From: Xanthocytophaga flava
GTDB lineage: Bacteria; Bacteroidota; Bacteroidia; Cytophagales; 172606-1
Assembly (NCBI GenBank): GCA_030068525.1
Contig: JASJOS010000032.1
Coordinates: forward strand, 1 to 43,929
DNA: 43,929 nucleotides
Direction: 5' to 3'
The position numbers and the translations under genes are program-made. This document shows, piece after piece, positions 1-43,929 of this stretch. Under the pieces are notes generated by a model. That model had not been told where the DNA came from, did no database searches, and saw nothing but the letters and a program-made list of their open reading frames with translations. Within the stretch, counting starts at the first letter, position 1. Each line of letters starts with the position of its first letter.

Positions 1-36
1 CGATTTCTTTTTTTGTTTTTTCTTTGATGAAGGCAT
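1..36 (-). CDS. Start of an unidentified lysine-rich protein, cut by the window edge
   Basis: On the minus strand an ATG at 36-34 opens a frame reading MPSSKKKQKKKS before the window ends. The lysine-rich start resembles the N-termini of some transposases and DNA-binding proteins, but twelve residues cannot identify a family. The frame points away from the truncated sulfatase that follows, and the sulfatase reading begins only after position 117. A mobile element that interrupted the sulfatase is therefore a reasonable guess. I infer that from the context and see no proof of it. Confidence 0.25.
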   Translation of the reverse strand, partial: MPSSKKKQKKKS

Positions 37-117
37 TGGCTAGTTGTTTTTTTGGAGTTTGGTCACGACAAAAATTCAACTTTTTTCAATGCCTTTTTTT
101 GTTTCCAGATATTTTAA

Positions 118-1158
118 GACAGCTTCTCAGAGGAATGGCTTAACAAACGGGATACAGTTAAACCGTTCTTCCTTGTAGTAGGCCATAAGGCTACACATCG
201 TGAGTGGTTACCTGCCATCGAAGATCTGGGATATTATGACAATGTAAACTTTCCTTTGCCTTCAACCTTTTACGATGAGTATACAGGTCGTATTGCGGCA
301 CAAAAACAGGATATGACTATCGATAAAACCATGCGGTTAAAAGAGGATCTGAAGGTGCATGCAGACTATGACGCTGAAACGGGGTACAATCCCTATAATG
401 GCTTCACCCCTGAACAGAAGACAGCCTTTTATAATTACTATGAAAAGAAGGTCAGCAAAGAGTTTGATGAGAAAAGCCTTAGTGGCAAAGCCCTTGTAGA
501 ATGGAAATATCAACGCTACATGCGAGACTACCTGGCTACAGCCCGATCCCTGGACCGAAACATTGGCAAGCTACTCGACTATCTGGACCAACATGGTTTG
601 GCAGAGAATACAGTAGTAATCTATGCCTCTGATCAGGGTTTTTATCTGGGCGAACATGGATGGTTTGACAAACGGTTTATTTATGAGCAATCACTGAAAA
701 CCCCTTTTGTCATTCGTTATCCGGGTGTGATCAAACCAGGGACAAAAGTAGATGCAGTTGTATCTAATCTTGACTGGGCACCTACTCTGCTTAACGTGAC
801 AGGAACCTCTGTTCCAGCTCAGATGCAGGGGCAATCTTTTCTACCTCTGTTAAAAGGACAAAAAACATCCTGGAAGAGTGCAGCTTATTATCATTATTAT
901 GAATACCCCATGCCACACAATGTACCACCTCATTTTGGTATTCGTACTGAGCAATATACGTTAGCCAGATTCTATGGACCTGACAATGCCTGGGAGCTGT
1001 ATGATATTAAGAAAGACCCGCAAAACCTGAATAACTTGTATGGGAAGAAGGGGTATGAAAAGATTATCTCAACGCTGAAAACTCAACTCAAAAAAGAAAT
1101 TGTTCAGGCCAAAGACAATGAAGCGTTAAAGATACTGGATGGAGATATTAATGAATGA
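118..1158 (+). pseudogene. 5'-truncated sulfatase (C-terminal part)
   Basis: The frame is open from just after the stop TAA at 115-117. It reads like a sulfatase from about the middle of the fold: KPFFLVVGHKATHREW near 160-210, then the metal-site region SDQGFYLGEHGWFDKR near 630-675, then a C-terminal DUF4976-like tail ending in a WELYDIKKDPQNLNNLYG segment. The N-terminal third is absent. It normally carries the metal-binding aspartates and the CxPxR cysteine that becomes formylglycine, so this copy should be inactive. A TTG at 256 is the first available start codon, but homology extends upstream of it to about 121, which shows truncation and not a short gene. Family members hydrolyse sulfate esters outside the cytoplasm, often on polysaccharides. 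The family is clear; the substrate is unknown. Confidence 0.85.
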
Positions 1159-1316
1159 TTAAGGATTGGTTGCACTAGCTCAGACGGATACATTGAAAAG
1201 AAGATGGCATCGATCCATATGGCAATGTGGTGGACTACCAGAAACCGGAAAAAAATCGGGTAGAACCTGCGTCTTTTGTAAATACCTTTCGTCTATCCGG
1301 TAAAATACATTTAACC

Positions 1317-2144
1317 ATGAACGAAAAGGTATCACTCATTACAGGAGCCAACTCAGGTATCGGCCTGGCTCTGACCAAAAAAATACTAACCGAGCAGGGA
1401 AAGGTCATTGCCCTGATCCGCTCTTCCTTTCCGACCGACGACCCGGTGCTCACTCAGGCCATCGCTCATGGCAGGCTTACCATTTATCAGGCCAATCTGA
1501 GTGATTTTGCAAGCTTGAAAGCGGCCTTAACGGCCATTAAGCAGCACAACCCTGCCCTGGACGTCATCTTCAACAATGCGGGCGTGAGTACAGCTACGCT
1601 CGAATTCTCCCCGCAAGGGCGCGAGCTGCAGTTTGAAGTAAACACCGTGGTACCGTATATTCTGCTGATGGAGCTGAAAGAGTGCCTGTCAGCAAACGGA
1701 AGCAGGACGGTGATCAATACCTCTTCAAATGCAGCCTTGTATGTAAAGAAGTTTCGGGCAGAGGAGCTGGATCGGCCCAACCACTTTAAGAAGCTCTTCG
1801 GACCGTATGCTGCCAGCAAGTTGGCACTTACGCTCTGGACCCGGGAAGTGGCTTCCTGGTTAAGCACAGAAGGAATCAGAATTGCCAGTGTAGACCCCGG
1901 TGGCAATCAAAGCAAAATGACGGCCAGCACCAGCATGCCGCTGGTGTTACGCTTGGTGGCAAAGTTCATGTTCTCTCCTGCCAGTACAGGTGCGCAACGT
2001 TTGCAGGATGCCGCACGCCAGCTGTCAGATGCTGAAACAGGTGCCTTTTTCATAAAAGGCAAGCCAGCCTCCTATCGCTTTCAGGAACAGGGAAATGCGC
2101 TGCTAAGTAAGCTTCATGCCATTTATAGGCAGGAGTATTTGTAA
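1317..2144 (+). CDS. Short-chain dehydrogenase/reductase (SDR)
   Basis: A 275-residue classical-type SDR, a cytosolic NAD(P)-dependent oxidoreductase. Visible motifs are the nucleotide-binding TGANSGIG near residues 9-16, NNAG near residue 90, the catalytic serine in INTSSN, and the catalytic YAASK tetrad piece near residue 163. It aligns best with the WW-domain oxidoreductase/retinol-dehydrogenase-like SDRs. I chose ATG 1317 because MNEKVSLITGANSGIG is a normal SDR start. The frame stays open upstream to 1227, and that 30-residue extension has no SDR character. The gene is visibly richer in GC than its neighbours (many GCC, CTG and CGC codons), which suggests recent acquisition. It sits alone, with a hairpin terminator about 70 bases downstream. 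Its substrate cannot be told from sequence. Confidence 0.9.
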   Translation: MNEKVSLITGANSGIGLALTKKILTEQGKVIALIRSSFPTDDPVLTQAIAHGRLTIYQANLSDFASLKAALTAIKQHNPALDVIFNNAGVSTATLEFSPQGRELQFEVNTVVPYILLMELKECLSANGSRTVINTSSNAALYVKKFRAEELDRPNHFKKLFGPYAASKLALTLWTREVASWLSTEGIRIASVDPGGNQSKMTASTSMPLVLRLVAKFMFSPASTGAQRLQDAARQLSDAETGAFFIKGKPASYRFQEQGNALLSKLHAIYRQEYL

Positions 2145-2214
2145 TTAAATACAATTCTACTATACTTATTCGATTATTATTGATTCAGTACTCATATTGA
2201 AACTAAAAGGAAAG

Positions 2215-2255
2215 GAACTCGCCAATTTGTTCAACTACTGGCGAGTTCTCTTTTT
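2215..2255 (+). terminator. Rho-independent terminator after the SDR gene
   Basis: A perfect 10-bp stem, GAACTCGCCA at 2215-2224 and TGGCGAGTTC at 2239-2248, has a 14-base loop and is followed by a T-rich tract. Confidence 0.8.
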
Positions 2256-2516
2256 GAGTAGCATCGGAAAGCCACAGAGTACTGGATGTGAAAGGTTGTG
2301 TCTGTTAATAGGTAATTCCTGCTATCCTTTTTTATAGTCGCTACCAATCGGCGATGGTTATGCATATTAAAGATCTGTGGTTTATATTTGCCTCTTCCTA
2401 AGATGTAAGCGTCCAAGCCAAGCCTTAGTTGTTAGTTAGCCTAAATATAATATTCTGGTTGTGGTTAGGAAAGATTGTCTAGCTCGGATGCATACGCTTA
2501 ACTTACTATATTTACC

Positions 2517-2524
2517 TAGCTTTG
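2517..2524 (+). promoter_or_regulatory. Putative Bacteroidetes -7 box of the DUF1593 gene
   Basis: TAGCTTTG matches the TANNTTTG -7 consensus and lies 57 bases before the ATG at 2581. No convincing -33 TTTG is visible at the right distance, so support is partial. Confidence 0.4.
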
Positions 2525-2580
2525 ATCTTTAGTTATAGATACCTCAGGCCGTTGCAAATGGGTTCAAATCCTCAAGTTTT

Positions 2581-4164
2581 ATGTACCGTTCTATAATCCT
2601 GTTATTCGTGAGTTGTTTCGTCGGAGTCTGTGTAAATGCACAACTGCCTTCTCCAGCACAAGTACGACCACGTATTGTAATTACAGCCGATCCCGAACTG
2701 GATGACAATAACTCTCTTATTCGCCTTCTACTATATAGTAGTGACCTGCAAATTGAAGGTCTTATTTATGCAAGCAGTGGATATCATTGGAAAGGTGATG
2801 GCAAGGGAACAAAATGGTTCGTACCTGGAAGAGAATATACGCGTTTTGGTTTGAATCTATGCCCCTGTGAATCGTGGCGATGGGCTGATAATGAACGATT
2901 TATTCATGAGGCTGTTGATGCGTATGAGAAAGTATATCCAAACCTGAAAGTTCATAACCCCAATTATCCGATCCCATTGGAATTAAAGGCAAAAATCAGG
3001 TATGGAAATATTGAGTTTGACGGAGATATTTCCAAAGATTCTCCTGGTTCTGATCTGATTAAATCGTTGATACTGGATGATAAGCCTGGACAACTGTTTA
3101 TTACAGCCTGGGGTGGACAAAGTACCATCGCGCGAGCACTCAAATCCATTCAGGAGCAATACGAGTATACAACTGAATGGGATGCAATCCGAAAGAAGAT
3201 TTTCAAAAAGGTAGTGCTGCTCCCTTCAGGTGACCAGGACGATACCTATGCACTTTATATCAAACCTAACTGGCCTGGCATTGAATATAGGCAGTTCAGA
3301 AGTGGTCCTAATTATGGCTATGGCGCGCAGTTGGGAGCTAAGAAGGAAAATGCACTCTACATGACTTCCGCCTGGATGAAGGAAAATGTATCTGCTTGTG
3401 GACCTTTGGGTGCATTATACCGGGTTTGGGGAGATGGAAAACAGATGGTAAAAGATGATAAGCTGGATTATTTTGGTGTAGCAGGTTATACTAACGAACA
3501 ACTAAAGAAAATGGGATATGTTGTATGGATGCCTGTTCAGGAAAAAGGATCATGGCTAGGTGAAGGAGATACTTTTACATTTATGAATATGCTGGCGAAT
3601 GGGCTTCGTGCCTATGAGTTAGGTTCGTATGGTGGCTGGAGTGGACGTCAGGCTACTGAAGAGGAGTTAAAGAACTCTTCCTTTCCGGTTGCGGATACAT
3701 CTGCTCAAGTTATGGCAACAATGCTTGGGACTCTATCTGACCAGTCTGGTAAAAGTCTGAATGGAGCGAGCTACCCGAATTTCTTCCCTGCAGCTCAGCA
3801 GGATTTTGCAGCACGTCTTAAGTGGTCAATAACACCGAAATATACCAATGCAAATCATGAACCTGTTGTCAAGATTGAAGGACCTCTTACTATATTGGCC
3901 GGAGCAGGGGAAAAAATAAGACTAAAGGGTGCAGTTTCTGATCCAGATGGAAATGTTGTTTCTATCAAATGGTGGCAGTTTCAGGTAGGAAGTTATCCCC
4001 AGACTGTTGCCATCTCTAATCCAGCCTCAAAACAAATCGAAGTGACAATTCCTAAAGATGCTATTCCTGGACAAACCATCCATCTGATCTTTGAAGCAAC
4101 AGACAACGGTACTCCTGCTCTGACAAGATATCAGCGGGTAATTATTATAGTAAGGAATAAGTAA
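2581..4164 (+). CDS. Secreted DUF1593 nucleoside-hydrolase-like protein
   Basis: A 527-residue protein with a signal peptide (residues 1-20, cleavage after VNA). The body matches the DUF1593 / Sde182-type family: RPRIVITADPELDDNNSLIR near residues 29-48 is the nucleoside-hydrolase-like aspartate cluster that normally binds calcium. Later segments are LIYASSGYHWKGDG and a WGGQST motif near residue 178. Residues from about 425 to 527 form an immunoglobulin-like C-terminal domain (VSDPDGNVVSIKWWQ). Family members occur in polysaccharide-degradation loci, and some are annotated as cellulose-binding, but the reaction is not well established. It appears to be a single-gene unit with its own promoter box and a convergent neighbour. 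The family call is firm; the substrate is unknown. Confidence 0.9.
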   Translation: MYRSIILLFVSCFVGVCVNAQLPSPAQVRPRIVITADPELDDNNSLIRLLLYSSDLQIEGLIYASSGYHWKGDGKGTKWFVPGREYTRFGLNLCPCESWRWADNERFIHEAVDAYEKVYPNLKVHNPNYPIPLELKAKIRYGNIEFDGDISKDSPGSDLIKSLILDDKPGQLFITAWGGQSTIARALKSIQEQYEYTTEWDAIRKKIFKKVVLLPSGDQDDTYALYIKPNWPGIEYRQFRSGPNYGYGAQLGAKKENALYMTSAWMKENVSACGPLGALYRVWGDGKQMVKDDKLDYFGVAGYTNEQLKKMGYVVWMPVQEKGSWLGEGDTFTFMNMLANGLRAYELGSYGGWSGRQATEEELKNSSFPVADTSAQVMATMLGTLSDQSGKSLNGASYPNFFPAAQQDFAARLKWSITPKYTNANHEPVVKIEGPLTILAGAGEKIRLKGAVSDPDGNVVSIKWWQFQVGSYPQTVAISNPASKQIEVTIPKDAIPGQTIHLIFEATDNGTPALTRYQRVIIIVRNK

Positions 4165-4246
4165 GAAGCAAGAGCTCATAGGAAAATAGAGATTAGGTGA
4201 TTAAGTTCAAAACGTTTGCTGAGGATGGTTACCAATCACGGAGACT

Positions 4247-4849
4247 CTACTTATTGCGGTGGTACCACTCCAATGCTTTTACACTGCTGCCACACATCTG
4301 CATACTACACCATTTTCGTTTGCCATTTTTGGTGGTGTCTATGAATAACCAACCACATTTCGGACAGCTTTTCAGTTTGTCTGATTCATTTTTTAGCAAT
4401 AACTCATAGGCGTCATATACAATAGGTGCCAATAGTATTCTGAAGTCTGCTTTTGGAAATTTCCATTCTCTCTTTATCACATCTGGATATGATTCTAGAA
4501 CTATATAAGGCATATAGTTCTGCAGCATTGTATTCAGAAAAGATACATGTGAAGAACTGATCTTTTTGTGGTTGCTTCTACGTGACAGCAGAGTGTATAA
4601 TGCTTGTCTGAATGCTTTCACTTCTTCGAGAAACAAGTTGGCCTCATCCGTTTCTGCTCTTGCAGATAATCTTTTATACTCTTTCCTCTCAATAATATCC
4701 GTTCGTAAGCACCAGTGAGCAAGATCATTCAGGGTCTCTACATAATCTTTCTTTGACTCTTCTGTCCAGGTGCTTACAGTGTTTACAAAGTCAAGACACA
4801 GGCTTCCACCACAAAGAATTATTTCATCTGTTAAATTATTTTTTACCAT
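4247..4849 (-). CDS. ABATE/CGNR zinc-finger transcriptional regulator
   Basis: A 200-residue predicted DNA-binding regulator. Residues about 10-150 match the ABATE domain, with a GGSLCLDFVNTV start typical of the family, proposed to sense a ligand. Residues about 160-198 form the CGNR-type zinc finger, with Cys162, Cys165, Cys181 and Cys186 as metal ligands and the usual EWYHR helix at the end. The signature CGNR tetrad reads CGSS here (186-189), an unusual variant. The start codon lies inside the first copy of a tandem repeat at 4841-4914, so the promoter region has been duplicated. It is divergent from the arginase-family gene, about 140 bases away, which could be its target. That link is inference. 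Confidence 0.85.
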   Translation of the reverse strand: MVKNNLTDEIILCGGSLCLDFVNTVSTWTEESKKDYVETLNDLAHWCLRTDIIERKEYKRLSARAETDEANLFLEEVKAFRQALYTLLSRRSNHKKISSSHVSFLNTMLQNYMPYIVLESYPDVIKREWKFPKADFRILLAPIVYDAYELLLKNESDKLKSCPKCGWLFIDTTKNGKRKWCSMQMCGSSVKALEWYHRNK

Positions 4850-4914
4850 CTATTTTTATTTGAGTAGTAAAGTTATAATTTTACCATCTAAGATTATTTT
4901 AAGAGTAAAGTTAA
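4841..4914 (-). repeat. Tandem duplication of the regulator's promoter and start region
   Basis: Two copies of a roughly 37-base unit lie back to back at 4841-4878 and 4879-4914. Both contain TTTTACCATCTA, then an AT-rich stretch, then AGTAAAGTTA. Read on the minus strand, each copy carries TAACTTTACT, a near match to a -7 box, followed by ATGGTAAAA. Only the copy nearest the gene opens the long frame; the other stops after four codons. The units could also act as paired operator sites. Confidence 0.65.
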
Positions 4915-4992
4915 TGAAATAGAAATGTCTAATATGCTATTGATCAGAAATATTTTGTGGTTGATCTATTTTATCTTGTCCAACTATCTTTT

Positions 4993-5915
4993 ATGTCTAC
5001 AAACAGTGATTCTTTACATAAAAGTAAAAAGCTGGGTAGTATAAAGTGCCCTTCCAATCTGGGATTGGCGAGATCTTCCTATGCCAGAGAGCCAGGGGTA
5101 AGGAGGCTTCCGGAATGGTTAAAGAAATGGGGCATTCATGCTGCTATTCATCCAGATAAAACTCTCAGAGTTGAGACTCCGGAATATGAAACCATACTCG
5201 ATCCTGTAACAAATGTGCTTAACGCCGATAAGATCATTAGTTATGCCATCAAACAAAGCGAGGTAATGGCAAATGAGATAGACTCCGGATCTTTTCAGCT
5301 TATACTGGGCGGCGACTGTAGCCTGCTGATTGTCAGTGCTATTGCCTTTAAGAAAAAGGGTAACTTTGGGCGGTTTTATCCGGATGGGCATACAGACTAT
5401 AGTACACCTGCCGAGTTACACGCTGCTGCTGGAATGGATCTGGTCATTGTATGTGGCATTGGACATCCAAAACTTACCAATATTCTCAATCTGGGTCCTT
5501 ATATAGAGGAAAAGAATGTCTTTTGTGTAGGTAACAGAGAGCATGATATAGAGGATGAAAAGCTTACTACTAACTCACAGATACACTATGTCCCCTTGGA
5601 ACGGTTAAGAAAACAGGTATACGACAAACTATTATGCAGTTTATTGAAATGATAGAAACAAATAAGCTGGATGGCTTTTATATACACTTTGATGTAGATG
5701 TGTTGAATGATGACATAATGCCAGCTGTTGATAGTCGGCAGGCGGATGGACTCTCATTCCGGGAACTACAGCAATTGCTACTGCCTTTACTGACAAGTCC
5801 CAAAGTGTATGGTATGCAAATTACCATTCTTGATCCTGATCTTGACCCGGATGCACAGTACACAAAGGCATTTATAAGTAATATCTCTCCCCTTATTCTT
5901 AAAGTAAAGCAATGA
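4993..5915 (+). pseudogene. Arginase/ureohydrolase-family gene with a one-base frameshift
   Basis: Two overlapping frames together form one arginase-fold protein of about 307 residues. The first (4993-5652) holds the N-terminal part with metal-site motifs GGDCS (near 5310) and DGHTDY (near 5388). The second (entered near 5609, ending 5915) holds FDVDVLNDDIMPAV, the third metal-binding segment, and the C-terminus. Continuity is restored if one A is added to the AAAA run at about 5609-5612: ERLR then KTGIRQTIMQFIEMIE. The active-site residues are otherwise intact, so this is a recent mutation or a sequencing error. ATG 4993 is preferred to GTG 4957. The family splits ureido or guanidino compounds such as arginine, agmatine or formiminoglutamate; the substrate is not clear. 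The next gene overlaps the stop codon (ATGA). Confidence 0.8.
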
Positions 5916-6904
5916 AGACACTATGTATAAATATGGCTATATCAGGCTTTCTGCTATTGTTGAATTGTGTGATTTGTCTGGGACAAAAGAATGATGCTAC
6001 CTATACTTACTTTAATCTGCCAGCACCTAAAGACATCCCTACTGTATTTGCTAGTGGTATTATCTCCACTCAGCACAATGAGTATAATAGTACTTTTTCA
6101 CCAGATGGCAATGCTTTTTTATATACAATTGCCAACAACACCTTTTATAATAGGTTCTATACAATTTTCATCTGTAGAAAAGTAAAAGAAAAATGGTCTT
6201 CCCCGGAAATTGCTTCTTTTTCAGGGCAATATAGCGATGCTGATCCGTTCTTTACTCCGGATGGCAAAGGGGTTTATTTTATTTCAACACGACCTGTTAC
6301 AGGAAAAACTGTTAGAACCGATTTTGATATCTGGTATGTTAGCTATCAGAACGAAACCTTTGGAGAACCTCAACATCTGGATAATCAGATTAACTCATCC
6401 AATGATGAATTATATCCCTCTGTTTCTGCAAGAGGAAACCTGTATTTCGCTACTGAAAATGAAAACACTGGCTATGATCTGATGATTGCCCGTTATGAGA
6501 ATGGACAGTTCCGAAAACCCACAGGAGTAAGCGATTCGATCAATACAGACAAAACAGAATTTGATGCTTTTATTGCACCTGATGAGTCCTATATTATTTA
6601 TACTTCTATGGGAGGTAAGGATAATATCGGAAGTGGAGATCTGTATATTAGTTTTCGTAAAGGTAACTATTGGACAACTGGTAAAAGCCTCGGAAATAAG
6701 CTGAATTCTGTACATATGGATCAATGCCCTATGGTCTCTCCTGATGGGAAATTTTTATTTTTTACCAGTTTCAGAGATTCGCAACCTTATCACTTTAAGA
6801 AGCCGGTTTCAACTACTGCCTATCTGAAAATCCTTGATTCTCCTTTAAACGGCCTTGGAAATATATTCTGGGTGGACTTGCATAATATTATAGATAATCT
6901 GTAA
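5912..6904 (+). CDS. Secreted PD40/WD40-like beta-propeller protein
   Basis: A 330-residue exported protein with a signal peptide over about residues 1-24 (ending VICLGQ). Five PD40-type blades are visible as FSPDGNAFLYT, FFTPDGKGVYFIS, YPSVSARGNLYFA, FIAPDESYIIYTS and MVSPDGKFLFFTS. This is the TolB/OmpA-associated propeller family, usually involved in protein contacts in the periplasm. Its ATG overlaps the stop of the arginase-family frame by an ATGA junction, so the two are translationally coupled. The gene ends with a weak hairpin (6918-6934). No enzymatic residues are recognised and the role is unknown. Confidence 0.85.
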   Translation: MKTLCINMAISGFLLLLNCVICLGQKNDATYTYFNLPAPKDIPTVFASGIISTQHNEYNSTFSPDGNAFLYTIANNTFYNRFYTIFICRKVKEKWSSPEIASFSGQYSDADPFFTPDGKGVYFISTRPVTGKTVRTDFDIWYVSYQNETFGEPQHLDNQINSSNDELYPSVSARGNLYFATENENTGYDLMIARYENGQFRKPTGVSDSINTDKTEFDAFIAPDESYIIYTSMGGKDNIGSGDLYISFRKGNYWTTGKSLGNKLNSVHMDQCPMVSPDGKFLFFTSFRDSQPYHFKKPVSTTAYLKILDSPLNGLGNIFWVDLHNIIDNL

Positions 6905-6949
6905 AAAGGATGGGATTATTACCTATAAGGTAATTTGTACTTTGTTCGT

Positions 6950-6957
6950 TACTTTTG
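6950..6957 (+). promoter_or_regulatory. Putative -7 box of the first rpn gene
   Basis: TACTTTTG matches TANNTTTG and lies 26 bases before the ATG at 6983. The same short context (TTGTT, G, TTACTTT) recurs before the second rpn copy, where the box reads TACTTTCG at about 26359, so it is conserved between paralogues. No -33 box at the usual spacing is obvious. Confidence 0.45.
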
Positions 6958-6982
6958 CTGTATATTTCATTTTTATAGTTAT

Positions 6983-7786
6983 ATGAGTAGCAAAAAAGAA
7001 GGCAACCAATATGATAAAATCTTCAAAGAGAACCTGGAATCTGTTACTCTGGCACTGATTGAGAAAGTGCTTCACATACAGGTGTCTTCTTATGAAAAGC
7101 TTCCACAGGAACTACAACGTACAGTAGAAAGAAGGCCTGATCAACTCCTGAAAATTACAGACAAACAAGATCATACTTTTTTGTTACAGCTTGAGTTCCA
7201 ATTGGTAGATGAAGAGGGTATGGTGTATCGGATGCTGGAATACAGAGGTATGCTCTCCCGAAAATATGAACTGTCAGTAAAACAGTATGTGATCTTTCTT
7301 TCCGATCAGCAACCCAAGATGCAGACCCGTATTGAAGAACCCGATCTGTCTTATGCGTTTCGGTTAGTCCAATTTTCTACTATTGACTATGAGTTGTTTC
7401 TCTCTTCCGAGAAAGGAGATGAAGTGGTGTTTGCTATATTGGGTAAGTTTGGTAATACCCATCCGGAAGAGGCACTAGCCCGGATTGTAGAGCGAATAAA
7501 CCAGACTTCAGTTTCTAAAAGTGAACTACAACGTCACTTGCAACAATTACGTATATTAGCTAACTTGCGTAAACTAACACCTTTTATAGAAATCATGATT
7601 GACTCAATTACTCCATACATCAAAAAAGACGATGACTTTCTTTTTAGAGAAGGAAAGCTGGAAGGAAAACAAGAAGCCATTCTGAAATTGCTGAAGGATG
7701 GGGTGTTGACTACTCAGCAACTGGCTTCTTATTTTGATGTGACCGAAGAGTTTGTAGAAGAGTTGCGGAAGAGTCTTTCCCAATAA
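6983..7786 (+). CDS. Rpn-family recombination-promoting nuclease (copy 1)
   Basis: A 267-residue PD-(D/E)XK nuclease of the Rpn / YhgA-like putative transposase family. The nuclease core is in the N-terminal half: Asp53 in RPDQLLKI, then Glu71 and Gln73 in LLQLEFQ form the expected D...ExQ site. The C-terminus holds a charged EGK-repeat linker and a short helical segment (TTQQLASYFDVTEEFVEEL) that resembles a helix-turn-helix. Characterised Rpn proteins cut DNA and stimulate RecA-independent recombination. ATG 6983 is chosen over the upstream frame opening at 6935 because the second copy starts at the equivalent point. Copy 2 at 26395-27210 differs at about 20 residues and by one four-residue EGK unit. 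A conserved terminator follows both. Confidence 0.9.
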   Translation: MSSKKEGNQYDKIFKENLESVTLALIEKVLHIQVSSYEKLPQELQRTVERRPDQLLKITDKQDHTFLLQLEFQLVDEEGMVYRMLEYRGMLSRKYELSVKQYVIFLSDQQPKMQTRIEEPDLSYAFRLVQFSTIDYELFLSSEKGDEVVFAILGKFGNTHPEEALARIVERINQTSVSKSELQRHLQQLRILANLRKLTPFIEIMIDSITPYIKKDDDFLFREGKLEGKQEAILKLLKDGVLTTQQLASYFDVTEEFVEELRKSLSQ

Positions 7787-7812
7787 GCGGGTTTTATCAT
7801 CATAAAGATACC

Positions 7813-7841
7813 TGGTCTGGACATTCGTTCAGACCTTTTTT
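7813..7841 (+). terminator. Terminator of rpn copy 1
   Basis: GGTCTGGA (7814-7821) pairs with TTCAGACC (7828-7835, one G-U pair) across a 6-base loop, followed by six T. The same terminator follows copy 2. Confidence 0.85.
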
Positions 7842-7877
7842 GTTGTAAAGGGATACATAACTGAAGTACTGAAAGAA

Positions 7878-7925
7878 GATTGGACTTTGGGTGAGCCATT
7901 TGAAACTCTACGCCAAAGTCAAATC
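7878..7925. repeat. 48-base palindromic intergenic repeat, copy 1
   Basis: The arms GATTGGACTTTGG and CCAAAGTCAAATC pair over 13 bp with one G-U. A second copy with the same arms, in the opposite orientation, lies at 28646-28694. Loop sequences differ, so the arms are the conserved part. This is typical of a dispersed REP-like element. Confidence 0.6.
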
Positions 7926-8095
7926 TGAAGTCAAATCAAATAATGAAGATCTTCTTAACTCATCTTGTTTGGTAGTTAGGGTAATGGGAAAATACTGAAG
8001 ATAGCTCACACATTACTTATATATAGGTCTTTCCGTCTTCATATAGAAGATATAATAATAATATCCTTTGTGAGAACTGATAAAATAGTCCGGAT

Positions 8096-8233
8096 TTAAA
8101 AAGGCTTACAGTCTACTATACCGCAAGAAGTAGTAATGATGCTGGAACAGATAGAGAAGTAGGCAAAAGAATATAACTTGCCTATGTCAGACAGAGAATA
8201 AGCTGTCTGCATGATTGCTGCTAAATAATTCAT
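8096..8233 (-). CDS. Short orphan frame directly after riboswitch copy A
   Basis: A 45-codon frame starts with ATG at 8233-8231, eight bases after the last base of the riboswitch P1 helix at 8242. It reads MNYLAAIMQTAYSLSDIGKL and onward, with no recognisable domain. The position is exactly where an S-box controlled gene should begin. The product is unlike any methionine or sulfur protein, and unlike the 41-residue frame after copy B. It may be a decayed gene start, a leader peptide or chance. It lies convergent to rpn copy 1. Weak support. Confidence 0.25.
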   Translation of the reverse strand: MNYLAAIMQTAYSLSDIGKLYSFAYFSICSSIITTSCGIVDCKPF

Positions 8234-8241
8234 TGTTTTTT

Positions 8242-8351
8242 GTTAATTTATCTTTACCAGAATGGTCAGGATGTAGCACTGTTTCCGGGTGGTCAGGAAG
8301 TTGCTGGAAGTTCTATGAGCCTGTTCTCTCCCTTCCTCTATATAAATTAAC
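8242..8351 (-). ncRNA. SAM-I (S-box) riboswitch, copy A
   Basis: Read on the minus strand this 110-base segment matches the SAM-I architecture. P1 is a perfect 10-bp helix, GTTAATTTAT (8351-8342) with ATAAATTAAC (8251-8242). After the AGAG of the J1/2 side comes P2 (GGAAG with CTTCC), followed by the hallmark AGCAAC. P3 is TTCC with GGAA. The hallmark GTGCTA-N2-TCCTGACC is followed by P4 (ACCA with TGGT) and AAAGAT before P1 closes. SAM-I riboswitches normally reduce expression of methionine or sulfur genes when S-adenosylmethionine is plentiful. Its promoter is at 8387-8417. Only a 45-codon frame follows, so the regulated gene is missing or unrecognised. Confidence 0.85.
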
Positions 8352-8386
8352 TAATTAATTGGTGGTGCTTAATTAGTAAGATGATA

Positions 8387-8417
8387 CAAATGTAGAGACT
8401 AATTTTTGATTTCCAAA
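8387..8417 (-). promoter_or_regulatory. Promoter of riboswitch copy A
   Basis: On the minus strand TTTG (8417-8414) and TACATTTG (8394-8387) are separated by exactly 19 bases, the Bacteroidetes consensus arrangement. Transcription would run leftward through a CTAATTAA/TTAATTAG hairpin into the S-box. Confidence 0.8.
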
Positions 8418-8445
8418 TTATATCTCTACTTTTTCTGTAGAGATT

Positions 8446-9110
8446 GAGAAAAAACTTTTTGATGTAAAAAGGAAGTGTTTTTAATAGGATATATAAGTGA
8501 AAATAGATAATGCTTAGTTTGTGTTATTTTGTAATTATTTGATTGTCAATTGTTTTACGAGCATTGTATACTTTTAGTGTAGATGATTTCTAGTGGAATA
8601 CATACTTGTAAAAAAGTAGTATATTATATATATCCTTATTAAATTATTGTATCTCTATAAAAAAAGTAGAGAATTGTTTGGATTTGTTTCTAGCGGCTTT
8701 AACTTTGTATCACAAATTTGTTAATCGTCAACTACTATCAGCTAGTAATGACTATAGATCAAATGTATGAAAAATAGCCATACAGCGCTTCCAATGACTT
8801 GTTGATCCATTCTTAGAGAGATTTTATCTCTCCGACAAGTAATATACACGAAAAAAATATCGGGCTTCTTCTTACACTATTTGAAGTATTTTCTGCTCAT
8901 CAGGAGATGCTGCATATAGTTGTTGGGTTTGTATTGACTATAGAATCAGTTCGATTCAAAAAACAACAGAATTACTTTCGCTGAAAAGGAGAGGTTATAT
9001 ACTTAAAAAACAACATCTTATGGAGTCTATTTACAGTGATACCTAGAAATGATACTTACAATACTTTAAAGAGATCGTGCTCTCATTAAAGAAATATATT
9101 ATACAAAATT
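8446..9110 (+). other. Gene-free region with promoter and long untranslated leader of the first susC
   Basis: No coding frame is supported here. A consensus promoter at 8677-8707 would start a transcript near 8714, leaving about 536 bases of leader before the ATG at 9250. Inside it are a nested hairpin at 8797-8840 (ACTTGT/ACAAGT outside GAGAGAT/ATCTCTC) and, further down, the multi-stem element at 9111-9218. Confidence 0.6.
8677..8707 (+). promoter_or_regulatory. Promoter of the susC-susD-doxX operon
   Basis: TTTG (8677-8680), 19 bases, then TAACTTTG (8700-8707) is a full Bacteroidetes sigma-ABfr type promoter. It is the nearest good promoter upstream of the susC gene at 9250 on this strand. 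Confidence 0.75.
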
Positions 9111-9218
9111 TCCCATGATACAAAGAAACTGGTAAGACGCGAATCTTACCAGCCTGAGCGAAGATCAGTATCGTAACGCCAATCACTCACTGATCCTCTA
9201 TTGGTTTTGGTCATGGGA
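9111..9218 (+). ncRNA. Candidate structured leader RNA upstream of susC
   Basis: Three helices nest into a closed junction. An outer 8-bp helix pairs TCCCATGA (9111-9118) with TCATGGGA (9211-9218). Inside it are a 9-bp hairpin CTGGTAAGA/TCTTACCAG (9129-9152) with loop CGCGAA, and a 7-bp hairpin GATCAGT/ACTGATC (9163-9195) with a 19-base loop. All stems are perfect. The element ends 31 bases before the susC ATG. I do not recognise it as a TPP, cobalamin, FMN or SAM riboswitch. It could be a cis-regulatory RNA for the transporter operon. Confidence 0.5.
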
Positions 9219-9249
9219 TACCCCTTAACCTTATAAACCGCTTAAAGAT

Positions 9250-12200
9250 ATGAAAACTTTTACAAGTAGTTTTCTGTGCGAAAAGCTATTTTCTAAAATT
9301 ACACCCTCTCTTTTTATTGTCACCTTGCTAGGTGCCAATACTCTTCATGCCGAACCTAGTAGATCTGGCTCTTCTTTTTCTGTGAAAGCTTCTGCTTCTC
9401 AAGCAGTTCCTATTGAAGGAAAGGTTACCGATGAAAAGGGCAACGGCCTTCCAGGTATCACCATCCTTGTTAAGGGTACCACCAGTGGTACAACTACTGA
9501 TGCAGATGGTAAGTTTGCGCTTGCTGTGCCAGATGAGAATGCTGTGCTGGTTCTCTCATATATTGGTTACAAAACAAAAGAGGTATCTGTAGGCAAGCAG
9601 AAAAGCTTATCTATTGCGTTGGAACCTGATACCAAACAACTCAGTGAAATTGTCATTGTGGGATATGGCACACAGGAACGTAAAAATCTGATTGGCTCTG
9701 TAACCAAGGTAAACCCGGCCGAAACTAAGAGTATCCCCACGGGTAGTTTTGATGCCCAGTTGCAGGGACAAGCTGCTGGTTTGCAGATTAACTCCAACAC
9801 AGGCGTGCCTGGCGATGGAATCTTTATACGAGTACGGGGTACTACTTCCATTAATGCAGGCAACGATCCGTTGTATGTGGTGGATGGAGTATTTATAAAC
9901 AATACTAGTTTGCAAACGGTTAATACCGGGGGTAGAGCTACTTCGCCTATTGCCGATATCAACCCTGCAGACATTGAAAGTATTGAAGTTTTGAAAGACG
10001 CCTCTGCTACTGCCATTTATGGATCTCGTGGGGCTAATGGTGTTGTAATTGTAACAACCAAACGCGGGAATTACAATGCAAAGCCACAATTGAACTTCAA
10101 CCACTCACAGGGTTGGGCCTGGGCTCCTGAAAACAGATTATGGAAACTGACTACAGGTCCTCAGCATGCCGAACTGATCAATGAATACTGGATTAATTCA
10201 GGTATCGATAATCCTGCACTAAAGCAAACATATGAAAATCGTCCTTTCCGGCCTAAGTCAGAAGGTGGACGAGGTTTGCCAGAAGAACAAAACACCTACG
10301 ACCGACTACATGAACTTTTCCGTACAGGACGTGTAGCAAACTATGATCTGTCTTTAAACGGAGGTTCGAAAGCCACAAAATATTATATAGGAGGTGGTTA
10401 TACCCGCCAGGAAGCGAACATTAAACCCATCTATTTTGAAAGAGCCAGTTTTAAAGTAAATCTGGATCAGCAGATCAATGATAAAGTCCAGATTGGAGTG
10501 AGCAATACCCTTTCACGTTCATTCCGGAATCAGGCACGTGCAGGAGATGGTCCTCAGGGTGGATTGCTTCAATCGGCATTACATACCCCTACATATCTGC
10601 CTGAATACAACGAAGATGGCACACCTGCCAGATGGGCTGGATTTGATAACCTGAAAGTATTGCTGGATAATTATGATGTAAATACTGTCAGCTTACGTTA
10701 CATTGGCAATTTGTATGCAGATATAGAACTTCTGCCTGGACTAAAGTTGCACAGCAGCTTTGGTATTGACTATAATCACTATGATGAGTCTGAATACTGG
10801 AACGACAAAACACAGTTGGGAGCTTCTCCAACCAATGGTCTGGCTACTTCGTCCCTGACACAAAACAGTACGTGGCTTAATGAGCAAACTCTTTCCTACC
10901 GGAAATCCTTTGGTACACACCATACCTTTGGAGCCCTTATCGGAAATTCACTGCAAAGCAATGTGCAAAACAATACGGCCGCTCAGGGTAGCGGCTTTCC
11001 AAGCAACTCGTATAAACAGATTTCTTCAGCTTCTACACGTACTTCATCACAAAGCTGGACAAAAAGTACACTGGCCTCTTTCTTTGGGCGGGTAGATTAC
11101 AACTATGCCAGTAAATACTTTATCGAATTGAGTATACGTGCTGACGGTTCTTCCCGTTTTGGGGTCAATAACCGTTGGGGGTATTTCCCTGCAATTGGAG
11201 CAGCTTGGAGAATCAAAGAAGAAAGTTTCCTGAAGGATATTGAGTTTATCAGCGATCTGAAATTGCGTGGGAGCTATGGCATTACTGGTAACCAAAACGG
11301 CATAAGCAACTTTGCTGCAAGAGGCCTATGGTCAGGAGAAGGTGGGTATCCGGATAACACTACAGGTGGAGATCTGGCCGGAACTGCCCCTCAACAGTTA
11401 GGAAATCCAAACCTGAGATGGGAAAAAACACGTCAGTTCAATGCCGGTCTGGATCTGGGCTTACTGAATGGACGTATTGGAGTAGAATTCAATGTATACT
11501 CCAAGTATACAACTGATGTGTTACTGGAAGAGCCTGTTCCTGCTATTACTGGCTTTAACTCCTACTACAGTAATATCGGTGAAATCAGCAATAAGGGATA
11601 TGAACTGGCAATTACCAGTGAAAACATTCGCAAAGGAGATTTCAGCTGGAGAACTTCCTTTAATATATCCGGAAACGTAAATAAGATTGAAAAACTGCCT
11701 GTACCAATCAATATGTATAACCGTAACTGGGTACGTATGGAACAAGGACATTCTATGTATTCTTTCTGGCTTTACAAACAGGAATATGTAGATACACAAA
11801 CAGGACAAGCTGTATTTCAGGATGTAAACACGGATGGTAGTATCACCGCATCTGATCGTCAGATTATAGGAAATGCAGTACCTAAGTTTTTCGGAGGATT
11901 ATCTAATACTATTACCTACAAAGGATTTGATGCAGGAATTATCTTCTCCTATCAATATGGCAACAAGGTATTCAATCTGAACCGTTTCTTTGGTGAAGGC
12001 GGTGGAACCCGTGATGCAAACCGGGTATTGTTTGCCAGTCAGCTAAAACGCTGGCAGAAGCCGGGTGATGTAACAGATGTGCCACGTCTGACCAGTGTAG
12101 GCAATAACTATAAGCTGGAACAAAACAGCCGCTTTCTGGAAGATGGTTCGTTCCTGAAGCTTTCTACAGTTACGTTAGGATATACACTGCCGAAAGAGTT

Positions 12201-12387
12201 GACAACCCGTGTCAGAATTGAGAAACTGAGATTCTATGTAACTGGTAGTAACCTGTTTATCGTCACAAAATACACAGGTGCTGATCCGGAATCTAATGTT
12301 ACCAGTAGCCAGACTGTGCAAGGTCTCGACTTAGGAACTCCTCCTCAGCCACGTTCTATCCAGGTAGGAGTAAATGTTACGCTATAA
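9250..12387 (+). CDS. SusC/RagA-family TonB-dependent outer-membrane transporter (first pair)
   Basis: A 1045-residue outer-membrane importer driven by TonB. It has a signal peptide (about residues 1-34) and a carboxypeptidase-regulatory-like domain at about 55-125 (VPIEGKVTDEKGNGLPGI through YIGYKTKEVSVG). A plug domain at about 130-275 follows, with IVGYGTQ, PLYVVDGVF, the NPADIESIEVLKDASATAIY family signature and GANGVVIVTTKRG. The remainder is a large beta-barrel. SusC proteins form a pedal-bin complex with the SusD lipoprotein encoded next to them, which caps the barrel and captures ligand. The genes that follow (susD, doxX-like pair, sulfite dehydrogenase, sulfate exporter) suggest a sulfur-containing substrate rather than a plain glycan. 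That is inference. Transcription probably starts near 8714 behind a long structured leader. Confidence 0.95.
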   Translation: MKTFTSSFLCEKLFSKITPSLFIVTLLGANTLHAEPSRSGSSFSVKASASQAVPIEGKVTDEKGNGLPGITILVKGTTSGTTTDADGKFALAVPDENAVLVLSYIGYKTKEVSVGKQKSLSIALEPDTKQLSEIVIVGYGTQERKNLIGSVTKVNPAETKSIPTGSFDAQLQGQAAGLQINSNTGVPGDGIFIRVRGTTSINAGNDPLYVVDGVFINNTSLQTVNTGGRATSPIADINPADIESIEVLKDASATAIYGSRGANGVVIVTTKRGNYNAKPQLNFNHSQGWAWAPENRLWKLTTGPQHAELINEYWINSGIDNPALKQTYENRPFRPKSEGGRGLPEEQNTYDRLHELFRTGRVANYDLSLNGGSKATKYYIGGGYTRQEANIKPIYFERASFKVNLDQQINDKVQIGVSNTLSRSFRNQARAGDGPQGGLLQSALHTPTYLPEYNEDGTPARWAGFDNLKVLLDNYDVNTVSLRYIGNLYADIELLPGLKLHSSFGIDYNHYDESEYWNDKTQLGASPTNGLATSSLTQNSTWLNEQTLSYRKSFGTHHTFGALIGNSLQSNVQNNTAAQGSGFPSNSYKQISSASTRTSSQSWTKSTLASFFGRVDYNYASKYFIELSIRADGSSRFGVNNRWGYFPAIGAAWRIKEESFLKDIEFISDLKLRGSYGITGNQNGISNFAARGLWSGEGGYPDNTTGGDLAGTAPQQLGNPNLRWEKTRQFNAGLDLGLLNGRIGVEFNVYSKYTTDVLLEEPVPAITGFNSYYSNIGEISNKGYELAITSENIRKGDFSWRTSFNISGNVNKIEKLPVPINMYNRNWVRMEQGHSMYSFWLYKQEYVDTQTGQAVFQDVNTDGSITASDRQIIGNAVPKFFGGLSNTITYKGFDAGIIFSYQYGNKVFNLNRFFGEGGGTRDANRVLFASQLKRWQKPGDVTDVPRLTSVGNNYKLEQNSRFLEDGSFLKLSTVTLGYTLPKELTTRVRIEKLRFYVTGSNLFIVTKYTGADPESNVTSSQTVQGLDLGTPPQPRSIQVGVNVTL

Positions 12388-12420
12388 ACCTTAATTCTTG
12401 TTGCAAAACAGTAATTACCT

Positions 12421-13767
12421 ATGAAGATTAACCATACCTTTCGATATATTCTGCTCATCGCATTCTCTCTGTCATTGAATAGTTGCAAGGATTTTCTGGA
12501 TGTGCAGCCTCAAAGTTCTGTTTCAGACGATCAGACCATTGTAGATGAAACTTCTGCCAAAACTGCCACACGGGGTATGTACCGTCAACTGGCCAGTGAT
12601 AGTTATTATGGCTCACTCTTTCAATCTATTGGATACCTTTCCGGTGATAATATTGTTTGGACAGGTTCGCAATCCATTATCCAGGATTTTATTAACCATG
12701 ATGTGAAATCTGATAATGGAAACATTGCCACTGTGTGGTCCGGAATTTATGAAACCATTAACCGGGCCAATCATATTATTGCCAAAGTACCTCTTGTAAC
12801 AGACGAATCTTTTACAGAAGCAGAAAGAAATGCTTTGTTGGGAGAGGCGTATTTTGTGAGAGGTCTATGCTATTTTGATCTCGCCAGAACCTGGGGTGGT
12901 GTACAGATCGTATTAACGCCTACTGTTTCAGCTACAGATAAAAATGGTATCAAACGTAGCTCTCTTGCTGACACCTATGCACAGGTATTGGCTGACCTTA
13001 CTAAGGCAGAAACATTGCTGACCAATACTACCAACCGTTATCGGGCTACGCAAAAGACAGCCAGAGCATTACTGGCACGTTATTACCTCTACCAGGAAAA
13101 TTGGGCTCAGGCAGAAGCATATGCTGATAAAGTATTAGGGGATACCGATTACGAACTGGTAAAGCCTTATAGTGCATTTTTCAGCAACCAGGCTGTGGCT
13201 ACAAAAGAGTCTGTTTTTGAACTAGCTTATAGCTCGACCTATACCAATGGCCATCGTACCTACTGGCAGCCGCCTGCTAATGGAGGAACACGTCAATGGG
13301 CGCCGAATGCTACCTTTATCTCTTTGGTAAGTGATGAAAATGTGGGAGGAAACCGCAGTGCCCTGATTGCCAAAACCACTGCTGGACTATGGTATGGCAA
13401 TATGTATTACCGAAGTCCTGCCACAGATCCTGCATTTGTGATTCGTATTGCTGAATTATATCTAATTCGTTCAGAGGCGCGTGCCCATCAGGATAAATTA
13501 GCAGATGCATTGGATGATCTGAACGCCATTCGTGACCGGGCAGGTCTTTCGGATAGCCCTGCTCAGACACAGGAGGAAATTCTGCTGGCGATTGAGAACG
13601 AACGTCGTCTGGAGTTTGCCTTTGAACCACATCGTTGGTTTGATCTGGTACGTACCCATCGGGTCGAAGCGGTGCTGGGAGTGACTAATACCAATAAGTA
13701 TGTACTCCCTATTCCTATCACGGAAGTTACAGTAGATGAATCCCTGGAGCAGAATACAGGGTATTGA
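12421..13767 (+). CDS. SusD/RagB-family substrate-binding lipoprotein (first pair)
   Basis: A 448-residue surface lipoprotein with a lipobox ending at Cys22 (SLSLNSCKDF). The alpha-helical TPR-like SusD fold is indicated by the KTATRGMYRQLASDSYYGS start, the GEAYFVRGLCYFDLARTWGG segment near residue 145, and the C-terminal RFEF-type block (ENERRLEFAFEPHRWFDLVR) near residue 400. At 448 residues it is a short member of the family, whose usual range is about 450-600. It lies 33 bases after susC with no terminator between, and 46 bases before the DoxX-like gene, so the three share a transcript. It should bind the substrate and hand it to the SusC barrel. Confidence 0.95.
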   Translation: MKINHTFRYILLIAFSLSLNSCKDFLDVQPQSSVSDDQTIVDETSAKTATRGMYRQLASDSYYGSLFQSIGYLSGDNIVWTGSQSIIQDFINHDVKSDNGNIATVWSGIYETINRANHIIAKVPLVTDESFTEAERNALLGEAYFVRGLCYFDLARTWGGVQIVLTPTVSATDKNGIKRSSLADTYAQVLADLTKAETLLTNTTNRYRATQKTARALLARYYLYQENWAQAEAYADKVLGDTDYELVKPYSAFFSNQAVATKESVFELAYSSTYTNGHRTYWQPPANGGTRQWAPNATFISLVSDENVGGNRSALIAKTTAGLWYGNMYYRSPATDPAFVIRIAELYLIRSEARAHQDKLADALDDLNAIRDRAGLSDSPAQTQEEILLAIENERRLEFAFEPHRWFDLVRTHRVEAVLGVTNTNKYVLPIPITEVTVDESLEQNTGY

Positions 13768-13813
13768 TTCTGCCTGTTTTTATCTAATGTCAAGAATTTA
13801 AAATTGATAGATT

Positions 13814-15181
13814 ATGTCAGTCATAAACGTAACCTACCTGTCTCCTGATTTAGAGACAGACACATCCTGGACAAAAGCAGAGAAAGTTCTGTTCCGTTTC
13901 TTTTTCATTTACTTCTTTTTGCAGATAGTACCATTGGACTGGAAATTTTACAGAGACTTATTTGCTGTCAACTGGTTTGATCTGCACTATCGGGATATAT
14001 TTTATCTGTCCCGGTATACACCCCGTTTGTTTGCTGATAGTCCTAGTTTTGCGGATTGGGGTGTCATAGCTCTGGTGGCCTTGGCTGGAACGCTGGTATG
14101 GGGTTTTCTGGATACCAAACGTGAAGAGTATACTAGTTGGCAATATGCATTGCGGGTATTGTTGCGCTACCGGCTGGCAGCAGGTGTGATAGGCTACGGC
14201 TTTATCAAACTGTTTCCTTTACAATCTCCTTACCCTTCACTAAGTAATCTGAATACCTACTATGGTGATTTCACAGACTGGAAGCTGTTTTCGCTGAGTC
14301 TGGGAATTGTTCCATCTTATGAATCCTTTCTGGGAGGAGTGGAGATTCTGGCTGGGTTGTTATTGCTTAACAGAAAAACGACTACGATTGCTACACTGAT
14401 TATTTTACCATTCACAGGAAACGTCTTTATGTCCAATCTGGCATATTCAGGTGGTGAATATGTATATAGCTTCTTTCTGATTACCATTGCGTTATTTCTG
14501 TTATCGTTTGATATCAAGCGATTATTTACCCTACTCACTATTGAAAAACCAACTTTTCCCAATCGTTACCACCCTGTTTTTGAAGGCAAGTGGAAAGTCA
14601 TACGGATAGTTCTAAAGAGTGCATTCATTTTTCTGTTTGTATTTCTGTATGGATTTAAGAGTTATGCCGGATATCAGACAGGGTCATATCAGTATCCACA
14701 GAAAGCAGGTTTGTCACATGCCAGTGGTTTATACAATGTACGTACATTCCGGATCAACAGTAAAGAGCTTCCGTATTCTAAAAAAGATCCGGTTCGGTGG
14801 CAGGATGTGGTATTTGAGAAATGGGCTACTATCAGTGTTCGTCTTAACCAGCCTGTGTCCTTAGCACCTGAGAAAAGAACTGAAGAGTTGTATGAAAAGG
14901 ACGAAGATCGTCAGTATGAGCTGGCAGGAACGACTGGCAGGACATACTATAGCTATCAGCTGGATACTACTCAGCATCTGCTGTATCTCAAAAACCGCAA
15001 CAAAGACAAGCCTAATGACACGCTGATCCTTCACTATAGCAGACCTGATAGTACACAAATTATTTTGTCAGGTTTGACTCAGAGCAAGGATACACTCTAT
15101 GTAGTGCTGGACAAGATTCAGAAAAAATACCTGCTGGAAGAGGTGCAACGCCAGGGAAGACAAAAGGCTTTGAAGTTGTAA
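13814..15181 (+). CDS. DoxX-like polytopic membrane protein (paralogue 1)
   Basis: A 455-residue inner-membrane protein. Roughly seven hydrophobic segments occupy residues 20-285, followed by an extracytoplasmic C-terminal domain (about 290-455). The core RYRLAAGVIGYGFIKLFPLQ and the GGVEILAGLLLL segment fit the DoxX/DoxD pattern. In Acidianus, DoxD is a subunit of thiosulfate:quinone oxidoreductase. The C-terminal domain shares GLYNV, PYSKKDPVRWQ and LYVVLDKI with the next gene, its paralogue. Its place in an operon with susCD and next to sulfite dehydrogenase genes supports a role in sulfur-compound oxidation or quinone-linked electron transfer, but the family is broad and the function is not shown. 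No cysteines or cofactor motifs stand out. Confidence 0.75.
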   Translation: MSVINVTYLSPDLETDTSWTKAEKVLFRFFFIYFFLQIVPLDWKFYRDLFAVNWFDLHYRDIFYLSRYTPRLFADSPSFADWGVIALVALAGTLVWGFLDTKREEYTSWQYALRVLLRYRLAAGVIGYGFIKLFPLQSPYPSLSNLNTYYGDFTDWKLFSLSLGIVPSYESFLGGVEILAGLLLLNRKTTTIATLIILPFTGNVFMSNLAYSGGEYVYSFFLITIALFLLSFDIKRLFTLLTIEKPTFPNRYHPVFEGKWKVIRIVLKSAFIFLFVFLYGFKSYAGYQTGSYQYPQKAGLSHASGLYNVRTFRINSKELPYSKKDPVRWQDVVFEKWATISVRLNQPVSLAPEKRTEELYEKDEDRQYELAGTTGRTYYSYQLDTTQHLLYLKNRNKDKPNDTLILHYSRPDSTQIILSGLTQSKDTLYVVLDKIQKKYLLEEVQRQGRQKALKL

Positions 15182-15187
15182 GAGGTG

Positions 15188-15364
15188 GTCTAGATTATTA
15201 TTAAAGAAGCGAAAAGGCTAGATTTTGTAGCGAGATGAGGCCATTTTGAAGTTCGTAGCAAAAGCTACGGGCTGAAAAATGGGTGAAATCGCAGCACATG
15301 TGTTTTTAGTTCTTCAAGAACTTAATTAAAACCTGACTTTGAAGCCTTTAATAATAATCTGAGA
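15188..15364. repeat. Nested inverted-repeat element between the two doxX-like genes
   Basis: The ends are inverted repeats: AGATTATTATTAAAG at 15192-15206 and CTTTAATAATAATCT at 15346-15360, a perfect 15 bp that extends to about 19 bp with one bulge. Inside lies a second palindrome: CCATTTT (15241-15247) with AAAATGG (15276-15282), and CGTAGC/GCTACG around a four-base A loop (15254-15269). GCGA and TCGC further out may also pair, and AGTTCT/AGAACT forms a small hairpin near the right end. No coding frame is present. The layout suggests a small non-autonomous mobile element or a long intercistronic RNA hairpin. Confidence 0.6.
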
Positions 15365-15418
15365 CTATCTCCTAAACAATCCTTTGACCAATGTAGCTAC
15401 TTTAAAATACGTAAAAAC

Positions 15419-17089
15419 ATGTCTAAAACGGAAACTGTTCACGAAAATGTTGTTCTGGATACTTCTTCTCCGGCAGAGGTAAATTCGGGCTTGAATACTA
15501 TTTCCAACTGGAAGGAGTATCAAAAAATTGCTTTTCGTATTGCCTTCATCTTTTTTGTCAGCATTTCCATTCCAAACAATGCGGAGTGGTATGACCATGT
15601 GATTCATATTGACTGGACCAATCTGCATTATCGGGATCTATACGATATAGCCCGCTTTGGTTCAGGGATCAATTTCTTTGGAAACAAAATTTTTGGAAGC
15701 CAGCTCAACGGCTATGCCAACTGGGTTATCACACTACTGGTCTCAATTGGGGTAGGTGCTATCTGGACGGTGGTAGACCAATACAGAAAGCCACAGCCAA
15801 AAGAATATAATAATCTGTATTACTGGCTTCGTACCATTGTACGATACCGGGCAGGTATTGGTATCATTGGATTTGGTTTTACCAAATTGCTTCCTGTTCA
15901 GATGCCTTATCCATCTGTGGGGCTACTGAATACAAACTTTGGTGATCTTACAGCACAAAAAATCTACTGGCTTTCTATCGGGATTGTTCCCTGGTATCAG
16001 GTGTTTGCAGGGGTAGTAGAAGTGTTGGCGGGAGTATTGTTGTTTTTCAGAGGAACTACTACCTTTGGTGCTATCCTCTTATTTGGTGCATTGGGAGATA
16101 TTGTGTTTGTGAACTTTGCTTATGATGGAGGGGTGCATGTGTATAGTTCCTATTTCGTTCTTCTATCAGGCTTCTTGTTAGTTCAGGATATTCCAAGACT
16201 CTATAACCTACTGATTTTGGAGCGGCTTACTATCCCTGTCAATTATTATCCATCATTTTCTCAAAAATGGCAGAAGTATACACGGGCTGCAATAAAAGTA
16301 GGGGTATTTTATGTGTTTCTGATTTTGTTGTTCTATCTGCAATATGTAAACTTCAAATACGATCCGTATAAACAACCTTCAACCAAAGGTGTAACAGCTC
16401 TTCGCGGTTTGTACAATGTAACGGAATTTAAAGTAAATAATCAAACTATTCCATATTCTCCTCTGGACACAGTACGCTGGCAACAGGCTACTTTTGAAAA
16501 TTGGACAACGTTGACCTTCAGAGTAAATAAGCCAACAGCACTGGATTTATCCAATGGTGGAGGTGATCCCCAACGAGACATTAACCGCACGTTTGAACTG
16601 ACAGGTGTAGGTGGAGGACAACGAGCATTTCATTATTATGCAGATACGGTAGATCATGTGCTTTATCTTCAGGATAAATACAAAGCTATTCCTGATCGAC
16701 GCAATCGGGTTGCAGGGGTCGGTGGTGATGGTGGAACGGAGAAAAATCTGAATGGAGGAATAGATAAGCCATTGACAGAAGGTGCTTCAACAGAAAAAGC
16801 TTCTCTGGACCCCAACTGGATAAGTCCTGAAGCCTGGAAGCATATTGGCGATGAAGTAAAAATGATTGATCCCAAAGCTGCTTCTACTCGTAGAGATCGG
16901 GAATTTGCAACCGCAAAGAAAAACGAGAAACGCAACCGGATGATTCTTCATTACGAGACAACAGATGGGAATCGGGTAATTCTGAAAGGAATCGATCAGC
17001 ATAAAGACTCAATTTATGTGGTACTGGATAAGATAAACCGATCCTATGCCTTACCTTCCAGTACACTGGAAGCTGGAAAGTATAAGTAA
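15419..17089 (+). CDS. DoxX-like polytopic membrane protein (paralogue 2)
   Basis: A 556-residue paralogue of the preceding protein with the same order of parts: a cytoplasmic N-terminus, DWTNLHYRDLYDIARF, a DoxX-like core (RYRAGIGIIGFGFTKLLPVQ, then VEVLAGVLLFFRG), and a C-terminal extracytoplasmic domain with GLYNV, PYSPLDTVRWQ and IYVVLDKI. The main difference is a hydrophilic insertion of about 75 residues near residues 415-495. It is rich in Gly, Glu and Lys, splits the C-terminal domain and has no counterpart in paralogue 1. The two genes probably arose by tandem duplication and may form a heterodimer. A strong terminator follows at 17167-17211, which closes the susCD-doxX unit. Function inferred only from context. 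Confidence 0.75.
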   Translation: MSKTETVHENVVLDTSSPAEVNSGLNTISNWKEYQKIAFRIAFIFFVSISIPNNAEWYDHVIHIDWTNLHYRDLYDIARFGSGINFFGNKIFGSQLNGYANWVITLLVSIGVGAIWTVVDQYRKPQPKEYNNLYYWLRTIVRYRAGIGIIGFGFTKLLPVQMPYPSVGLLNTNFGDLTAQKIYWLSIGIVPWYQVFAGVVEVLAGVLLFFRGTTTFGAILLFGALGDIVFVNFAYDGGVHVYSSYFVLLSGFLLVQDIPRLYNLLILERLTIPVNYYPSFSQKWQKYTRAAIKVGVFYVFLILLFYLQYVNFKYDPYKQPSTKGVTALRGLYNVTEFKVNNQTIPYSPLDTVRWQQATFENWTTLTFRVNKPTALDLSNGGGDPQRDINRTFELTGVGGGQRAFHYYADTVDHVLYLQDKYKAIPDRRNRVAGVGGDGGTEKNLNGGIDKPLTEGASTEKASLDPNWISPEAWKHIGDEVKMIDPKAASTRRDREFATAKKNEKRNRMILHYETTDGNRVILKGIDQHKDSIYVVLDKINRSYALPSSTLEAGKYK

Positions 17090-17166
17090 TTTCAATATCC
17101 GGTAAGATACATCTTCATAGGAGGATAAATGAGGGGCTTGAATCAACGGATTTAGTCAACATACCC

Positions 17167-17211
17167 AGACTTTCTGTTTCTTCTGGAGATAGAAAGTCTA
17201 CTTTCTTTTTT
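17167..17211 (+). terminator. Terminator closing the susCD-doxX operon
   Basis: AGACTTTCT (17167-17175) pairs perfectly with AGAAAGTCT (17191-17199) and is followed by a T-rich run to 17211. The sulfite dehydrogenase genes downstream would then need read-through or their own promoter. Confidence 0.8.
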
Positions 17212-17235
17212 AGGGTTTCTTAGCAATCTGCAGTT

Positions 17236-17850
17236 GTGAGTAAGTATACATATATTGTTTTTGTAGCCTCTCTTTGTTTAGGGCTGGTGCACTGGGCATG
17301 TAGCAGACCGGGTGTACAGACAGCAGCACATACGGCTGTTAATACAGAAAGGGCCAAAGATTCAGTAATAATTGATTCGGCTTGCTGGCCGGAAAGCTTT
17401 TCTCTGGGTCATGTGGCCACCGAGGCTGAGATACAAGCATGGGATATCGATGTGCGTCCTGATGGAAAAGGCCTGCCTGCCGGATCTGGAAATTTCGTAG
17501 ATGGACAGCGATTATATGCTGCAAAATGTGCAGTCTGCCATGGAAAAACAGGCAAGGAAGGCCCAAACAATCAACTGGTTGGAGGTGCAGACGTGAAAGA
17601 AAAAACCATTGGTAACTATTGGCCTTATTCAACTACCCTGTTTGATTATATACGTCGGGCTATGCCGTTTAATCAGCCTGGTTCCTTATCAGATAAAGAA
17701 GTGTATAGTTTGACCGCTTTTTTGCTGGCTGCCAATCGGATCATTGACTCAACAACTGTAATTAATGCGGAAACATTACCCAAAATTCAAATGCCTGCTC
17801 AGAAATACTTCGTGCCTGATGACCGTAAGGGAGGAGCCGAAGTGCGATAG
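17236..17850 (+). CDS. Lipoprotein cytochrome c, SoxD/SorB-like electron acceptor
   Basis: A 204-residue exported cytochrome starting at GTG. A hydrophobic leader ends at Cys22 (LVHWACSRPG), which suggests a lipid anchor. One haem-binding CxxCH is present (Cys98-A-V-Cys101-His102). The downstream segment NYWPYSTTLFDYIRRAMPFN, with its methionine, and the GSLSDKEVYSLTAFLLAAN helix are the pattern seen in cytochrome subunits of SoxCD and related sulfite dehydrogenases. Classical SoxD has two haems and is longer, so this is a monohaem version. It lies 42 bases before the molybdenum subunit gene, and the pair should act together in the periplasm, with the cytochrome taking electrons from sulfite oxidation. 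Confidence 0.85.
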   Translation: MSKYTYIVFVASLCLGLVHWACSRPGVQTAAHTAVNTERAKDSVIIDSACWPESFSLGHVATEAEIQAWDIDVRPDGKGLPAGSGNFVDGQRLYAAKCAVCHGKTGKEGPNNQLVGGADVKEKTIGNYWPYSTTLFDYIRRAMPFNQPGSLSDKEVYSLTAFLLAANRIIDSTTVINAETLPKIQMPAQKYFVPDDRKGGAEVR

Positions 17851-17892
17851 ATTCTTATTTTCCTGGCATTAAAAACTCTATGAGTAGACCCT

Positions 17893-19149
17893 ATGGATGA
17901 CAAATCATCAGATAAATCACTATTCTCCCAAAAAATCAAACGCCGTTCGCTGCTTGGGGGAGCGGCAACAGCTGCTGTAGTGTTTGTTCAGACTGCCTTT
18001 GGAAAAACTATTCAAAAGGCCATTCCGGAATCCGTTTTTAAGCCTGAAGATGATCCTACCAAACAACTGGGGCCTTTCCCCAGCGAGCTAGGTGGACGAT
18101 CTGCTTTTGAGAAGCCTGTTCGTAAACCATCCGATATTTCGTCCCGGTCCCCATTGCAGGATTTCTATGGGACTATTACGCCCTCTGACCTTCACTTTGA
18201 AAGACATCATGCTGGTATTCCAACCATCGATCCGGGCAAACACAAACTGCTTATTCATGGTATGGTAGAGAAGCCGCTTGTCTTTACTGTAGCTGATCTG
18301 AAGCGTTTTCCTTCCCTATCACGGATTGCCTTTCTGGAATGTTCCGGAAATTTTCGTACCGGAAAAGAAGCTATGACTCCACAGGAGATCTGTGGACTAA
18401 CCAGCCAGAGTGAATGGACGGGCGTAAAGCTTTCGACATTATTCAGAGAAGTAGGTATAAAGCCGGGAGCAACCTGGTTTCTGGCCGAAGGTTCCGATGC
18501 TGCAGTAATGACACGTAGTGTTCCTGTCAAAAAAGGGTGGGATGACGCTATTATTGCCTATGCACAGAATGGAGAGGCTTTGCGACCAGAACAAGGCTAC
18601 CCCATTCGTTTATTTTTACCAGGATGGGAAGGCAATGCCAATGTAAAATGGCTACGCCGGATAGAGCTTTCAGATCAACCCTATATGACCCGGGAAGAAA
18701 CTTCCCGCTACACAGAAACAATTCGGGACGGAAAAATACGTATGTTTAGCTTTGATATGGATGCCCGTTCAATCATTACCTTTCCCTCCTATCCTCAACA
18801 TATTGAGAAAGGTTGGCTGGAGATCAGAGGGATTGCATGGTCCGGTCGGGGTAAAGTGTTATATGTAGAAGTGAGTACTGATGCCGGAAAATCCTGGCAT
18901 CGGGCAACCCTTCAGGAACCCATATTGGACAAAGCCCATACTGCCTTTCGGTATCTGTGGCAATGGAAAGGAGAGTCGACAGAGATTTTGAGTCGTGTTA
19001 CAGACGAAACTGGCTACACACAACCTACCCTGAAGCAGTTGATTGATGCCAGAGGTACAGACATGGGTGGATATCACCTGAACCCTGTGACAGCATGGGT
19101 GATCAAATCAGATGGAAGTGTGGTATTTAAACCTGAAAAGTTACGGTGA
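17893..19149 (+). CDS. Periplasmic molybdopterin sulfite dehydrogenase, SoxC/SorA-like
   Basis: A 418-residue enzyme of the sulfite oxidase family. A Tat signal carries KIKRRSLLGG (twin Arg17-Arg18), consistent with export of a folded, cofactor-loaded protein. The molybdopterin-binding domain spans about residues 95-270, with the molybdenum-ligating cysteine predicted as Cys150 in FLECSGN. The motifs GYPIRLFLPGWEGNANVKWL and the C-terminal dimerisation domain (WSGRGKVLYVEVSTDAGKSW) fit SoxC and SorA closely. It should oxidise sulfite, or a protein-bound sulfane in SoxC style, to sulfate. No soxAXYZB genes are visible in the window, which favours free sulfite. The cytochrome gene is directly upstream and the FAD enzyme gene lies 47 bases downstream. 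Confidence 0.9.
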   Translation: MDDKSSDKSLFSQKIKRRSLLGGAATAAVVFVQTAFGKTIQKAIPESVFKPEDDPTKQLGPFPSELGGRSAFEKPVRKPSDISSRSPLQDFYGTITPSDLHFERHHAGIPTIDPGKHKLLIHGMVEKPLVFTVADLKRFPSLSRIAFLECSGNFRTGKEAMTPQEICGLTSQSEWTGVKLSTLFREVGIKPGATWFLAEGSDAAVMTRSVPVKKGWDDAIIAYAQNGEALRPEQGYPIRLFLPGWEGNANVKWLRRIELSDQPYMTREETSRYTETIRDGKIRMFSFDMDARSIITFPSYPQHIEKGWLEIRGIAWSGRGKVLYVEVSTDAGKSWHRATLQEPILDKAHTAFRYLWQWKGESTEILSRVTDETGYTQPTLKQLIDARGTDMGGYHLNPVTAWVIKSDGSVVFKPEKLR

Positions 19150-19196
19150 GAAGTGAAAAAAGCTTCCAGAATAAAACGTATAGAACCCGGAAATAA

Positions 19197-20654
19197 ATGG
19201 CACATTATGAATATGATGCAGTAGTAGTAGGTTCAGGACCCAACGGGCTTGCAGCAGGGATAGCCTTGCAACAGGCAGGACTTTCAGTACTGCTGATAGA
19301 AGGACAGAAAACAATAGGAGGGGGCTTACGTACTTCGGAATTGACGCTACCAGGATTTAAACACGATGTTTGTTCGGCCATTCATCCTATGGCTGCCGGA
19401 TCGCCCTTTTTTCAAAGTCTTCCATTAACTGAGCATGGACTGGAGTATATTCAGCCACCTGTAGCAGCAGCGCATCCATTTGACGATGGAACAGCCGCTA
19501 TTCTAACTTCGTCAATCGATAAAACAGCTGAGTTATTGGGAAAGGATAGACTCCCTTATTTACGATTGATTGAACCATTGCTCAATGATTGGCCCAAGAT
19601 GGCAGCAGATGTATTAGGGCCTTTGCAATTTCCAACATATCCAATTAAAATGGCTGAGTTTGGATTGAAAGCATTGCCTTCTGCCAGTCGCCTGTCGAAC
19701 TATTTTTCTACAGAAAAAGCCAAAGGGCTATGGGCAGGTATGGCTGCCCACTCGATACAGCCACTATCTCATATGACAACTTCTGCCATTGGACTGGTTC
19801 TGATGACAGCAGGGCATTTGCATGGATGGCCTCTGCCCAAGGGTGGATCCCAATCGATTGCTAATGCACTGGCTTCGTATTTTGTTTCGCTGGGCGGTAA
19901 GATAGAAACTGGTCAGTGGATATATTCCTTGAAGCAACTCCCTTCCAGTCGGGCCATTCTTTTTGATCTGACCCCCAGACAACTACTTAAAATTGCCGGA
20001 GATCAGTTTTCTTCACTGTACCGCTGGCAACTTAACAACTATAAATATGGCATGGGAGTATTTAAAGTAGACTGGGCGTTGGATGGACCTGTTCCTTTTA
20101 AAGCGGCAGAGTGCAGGCAGGCAGGAACCCTACATCTGGGAAACACTTTTCATGAAATCGCCTTGTCTGAAAAAGAAATTTGGAGTGGCAAGCATCCGAA
20201 AGCTCCTTATGTGTTACTAGCCCAACAAAGTATTTTTGACCCTTCACGCGCACCCGAAGGAAAGCACACTCTATGGGGTTATTGCCATGTACCTCATGGC
20301 TCTACAGTAGATATGACTGATGCAATTGAGAATCAGGTTGAGCGGTTTGCCCCAGGTTTCAAAGACCGTATTCTAGCCCGGCATACTATGAATACGATAC
20401 AAATGGAATCGTACAATCCAAATTATATAGGTGGAGACATTAATGGTGGAGTGATTGATTTGACTCAATTATACACACGACCCGCTTTGCGTCTTTCTCC
20501 CTATAAAACATCAGCTAAAGGCATTTATATCTGCTCTTCTTCAACTCCTCCTGGTGGAGGAGTGCATGGCATGTGTGGATATTACGCGGCCAAAAGTGCT
20601 CTGAAAGATATCTTTAAAACACCTATTATGCCTCTAAAGCCTTTTTTGAATTAA
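19197..20654 (+). CDS. FAD-dependent oxidoreductase, phytoene-desaturase/PYROXD2-like
   Basis: A 485-residue flavoprotein. The N-terminal dinucleotide fold VVVGSGPNGLAAGIALQQAG, with the acidic end of the second strand at LLIEG (about residues 9-36), and the following GGGLRTSEL mark the amine-oxidase/phytoene-desaturase superfamily. The C-terminal STPPGGGVHGMCGYYAA block (about residue 450) is the second FAD-contact region typical of the PYROXD2-like branch. No signal peptide is seen, so it should be cytosolic. The substrate is unknown. Its position between the sulfite dehydrogenase and the sulfate exporter suggests the same physiology, but members of this branch have no established sulfur role. 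An alternative is a lipid or carotenoid-type oxidation. Confidence 0.85.
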   Translation: MAHYEYDAVVVGSGPNGLAAGIALQQAGLSVLLIEGQKTIGGGLRTSELTLPGFKHDVCSAIHPMAAGSPFFQSLPLTEHGLEYIQPPVAAAHPFDDGTAAILTSSIDKTAELLGKDRLPYLRLIEPLLNDWPKMAADVLGPLQFPTYPIKMAEFGLKALPSASRLSNYFSTEKAKGLWAGMAAHSIQPLSHMTTSAIGLVLMTAGHLHGWPLPKGGSQSIANALASYFVSLGGKIETGQWIYSLKQLPSSRAILFDLTPRQLLKIAGDQFSSLYRWQLNNYKYGMGVFKVDWALDGPVPFKAAECRQAGTLHLGNTFHEIALSEKEIWSGKHPKAPYVLLAQQSIFDPSRAPEGKHTLWGYCHVPHGSTVDMTDAIENQVERFAPGFKDRILARHTMNTIQMESYNPNYIGGDINGGVIDLTQLYTRPALRLSPYKTSAKGIYICSSSTPPGGGVHGMCGYYAAKSALKDIFKTPIMPLKPFLN

Positions 20655-20688
20655 AATACATTTATAAAAATATAGCAACCTGATTTCG

Positions 20689-21966
20689 ATGTCTCAAGTT
20701 ACTCAAACTCTTCCTGAAAAAACACGATTTACCTTTACCGAAGACTGGACGGTAGTCGTACTTGGTATAAGCATTATTGCTTTGGCGTTGGCAGGATTGC
20801 CTTTGCCTGTTCCTGCCTATTCCTGGAGCAACGGGCAGGAGTTGTTTTCTAAAGTTCTTACCTCTGCCAACCTGCTTACAATTGTTATACAATTTGTACT
20901 GGTAATTGCTGTTGCAGTTCTTGGTGCTGTATTACTTAATAAGCCCTTGAAATCTTTGCTGGTGGTGTTTCCTGTAGTGTATGGAATCACTGTTCTGGCT
21001 TTGATTATTGCGGGAAACAGTCAGGTTAAGGCATGGAATCTGGAAGCGGTTATTTTTAGTCTTACACTGGGGCTTTTGATCGGTAATATTGTTACATTAC
21101 CTGAGTGGTTTCGTTCAGCCTTAGGCGCAGAAATGTTTGTGAAAATTGGACTGGTATTGTTGGGGACTAGTGTTGTCTTCTCTGATATCTTGAAAGCTGG
21201 TGCATTGGGATTGGTTCAGGCATTGGTAGTTGTTGTATCTGTCTGGTATTTTGCTTATTGGCTATGTAAAAAGCTGAAGATAGATGACGAAATGAGTCTG
21301 ATGATATCCAGTGCAGTTTCTATTTGCGGAGTTTCTGCTGCAATTGCTACTGCAGGAGCAATCAAAGGTGATACACGGAAACTTTCTTATGTCATTTCGC
21401 TGGTACTGGTGACTGCCATTCCAATGATGGTTGGCATGCCTTACCTAGCAAATTACTTGGGACTATCACAGGAAGTAACAGGAGCCTGGCTTGGAGGAAG
21501 TATTGATACAACTGGCGCTGTAGTAGCATCTGGTACGCTGGTAGGAGAAACAGCCTTAAAAATAAGTACTATCGTCAAATTCTCTCAAAATGTGTTGCTG
21601 GGAATTGCTGCCTTTGCCATAAGTATATACTGGACATATACTCAGAAAAACACCGAAGAAGCACGTTCTGAAAAACCTACCCTTGCCGTGATCTGGGAAC
21701 GGTTTCCTAAGTTTGTATTAGGCTTTGTAGGGGCTTCTCTGGTATTCTCTTTTTTATTAAGTCCAGCTGCAGTTAGTAGTGTAAAAGATGGCCTAAAGAA
21801 TATTCAAACTTTATGGTTCGTGCTTGCTTTTACCAGCATTGGATTAGAAACCCGTTTTTCAGACCTGATCAATGCCAGCAACCGCAAGCCTTTGTATGCT
21901 TTCCTGACTGCTCAGACATTTAACATTATAGTTACCTTATTGATTGCTTATTTGCTGTTTCGTTAG
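20689..21966 (+). CDS. YeiH/UPF0324-family membrane protein, putative sulfate exporter
   Basis: A 425-residue integral membrane protein with about ten hydrophobic segments. It matches the YeiH/Cons_hypoth698 family through LTLGLLIGN near residue 125, KIGLVLLGTSVVFSDILKAG, the central SAVSICGVSAAIATAGAIKG signature and LGGSIDTTGAVVASGTLVGE. The family is annotated as putative sulfate exporters because homologues are linked to sulfur-compound catabolism such as taurine or sulfoacetate breakdown; direct transport data are scarce. Here it is the last gene of the sulfur module, 34 bases after the FAD enzyme gene, where export of sulfate or sulfite made by the dehydrogenase would make sense. No obvious terminator follows. 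Confidence 0.85.
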   Translation: MSQVTQTLPEKTRFTFTEDWTVVVLGISIIALALAGLPLPVPAYSWSNGQELFSKVLTSANLLTIVIQFVLVIAVAVLGAVLLNKPLKSLLVVFPVVYGITVLALIIAGNSQVKAWNLEAVIFSLTLGLLIGNIVTLPEWFRSALGAEMFVKIGLVLLGTSVVFSDILKAGALGLVQALVVVVSVWYFAYWLCKKLKIDDEMSLMISSAVSICGVSAAIATAGAIKGDTRKLSYVISLVLVTAIPMMVGMPYLANYLGLSQEVTGAWLGGSIDTTGAVVASGTLVGETALKISTIVKFSQNVLLGIAAFAISIYWTYTQKNTEEARSEKPTLAVIWERFPKFVLGFVGASLVFSFLLSPAAVSSVKDGLKNIQTLWFVLAFTSIGLETRFSDLINASNRKPLYAFLTAQTFNIIVTLLIAYLLFR

Positions 21967-22683
21967 ATTTAGTGAATGTAGATTTAATAAATAATTTCTT
22001 CTTGTCCCTCTTAAAAATAGTCTAAAATAGAGTTATACCTGTTTGTGAAAAAAATATAGCTATCCAGCAGACCTGTGGAATCCCCTAAAGATCCTTCTGG
22101 AAAGAAAAATTATATATAGCTCATTGTTGATTGCGCATAGTTTGTTCAAGTAGTCTGTTGAGCATAACTATGTGCATACAGCATGTCACATTGGCTGGCT
22201 TGTTGTCGCGAATAAAAAAGTTTTTGTCTGGAGTTCACTGCAAAATTCCCACGTGCTGAACAAACCGCAATATCTCGTCCTAAAATAAGTTTACAAAGAT
22301 ACAACTTTCGTGTACCCATATGGAGATGTATCTCCCGATTAAGCCTAACCTACTGAAGTCCCGTCATTCTTTCCTGTGAAGCTGTTTTACTTGCCAATAA
22401 GGCCAGAAATAGGCTTTGCGAATGATACCAGCTATTAAACAAATCTATCCCAATGTGCTACTTCCGGGATTTTTATTAGAAATCAATTGCTGTTAAAGAA
22501 AATACATAGTTTATTGTATGAATGCAGGCTGATCAGATATAAGATAACTGAATCTATATGCTCAACGATTCTGCAGGATGCCAACAAAATAATTGATAGT
22601 TTAACCTAATTGTTTCTCTAGAGAGGTTAAAAGATCTGTTACCTATAAAAATGAAATGATTATAGAATTTTGATCAAAAAAAA
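21967..22683. other. 717-base gap with one long hairpin
   Basis: No supported coding frame. The main structure is GCGCATAGTT (22133-22142) pairing with AACTATGTGC (22166-22175), 10 bp with one mismatch, with TCAA/TTGA able to pair inside. It has no T-tract, so it is not a standard terminator. I found no consensus promoter for the following lipoprotein gene. Confidence 0.4.
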
Positions 22684-25600
22684 ATGACTGCCTTTAAGAA
22701 ACACTTTTATCTTCCTGTTACCTTACTTCTTGTTTCCTGTTTAAAGCCACTCAGTACTGATGTGATTACGATTGATGCCCAAACAGGAAAACAAAAAGCA
22801 AAACAAATAAAAGAGACTTCCTCCATTCAGTTGGCTGAGGGACTAAAAATTGATCTTTGGGCTTCAGACACTTTGTCACCCGATCCGGTTTCCCTGGAAA
22901 TAGACCACTTAGGCAGGGCCTACATTACGCGCACTATTCGCCAGAAAAATTCGGAATTTGACATTCGCGGGCATCGCGATTGGATGACACCTTCTATCAG
23001 CTTTCAAACAGTAGAAGATCGTAGAGCTTTTCTTCGAAAAACGTTTGCACCAGAAAATTCCCAACAGAACACATGGCTCAAAGATCTGAATGAAGACGGA
23101 AGTCACGACTGGAAAGATTTAACAGTTGAAAAAGATGAGATCTGGCGGGTAGAAGATAAAGATGGCGATGGAATTGCTGAAACGGCAACAAAAGTTTTTG
23201 TAGGACCAAGTGAAGAGGTTACCGATGTAGGTGGTGGCGTTTTGGTTAGAGAAAAAGATGCATTTTGGTGTAGTGGACCCGATATGTGGCGTTTGGAAGA
23301 TAAAAATTCAGATGGCGTTTATGAAACAAAACAATCAATCAGTCATGGATATGCAGTACATATTGGTTTTGGGGGACATGGTATGTCTGGTGCTATTCAA
23401 GGTCCGGATGGAAAAATTTACTGGCAGATAGGCGATATAGGCGCTAACATTACAGATAAATCGGGGCAAAAACATGAATATCCCAATGAAGGGATACTAG
23501 TTCGTTCCAATCCGGATGGGAGTGACTTTGAGGTTGTAGCACATGGTATTCGCAACGATCACGAATTTGTCTTTGATGCATTGGGTAACATTATTTCGTC
23601 AGACAATGACGGGGATCATCCAGGGGAAAGCGAGCGCCTTGTACATATTGTAGAGGGTGGCGATTCCGGATGGCGCTCTAACTGGCAGTATGGTAAATAC
23701 ACTGATCCGCGCAATAATAATTATAATGTATGGATGAAGGAAAAATTATATACACCTCGCTGGGAAGGTCAGGCAGCCTATATACTTCCTCCCATTCAGA
23801 ATTTTCACAATGGGCCTACAGGAATGGTTTTCAATCCGGGAACGGCATTGGGGAAAGAATGGACAAATAAATTTTTCCTGGTTGAGTTTGTCGGTACCCC
23901 CACTGGTTCACACATCTGGTCGTTCGGATTAAAGCCTAAAGGTGCTTCTTTTGTTTTGGATGGTGATAAAAAACTCACTACAGGTATCTTGCCTACAGGT
24001 ATTCGTTTCGGAACGGATGGTGCTTTGTATGCAGCTGATTGGGTAACCGGATGGGATACCAAAAATTACGGCAGAATATGGAAGATTGATGTGGATAAGA
24101 ATAAAAATGATCTTGAATCTGAACGTAAGGAGACAAAACGATTGATGGCATTGAATTATACTAAGCAATCCGAGTCACAGTTAATATCACTTTTGTCTTA
24201 TGCAGACATGCGGATTCGTCAGAAAGCACAATTTGAATTAGTAGCAAGAGGTGCTAAAGGTCTGGAGATTTTCAAAAAACTGATTCACCAAAAAGATAAT
24301 CAGTTTGCTAGGATCCATGCTATCTGGGGCATTGGACAACTGTCTCAAAAAGATAGAGAAACTGCCTCTATTCTCTCAGATTTACTAAAAGATACCGACC
24401 AGGAAATCATCGCACAAGCTGCTAAAGTGATTGGAGATGTGCGTTATCAGGGCGCTAACCAAACACTGATTTCTCTGGTGAACCATTCGAATCCAAGAGT
24501 AAAGTTTTTTGCCACTCAGGCACTTGGACGGGTAAAGGATAAAAACGCCGTTTCAGCCATCTTGAAAATGATTGAGCAAAACAATGATGAAGATGTTTAT
24601 CTGCGTCATGTGGGTGTACTGGCATTAAGCCGGATAGGGGATGTTGAGTCAGTTATCAATTTAAAATCAAATTCAAGTAAAGCTCTTCGCTTGGCAGCAG
24701 TGTTGATTCTGCGAAAGTGGAGAAACCCTGAAATCGCCAGCTTTTTGAAAGAAGACGATGAATATCTGGTTACAGAAGTTTCAAGAGCTATTAATGATGA
24801 TTTATCCATTGCTGATGCTTTACCCGCTTTAGCACAAATGGTTCAACAAACAAAGTTCACCTATGAACCTTTACTACGTCGGGCAATCAATGCCTGCTTA
24901 CGAGTAGGAGGTGAAAAAGAATTGGATATGTTGATTGCTTTTGCTGGACGCACAGATGTTTCGGATGATTTACGGGCCGAAGCACTATCAGTGATTGGAA
25001 CATGGGCTAATCCATCTGTACTGGACCGTGTGGATGGGCGTTATCGTGGTGAGCTAAAGCGTAATGCGACTATGGTCACCACTAAAATTAAGGATAAGAT
25101 GGGAGATTTTCTGAAAAGTTCTAATCCAACCATTTTGGTTTCTTCTATTAAACTTTTGTCTGAGTTGAATATTTCTGCTTATAATACTCAGCTTGTTTCC
25201 CTTCTGAAAGAGTCTGATAAACCAGAAGTACGAGCAGCATCCATTATAGCTCTGGCTGATTTGAATTATGCGGGCATTGAACAGGTGATAAAATTAGGAA
25301 TGGAAGACAAAGAGGGTGCTGTACGAACTTCGGCTATTAGTCTACTTACTAAGTTAAAAACTAACAAAGAAAATTTACCTTCCATTGTCAATCCTATTTT
25401 TGAGAAGGGTAGTTTTCGGGAACAGCAACAGATGTTGAAAGTATTGGGAGAAATGCCTGTCGATAATACAAGAGTTGTATTTGAGGATTTGATTCACCGA
25501 ATGGTAACAGAAAAACTATCTGCCAATGTAAAACTGGATCTAATAGAGTCAGTTGAAGGCACAAAAGATGAAAATCTCATTCAAAAGCTTGAGCCACTAA

Positions 25601-26067
25601 AAGGGAAAGGATCTGAAACGGAACAATTTAAAGAAGCACTTTTGGGAGGTGATAGTCGACAAGGTAGGAATATTTTCTTATATAACTCAGCTGCTCAGTG
25701 TATTCGTTGCCACTCCATTGGTGGGGAAGGAGGCTCGGTAGGTCCCAATTTGCAAGGAATTGGTAAAACATTAAGCCGTGAGCAAATTCTGCAAGCAATG
25801 ATAGAGCCAAGTGCACGCATTGCTCCAGGATATGGCAATATTGCATTAACCATGACGGATGGACAAGAAGTAACAGGAGTGCTCATGAAAGAAAGCGAAG
25901 AAGAACTTATCTTGAAAACTTCAGCAGCAGAACCTTTGAAAGTGCCTGTCTCCCGAATCAAGAACCGAGAGAATTATCCATCCGGTATGCCTCCAATGGG
26001 AACAATTCTTTCTAAACGTGAAATCAGAGATTTGGTAGAGTTTCTATCCAATATGAAGTCAAACTGA
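22684..26067 (+). CDS. Large PVC-type haem-binding lipoprotein (propeller, HEAT repeats, cytochrome c)
   Basis: A 1127-residue exported lipoprotein (Cys19 in LLLVSCLKPL). Residues about 50-475 form a sugar-dehydrogenase-like beta-propeller of the membrane-bound dehydrogenase type. Within it are EF-hand-like acidic loops (DLNEDGSHDWKD, DKDGDGIAET, DKNSDGVYETK) that probably bind calcium. Residues about 490-970 are HEAT-like helical repeats. The C-terminal domain carries a haem site (Cys1006-I-R-Cys1009-His1010) and the GPNLQGIG, MIEPSARIAPGY and TGVLMKESEEEL segments of the planctomycete-type haem-binding domain. Such proteins are thought to oxidise sugars or alcohols and pass electrons to the respiratory chain. 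It is inside the rpn-bounded block but separated from the sulfur module by 717 bases, so a shared role is uncertain. Confidence 0.88.
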   Translation: MTAFKKHFYLPVTLLLVSCLKPLSTDVITIDAQTGKQKAKQIKETSSIQLAEGLKIDLWASDTLSPDPVSLEIDHLGRAYITRTIRQKNSEFDIRGHRDWMTPSISFQTVEDRRAFLRKTFAPENSQQNTWLKDLNEDGSHDWKDLTVEKDEIWRVEDKDGDGIAETATKVFVGPSEEVTDVGGGVLVREKDAFWCSGPDMWRLEDKNSDGVYETKQSISHGYAVHIGFGGHGMSGAIQGPDGKIYWQIGDIGANITDKSGQKHEYPNEGILVRSNPDGSDFEVVAHGIRNDHEFVFDALGNIISSDNDGDHPGESERLVHIVEGGDSGWRSNWQYGKYTDPRNNNYNVWMKEKLYTPRWEGQAAYILPPIQNFHNGPTGMVFNPGTALGKEWTNKFFLVEFVGTPTGSHIWSFGLKPKGASFVLDGDKKLTTGILPTGIRFGTDGALYAADWVTGWDTKNYGRIWKIDVDKNKNDLESERKETKRLMALNYTKQSESQLISLLSYADMRIRQKAQFELVARGAKGLEIFKKLIHQKDNQFARIHAIWGIGQLSQKDRETASILSDLLKDTDQEIIAQAAKVIGDVRYQGANQTLISLVNHSNPRVKFFATQALGRVKDKNAVSAILKMIEQNNDEDVYLRHVGVLALSRIGDVESVINLKSNSSKALRLAAVLILRKWRNPEIASFLKEDDEYLVTEVSRAINDDLSIADALPALAQMVQQTKFTYEPLLRRAINACLRVGGEKELDMLIAFAGRTDVSDDLRAEALSVIGTWANPSVLDRVDGRYRGELKRNATMVTTKIKDKMGDFLKSSNPTILVSSIKLLSELNISAYNTQLVSLLKESDKPEVRAASIIALADLNYAGIEQVIKLGMEDKEGAVRTSAISLLTKLKTNKENLPSIVNPIFEKGSFREQQQMLKVLGEMPVDNTRVVFEDLIHRMVTEKLSANVKLDLIESVEGTKDENLIQKLEPLKGKGSETEQFKEALLGGDSRQGRNIFLYNSAAQCIRCHSIGGEGGSVGPNLQGIGKTLSREQILQAMIEPSARIAPGYGNIALTMTDGQEVTGVLMKESEEELILKTSAAEPLKVPVSRIKNRENYPSGMPPMGTILSKREIRDLVEFLSNMKSN

Positions 26068-26394
26068 TTTACTCTGTTGGCTCCTCTGTTTTTAGTGTTA
26101 TGTCTTATTCTGTTGAAACATTCTCAGAGAGTTATGTAGCTATTTTATATCAGGCTCAACCACCTCCTGTCAAAGATTGTATTCTCAAACCAATGAATGC
26201 AGGAGGTGGTACCGATATTGCTTTCGCTTTGTTACAATGAAAAGTCTATGTTGTTACTCCTGTCTTTTCTCCTTATCCTAAACAGTTCTATTCTCCCACA
26301 GTTAGATAATTGTAATTAGATATATGAGAAATAATTTCCTTATTCTATTACTTGTTGGTTACTTTCGCGGAATTACTCACATGTTTGCAGCTTG
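26068..26394. other. 327-base gap with a strong hairpin
   Basis: A perfect 11-bp stem, ACCACCTCCTG (26159-26169) with CAGGAGGTGGT (26200-26210), encloses a 30-base loop. No T-run follows, so it is not a clear intrinsic terminator. The -7-like box of rpn copy 2 (TACTTTCG near 26359) lies near the end of the gap. Confidence 0.5.
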
Positions 26395-27210
26395 ATGAAA
26401 AGTAAAAAAGAAGGGAACCAGTACGATAAGATATTTAAGGAGAATTTAGAGTCTGTTACTCTGGTACTGATTGAGAAAGTGCTTCACATACAGGTGGCAT
26501 CTTATGAACGCCTTCCACAGGAACTACAACGCACAGTAGAAAGAAGGCCTGACCAACTGCTGAAAATTACCGACAAGCAAGGGTATACCTTCTTGTTGCA
26601 ACTCGAGTTTCAATTGGTAGATGAAGCTACTATGGTATATCGGATGTTGGAATACAGAGGTATGCTCTCCCGAAAATATGAACTGCCTGTTAAACAGTAT
26701 GTAATCTTTCTTTCCGATCAGCAACCCAAGATGCAGACTCGTATCGAAGAGCCAGATCTGTCCTATGCATTTCGGTTAGTTCAGTTTTCTACCATTGACT
26801 ATAAGTTGTTTCTCTCTTCTGAAAAAGGAGATGAGGTCGTATTTGCTATATTGGGTAAGTTTGGCGATACCCATCCGGAAGAGGCAGTTGCTCTTATTGT
26901 AGAACGCATAAACCAGACTTCGACAAGCAAAAGTGAACTGCAACGTCACTTGCAACAATTACGTATATTAGCTAACTTGCGTAAACTAACACCTTTTATA
27001 GAAATCATGATTGACTCGATTACTCCATACATCAAAAAAGACGATGATTTCCTTTTTAGAGAAGGAAAACAAGAAGGAAAGCTGGAAGGAAAGCGAGAAG
27101 CCATTCTAAAATTGCTGAAGGACGGAGTATTGACCACTCCGCAACTGGCTTCTTATTTTGATGTGACAGAAGAATTTGTAGAAGAGTTGCGGAAGACTCA
27201 CACTAAGTAA
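26395..27210 (+). CDS. Rpn-family recombination-promoting nuclease (copy 2)
   Basis: A 271-residue near-duplicate of the protein at 6983-7786, about 92% identical by hand count. The nuclease residues Asp53, Glu71 and Gln73 are kept. Differences cluster at surface positions and in the linker, where this copy has one additional EGK unit (GKQEGKLEGKREA). Nucleotide identity is high through the gene and resumes in the terminator, while upstream flanks diverge quickly apart from the promoter box. Both copies keep full-length frames, so both may be active. Together they bound about 19.4 kb in direct orientation. ATG 26395 is preferred to the TTG immediately before it. Confidence 0.9.
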   Translation: MKSKKEGNQYDKIFKENLESVTLVLIEKVLHIQVASYERLPQELQRTVERRPDQLLKITDKQGYTFLLQLEFQLVDEATMVYRMLEYRGMLSRKYELPVKQYVIFLSDQQPKMQTRIEEPDLSYAFRLVQFSTIDYKLFLSSEKGDEVVFAILGKFGDTHPEEAVALIVERINQTSTSKSELQRHLQQLRILANLRKLTPFIEIMIDSITPYIKKDDDFLFREGKQEGKLEGKREAILKLLKDGVLTTPQLASYFDVTEEFVEELRKTHTK

Positions 27211-27240
27211 GCCGTTTCTTATACTCGAAAAGATATTATG

Positions 27241-27268
27241 GGTCTGGATATTGGTTCAGACCTTTTTT
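27241..27268 (+). terminator. Terminator of rpn copy 2
   Basis: GGTCTGGA (27241-27248) pairs with TTCAGACC (27255-27262) and is followed by six T. The stem equals that of copy 1 and only the loop differs. Confidence 0.85.
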
Positions 27269-27399
27269 ATTTATAGTATATGACATAGCAATATACTTCT
27301 TAAACTCTATCAGAGATGTATTCTTTGGCTATTCTCTTTAAGTCTAAAAGCTGAAAAATAGATAAAAACATAATCTCTACAGAAAAAGTAGAGATATAA

Positions 27400-27430
27400 T
27401 TTGGAAATCAAAAATTAGTCTCTACATTTG
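27400..27430 (+). promoter_or_regulatory. Promoter of riboswitch copy B
   Basis: TTTG (27400-27403), 19 bases, TACATTTG (27423-27430). It is identical in layout to copy A, with transcription predicted to start near 27437. Confidence 0.8.
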
Positions 27431-27465
27431 CATCATCTTACTAATTAAGCACCACCGATTAATTA

Positions 27466-27575
27466 GTTAATTTATACAGAGGAAGGGAGAGAACAGGCTC
27501 GCAGAACTTCCAGCAACTTTCTGACCACCCGGAAACAGTGCTACGTCCTGACCTTATTGGTAAAGATAAATTAAC
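27466..27575 (+). ncRNA. SAM-I (S-box) riboswitch, copy B
   Basis: A full SAM-I aptamer. P1 is a perfect 10-bp helix (GTTAATTTAT 27466-27475 with ATAAATTAAC 27566-27575). AGAG leads into P2 (GGAAG 27481-27485 with CTTCC 27507-27511, and inner GAG/CTC), followed by AGCAAC. P3 is followed by GTGCTA-N2-TCCTGACC and a short P4 (ACC/GGT), then AAAGAT before P1 closes. P4 reads ACCA/TGGT in copy A and changes in P3 keep or improve pairing, so the structure is maintained. A separate hairpin CTAATTAA/TTAATTAG overlaps the first P1 base and could compete with it. Downstream are a 41-codon frame at 27582 and, 355 bases further, the YceI gene; neither is a classic S-box target. Confidence 0.87.
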
Positions 27576-27581
27576 AAGACG

Positions 27582-27707
27582 ATGAAACAACTCCTATTTT
27601 CAGCATTTGTGATACGTCTGTTGCACACAACAGGAATGTACTATTTCTTAGTTGAGGCTATGGATTATATCATAGCAAGCCACTACGAAGATAGTGAGTG
27701 TTGTTGA
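27582..27707 (+). CDS. Short orphan frame directly after riboswitch copy B
   Basis: A 41-residue frame begins six bases after riboswitch P1 (MKQLLFSAFVIRLLHTTGMY and onward, ending in ECC). The spacing matches that after copy A, as expected for translational control by P1, but no family is recognised and the two short products are not alike. It could be a decayed start of a methionine-pathway gene or a leader peptide. Weak support. Confidence 0.25.
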   Translation: MKQLLFSAFVIRLLHTTGMYYFLVEAMDYIIASHYEDSECC

Positions 27708-27930
27708 CAGAAATTTCTCTCTGCCATTAGTTATAATCACAAACATGTACTACCTGCTTTGCTGAGCTGCCTTTTTTGGTAGAGTGGAAATACCATGTCT
27801 TTACAATAGAAAAATAAGTAACCAATCAACAACTACCTATAACCAATTGCTTCCAGAACCCCTGGATTGAGAGATATTCAGGGCTACTGCAAGTTTTATC
27901 TTTTGATTTACCACTAAACCAACAGTAATT

Positions 27931-28563
27931 ATGAAACGTATTTCCTTTTTATTCCTTGCTATTGTCGCTTCTGTTTTGGTATCCTTTATTGGAAACAAAA
28001 TTTCCAAGGGACAAACAACGCTGAAAGTAGATACACAAGCCAGTAAGCTGGTTTGGACTGGCAAGAAATTTACTGGCCAGCATACAGGCAACATTGCATT
28101 GACCAGTGGCAATCTGATTGTAACAGATGGCAAGCTGAAAGGTGGAACTTTTGAAATTGATACTCGAACAATTACTGTTACCGATATTACAGATAGTGAA
28201 CAAAACGCCAAACTGGTAAAACATTTAAAAGGTGATGACTTTTTTGGCGTAGAGAAATTTCCAAAAGCTACTCTGACAATCACTTCTGCTACCCCAAAGG
28301 GAGGAGATGCCTACGACCTTTCCGGGAAACTGACCATCAAAGGTGTAACTAACACAGTTAACTTCCCAGCTGTAGTGAAGATTGAAAAAGACAAAGCTAC
28401 CGCGACTGCCAAAATAGTAGTAAACCGTACTAAATATGATATTAAGTATGGCTCTAAGTCTTTCTTCCCCAACATTGGAGACAAGTTTATCTACGATGAT
28501 TTTGAACTGGATGTAAACATTGTTGCTGCCGGACAATCTACTGCTACTGCAAAAGCGAAATAA
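27931..28563 (+). CDS. YceI-family periplasmic lipid-binding protein
   Basis: A 210-residue exported protein with a signal peptide over about residues 1-26. The YceI lipocalin-like barrel is clear: KLVWTGKKFTGQHTGNIALTSG, then GGTFEIDTRTITVTDI, the HLKGDDFFGVEKFPKATLTI block, and GKLTIKGVTNTVNFPAVVK. Family members bind polyisoprenoid or other lipids in the periplasm; physiological roles vary and are often stress-related. It is the first full gene downstream of S-box copy B on the same strand. If the riboswitch transcript extends that far, YceI could be under SAM control, but a 41-codon frame and 223 bases lie between them. The family assignment is secure. Confidence 0.92.
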   Translation: MKRISFLFLAIVASVLVSFIGNKISKGQTTLKVDTQASKLVWTGKKFTGQHTGNIALTSGNLIVTDGKLKGGTFEIDTRTITVTDITDSEQNAKLVKHLKGDDFFGVEKFPKATLTITSATPKGGDAYDLSGKLTIKGVTNTVNFPAVVKIEKDKATATAKIVVNRTKYDIKYGSKSFFPNIGDKFIYDDFELDVNIVAAGQSTATAKAK

Positions 28564-28645
28564 AACAGCTTTTAGCCTCTAAAGTAAAGTGTAAAAGTAT
28601 AATTATAGTTAAAGTGTGAATGTAAGAAAGGGAATTAACCAATCT

Positions 28646-28694
28646 GATTTGACTTTGGGTATGGGCTTTGCCATTGCCTGCCCAAAGTCCAATC
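28646..28694. repeat. 49-base palindromic intergenic repeat, copy 2
   Basis: GATTTGACTTTGGG and CCCAAAGTCCAATC pair over 14 bp with one G-U. The arms equal those of 7878-7925 in reverse orientation. It sits between the YceI gene and the His-rich TPR gene and may act as a terminator-like hairpin, although no T-run follows. Confidence 0.6.
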
Positions 28695-28745
28695 TTTCAT
28701 ACCTGTCACTAAAGTACAGCAACCATACAACTCTATACAGTATTG

Positions 28746-30452
28746 ATGAAATTTTACTTCTTACTAGTGTTACTGATTTCCTCTACCGTATTGGCTCAGC
28801 GTGTGAGACAGGAAGAGCATCATGCTCATTCGGGTGGAGGAGATCATAATCATCTGGCACATATACAGGCTTATCGGCAGGAAACTGTATATGTTCATAA
28901 TCTTCCTGCCCCTCAATTACTCAAAAGAATTGGATCTTCTAATCTCAAAATAAAAACCTCTTCTGCACAGGCACAGGCTTATTTTAGTCAAGGGGTTGCT
29001 TTATTGCACTGCTTCTGGGATTTTGAGGCCTATCGTGCATTTAAAGAAGCTATTCGGCTTGATTCGGCTGCTCTTATGCCTTACTGGGGGTTATACAGTG
29101 CCATCGGTGCTATTGAAGGAGATGACTTTACAGCCGATAAATTATTGGCTATTCAACAATTGAAAAATCTAAAAGAAACAGCTTCTGAACATGAGAAGCT
29201 ATATGCGGATGCAATATTGGCAAGAGATGAAGAACAAGATGGAAGTAAGAAAGAATACCAAAAGAAGCTGGAACTGATCATTCACAAATATCCGCAAGAT
29301 ATAGATGCCAAGTTGTTTCTGGCATTAAGCAAAATGGGAGGGTACGATGCGGCCATGAATCCACGTGAAGGACAGCTATATGCTGAATACCTGTTGCGTG
29401 ATCTGCTGAAAAATTACCCTGAAAATGCTGCTGCTCATCACTACTGGATACATTTGATGGAAAACTGCTGTCCGGAACAGGCGCTGGAGAGTTCTGTCAA
29501 GTTACCCACGTTGGCACCTGCCTCAGGACATATGGTGCATATGCCAGGGCATGTGTATTATAAGTTGGGTGACTACAAAAAAGCGTATGATGCCTTTGCT
29601 GCTTCGCTGGCTGTCGACTCTGTCTATATGAAAGAGCAGGGAATTGCGGAAGTAGATGCCTGGAATTATATCCATAACATCAACTATCTTTTATCTAACT
29701 GTGCCGAAGATGGACGGTATGCAACTGCACTAGTATATGCAGAAAAACTGAAAAACATGCCTGCTACCAAAGAACGCAAACGAAAATACGAAGGCCGTTT
29801 TTTTTATCAGGGGGTAATTGCACCTGCCAAGATGGAACTGTGCTTTGGATTTTACAAGAAGGCTGCGGATCGTCTGGCTGCTATTCGGCTCGATCAGGAT
29901 AGTTTATATACAACCAAAGCCATAGCCTACAAAGATGCTCTGTATTACTTTGCTTCAGGAATGCATGCGGTAAAAAGCAACAAAATCGCTGATGCCAGAA
30001 AGTGTGCAGATGCATTGGATGCTTCGTTATGGCGCAACAGTCACCAATTGCATTCTGATGATATTATCAATACCCGTAGGCTAAATGACCTGAATGTGGC
30101 TTCTCTTGAATTACAGGGTGTAATTAAAAGTGCAGAAAATAACTATAATGAAGCTGTTGCCTTACTGGAAAAAGCAAAACAGAAAGAGGATGACCTGGGA
30201 TATAGTGAACCTCCGTCGTATGCACGTCCGGTATTGATCAGTCTGGCCGAAACACATCTGAAAGCTCGTCAGTATGATAAGGCGATTAAGGCTTACGAAC
30301 AACTGCTCGAAAGACACCCTAATACAGCCAATGGATTATGGGGATTATACAAAGTCTACAAACAAAAAGGTGATTCAGTAAATACCAAAAAATATGCTGC
30401 ATTGCTTGCACAGGTAGTGCAATACGGCGACAAAACTCTATACCCTTTATAA
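28746..30452 (+). CDS. Secreted TPR-repeat protein with His-rich N-terminus
   Basis: A 568-residue exported protein. The signal peptide ends at VLAQ (residue 18). It is followed by a histidine-rich segment (EEHHAHSGGGDHNHLAH, about residues 23-39) that could bind a transition metal. The body is a chain of tetratricopeptide-like helices, for example AYFSQGVALLHCFWDFEAYR, YPQDIDAKLFLALSKMG and QYDKAIKAYEQLLERHP. ATG 28746 is chosen over the TTG just before it. The next gene starts 22 bases downstream, so it leads an operon with the following secreted proteins. Such proteins are common in Bacteroidota, but I know of no defined function. The His-rich region suggests a metal link, by inference only. 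Confidence 0.8.
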   Translation: MKFYFLLVLLISSTVLAQRVRQEEHHAHSGGGDHNHLAHIQAYRQETVYVHNLPAPQLLKRIGSSNLKIKTSSAQAQAYFSQGVALLHCFWDFEAYRAFKEAIRLDSAALMPYWGLYSAIGAIEGDDFTADKLLAIQQLKNLKETASEHEKLYADAILARDEEQDGSKKEYQKKLELIIHKYPQDIDAKLFLALSKMGGYDAAMNPREGQLYAEYLLRDLLKNYPENAAAHHYWIHLMENCCPEQALESSVKLPTLAPASGHMVHMPGHVYYKLGDYKKAYDAFAASLAVDSVYMKEQGIAEVDAWNYIHNINYLLSNCAEDGRYATALVYAEKLKNMPATKERKRKYEGRFFYQGVIAPAKMELCFGFYKKAADRLAAIRLDQDSLYTTKAIAYKDALYYFASGMHAVKSNKIADARKCADALDASLWRNSHQLHSDDIINTRRLNDLNVASLELQGVIKSAENNYNEAVALLEKAKQKEDDLGYSEPPSYARPVLISLAETHLKARQYDKAIKAYEQLLERHPNTANGLWGLYKVYKQKGDSVNTKKYAALLAQVVQYGDKTLYPL

Positions 30453-30474
30453 ACAAACCATTCCCGACTATATA

Positions 30475-31242
30475 ATGAACCCTGAAAGAATCTGTACACT
30501 TCTGATAGCCCTTTTTCTGAGTTTATACACATTTGCACAACCCACAAAAGTAATTGTAAGAGCCAAAGCAAAAGATGCCAAATTTATTGGAACAGGCATA
30601 GGAGGAGCCTATATTGTTATTCGAAATGACTTAACCGGAGAGATACTGGCAAAAGGATTAACAACGGGTGCATCAGGAAACACGGACTTGATTATGAAGA
30701 CTCCCTATACTCGTAATCTTCCTCTCACAGATGAAAAGACAGCTAAATTTGAGACATTGATCGATATCAAAGAACCAACATTTGTGACGATTGAAGCTAT
30801 TGCGCCTGTAAACCGTAAATCTGCGGCTGTAACCGTTAGTACACAACTATGGCTTATACCCGGAAAAGCAATAGATGGGGAAGGAGTTGTATTAGAGATT
30901 CCAGGTTTTATTCTGGACATTCTGGAACCACAGACACACCAGGTAATTCAGATTGCATCGTTAAAAAATAATCAGGTAAAGATCAAAATCAATCTTGTAA
31001 TGATGTGTGGTTGTGTGATCAACAAAGGAGGAATATGGAATGCAGATAACATTGATGTAAAAGCTTTGGTGAAGAAAGACGGTACTCCTCAGAATGAAGT
31101 GGTACTGAAAAGTATTCAGGATAATATTTTCGAGGGATTGCTTCCTGTTTCAGACAAAGGGAATTATGAGATACAGGTTTATGCCTATGACAAAGTAACC
31201 AAAAACACAGGGGTAGATAAGATCAACTTTGTCATTCAATAG
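30475..31242 (+). CDS. Secreted protein of unknown function
   Basis: A 255-residue protein with an N-terminal signal peptide (to about TFAQ, residue 21). The rest is beta-rich with several carboxypeptidase-regulatory/Ig-like features: GAYIVIRNDLTGEILAKGLT early, and a terminal GNYEIQVYAYDKVTKNTGVD segment. A MMCGCVINKGG stretch near residue 175 holds two cysteines two residues apart. I do not recognise a family. It sits between the His-rich TPR gene (22 bases) and the DUF1684 gene (67 bases), in the same direction, so co-expression is likely. Confidence 0.7.
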   Translation: MNPERICTLLIALFLSLYTFAQPTKVIVRAKAKDAKFIGTGIGGAYIVIRNDLTGEILAKGLTTGASGNTDLIMKTPYTRNLPLTDEKTAKFETLIDIKEPTFVTIEAIAPVNRKSAAVTVSTQLWLIPGKAIDGEGVVLEIPGFILDILEPQTHQVIQIASLKNNQVKIKINLVMMCGCVINKGGIWNADNIDVKALVKKDGTPQNEVVLKSIQDNIFEGLLPVSDKGNYEIQVYAYDKVTKNTGVDKINFVIQ

Positions 31243-31309
31243 ATGTAAAGTCCGTTAGAGCCACCTGACAACAATATACTTATCGTTCAACCTAAACAAG
31301 ACTAGAACC

Positions 31310-32191
31310 ATGAATGTATCAAAAAGTTATTTGCCATTTGTTTTACTTTCGCTGATTCTTGTATCGTTCAAAGGAGAAGCTCCTTATGAAGCAGAAATTA
31401 AAGAATGGCACCAGAAGCGTATTGAGAGTTTGAAGAAAGAAGACGGATGGCTGAATTTAGCTGGATTATACTGGCTGGAAGAAGGCGAAAATACATTTGG
31501 TGGAGATGCCTCTAATGCGATAGTATTTCCTAAAGATCGTAGTAACGCCTTTTTAGGAAAATTTATTCTGAAAGAAGGCAAGGTAACACTAATTGCCAAC
31601 AAAGATGCTCAGATTTTTGAAGGAGAACAGCCTGTAAGCGAACAACAGATATTTCCTTCTGAAAGTCCGAAAGTATTGAAGCATAAGTCACTGCGCTGGT
31701 TTGTGATTCAGCGTGGAAACAAATATGCTGTGCGGTTACGCGACCTGGAAAGTCCGGCTTTAAAGAATTTTAAAGGAATCAATACCTACCCTGTTGATCA
31801 GAAATGGAAACTAAAAGCCAGATTTGTACCTACAGTTGGTAAGAAGATCTCGATTGTAGATATAACAGGCAGAACATATGAGCAGGAATCTCCTGGCCAG
31901 CTGGTGTTTACAGTTCAAGGTAAAGAATATACCCTGGATGCTGTCGGTACAAAAGAACGTCTGCACTTTATCTTTGCAGATAAGACCAATGGAGATGAGA
32001 CTTATGGCGGAGGTCGTTTTCTGGATGCTCCCGGCCCTGATGCGGATGGATATACCTGGCTTGATTTTAATAAAGCCTACAATCCTCCCTGTGCATTTTC
32101 TCCCTATGCTACCTGTCCGACTCCTCCCAAACAAAACAGGCTGACAGCTTCTATTCTGGCTGGTGAGAAAACCTACGGAGACCATCAGTAA
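31310..32191 (+). CDS. Secreted DUF1684-family protein
   Basis: A 293-residue exported protein. After a signal peptide (about residues 1-22) comes the DUF1684 pattern: EIKEWHQKRIESLKKEDGWL, then LAGLYWLEEGENTFGGD, AVRLRDLESPALKNFKGI and the C-terminal RFLDAPGPDADG with the DFNKAYNPPCAFSPYATCPTPP metal-site-like block. The Asn-Pro-Pro-Cys and Cys-Pro-Thr-Pro elements are conserved in the family. The function is unknown in the literature I can recall, despite wide occurrence. It precedes the second susC by 160 bases. Confidence 0.88.
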   Translation: MNVSKSYLPFVLLSLILVSFKGEAPYEAEIKEWHQKRIESLKKEDGWLNLAGLYWLEEGENTFGGDASNAIVFPKDRSNAFLGKFILKEGKVTLIANKDAQIFEGEQPVSEQQIFPSESPKVLKHKSLRWFVIQRGNKYAVRLRDLESPALKNFKGINTYPVDQKWKLKARFVPTVGKKISIVDITGRTYEQESPGQLVFTVQGKEYTLDAVGTKERLHFIFADKTNGDETYGGGRFLDAPGPDADGYTWLDFNKAYNPPCAFSPYATCPTPPKQNRLTASILAGEKTYGDHQ

Positions 32192-32212
32192 CAACTACTT
32201 CATCCACCAACA

Positions 32213-32265
32213 CTGTGCTTGTGTAACCAATTTCTGTTTCTACACAGAAATTGGTACTGGCACAG
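32213..32265 (+). promoter_or_regulatory. Structured leader upstream of the second susC
   Basis: CTGTGC (32213-32218) pairs with GCACAG (32260-32265) around an inner 11-bp perfect hairpin, ACCAATTTCTG (32226-32236) with CAGAAATTGGT (32245-32255). No T-tract follows, and the element ends 86 bases before the ATG. A further small hairpin TCTGA/TCAGA lies near 32305. It could terminate the upstream operon or regulate susC. Confidence 0.5.
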
Positions 32266-32351
32266 GATAAATCCCCAGTAACCTTTATCGATTTGATTTT
32301 TCCGTCTGAAATTCAGATGGCAGGTCTTGCTTTATCTATATCTAACCTTTT

Positions 32352-35300
32352 ATGAAAAAAACATATACACACATTCGCTGGTTAGCAGCCTCAGATCGTA
32401 CCAGAATAGTAGTAAGTGCGCTAGGGAGCCTATTGCTTCTTACCCATTCTGCAGAGGCTAAATACGCTACATTGACAGAAAAGTCTTCTATACACACAAG
32501 TCTTATCTATTCTGTACTGGCAGATCATACAATAACCGGGAGCATAAAAGACAAACAGACTGGGGATCCATTACCTGGAGTATCTGTAGTAATTAAAGGG
32601 ACTACTCAGGGAACGGTATCAGACAAAGACGGAAAGTTTAGCTTGTCTGTTCCTGATAATGCCATTCTTATTTTTTCTTTCATAGGTTATACTGCTCTTG
32701 AACGAAACGTAGGAACTGAGAACACGCTGACAATTGAACTTACTCAGGACACGCACCAGTTGACCGAAGTACGTGTAGTTGGATATGGAACCCAGACCAA
32801 GGCTGAGTTTACAGGATCGGCAGCCCGTGTCACAGGTGAGGCTATCAAAGACATACCTGTGCAAAGCTTTGATCAAGCCTTATCCGGAAGAGCTGCCGGA
32901 GTAAGTATCGCGGCTCCCAATGGTGTACTTAATAACCCTCCGGTGATTCGGGTACGGGGAGTAAACTCCATTTCTCTAAGTTCTTACCCACTCGTGGTTG
33001 TAGATGGTATTCCAATTAACACAGGTAATGTCTCATCCAGTACTGCGGTTCCCAATAACCCACTGGGCGATATCAACCCAGCCGATATTGAATCCATTGA
33101 TGTACTAAAAGATGCTGCTTCTACTTCTATCTATGGATCGAGAGCTGCGGCAGGGGTATTGCTTATTACAACCAAACGGGGTAAGTCAGGTAAGCCACGT
33201 ATCACCTACGAAGCCTGGGGTGGCGTATCCAATGTAGTACGTTTGCCTAAGCTACTAAATGCTGAACAATACATCGCCATTAAAAATGAAGCTGTACTGA
33301 ACGCCAAGATTCTGGGAGGAAATGAGAACAATGATAAAGTCGCCTCTGCATTGTTTTTTGAGAATAAAAATGAGGATGGATCACCAATCGATACTCGCTG
33401 GTATGACTACATCTATCGGACCGGTGTATCGCAAAACCACAATGTAAGTGTGTCTGGTGGTACTAAGTCTACTACCTACTATTTCTCAGCCAACTATACT
33501 AATCAGAAAGGATTTTTGGAAGCAAATGAGTTTAAACGCAAGTCCATACGATTTAATATAGACCAGGAGGTGAATTCATGGCTTAAATTAAAAGGAAGTG
33601 TTTCTTATAATACATCCTATAATGCATCACCTTATGCCGGGTCTTTGCCAAGTTCAAATTTCTTTCTGGTTGGGGTAGCTCGTCTGGCTATTGCACTACC
33701 TCCTAATGTACCTGCATTTAATCCGGACGGTTCATATAACATCAGTAAGACCAATCTCAATACAATTGGTATGGGCAACAACCAGGTAGTAAGTAATTTT
33801 GGGAATCCGGTTGCGTTGCTGGAACTGAATAGATATACCTCTGAGAATGACCGGATCATTGGATCTTTTGGGGCAACTGCCAAGTTGCTGAAAAACCTGG
33901 ATTTCACTACTTCTTATGCAATAGATCGTCTACGTACTGAAAACGTGAGTTTTGATAGCCCTACACAGGGCAATGGATTTGCTAGTAAAGGGGCCGTGAG
34001 TAATGTGTCAGCAGTACGTGATAACTGGAACTGGACCAATACGCTGACCTACGCAGAGACATTTGGAGGAAAACATTCACTATCTGTGTTGGCTGGATAC
34101 GATGTGCAAAAATTTACTAACTCATCCTGGGGAGCTACCCGTACACAGGTATCGGATGCTTTCTTTGACAATTATCAGGGTAACTGGGGTGCTATCTCTG
34201 CTTCTGATAATGATCTCAGCGAACGTGCGTATTTGTCGTTTTTCTCTCGTTTGACTTATGACTGGAACAAGAGATATTTTGTTACCGTCAATTTAAGACG
34301 TGATGGAAATTCTGCTTTAGGTAGTGGTAAGAAGTATGGAAACTTTGGTGGGGTATCAGCTGGCTGGGCATTGTCTGAAGAAGCATTTTACAAAAATACT
34401 CCTTTTGCAGCTGTGTTAAGTAATGTAAAACTACGGGCTAGTTGGGGGAGAGTAGGTAACGGAAACCTGAGTAATGCCTTTAGTGCACTGGAGTTGTATA
34501 GTGGATCATTGTATGGAAGTGCTCCTACCTGGGCTCTTTCCCAGGCAGGTAATCAGAACCTGGGCTGGGAAACCAGTGACCAGACTAACATCGGAGCGGA
34601 TCTGGGATTCTGGAATGATCGTCTTCAACTGGAACTTACCTATTTCAATAATAATGTAAACGGATTGATTCTCAGTGCGCCACAGGCTGTGTCCAAAGGA
34701 ATACCAGGTGGGGCTATTCTAAGCAACGTCGGATCTATGTACAACCGGGGAATTGAGGTAGGTATCAATGCAACTATCATCCGGAAAGGAGATTTTACCT
34801 GGAATGCTGCTCTGAATTATACCAATCTGCGTAATGAAGTGACGGCTCTGGCAGATGGAAATACAGACATTGTGGGTACTACCCACGTATCCTATGAAAC
34901 CACCAACATCACTCGTGTAGGGCATTCAGTAGGTAGTTTGTATGGAGCCAAAACAGCAGGTGTGAATCCTGAAAACGGACGCAGAATTTTTATCAATAAA
35001 AAAGGAGAGAAAGTGCAGTATAGTCAGGTAGTAGCACCTGGTCAAAGTCAGTGGACCTATCTGGATGGGACTAAAGCATCCGCTATTACCGGAGCAGATT
35101 ATTATCTGATTGGCAATGCGCTTCCTAAGTGGTATGGAGGTCTAAGTAATACATTTACCTATAAGAACTTTGATCTGGGTATAAACTTTACCTTCTCAGG
35201 TGGAAACCTGATCATGAATGGTACCAGAGCTACCCTGCTTGATCAGAGAGCTTACAATAACTCAACGGAAATTCTGAAACGCTGGCAAAAGCCAGGTGAT

Positions 35301-35627
35301 ATTACAGATATACCACGATTGGTGTATAATGATCAGACTTCCAGTGGCTCTTCGTTTCCTGTATCTACCAATGCAGAAAAAGCAGATTTCCTACGTCTCC
35401 AAAATGCCTCAATAGGATATCGTTTACCAGATGTCTTATTTACAAAAACAGGTATTAGTGGTATTCGGGTATATGCACAGGGCTCCAATCTGTTTCTGCT
35501 TACTCCCTATAAAGGTACCGATCCGGAATCGTCTGTTAATGGAAATTCCAATACAACGCCTGGTGTAGAAAAGAATTCCGTAGGACAAGCAAGATCCTTC
35601 ACCTTAGGTCTGAATGTAAGCTTTTAA
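32352..35627 (+). CDS. SusC/RagA-family TonB-dependent outer-membrane transporter (second pair)
   Basis: A 1091-residue TonB-dependent importer. Signal region about residues 1-36; carboxypeptidase-regulatory-like domain at about 60-135 (TITGSIKDKQTGDPLPGVSV through FIGYTALERNV); plug at about 140-285 with VVGYGTQ, PLVVVDGIPI, the NPADIESIDVLKDAASTSIY signature and GVLLITTKRG; then the beta-barrel ending in LGLNVSF. It is clearly divergent from the first SusC protein, so the two pairs should take up different ligands. The susD gene follows after 17 bases. No catabolic enzyme genes lie next to this pair except the secreted unknowns upstream, so the substrate cannot be guessed. Confidence 0.95.
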   Translation: MKKTYTHIRWLAASDRTRIVVSALGSLLLLTHSAEAKYATLTEKSSIHTSLIYSVLADHTITGSIKDKQTGDPLPGVSVVIKGTTQGTVSDKDGKFSLSVPDNAILIFSFIGYTALERNVGTENTLTIELTQDTHQLTEVRVVGYGTQTKAEFTGSAARVTGEAIKDIPVQSFDQALSGRAAGVSIAAPNGVLNNPPVIRVRGVNSISLSSYPLVVVDGIPINTGNVSSSTAVPNNPLGDINPADIESIDVLKDAASTSIYGSRAAAGVLLITTKRGKSGKPRITYEAWGGVSNVVRLPKLLNAEQYIAIKNEAVLNAKILGGNENNDKVASALFFENKNEDGSPIDTRWYDYIYRTGVSQNHNVSVSGGTKSTTYYFSANYTNQKGFLEANEFKRKSIRFNIDQEVNSWLKLKGSVSYNTSYNASPYAGSLPSSNFFLVGVARLAIALPPNVPAFNPDGSYNISKTNLNTIGMGNNQVVSNFGNPVALLELNRYTSENDRIIGSFGATAKLLKNLDFTTSYAIDRLRTENVSFDSPTQGNGFASKGAVSNVSAVRDNWNWTNTLTYAETFGGKHSLSVLAGYDVQKFTNSSWGATRTQVSDAFFDNYQGNWGAISASDNDLSERAYLSFFSRLTYDWNKRYFVTVNLRRDGNSALGSGKKYGNFGGVSAGWALSEEAFYKNTPFAAVLSNVKLRASWGRVGNGNLSNAFSALELYSGSLYGSAPTWALSQAGNQNLGWETSDQTNIGADLGFWNDRLQLELTYFNNNVNGLILSAPQAVSKGIPGGAILSNVGSMYNRGIEVGINATIIRKGDFTWNAALNYTNLRNEVTALADGNTDIVGTTHVSYETTNITRVGHSVGSLYGAKTAGVNPENGRRIFINKKGEKVQYSQVVAPGQSQWTYLDGTKASAITGADYYLIGNALPKWYGGLSNTFTYKNFDLGINFTFSGGNLIMNGTRATLLDQRAYNNSTEILKRWQKPGDITDIPRLVYNDQTSSGSSFPVSTNAEKADFLRLQNASIGYRLPDVLFTKTGISGIRVYAQGSNLFLLTPYKGTDPESSVNGNSNTTPGVEKNSVGQARSFTLGLNVSF

Positions 35628-35644
35628 TTTAACTTTTAGTCACA

Positions 35645-37108
35645 ATGAAAATTCAATATAACCATACCTTTATCCGTCGCTTTGTCGTTTTGGCTGGTCT
35701 CGGCTTTGCCTTATTGACCACAGCCTGTGATGAAAAGGAACTACTTAATCCTGCTTCCCAGACATCTATCACTGGAGCCAATGCTTTTGATACTCCGGAC
35801 AGAATACTTGGTCTAGTCAATGGCATTTACAAGTCTGTAAAAAGCGGAAACTTTTATGGAGGCAATTACCTGATTTATAGTGAAGCGCGTGGAGACGAAT
35901 TTATTAACCGTACCAGCAATACTTTTACTGCCTATGAAGCATGGAATCAGACATTGAACTCGGGTTCCAACTTTGTAGCAGGATTCTGGACTGCCGCCTA
36001 TACGGCAATTAATAATGCTAATATTGTCATTCATGGTTTGGAAGAACATCCGGATGTAGTCAGTGAAGCCCTTACCAAACAGTACACAGCGGAGGCTAAG
36101 TTTTTGCGGGCATTGAGTTACTTCAGTCTGGTTACCTTGTATGCACGTCCCTACAATGAAAACCAAGGCTCTACACCCGGACTGCCCTTACGATTACTGG
36201 CTGAAACTACCAATGCGAATAACGACCTGAAGCGAAGCTCGGTAGCAGAGGTATATGCACAGATTATTAAGGATTTAAATGAGGCAGAAGCAGATCTTCC
36301 ATTGAATTATTCAACATCATTACTCAACACTACCCGTGCTCACCGCAATACGGCCATTGCCTTAAAAACAAGAGTGTATCTGAATATCGGCAACTATGAA
36401 AAGGTAGTGGAAGAAGCACAAAAGATTGTATCTGCCAGTGCGCCCTTTACAGCTACTACCGGAGTGGCACATCAGTTACAGAACATTGTTGAGATCTTTA
36501 CAACAAACTATACTTCTACAGAGTCTATTTTGTCTGTACCGATGACCGAACTGGATAATGTAACCGGGCAATCTTCGTTTCCCTATGTCTTCAATTCCAA
36601 TTCGGAGTACAATCTAAATCCGGAGGGAATCTGGGGAGATACGGAATGGAAGTCGACAGATCTCAGACGTACATTTTCACGTACTGCATCTGGTGTACAG
36701 TTTCTGACTAAATATAACAAACCTTCGCCATTCCTGGACTATCTTCCGATTATCCGGTATGCGGAAGTATTGCTTAATTATGCGGAAGCTGCTGCTTATA
36801 CAGGAGATCTCGAAAAATCAGCTAGCCTGTTAAAAGCAGTTCGTAATCGGTCTGATGCTACGTATACTTTTCCTGAGAGTACTATAGGATCAAAAGAAGC
36901 GTTGATTGAGACGATCTGGAAAGAACGGAGAATTGAATTATTGGGAGAAGGGTTCCGGTCAAATGATTTGTTGCGCAATCTATTACCTTTACCTGCCAAG
37001 TCAAGTAGTTCCAATAGTGCGCCAGAGGTACTTCCATCCCAAACTAATTACATTTTTCCATTGCCAAATATCGAAATTACTACCAATAAACTATTACTTG
37101 AAGAATAA
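35645..37108 (+). CDS. SusD/RagB-family substrate-binding lipoprotein (second pair)
   Basis: A 487-residue surface lipoprotein with lipobox Cys28 (ALLTTACDEK). SusD features include AKFLRALSYFSLVTLYARPY near residue 155, the ALKTRVYLNIGNYEKVVEEA helical repeat, and the C-terminal WKERRIELLGEGFRSNDLLR block with the PLPNIEI ending. It pairs with the SusC protein encoded immediately upstream and should form the lid of that transporter. A strong terminator at 37181-37219 closes the operon. Confidence 0.95.
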   Translation: MKIQYNHTFIRRFVVLAGLGFALLTTACDEKELLNPASQTSITGANAFDTPDRILGLVNGIYKSVKSGNFYGGNYLIYSEARGDEFINRTSNTFTAYEAWNQTLNSGSNFVAGFWTAAYTAINNANIVIHGLEEHPDVVSEALTKQYTAEAKFLRALSYFSLVTLYARPYNENQGSTPGLPLRLLAETTNANNDLKRSSVAEVYAQIIKDLNEAEADLPLNYSTSLLNTTRAHRNTAIALKTRVYLNIGNYEKVVEEAQKIVSASAPFTATTGVAHQLQNIVEIFTTNYTSTESILSVPMTELDNVTGQSSFPYVFNSNSEYNLNPEGIWGDTEWKSTDLRRTFSRTASGVQFLTKYNKPSPFLDYLPIIRYAEVLLNYAEAAAYTGDLEKSASLLKAVRNRSDATYTFPESTIGSKEALIETIWKERRIELLGEGFRSNDLLRNLLPLPAKSSSSNSAPEVLPSQTNYIFPLPNIEITTNKLLLEE

Positions 37109-37180
37109 CTGTCAGTAATCTGTTGTCGGGATACAATCAATCCCATTACCCTAACCCTAACTAAAAGTGATTTATTGAAT

Positions 37181-37219
37181 GCCGGATACCTGTTTGGATA
37201 TGGTGTATCCGGCTTTTTT
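37181..37219 (+). terminator. Terminator after the second susCD pair
   Basis: GCCGGATAC (37181-37189) pairs with GTATCCGGC (37205-37213), 9 bp, followed by six T. Confidence 0.9.
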
Positions 37220-37286
37220 ATATACTTTGTGATGTAGATACACATAGGAAGATAGTTTGTGTTGCCTTGACTATACAGAGAGTAAT

Positions 37287-37328
37287 AAAGGGTGTTTTTC
37301 CCATGGCATATCCGGGAAAATACCCTTT
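37287..37328. other. Upstream hairpin of a tandem pair
   Basis: GGGTGTTTTTCCC (37290-37302) pairs with GGGAAAATACCC (37314-37325), with one mismatch and one bulge. AAA/TTT pairs extend it outward to 37287 and 37328. It lies nine bases before a second, perfect hairpin. Confidence 0.6.
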
Positions 37329-37336
37329 ACTCCATC

Positions 37337-37385
37337 AGTAGAAACGAGTTGATTTGTCTTATGAAAAAATTAACTCGTTTCTACT
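37337..37385 (+). promoter_or_regulatory. Perfect 14-bp hairpin abutting a start codon
   Basis: AGTAGAAACGAGTT (37337-37350) pairs perfectly with AACTCGTTTCTACT (37372-37385). The second arm ends one base before the ATG at 37387, so in RNA the stem would cover the ribosome-binding region. It could control translation of the small Cys-rich protein, or at the DNA level be an operator. Confidence 0.6.
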
Positions 37386-37386
37386 A

Positions 37387-37587
37387 ATGAACTATACTTT
37401 TAGAGTACAATGTAACTATTGTGAATCACTGCTACAGGTTATGGAGGATTCTGTAGGTATTTCAGAAAGAGCAGAATTTGAGAAAGGATATTGTTGCGAG
37501 TGTGGAGAAACCGTAGCAGAATTTATAACAGATGGTTTTATATTCGTTTCTCTGGTAGAAAGGGGAAATCAGACCGACTACATATAA
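37387..37587 (+). CDS. Small cysteine-rich zinc-ribbon-like protein
   Basis: A 66-residue protein beginning MNYTFRVQCNYCESLLQ. Two CxxC pairs (CNYC near residue 9 and CEC preceded by another Cys near residue 40) are spaced like a zinc ribbon, so it probably binds one zinc ion. The frame is open upstream to a TTG at 37354, but ATG 37387 is the natural start. A long hairpin directly precedes it. No family is recognised, and it may act in protein or nucleic-acid binding. It appears monocistronic. Confidence 0.55.
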   Translation: MNYTFRVQCNYCESLLQVMEDSVGISERAEFEKGYCCECGETVAEFITDGFIFVSLVERGNQTDYI

Positions 37588-38079
37588 AGTTGAAAGATAT
37601 AGTTACAAGTAAGGCCCTTATCAGAAGAACTTAAACAACTTTTTCTACCTGTTGCTAGCTTTTGGTGAAATCAGTGAAACAGCATTTATTGATGTATCGT
37701 TTAAGCGTATCAATTTACAAGGTGGAGAAACGCACGAAATCGCTACTAAGGTTCATCCAAAAATAGATTTTCCTACATTTATCCGTTAGTTCTGAATACT
37801 TTTAGCTTTTCAGGTAATAAGTAATATAGACATGTTATTATCAATCAGTGAAGAGTTAGTAGACATGCTTACTTCTATATAGTCTAAAATCTATTATAAT
37901 AGGTCTACCTGTTTGCTCTATATCCCATTCACTTTCTATCTGTTTCCCAGCTCATTTTTGTTCGAAGTTTTCTCTTTTGTATAAAGTTATTGATACTGAA
38001 TAGTGGGATTTTATCCATTCTTTAACTTCTGTAATCTGTATTATTTGTATATTTGAAGACTACGGTCCTTTTCATTTTT
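37588..38079. other. 492-base gap with a possible gene remnant
   Basis: Apart from the frame remnant at 37613-37789, this region is AT-rich and shows no supported gene. A tract around 37860-37960 is very AT-rich and probably holds the promoter of the next gene, but no full consensus is visible. Confidence 0.4.
37613..37789 (+). pseudogene. Possible C-terminal remnant of a protein
   Basis: A 58-codon open stretch without a good start codon reads like real protein, including AFGEISETAFIDVSFKRINL and THEIATKVHPKIDFPTFIR before the stop. The composition is balanced and unlike the surrounding AT-rich spacer. I do not recognise the family. It could be a decayed C-terminus or chance. Confidence 0.3.
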
Positions 38080-38385
38080 ATGAATCAAAGGTTTACATAT
38101 GTAGCACTGCTTTTATCAATCTTTGTTCTAATTTGTTGTACTAAAGGAATTCCTGAACAAGCAATTGAGGACGGGATAGCACAACAACTGACGAGAGAGG
38201 CAAAAACAGTGGTATCTTATACTGTAACAGAACAAAAAAAGGCGCTAGGCGAAAACGGAGATGCCTGGTTGATACACTGGGAAGGAAAAGTGAAAGATAA
38301 ACAAGGGAAAGTAAGTAGCAGAAAAGATTCTCTTTTATTTTATCAAACAGGTGATGGATCATGGGTGGCACATACTATAGAGTGA
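38080..38385 (+). CDS. Small exported lipoprotein of unknown function
   Basis: A 101-residue protein with a hydrophobic leader ending in LICCTKG, giving a likely lipidated Cys19 or Cys20. The remainder is short, polar and ends WVAHTIE; it contains a YTVTEQKKALGENGDAWLIHW stretch suggestive of a small beta-sheet fold. I do not recognise a family. ATG 38080 is preferred over the TTG at 38053. A strong terminator follows immediately, so it is a single-gene unit. Confidence 0.65.
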   Translation: MNQRFTYVALLLSIFVLICCTKGIPEQAIEDGIAQQLTREAKTVVSYTVTEQKKALGENGDAWLIHWEGKVKDKQGKVSSRKDSLLFYQTGDGSWVAHTIE

Positions 38386-38387
38386 TT

Positions 38388-38426
38388 ACTACATAATTAG
38401 TATAAGAAATTATGTAGTTGTTTTTG
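38388..38426 (+). terminator. Terminator after the small lipoprotein
   Basis: ACTACATAATT (38388-38398) pairs with AATTATGTAGT (38408-38418), 11 bp, followed by TGTTTTTG. Confidence 0.85.
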
Positions 38427-38468
38427 TGTTTTCTGACAGCGTGTCTGTCTATTACGTTGTAATTAGCT

Positions 38469-38867
38469 ATGGAAAATGTTTTCTCATTGTTGATTCTTGA
38501 AGATAATCCGGATGAAAGGTTTCTGCTTTCCCGCTTGCTTGACCGTCATTTTCCTCAGTGGTATTATTATTTTGTAGAAGACGAAAAAGAATTATTACTT
38601 TTTCTTAGTGAAGGTATACCCGTTTCTGTATTGCTACTTGATATTCATCTTCCCGGTAAAGATGGTTTGCAAATCTTAAAAGATCTGAGAAAGATAGAAG
38701 CCTACCGGTTGATTCCGGTAGTGGGGTTTTCAAATAATGCTTCTATGGAAGCTGCCTATCAACTGGTCATTGGTGGTGCTACAACGTTATTCCAAAAGCC
38801 TGTTGTGCCAGAAGAAACAATAAGTTTGTTACGAACTCTTCCTGCCTTTGCTGCTAAGGTACATTAG
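38469..38867 (+). CDS. Single-domain response regulator (CheY-like)
   Basis: A 132-residue receiver domain with no output domain. The acidic pair is Glu11-Asp12 (LILEDNPDE), the phosphoacceptor Asp58 lies in LLLDIHLPGKDG, Ser88 is in VVGFSN and the conserved lysine is Lys110 (LFQKP). All functional positions are present. It should be phosphorylated by a histidine kinase encoded elsewhere and act through protein contacts. No kinase gene is nearby. It converges with the Nudix-like regulator gene, with a T-rich tract in the 35-base gap. Confidence 0.92.
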   Translation: MENVFSLLILEDNPDERFLLSRLLDRHFPQWYYYFVEDEKELLLFLSEGIPVSVLLLDIHLPGKDGLQILKDLRKIEAYRLIPVVGFSNNASMEAAYQLVIGGATTLFQKPVVPEETISLLRTLPAFAAKVH

Positions 38868-38902
38868 TAGATTTTTTTTCAATGTTTTAGACCCTCTCTT
38901 GG

Positions 38903-39661
38903 CTATTTCCGAAAACGATACAGATAAGGTGCTTTGTTAGCAGCTCCTGTGAACTTCTTTTCCAGGCGGTCCAGTACATCAAGTTCCAGCATCTTCTTTT
39001 GAAAATTATTGCGGGCAAAAGGTTTGTCATAAATGGTTTCATATAGTTCCTGTAAATCTTTCATGGTAAAGATTTCAGGAAGAAGTGTGAACCCGATCAA
39101 TTTCTGATCCAGACTAAGGCGTAAAGATTGGAGGGCGTCGTCAACAATCTGATTATGATCCATAATCATAGATGGTAATTCGTTGATAGTATACCATTCA
39201 ATGGATTGGTCAATCTCACTTTTCTGTGGAACTACCTGATGAATGTCAACCAGTGCATAATACCCAATGGAGATAAATCTTCGTGTAATCCATTCCAGTT
39301 CCTTTCGGTTAAATGATTCTGCCCCTTGTTGCTCCTGATTTAACCCAACAATTTGCTCAAAGAATGGCATGTTGTTTCTACCCAGATCTCCAAAGACACG
39401 AAATTGTTCCAGGTAAATATCTTTAAGGCCTGTGCGTGCCTGCAGAATTCGTCGCGCAGCCTGGTCTATACTTTCATTTTGCAGAATAAATCCACCGGGT
39501 AAAGATGAAAAATCTCCCTTTAAGGCTAGTTTGGGCACTAACACTTTGAGTTGTTTTTTCTGATAACCAAAAATAACACAATCAATTGAAACCTGTTGAA
39601 TGTAATCCTGTCCATTGAGAAACTGCATACTATAGTATGGTGGTATAAGATCAAACTTCAA
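38903..39661 (-). CDS. NrtR/AraR-type Nudix-related transcriptional regulator
   Basis: A 252-residue regulator. Residues about 20-155 form a Nudix fold whose catalytic box is degenerate: GGFILQNESIDQAARRILQA keeps the first glycines and glutamate but lacks the REUXEE metal-binding glutamates, so hydrolysis is unlikely and the domain probably senses a ligand. Residues about 165-252 match the winged-helix domain of this family (FTMKDLQELYETIYDKPFAR, then NNFQKKMLELDVL). In Bacteroidetes, relatives such as AraR control sugar-use genes. It is divergent from the ThuA/sugar-dehydrogenase gene, and a 17-bp inverted repeat lies between them at that gene's promoter. Repression of the neighbour in response to a sugar or nucleotide signal is the natural inference. 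Confidence 0.88.
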   Translation of the reverse strand: MKFDLIPPYYSMQFLNGQDYIQQVSIDCVIFGYQKKQLKVLVPKLALKGDFSSLPGGFILQNESIDQAARRILQARTGLKDIYLEQFRVFGDLGRNNMPFFEQIVGLNQEQQGAESFNRKELEWITRRFISIGYYALVDIHQVVPQKSEIDQSIEWYTINELPSMIMDHNQIVDDALQSLRLSLDQKLIGFTLLPEIFTMKDLQELYETIYDKPFARNNFQKKMLELDVLDRLEKKFTGAANKAPYLYRFRK

Positions 39662-39831
39662 ATATATTTATTTCCTGTGGCTATCTGGTCAAAAGCCTGT
39701 AGAATGTGTTTCTATTGTCATACAAATCTGCTTCTCATAAAATCTCGCTATTCAATCTGTCAAAGTCAGAGATGTATAACGTATACCTCTAGAGTAAATG
39801 TAAAATATAATCTTACAAATATAGAATTGTA

Positions 39832-39868
39832 AAAATATTATTGTCTAATTTTTAGACAATAATATTTT
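39832..39868 (+). promoter_or_regulatory. 17-bp perfect inverted repeat, likely operator
   Basis: AAAATATTATTGTCTAA (39832-39848) and TTAGACAATAATATTTT (39852-39868) are exact reverse complements around TTT. The site covers the expected -33 region of the promoter whose -7 box is at 39876-39883. Bound protein would block RNA polymerase. The obvious candidate is the divergent Nudix-like regulator. Confidence 0.75.
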
Positions 39869-39875
39869 GATTGAT

Positions 39876-39883
39876 TACTTTTG
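39876..39883 (+). promoter_or_regulatory. -7 box of the ThuA/sugar-dehydrogenase gene
   Basis: TACTTTTG matches TANNTTTG, 28 bases before ATG 39912. The -33 position falls inside the inverted repeat just upstream. Confidence 0.65.
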
Positions 39884-39911
39884 CTATACACCTGTTAAAC
39901 CCCTATCCTTC

Positions 39912-42900
39912 ATGAAAGCAAAATATCTCCTGTTTAGCCCTATACTAATAGGTATATGGTTTCTGATTCTCTCTTCTTTTAGGCCAGCGACTACACTGAA
40001 TGTGCTTGTGTTTAGTAAAACAGCTGCTTTTCGGCACCAGTCAATAGACGCTGGAAAAGCAGCACTAGCAAAAATGGCGAAAGAAAAAGGCTTTGGTGTG
40101 AGTTTTACCGAAGATGCCACTCAATTTTCAGAGCGTAATCTCAAAAAGTACAATACGGTTATTTTTCTTAATACCACAGGAGATATTTTGAATGCCGAAC
40201 AGCAAAGTGCATTTGAAAGATACATTCAGGCTGGAGGTGGTTATGTGGGTATTCATGCGGCTACAGATACCGAATATGACTGGCCCTGGTATGGACAATT
40301 GGCAGGAGCCTACTTCTTAGACCATCCGATGACTCCAAGTAATGTACAGAAAGGGAAATTTAGTGTAGTCAAAAAAAATCACTGGGCTACGCAAGGTATG
40401 CCTGATACATTCGAGCGGAGTGATGAGTTTTATAGCTTTAAAAATATCTCACCAAAGATCAATGTTGTGTTGAAGATTGATGAAAAGAGTTATATCGGTG
40501 GTAAGAATGGAAATGACCACCCAATGAGCTGGTATCAGGAGTTTGATGGAGGGCGTTCATTTTATACGGCAATGGGACATACGGATGAAACTTTCTCTGA
40601 GCCTCTCTTTTTGAATCATCTTTGGGCAGGCATTTATTATACTACTGGGGGTGATGCACCCAAACCATTAGACTTTACCAAATCTCGCCCGGAAGAAAAC
40701 CGCTTTACAAAAGTAGTACTGGCAGAAAAACTGGACGAACCAATGGAACTAACAGTATTAGACAAGGATCGTATTCTGTTTATTCAACGTAAAGGTGAAG
40801 TCCGACTTTACAACAACAAGACAAAAGAACTTAAAACCATTGCGACCATACCTGTTAGTACCAAATATGTAAGCAAGGAAGGAAAAGAATCTGTAGCAGA
40901 AGACGGCTTGCTGGGGCTAAACAAAGATCCCAATTTTGCTCAAAACCATTGGATTTATCTCTACTATTCCACACCTGAAGCCTCTAAAAACATTTTAACC
41001 CGGTATGAAATGCGTGGGAACGAATTGGCAATGGAAACGAAAAAGGTGTTGTTGGAAGTACCTACCCAACGGGAAGAATGTTGTCATACAGGAGGATCTA
41101 TTGCCTGGGATAAAGCAGGAAACCTGTATTTGTCTACAGGTGACAACACAAACCCACATGGTTCCAATGGATTTAGCCCAAGTGATGAACGCGAAGGGAG
41201 AAGCGCCTGGGATGCACAAAAATCATCAGCAAATACCAATGACCTGCGGGGCAAAATCATTCGCATTAAGCCTCAGCCAGATGGCAGTTATACTATTCCA
41301 GAAGGTAACCTTTTTGCCAAAGGCACTGCACAAACCCGTCCGGAGATCTATACAATGGGACATCGGAACCCATTCCGCATTTCTGTTGATCAGCATACTG
41401 GGTTCCTTTACTGGGGAGAGGTCGGACCTGATGCGGCCAATGGTGATTCGACCAGAGGACCTGCCGGGCACGATGAAGTAGGGCAGGCACGCAAAGCAGG
41501 AAATTACGGGTGGCCACATTTTGTAGGAGATAACAAAGCCTATTTCAAATATGATTTTGTCAACAACAAATCCTTGGAGAAATGGGACCCTGCAGCACCT
41601 ATCAACAATTCACCAAATAATACCGGATTAAAGGTATTGCCTCCTGCTCAGAAAGCTTTTGTGTGGTATCCATATGGTGAATCCAAAGAGTTTCCGCTGG
41701 TAGGTAGTGGAGGTAGAAATGCGATGGCCGGCCCGGTTTTTTATTCCGAAGATTTTAAAAATGCTCCTCATGCCTTTCCAAAATATTATGATGGCAAATT
41801 TCTGGAATATGAATGGATGAGAGGCTGGATTATGGCTGTCACTATGGACAAGAATGGAGACCTTGTCTCTATGGAGCGTTTTATGCCCAGCTATAAATTT
41901 TCTAATCCAATGGATATGGAATTTGCAGAAAATGGAGACTTATATATGCTTGAATACGGTAGTGGCTGGTTCACTGCCAATGACGATGCCCGTTTGATCC
42001 GGATAGAGTACAATGGTGGAAACCGTAAACCTCAGATTCAAATGGTTGCCAATCAGATGGGTGGTGCTGCACCATTTAATCTAAAGCTTTCTTCCAGAGG
42101 CACGTCTGATGCTGATGGAGATCTATTGACCTATTCCTGGAAAGTGACTTCCAAAGACGGCTTCACAAAACTCATTACTACGCCTAATGCCAGTTTGACC
42201 CTTACCAAGATGGGTAGCTACAAAGCTACACTTACAGTGAATGACGGCAAAGGAGGAGTAAGCACGCAGTCAATGGAAATCACAGTGGGCAATGAACCGC
42301 CTGTGTTGAGTCTGGAAATGCCTAAAAGCAATACCTCATTTTATACTGCCAATAAGCCATTCCCTTATGAGATTAAAGTAAAAGATAAAGAAGATGGAAC
42401 CCTCGAAAAAGGAATAGACCCTTCACAGGTTGCTGTAACCATCGATTATCTTCCTGAAGGATATGATAAAATAGCCATTGCACAAGGACACCGCTCTGCT
42501 GACGCTAGCGCTCTCTTTGCCTCAGGTAAAAAACTTATCGATGCCAGTGACTGTATGGCTTGTCACAGCAAGGATAAAAAATCAATCGGACCAACTTACA
42601 GAGCTGTCGCGCTTAAGTACAAAGATGATAAAACGGCATTAGAGAAGCTGACAAAGAAAGTAATCTCCGGAGGAAGTGGAGTTTGGGGTGAGACCGCAAT
42701 GGCAGGTCACCCACAACTGTCTACGGGTGATGCTTCGGAGATGGTGAAATACATTTTAAGCCTTTCCAACGAGACTTCCAAAGAAAAAACTTTACCGGTG
42801 AAAGGTTCCTATGTAGCAAAACTACCTCCTACTGACAAAGGAAAAGGGGTATATATTGTGCGTGCTGCCTATGAAGATCAGGGAGCAAATGGACAGCCTT

Positions 42901-43703
42901 CATTGAAATCCGAGCAATCTTTTGTTTTGCGGAATTCTAAAGTGGATGCCCATGGATTTGATCAATATGAAAATATCAATAAAATGGCGTATGGAGGAAA
43001 CAACCTGGCGATTCCTGCCAAGTCTGGTGCATACATGATAATGAAACAGGTAGATCTGAATGGCTTATCTGAGTTACAAATATTCGCTGTTGCGCCAAAA
43101 CCTCAATTGAATGCTGCAGGTGGAAAAGCTGAGTTGCGTATCGGCAGTCCAACTGGAAAACTTATTAGTGAGTCACAGTTTCTGGAAGCGACAGACAAAA
43201 TGGATTTTAATCCAACAGTTCTACACCTTCCAATCAAGTTAGATGCATCTATAACTACGCCTCAGGATATCTATGTTGTATTTGTAAATCCTAAATCCGG
43301 AGGACAATCAATGATGGTTGTTATGGGGTTAGAGTTTAAACTGGCAGGAGAACAGGGGAGTGCTGAAGACGCTGCAGTGCCTGCGAAAGCTACAGACAAA
43401 ACCAGTACGGATTTCTTTGTAGGGCAGTGGGAGGCTACCTTTATAGGAACTCCTAATGGAGATGCATCTATGATAATGGATCTCGTTCGAAAAGATGGAA
43501 AGCTAACTGGTAATATTACTCCCAAAAATGCAGATGGAAAGCCAGTGCTATTAGACAAAATAGAAGAGTCAGCCGATAAGATAGTGGTGTATTTTAGTAC
43601 TTCCGGTTATGATGTCAATGTAAGCTTTGAAAAGGTAGATAATGATAACCTGGCGGGTTCTCTGATGGGGATGTTTAAATCCAAAGCAGTCCGAATAAAG
43701 TAG
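39912..43703 (+). CDS. ThuA, PQQ-type sugar dehydrogenase, PKD and cytochrome c fusion protein
   Basis: A 1263-residue exported multidomain protein. After a signal segment (about residues 1-25) comes a ThuA-like trehalose-utilisation domain (about 30-245: NVLVFSKTAAFRHQSI, GGYVGIHAATDTEYDWPWYG). A sugar/sorbosone dehydrogenase propeller follows (about 265-700: EDGLLGLNKDP, CCHTGGSIAWDKAGNLYLST, IYTMGHRNPFRISVD). Then come a PKD domain (about 715-795) and a cytochrome c domain with Cys881-M-A-Cys884-His885. The C-terminus holds a CBM6-like carbohydrate-binding segment and a final small beta domain. It should bind and oxidise sugars or related alcohols and pass electrons to the fused haem. ATG 39912 is chosen over the frame opening at 39867, which would lie within the promoter. 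Confidence 0.9.
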   Translation: MKAKYLLFSPILIGIWFLILSSFRPATTLNVLVFSKTAAFRHQSIDAGKAALAKMAKEKGFGVSFTEDATQFSERNLKKYNTVIFLNTTGDILNAEQQSAFERYIQAGGGYVGIHAATDTEYDWPWYGQLAGAYFLDHPMTPSNVQKGKFSVVKKNHWATQGMPDTFERSDEFYSFKNISPKINVVLKIDEKSYIGGKNGNDHPMSWYQEFDGGRSFYTAMGHTDETFSEPLFLNHLWAGIYYTTGGDAPKPLDFTKSRPEENRFTKVVLAEKLDEPMELTVLDKDRILFIQRKGEVRLYNNKTKELKTIATIPVSTKYVSKEGKESVAEDGLLGLNKDPNFAQNHWIYLYYSTPEASKNILTRYEMRGNELAMETKKVLLEVPTQREECCHTGGSIAWDKAGNLYLSTGDNTNPHGSNGFSPSDEREGRSAWDAQKSSANTNDLRGKIIRIKPQPDGSYTIPEGNLFAKGTAQTRPEIYTMGHRNPFRISVDQHTGFLYWGEVGPDAANGDSTRGPAGHDEVGQARKAGNYGWPHFVGDNKAYFKYDFVNNKSLEKWDPAAPINNSPNNTGLKVLPPAQKAFVWYPYGESKEFPLVGSGGRNAMAGPVFYSEDFKNAPHAFPKYYDGKFLEYEWMRGWIMAVTMDKNGDLVSMERFMPSYKFSNPMDMEFAENGDLYMLEYGSGWFTANDDARLIRIEYNGGNRKPQIQMVANQMGGAAPFNLKLSSRGTSDADGDLLTYSWKVTSKDGFTKLITTPNASLTLTKMGSYKATLTVNDGKGGVSTQSMEITVGNEPPVLSLEMPKSNTSFYTANKPFPYEIKVKDKEDGTLEKGIDPSQVAVTIDYLPEGYDKIAIAQGHRSADASALFASGKKLIDASDCMACHSKDKKSIGPTYRAVALKYKDDKTALEKLTKKVISGGSGVWGETAMAGHPQLSTGDASEMVKYILSLSNETSKEKTLPVKGSYVAKLPPTDKGKGVYIVRAAYEDQGANGQPSLKSEQSFVLRNSKVDAHGFDQYENINKMAYGGNNLAIPAKSGAYMIMKQVDLNGLSELQIFAVAPKPQLNAAGGKAELRIGSPTGKLISESQFLEATDKMDFNPTVLHLPIKLDASITTPQDIYVVFVNPKSGGQSMMVVMGLEFKLAGEQGSAEDAAVPAKATDKTSTDFFVGQWEATFIGTPNGDASMIMDLVRKDGKLTGNITPKNADGKPVLLDKIEESADKIVVYFSTSGYDVNVSFEKVDNDNLAGSLMGMFKSKAVRIK

Positions 43704-43738
43704 TCAGGAAAGTATTGTAAAATACTCTAAATGTTTTC

Positions 43739-43774
43739 AGAGAGGCGATGGTATCTATCGCCTCTCTTTCTTTT
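43739..43774 (+). terminator. Terminator after the ThuA fusion gene
   Basis: AGAGAGGCGAT (43739-43749) pairs perfectly with ATCGCCTCTCT (43757-43767), followed by a T-rich tract. Confidence 0.9.
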
Positions 43775-43803
43775 AATACCAGTCTACTAATTTCCAATAG
43801 TAT

Positions 43804-43929
43804 TGAGGTGGTCCTAAAAATCGGGACACACGACTTGCGAGTGAATGAGATTAATTTGATAAAGTTGTTCAAATTCTGCCGGACTTTTATAGCCCAAAGC
43901 GGAATGTCTCCTAATTCGATTATAATAAA
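43804..43929 (-). mobile_element. Right-hand IS3-family insertion sequence, 3' end
   Basis: The element appears to end at the TGAGGTGGTCC motif near 43804, which would be its terminal inverted repeat. The transposase stop lies 10 bases inside. The rest of the element is beyond the window. Confidence 0.7.
43814..43929 (-). CDS. IS3-family transposase, C-terminal end (partial)
   Basis: On the minus strand the last 38 codons read YYNRIRRHSALGYKSPAEFE, then QLYQINLIHSQVVCPDF and a stop at 43816-43814. NRxRRHSALGYKSPxEFE is the classic C-terminal signature of the OrfB integrase-type transposase of IS3 elements, just after the last catalytic glutamate. The catalytic core is outside the window. Confidence 0.92.
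   Translation of the reverse strand, partial: YYNRIRRHSALGYKSPAEFEQLYQINLIHSQVVCPDF

Follow-up and report, generated by a model that had tools for sequence, protein, structure and literature searches.

What is controlled by two SAM-I riboswitches that flank a sulfur-related gene island as mirror images? The question arises in the window, by which we mean the whole analyzed stretch of 43,929 nucleotides (contig JASJOS010000032.1 of Xanthocytophaga flava), where a preliminary description had seen two orphan cassettes arranged as an inverted repeat. The explanation that we rate as rather likely is that a SAM-I switch and a cysteine-ending leader ORF work together as a two-input attenuator, the right-hand cassette (R) being one case of it and the left-hand cassette (L) an extra copy.

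Two SAM-I Cassettes in Inverted Orientation

Both S-boxes proved to be genuine. Using cmscan, R (27469-27572, plus strand) and L (8245-8348, minus strand) each matched positions 1-108 of the RF00162 model with 66.8 bits, above the gathering cutoff of 44.4, and these were the sole two matches in the window at the gathering threshold. An alignment of the arms (8240-8445 with 27577-27372) spans 206 columns at 95.1% identity, and each arm carries the complete cassette that had been described, with the promoter, the CTAATTAA hairpin and a 10-bp P1 read directly from the sequence. The claim that P3 and P4 stay paired in both copies held to the extent that the helices are pairable by eye in L and R, but cmscan assigned more non-standard pairs to L. 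As had also been noticed, identity ends just past the 3' strand of P1, with 90 of 136 aligned sites differing between L and R in the next 150 nt; the regulatory unit is present in duplicate between unrelated flanks. A whole-genome search gave five SAM-I riboswitches in 9.49 Mb, located on C7, C11 and C25 and counting the window pair; of the three others, the S-box at C7:160279 shares 89% with the window cassette over 156 nt.

Short inverted repeats can give rise to misjoins, and the window is a whole contig in a 63-contig assembly, but an assembly artefact is extremely improbable and was rejected, since the pair recurs in the congener with its order kept and a spacing of 13.6 kb, much of the island between the arms being conserved too; the unrelated flanks of the arms argue against it as well. 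The sharp end of identity may partly come from a partial homogenisation of the arms confined to the promoter half, in which paralogues within a genome differ at 2 and 1 sites and orthologues at 5 and 3. Full homogenisation was not borne out by the aptamer half, where L and R show 8 differences in this genome and each orthologue pair shows 3.

Profile matches placed an island between the arms, running on the plus strand from a SusC gene to a YeiH-like gene (9250-21966). It encodes SusC, SusD, two proteins without Pfam match, a cytochrome c, a SoxC-type sulfite dehydrogenase, an FAD oxidoreductase and a YeiH-like protein (Cons_hypoth698; 94 bits against TIGR00698, below the cutoff of 232.6). The sulfite dehydrogenase (17893-19149, plus strand; TIGR04555, 477 bits, cutoff 420) qualifies the statement that no sulfur gene follows either cassette. 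Divergent from L, an operator-like site and a promoter TTTG-N19-TAACTTTG were predicted at 8654-8707 (plus strand) before the SusC and sulfite dehydrogenase genes. The operator-like pattern matches the genome exactly at four places, namely L, R, the SusC promoter and the S-box on C7, which are also the sites from which it was derived, and it has four exact sites in the congener. Allowing up to one mismatch gave 5 matches versus 4 for a reversed-pattern control, so only the exact sites count.

The Right-Hand Cassette and the Genes Behind It

In R, the operator-like inverted-repeat site TCTACAGAAAAAGTAGAGA (27376-27394, plus strand, exact pattern match) lies just upstream of the -33 box of a promoter predicted from the sequence, TTTG-N19-TACATTTG (27400-27430, plus strand), which we take to follow the Bacteroidota consensus; its counterpart in L is on the opposite strand, at 8394-8387 and upstream. 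A 5' hairpin (P0), CTAATTAA...TTAATTAG, was read at 27441-27466 (plus strand) and adjoins P1. Ten nucleotides past P1 begins a leader ORF of 41 codons, read at 27582-27707 (plus strand), whose product ends ...EDSECC*. This Cys-Cys ORF directly after R was overlooked when neither cassette was said to be followed by a sulfur gene. The first large gene past R encodes a YceI-like protein (27931-28563, plus strand; PF04264), and profile matches assigned the next genes to a TPR protein, an unknown protein and a DUF1684 protein (28743-32191, plus strand). A SusC-like and SusD-like pair (32352-37108, plus strand) ends the presumed operon, in which the genes are probably co-transcribed.

The region 27207-37774 aligns with the congener at 95%. 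There the frame of the leader ORF is kept, and a 3-nt deletion leaves one terminal cysteine instead of the two found in this genome. When coding constraint was examined in the part of the leader beyond its Cys codons, the two species differed by 5 synonymous and 7 non-synonymous changes; in the downstream region, 12 of 147 sites differ. Because R is followed by the leader ORF and several further genes, reading it as an orphan or a decoy was rejected; a Cys-rich leader at this position is also seen at 40 of the 101 S-boxes surveyed below. The orphan status originally given to both cassettes fits L, which no evident gene follows. R is probably a two-part 5' leader, with the P1 of a SAM-I riboswitch about 10 nt before a short Cys-ending ORF and then the YceI/SusCD series; leaders of this type that end in a Cys run are widespread in Bacteroidota. 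This leader is probably live, and it flanks the sulfite-oxidation island together with the L copy, which has no evident gene.

The Left-Hand Copy

L also carries the operator-like site, as an exact pattern match at 8423-8441 (minus strand), and the sequence past its P1 can be read as an ORF of 45 codons that ends ...SCGIVDCKPF* (8096-8233, minus strand). Only 15 codons of it are open in the congener, from which the L downstream region differs at 41 of 149 sites; the ORF is apparently decaying. No evident gene was found downstream of L in this genome or in the congener. In the window, L faces a convergent gene (6935-7786); the locus that it faces in the congener comprises a two-component regulator, SusCD and GH43. 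That L drives these congener genes was rejected, as the SusC faced there is matched by a 99% orthologue on C22 of this genome, a contig without S-box match.

L could also be a functional SAM-responsive small RNA, or an antisense RNA against the convergent gene. Its aptamer and operator-like site are intact in two species, and the L aptamers differ between species at 3 of 104 sites, as few as those of R. But next to L the congener aligns with only the 3' end of the convergent gene, and the downstream region drifts to the extent just given; we consider such an RNA unlikely. Comparison of the two species suggests that L is best read as an extra copy of the cassette without an evident gene; a role as a decoy is at most conceivable.

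Cysteine-Rich Leader ORFs After S-Boxes

We surveyed 105 S-boxes in 59 genomes (this one and its relatives), of which 101 were extracted and 4 left out. ORFs of 6-80 aa starting 4-18 nt past P1 were taken as short ORFs, and those with at least 2 Cys in the last 10 residues as Cys-rich. A short ORF was found right after P1 at 63 of the 101 S-boxes, and 40 of the 63 end Cys-rich, including the L copy of the window and two weak cases from G050. In these 40 leaders, Cys makes up 48.6% of the last 10 residues and 1.6% of the rest, and it is the last residue in 27; Met, too, is overrepresented close to the Cys run. Their starts lie at +8 to +12 in 38 of 40 (full range, 8-15 nt past the aptamer). TGT and TGC are mixed in 29 of the 33 leaders with three or more Cys codons, so the run is not a simple repeat. 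Between the leaders of G010 and G029, 2 synonymous and 19 non-synonymous changes have left the Cys run unchanged. Within the window's own family the run is weak, with one of seven metY leaders ending Cys-rich (G004). Searching the genome for a stop preceded by three Cys codons gave 63 matches versus 30 for the reversed pattern and was too unspecific to use.

A second set consisted of 80 named metY loci. RF00162 was matched in the upstream DNA examined at 62, with a short ORF at 51 and a Cys-rich one at 43; the count holds a spurious 10-aa ORF for locus L122, where a 47-aa Cys leader is actually present, and locus L139, with only 67 nt upstream of metY in the sample, cannot be judged. The Cys run near the stop that marks a cysteine attenuator is present in 40/63 and 43/51 short ORFs of the two Bacteroidota sets. 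As a control, 2271 short ORFs (20-70 aa, six frames) were collected from the metY loci; 42 had at least 4 Cys in the last 10 residues, and 40 of these lie upstream of metY on the metY strand. Three of four Algoriphagus leaders in the named set are not Cys-rich. A Cys leader stands at one locus (L155) where no S-box was matched, and at five others the leader is further from the S-box, by about 60 nt (L126) or several hundred nt (L134, L146, L178, and L182); the coupling of S-box and Cys leader is therefore not obligatory.

The leaders are unevenly distributed over target genes, which were assigned by motifs within 1.5 kb of the S-box, eight examples being checked. Cys leaders occur at S-boxes of metY (19/30), cysH (4/4), ATP-grasp (4/4), cysteine desulfurase (2/3) and SusC-type genes (3/3), and are absent at those of metH (0/32) and metX (0/3). 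The contrast of metH with the rest gave a Fisher p of 1.4e-9, the relatedness of the genomes being ignored. Of the 32 metH S-boxes, 28 have MetH as the first ORF of at least 100 aa, and 4 have another ORF ahead of it. The 11 of 30 metY S-boxes counted without a Cys leader include G047:C60, which has a Cys-rich-ending ORF whose ATG overlaps P1. Seventeen of the 101 S-boxes have no assigned target; the two window copies belong here, as do a metX-like case without short ORF (G052) and one S-box that is SusC-type on checking and has a Cys leader (G023:C519).

Proposed Mechanism and Alternatives

The aptamers, the ORF position, the Cys run, the target-gene bias and the recurrence are direct observations, to which we add by inference the SAM gating, the stalling, Rho and the direction of the cysteine response. 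With SAM bound, P1 would be stable and initiation on the leader ORF blocked; the untranslated leader would be open to termination, probably by Rho, and the genes would be off. When SAM is low, the leader would be translated. If cysteine is then plentiful, the ribosome would finish and leave, exposing the leader again; if Cys-tRNA is scarce, it would stall on the terminal cysteine codons and shield the RNA, and transcription would reach the genes. The output of such a gate would be low SAM AND low cysteine. For the wider group, we lean slightly towards the view that in several Bacteroidota lineages SAM-I licenses a cysteine-sensing (perhaps also methionine-sensing) leader, MetH keeping a plain riboswitch and the consumers of inorganic sulfur or cysteine carrying the gate.

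The gaps between leader and gene measure 94-444 nt (median 177, 38 loci). Terminator-like hairpins of -10 kcal/mol or lower occur in 18% of these 38 gaps versus 8% of shuffles, a weak excess that makes intrinsic terminators a weak candidate for the general output. In predictions for 35 loci, the Cys codons paired with neither the target start nor the region further downstream more than in shuffles, and the target start was more open than in shuffles (0.61 vs. 0.56, p 0.002); therefore, classical attenuation and masking of the target start by the leader are both unsupported. Neither a clear terminator (38 gaps) nor start-site masking (35 loci) was found. The gaps are C-rich and G-poor, their C/G of 1.54 comparing with 1.01 upstream, 1.14 in targets and 1.20 after leaderless S-boxes. 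Rho, for which a gene is present, is favoured as the effector of termination, the C-rich gaps being a weak sign of it.

Plain SAM control of the downstream genes, with the short ORFs incidental, would fit the strong S-boxes and the metH-linked ones without Cys leader (0/32). It is highly improbable, however, in view of the approximately 30-fold Cys enrichment in the last 10 codons only, the narrow range of starts, the mixed Cys codons and the target bias. Cysteine-rich peptides can bind metals, and Cys and Met are both enriched, as might suit peptides acting in trans, for example on metal or thiol-reactive compounds, and not by stalling; yet most of the Cys runs close their ORF and the remainder of the peptide can vary, as between G010 and G029, and we regard this reading as very unlikely. 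A leader that senses cysteine but controls translation of the target, a stalled ribosome opening the target start, has a parallel in the cysteine biosynthetic genes of M. smegmatis, which are under translation attenuation according to the excerpted text of PMC13236596; the open target starts, their lack of pairing with the Cys codons and the length of the gaps nevertheless make it rather unlikely here.

If the two-input attenuator is true, it would be a natural regulator that puts an amino-acid attenuator in line with a metabolite riboswitch and that recurs in an important phylum. It would give dozens of small ORFs a testable function, account for Bacteroidota S-boxes that do not abut a gene, offer a ready part for engineering in Bacteroidota, and explain the window as one probably live leader and one copy lacking an evident gene around a sulfite-oxidation island.

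Relation to Known Systems

Mycobacterial poly-cysteine leader ORFs are reportedly termed leaderless in the title of a 2020 article by Canestrari. In Actinobacteria, short ORFs that carry Cys-codon runs close to their stop precede cys genes without conserved terminator hairpins, according to the excerpts (PMC1262725, Seliverstov 2005). The likeness lies in the Cys-codon run near the stop of a short ORF before sulfur genes; our leaders belong to another phylum, and they start 8-15 nt after a SAM-I riboswitch, whereas those excerpts mention no riboswitch. The SAM-I outputs in the available passages of PMC2258182 include transcription terminators and also a ribosome-binding site within the 3' side of P1, while here P1 neighbours the start codon of a short ORF that mostly ends in Cys, and not the start codon of the gene.

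Two other leaders are comparable in part. In M. tuberculosis, the B12 riboswitch leader of ppe2 likewise has a short upstream ORF, on whose translation the downstream gene depends; but in the portions of that report at hand a tight stop/start overlap matters, Rho is judged not responsible and cysteine is not mentioned (PMC11260477), while the gaps here are 94-444 nt. In Sinorhizobium metA, a SAM riboswitch is also followed by an early AUG and then by a later start, but the riboswitch is SAM-II, the second AUG is in frame, a terminator lies between, and no regulatory-codon leader peptide is mentioned in the excerpts (PMC9373788). SAM-I riboswitches and Cys leaders are known separately, and among the titles and abstract openings listed from the open-licence PMC literature there was no report of their combination, nor of Cys leaders in Bacteroidota.

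Structures Around the Aptamer

In only some loci does P1 clearly extend into the leader start region, with a mean of 3.3 pairs versus 1.8 when loci were mixed. P0 hairpins of -5 kcal/mol or lower precede 28 of 40 S-boxes with Cys leaders, 7 of 22 with other short ORFs and 10 of 38 without ORF, counts for which the control was limited to mean shuffled energies. Capture of one side of P1 by P0, freeing the leader start, was rejected as a general feature. The capture idea is attractive in the window's own family and at some metY loci.

Results

S-boxes of the window and the genome

Both S-boxes (SAM-I riboswitches) of the window are real and complete, with RF00162 matches for the left-hand cassette L (8245-8348, minus strand) and the right-hand cassette R (27469-27572, plus strand); the inverted repeat whose arms carry them was confirmed over 206 columns at 95.1% identity. 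The preliminary description regarded both cassettes as orphans, which holds for L but not for R, where a leader ORF and a gene series follow. The R leader ORF (27582-27707, plus strand; 41 codons, ending in ECC-stop) has its ATG ten nucleotides after P1, the closing stem of the S-box, and is separated by 223 nt from YceI (27931), after which come TPR, a gene of unknown product, DUF1684, SusC and SusD. Downstream of L there is a 45-codon ORF that has two Cys close to its stop but none directly before it, then a convergent gene; no evident gene for L was found in this genome or in the congener, a second species carrying the same pair. A search of the genome for further copies was productive, giving five SAM-I matches in all, two of them in the window. 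A close copy of the window cassette on contig 7 (C7:160279) has MLKTTYYPTCGRMCCY-stop at the position equivalent to the R leader ORF and precedes cysteine desulfurase; the S-box on contig 11 precedes metY, and that at C7:35299 is followed by a 348-aa ORF with a MetH motif about 1.2 kb away.

Cys leaders across Bacteroidota

We called a short ORF right after P1 a Cys leader when its last ten residues included at least two Cys. From 59 genomes (this one and 58 relatives), 101 of 105 listed S-box rows were extracted, four being left out. A short ORF began 4-18 nt after P1 in 63 of the 101, and 40 of these 63 had a Cys-rich end, with Cys making up 48.6% of the last ten residues vs 1.6% of the remainder. 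For a second, named set, a scan for metY relatives was performed and 80 loci were kept from 587 confirmed. RF00162 was present in the upstream DNA examined at 62 of the 80, the match upstream of metY being missing in 18; short ORFs followed in 51 of the 62, with a Cys-rich end in 43 of the 51. Typical ends were MCCCCCCC-stop and CCCCC-stop in the first set and MCMCCCMR-stop in the second. Cys-leader loci include Hymenobacter, Pedobacter, Mucilaginibacter, Pontibacter, Thermonema and Splendidivirga, and also MAGs labelled Lewinella and Haliscomenobacter; three of four Algoriphagus leaders were without a Cys-rich end. Among 2271 control short ORFs of the second-set loci (20-70 aa, six frames), 42 had at least four Cys in the last ten residues, and 40 of these 42 lay upstream of metY on the same strand. 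Both Cys codons were mixed in 29 of 33 leaders having at least three Cys, and a slipped repeat was therefore ruled out as the origin of the Cys run. Met was also enriched beside the run (7-10% vs 1.2-1.6%; 40 first-set leaders and 40 of the 43 second-set leaders).

Target genes

Targets of the first set were assigned by motif within 1.5 kb of the S-box; 17 of 101 fell in no class, five of these with a Cys leader, and eight assignments were checked against NCBIfam. Cys leaders occurred at 0/32 metH and 0/3 metX S-boxes, and at 19/30 for metY, 4/4 for cysH, 4/4 for RimK-like ATP-grasp, 2/3 for cysteine desulfurase, 2/2 for amino-acid permease, 3/3 for SusC-type and 1/3 for MetB/MetZ-like genes (metH vs rest, Fisher p 1.4e-9, relatedness of genomes ignored). 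At 28 of the 32 metH S-boxes, no other ORF of 100 aa or more lay between the S-box and MetH. The plain riboswitch accompanies methionine synthase, and the riboswitch with a Cys leader accompanies sulfide-fixing, sulfate-reducing and cysteine-splitting enzymes as well as uptake proteins. The RimK-like ATP-grasp genes after an S-box and Cys leader were found in genomes G018, G035, G050 and G051; the protein scored 75 bits against the RimK family, below the cutoff of 143.

Discussion

We consider it fairly probable that the SAM-I riboswitch and the Cys-ending leader ORF form a two-part 5' leader, at R as well. The footprint of an initiating ribosome reaches P1 when the start codon lies 8-12 nt downstream, and 38 of the 40 first-set Cys leaders start within this range; P1 therefore lies within that footprint, and SAM binding should block the leader. 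An untranslated or ribosome-free leader would then undergo Rho-dependent termination, which ribosome stalling on the Cys run would relieve. Rho is our favoured output because terminator-like hairpins between leader and gene were only weakly enriched, the target start was predicted to be more open than in shuffles, with no pairing with the Cys codons, the leader-to-gene gap is rich in C and poor in G (C/G 1.54 vs 1.01 upstream, 1.14 in targets and 1.20 after leaderless S-boxes), and Rho is encoded. A hairpin between promoter and P1 was also seen in 28 of the 40 Cys-leader S-boxes, and at some loci predicted pairing would also allow the 3' strand of this hairpin to engage the leader start region.

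SAM-I riboswitches (PMC2258182), poly-Cys leaders in Actinobacteria (PMC1262725) and a riboswitch leader with an upstream ORF (PMC11260477) are already known. The Actinobacterial leaders resemble ours in having no clear terminators, which was likewise found puzzling, and Rho was suggested there too (PMC1262725). Among the matches listed from the open-licence PMC literature, there was no report of SAM-I combined with a Cys leader, or of poly-Cys leaders in Bacteroidota.

Within the family to which the window belongs, Cys runs are weak, with two Cys in R, one in the congener's R, and a Cys-rich end in one of seven metY leaders. Support for the general claim comes from other families; for the putative R leader it comes from position, layout and the two Cys that end the ORF. 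A Cys leader need not be coupled to an S-box: it lies further from the S-box at five second-set loci (L126, L134, L146, L178 and L182) and L155 has a Cys/Met-rich leader (...MCMCCMYMCM) ahead of metY with no S-box match. At L134, L146, L178 and L182 the leader is near metY, several hundred nucleotides from the S-box, which suggests a different order of the two sensors; judged from L155, a Cys leader may also occur on its own.

L and R have unrelated flanking sequences, and between the two species the region downstream of L has drifted faster (41/149 sites vs 12/147 for R). In the promoter half, L and R copies within one genome had 2 and 1 differences and orthologues 5 and 3, as if this half had been converted. 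The aptamer showed no such pattern in this genome, L and R having 8 differences, more than the 3 of each orthologue pair (L vs L, R vs R). Since homogenisation accounts less well for the intact L aptamer, we slightly raised our estimate that L acts as a small RNA, which is nevertheless an unlikely reading, and very slightly lowered that for the two-part leader.

The segment between the arms encodes SusCD, cytochrome c, a SoxC-type sulfite dehydrogenase and a YeiH-like protein. The palindromic site TCTAYANAAAAAGTAGANA occurs at 8423-8441 (minus), 8654-8672 (plus) and 27376-27394 (plus) in the window and at C7:160183-160201, that is, in the promoters of three S-boxes (L, R and C7:160279) and of the SusC/sulfite dehydrogenase genes. 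This genome and the congener have four exact sites each, whereas a search of six further genomes of the family gave none. The search pattern had been derived from these very sites and, with up to one mismatch, gave 5 matches vs 4 for the reversed control; for this reason a common regulator is offered as a suggestion, with TCTAYANAAAAAGTAGANA as its possible operator. Two direct gene copies (6935-7786 and 26392-27210; 85% over 922 nt), with no Pfam or NCBIfam match, adjoin one cassette each, and their 3' remnants alone align in the congener stretches compared.
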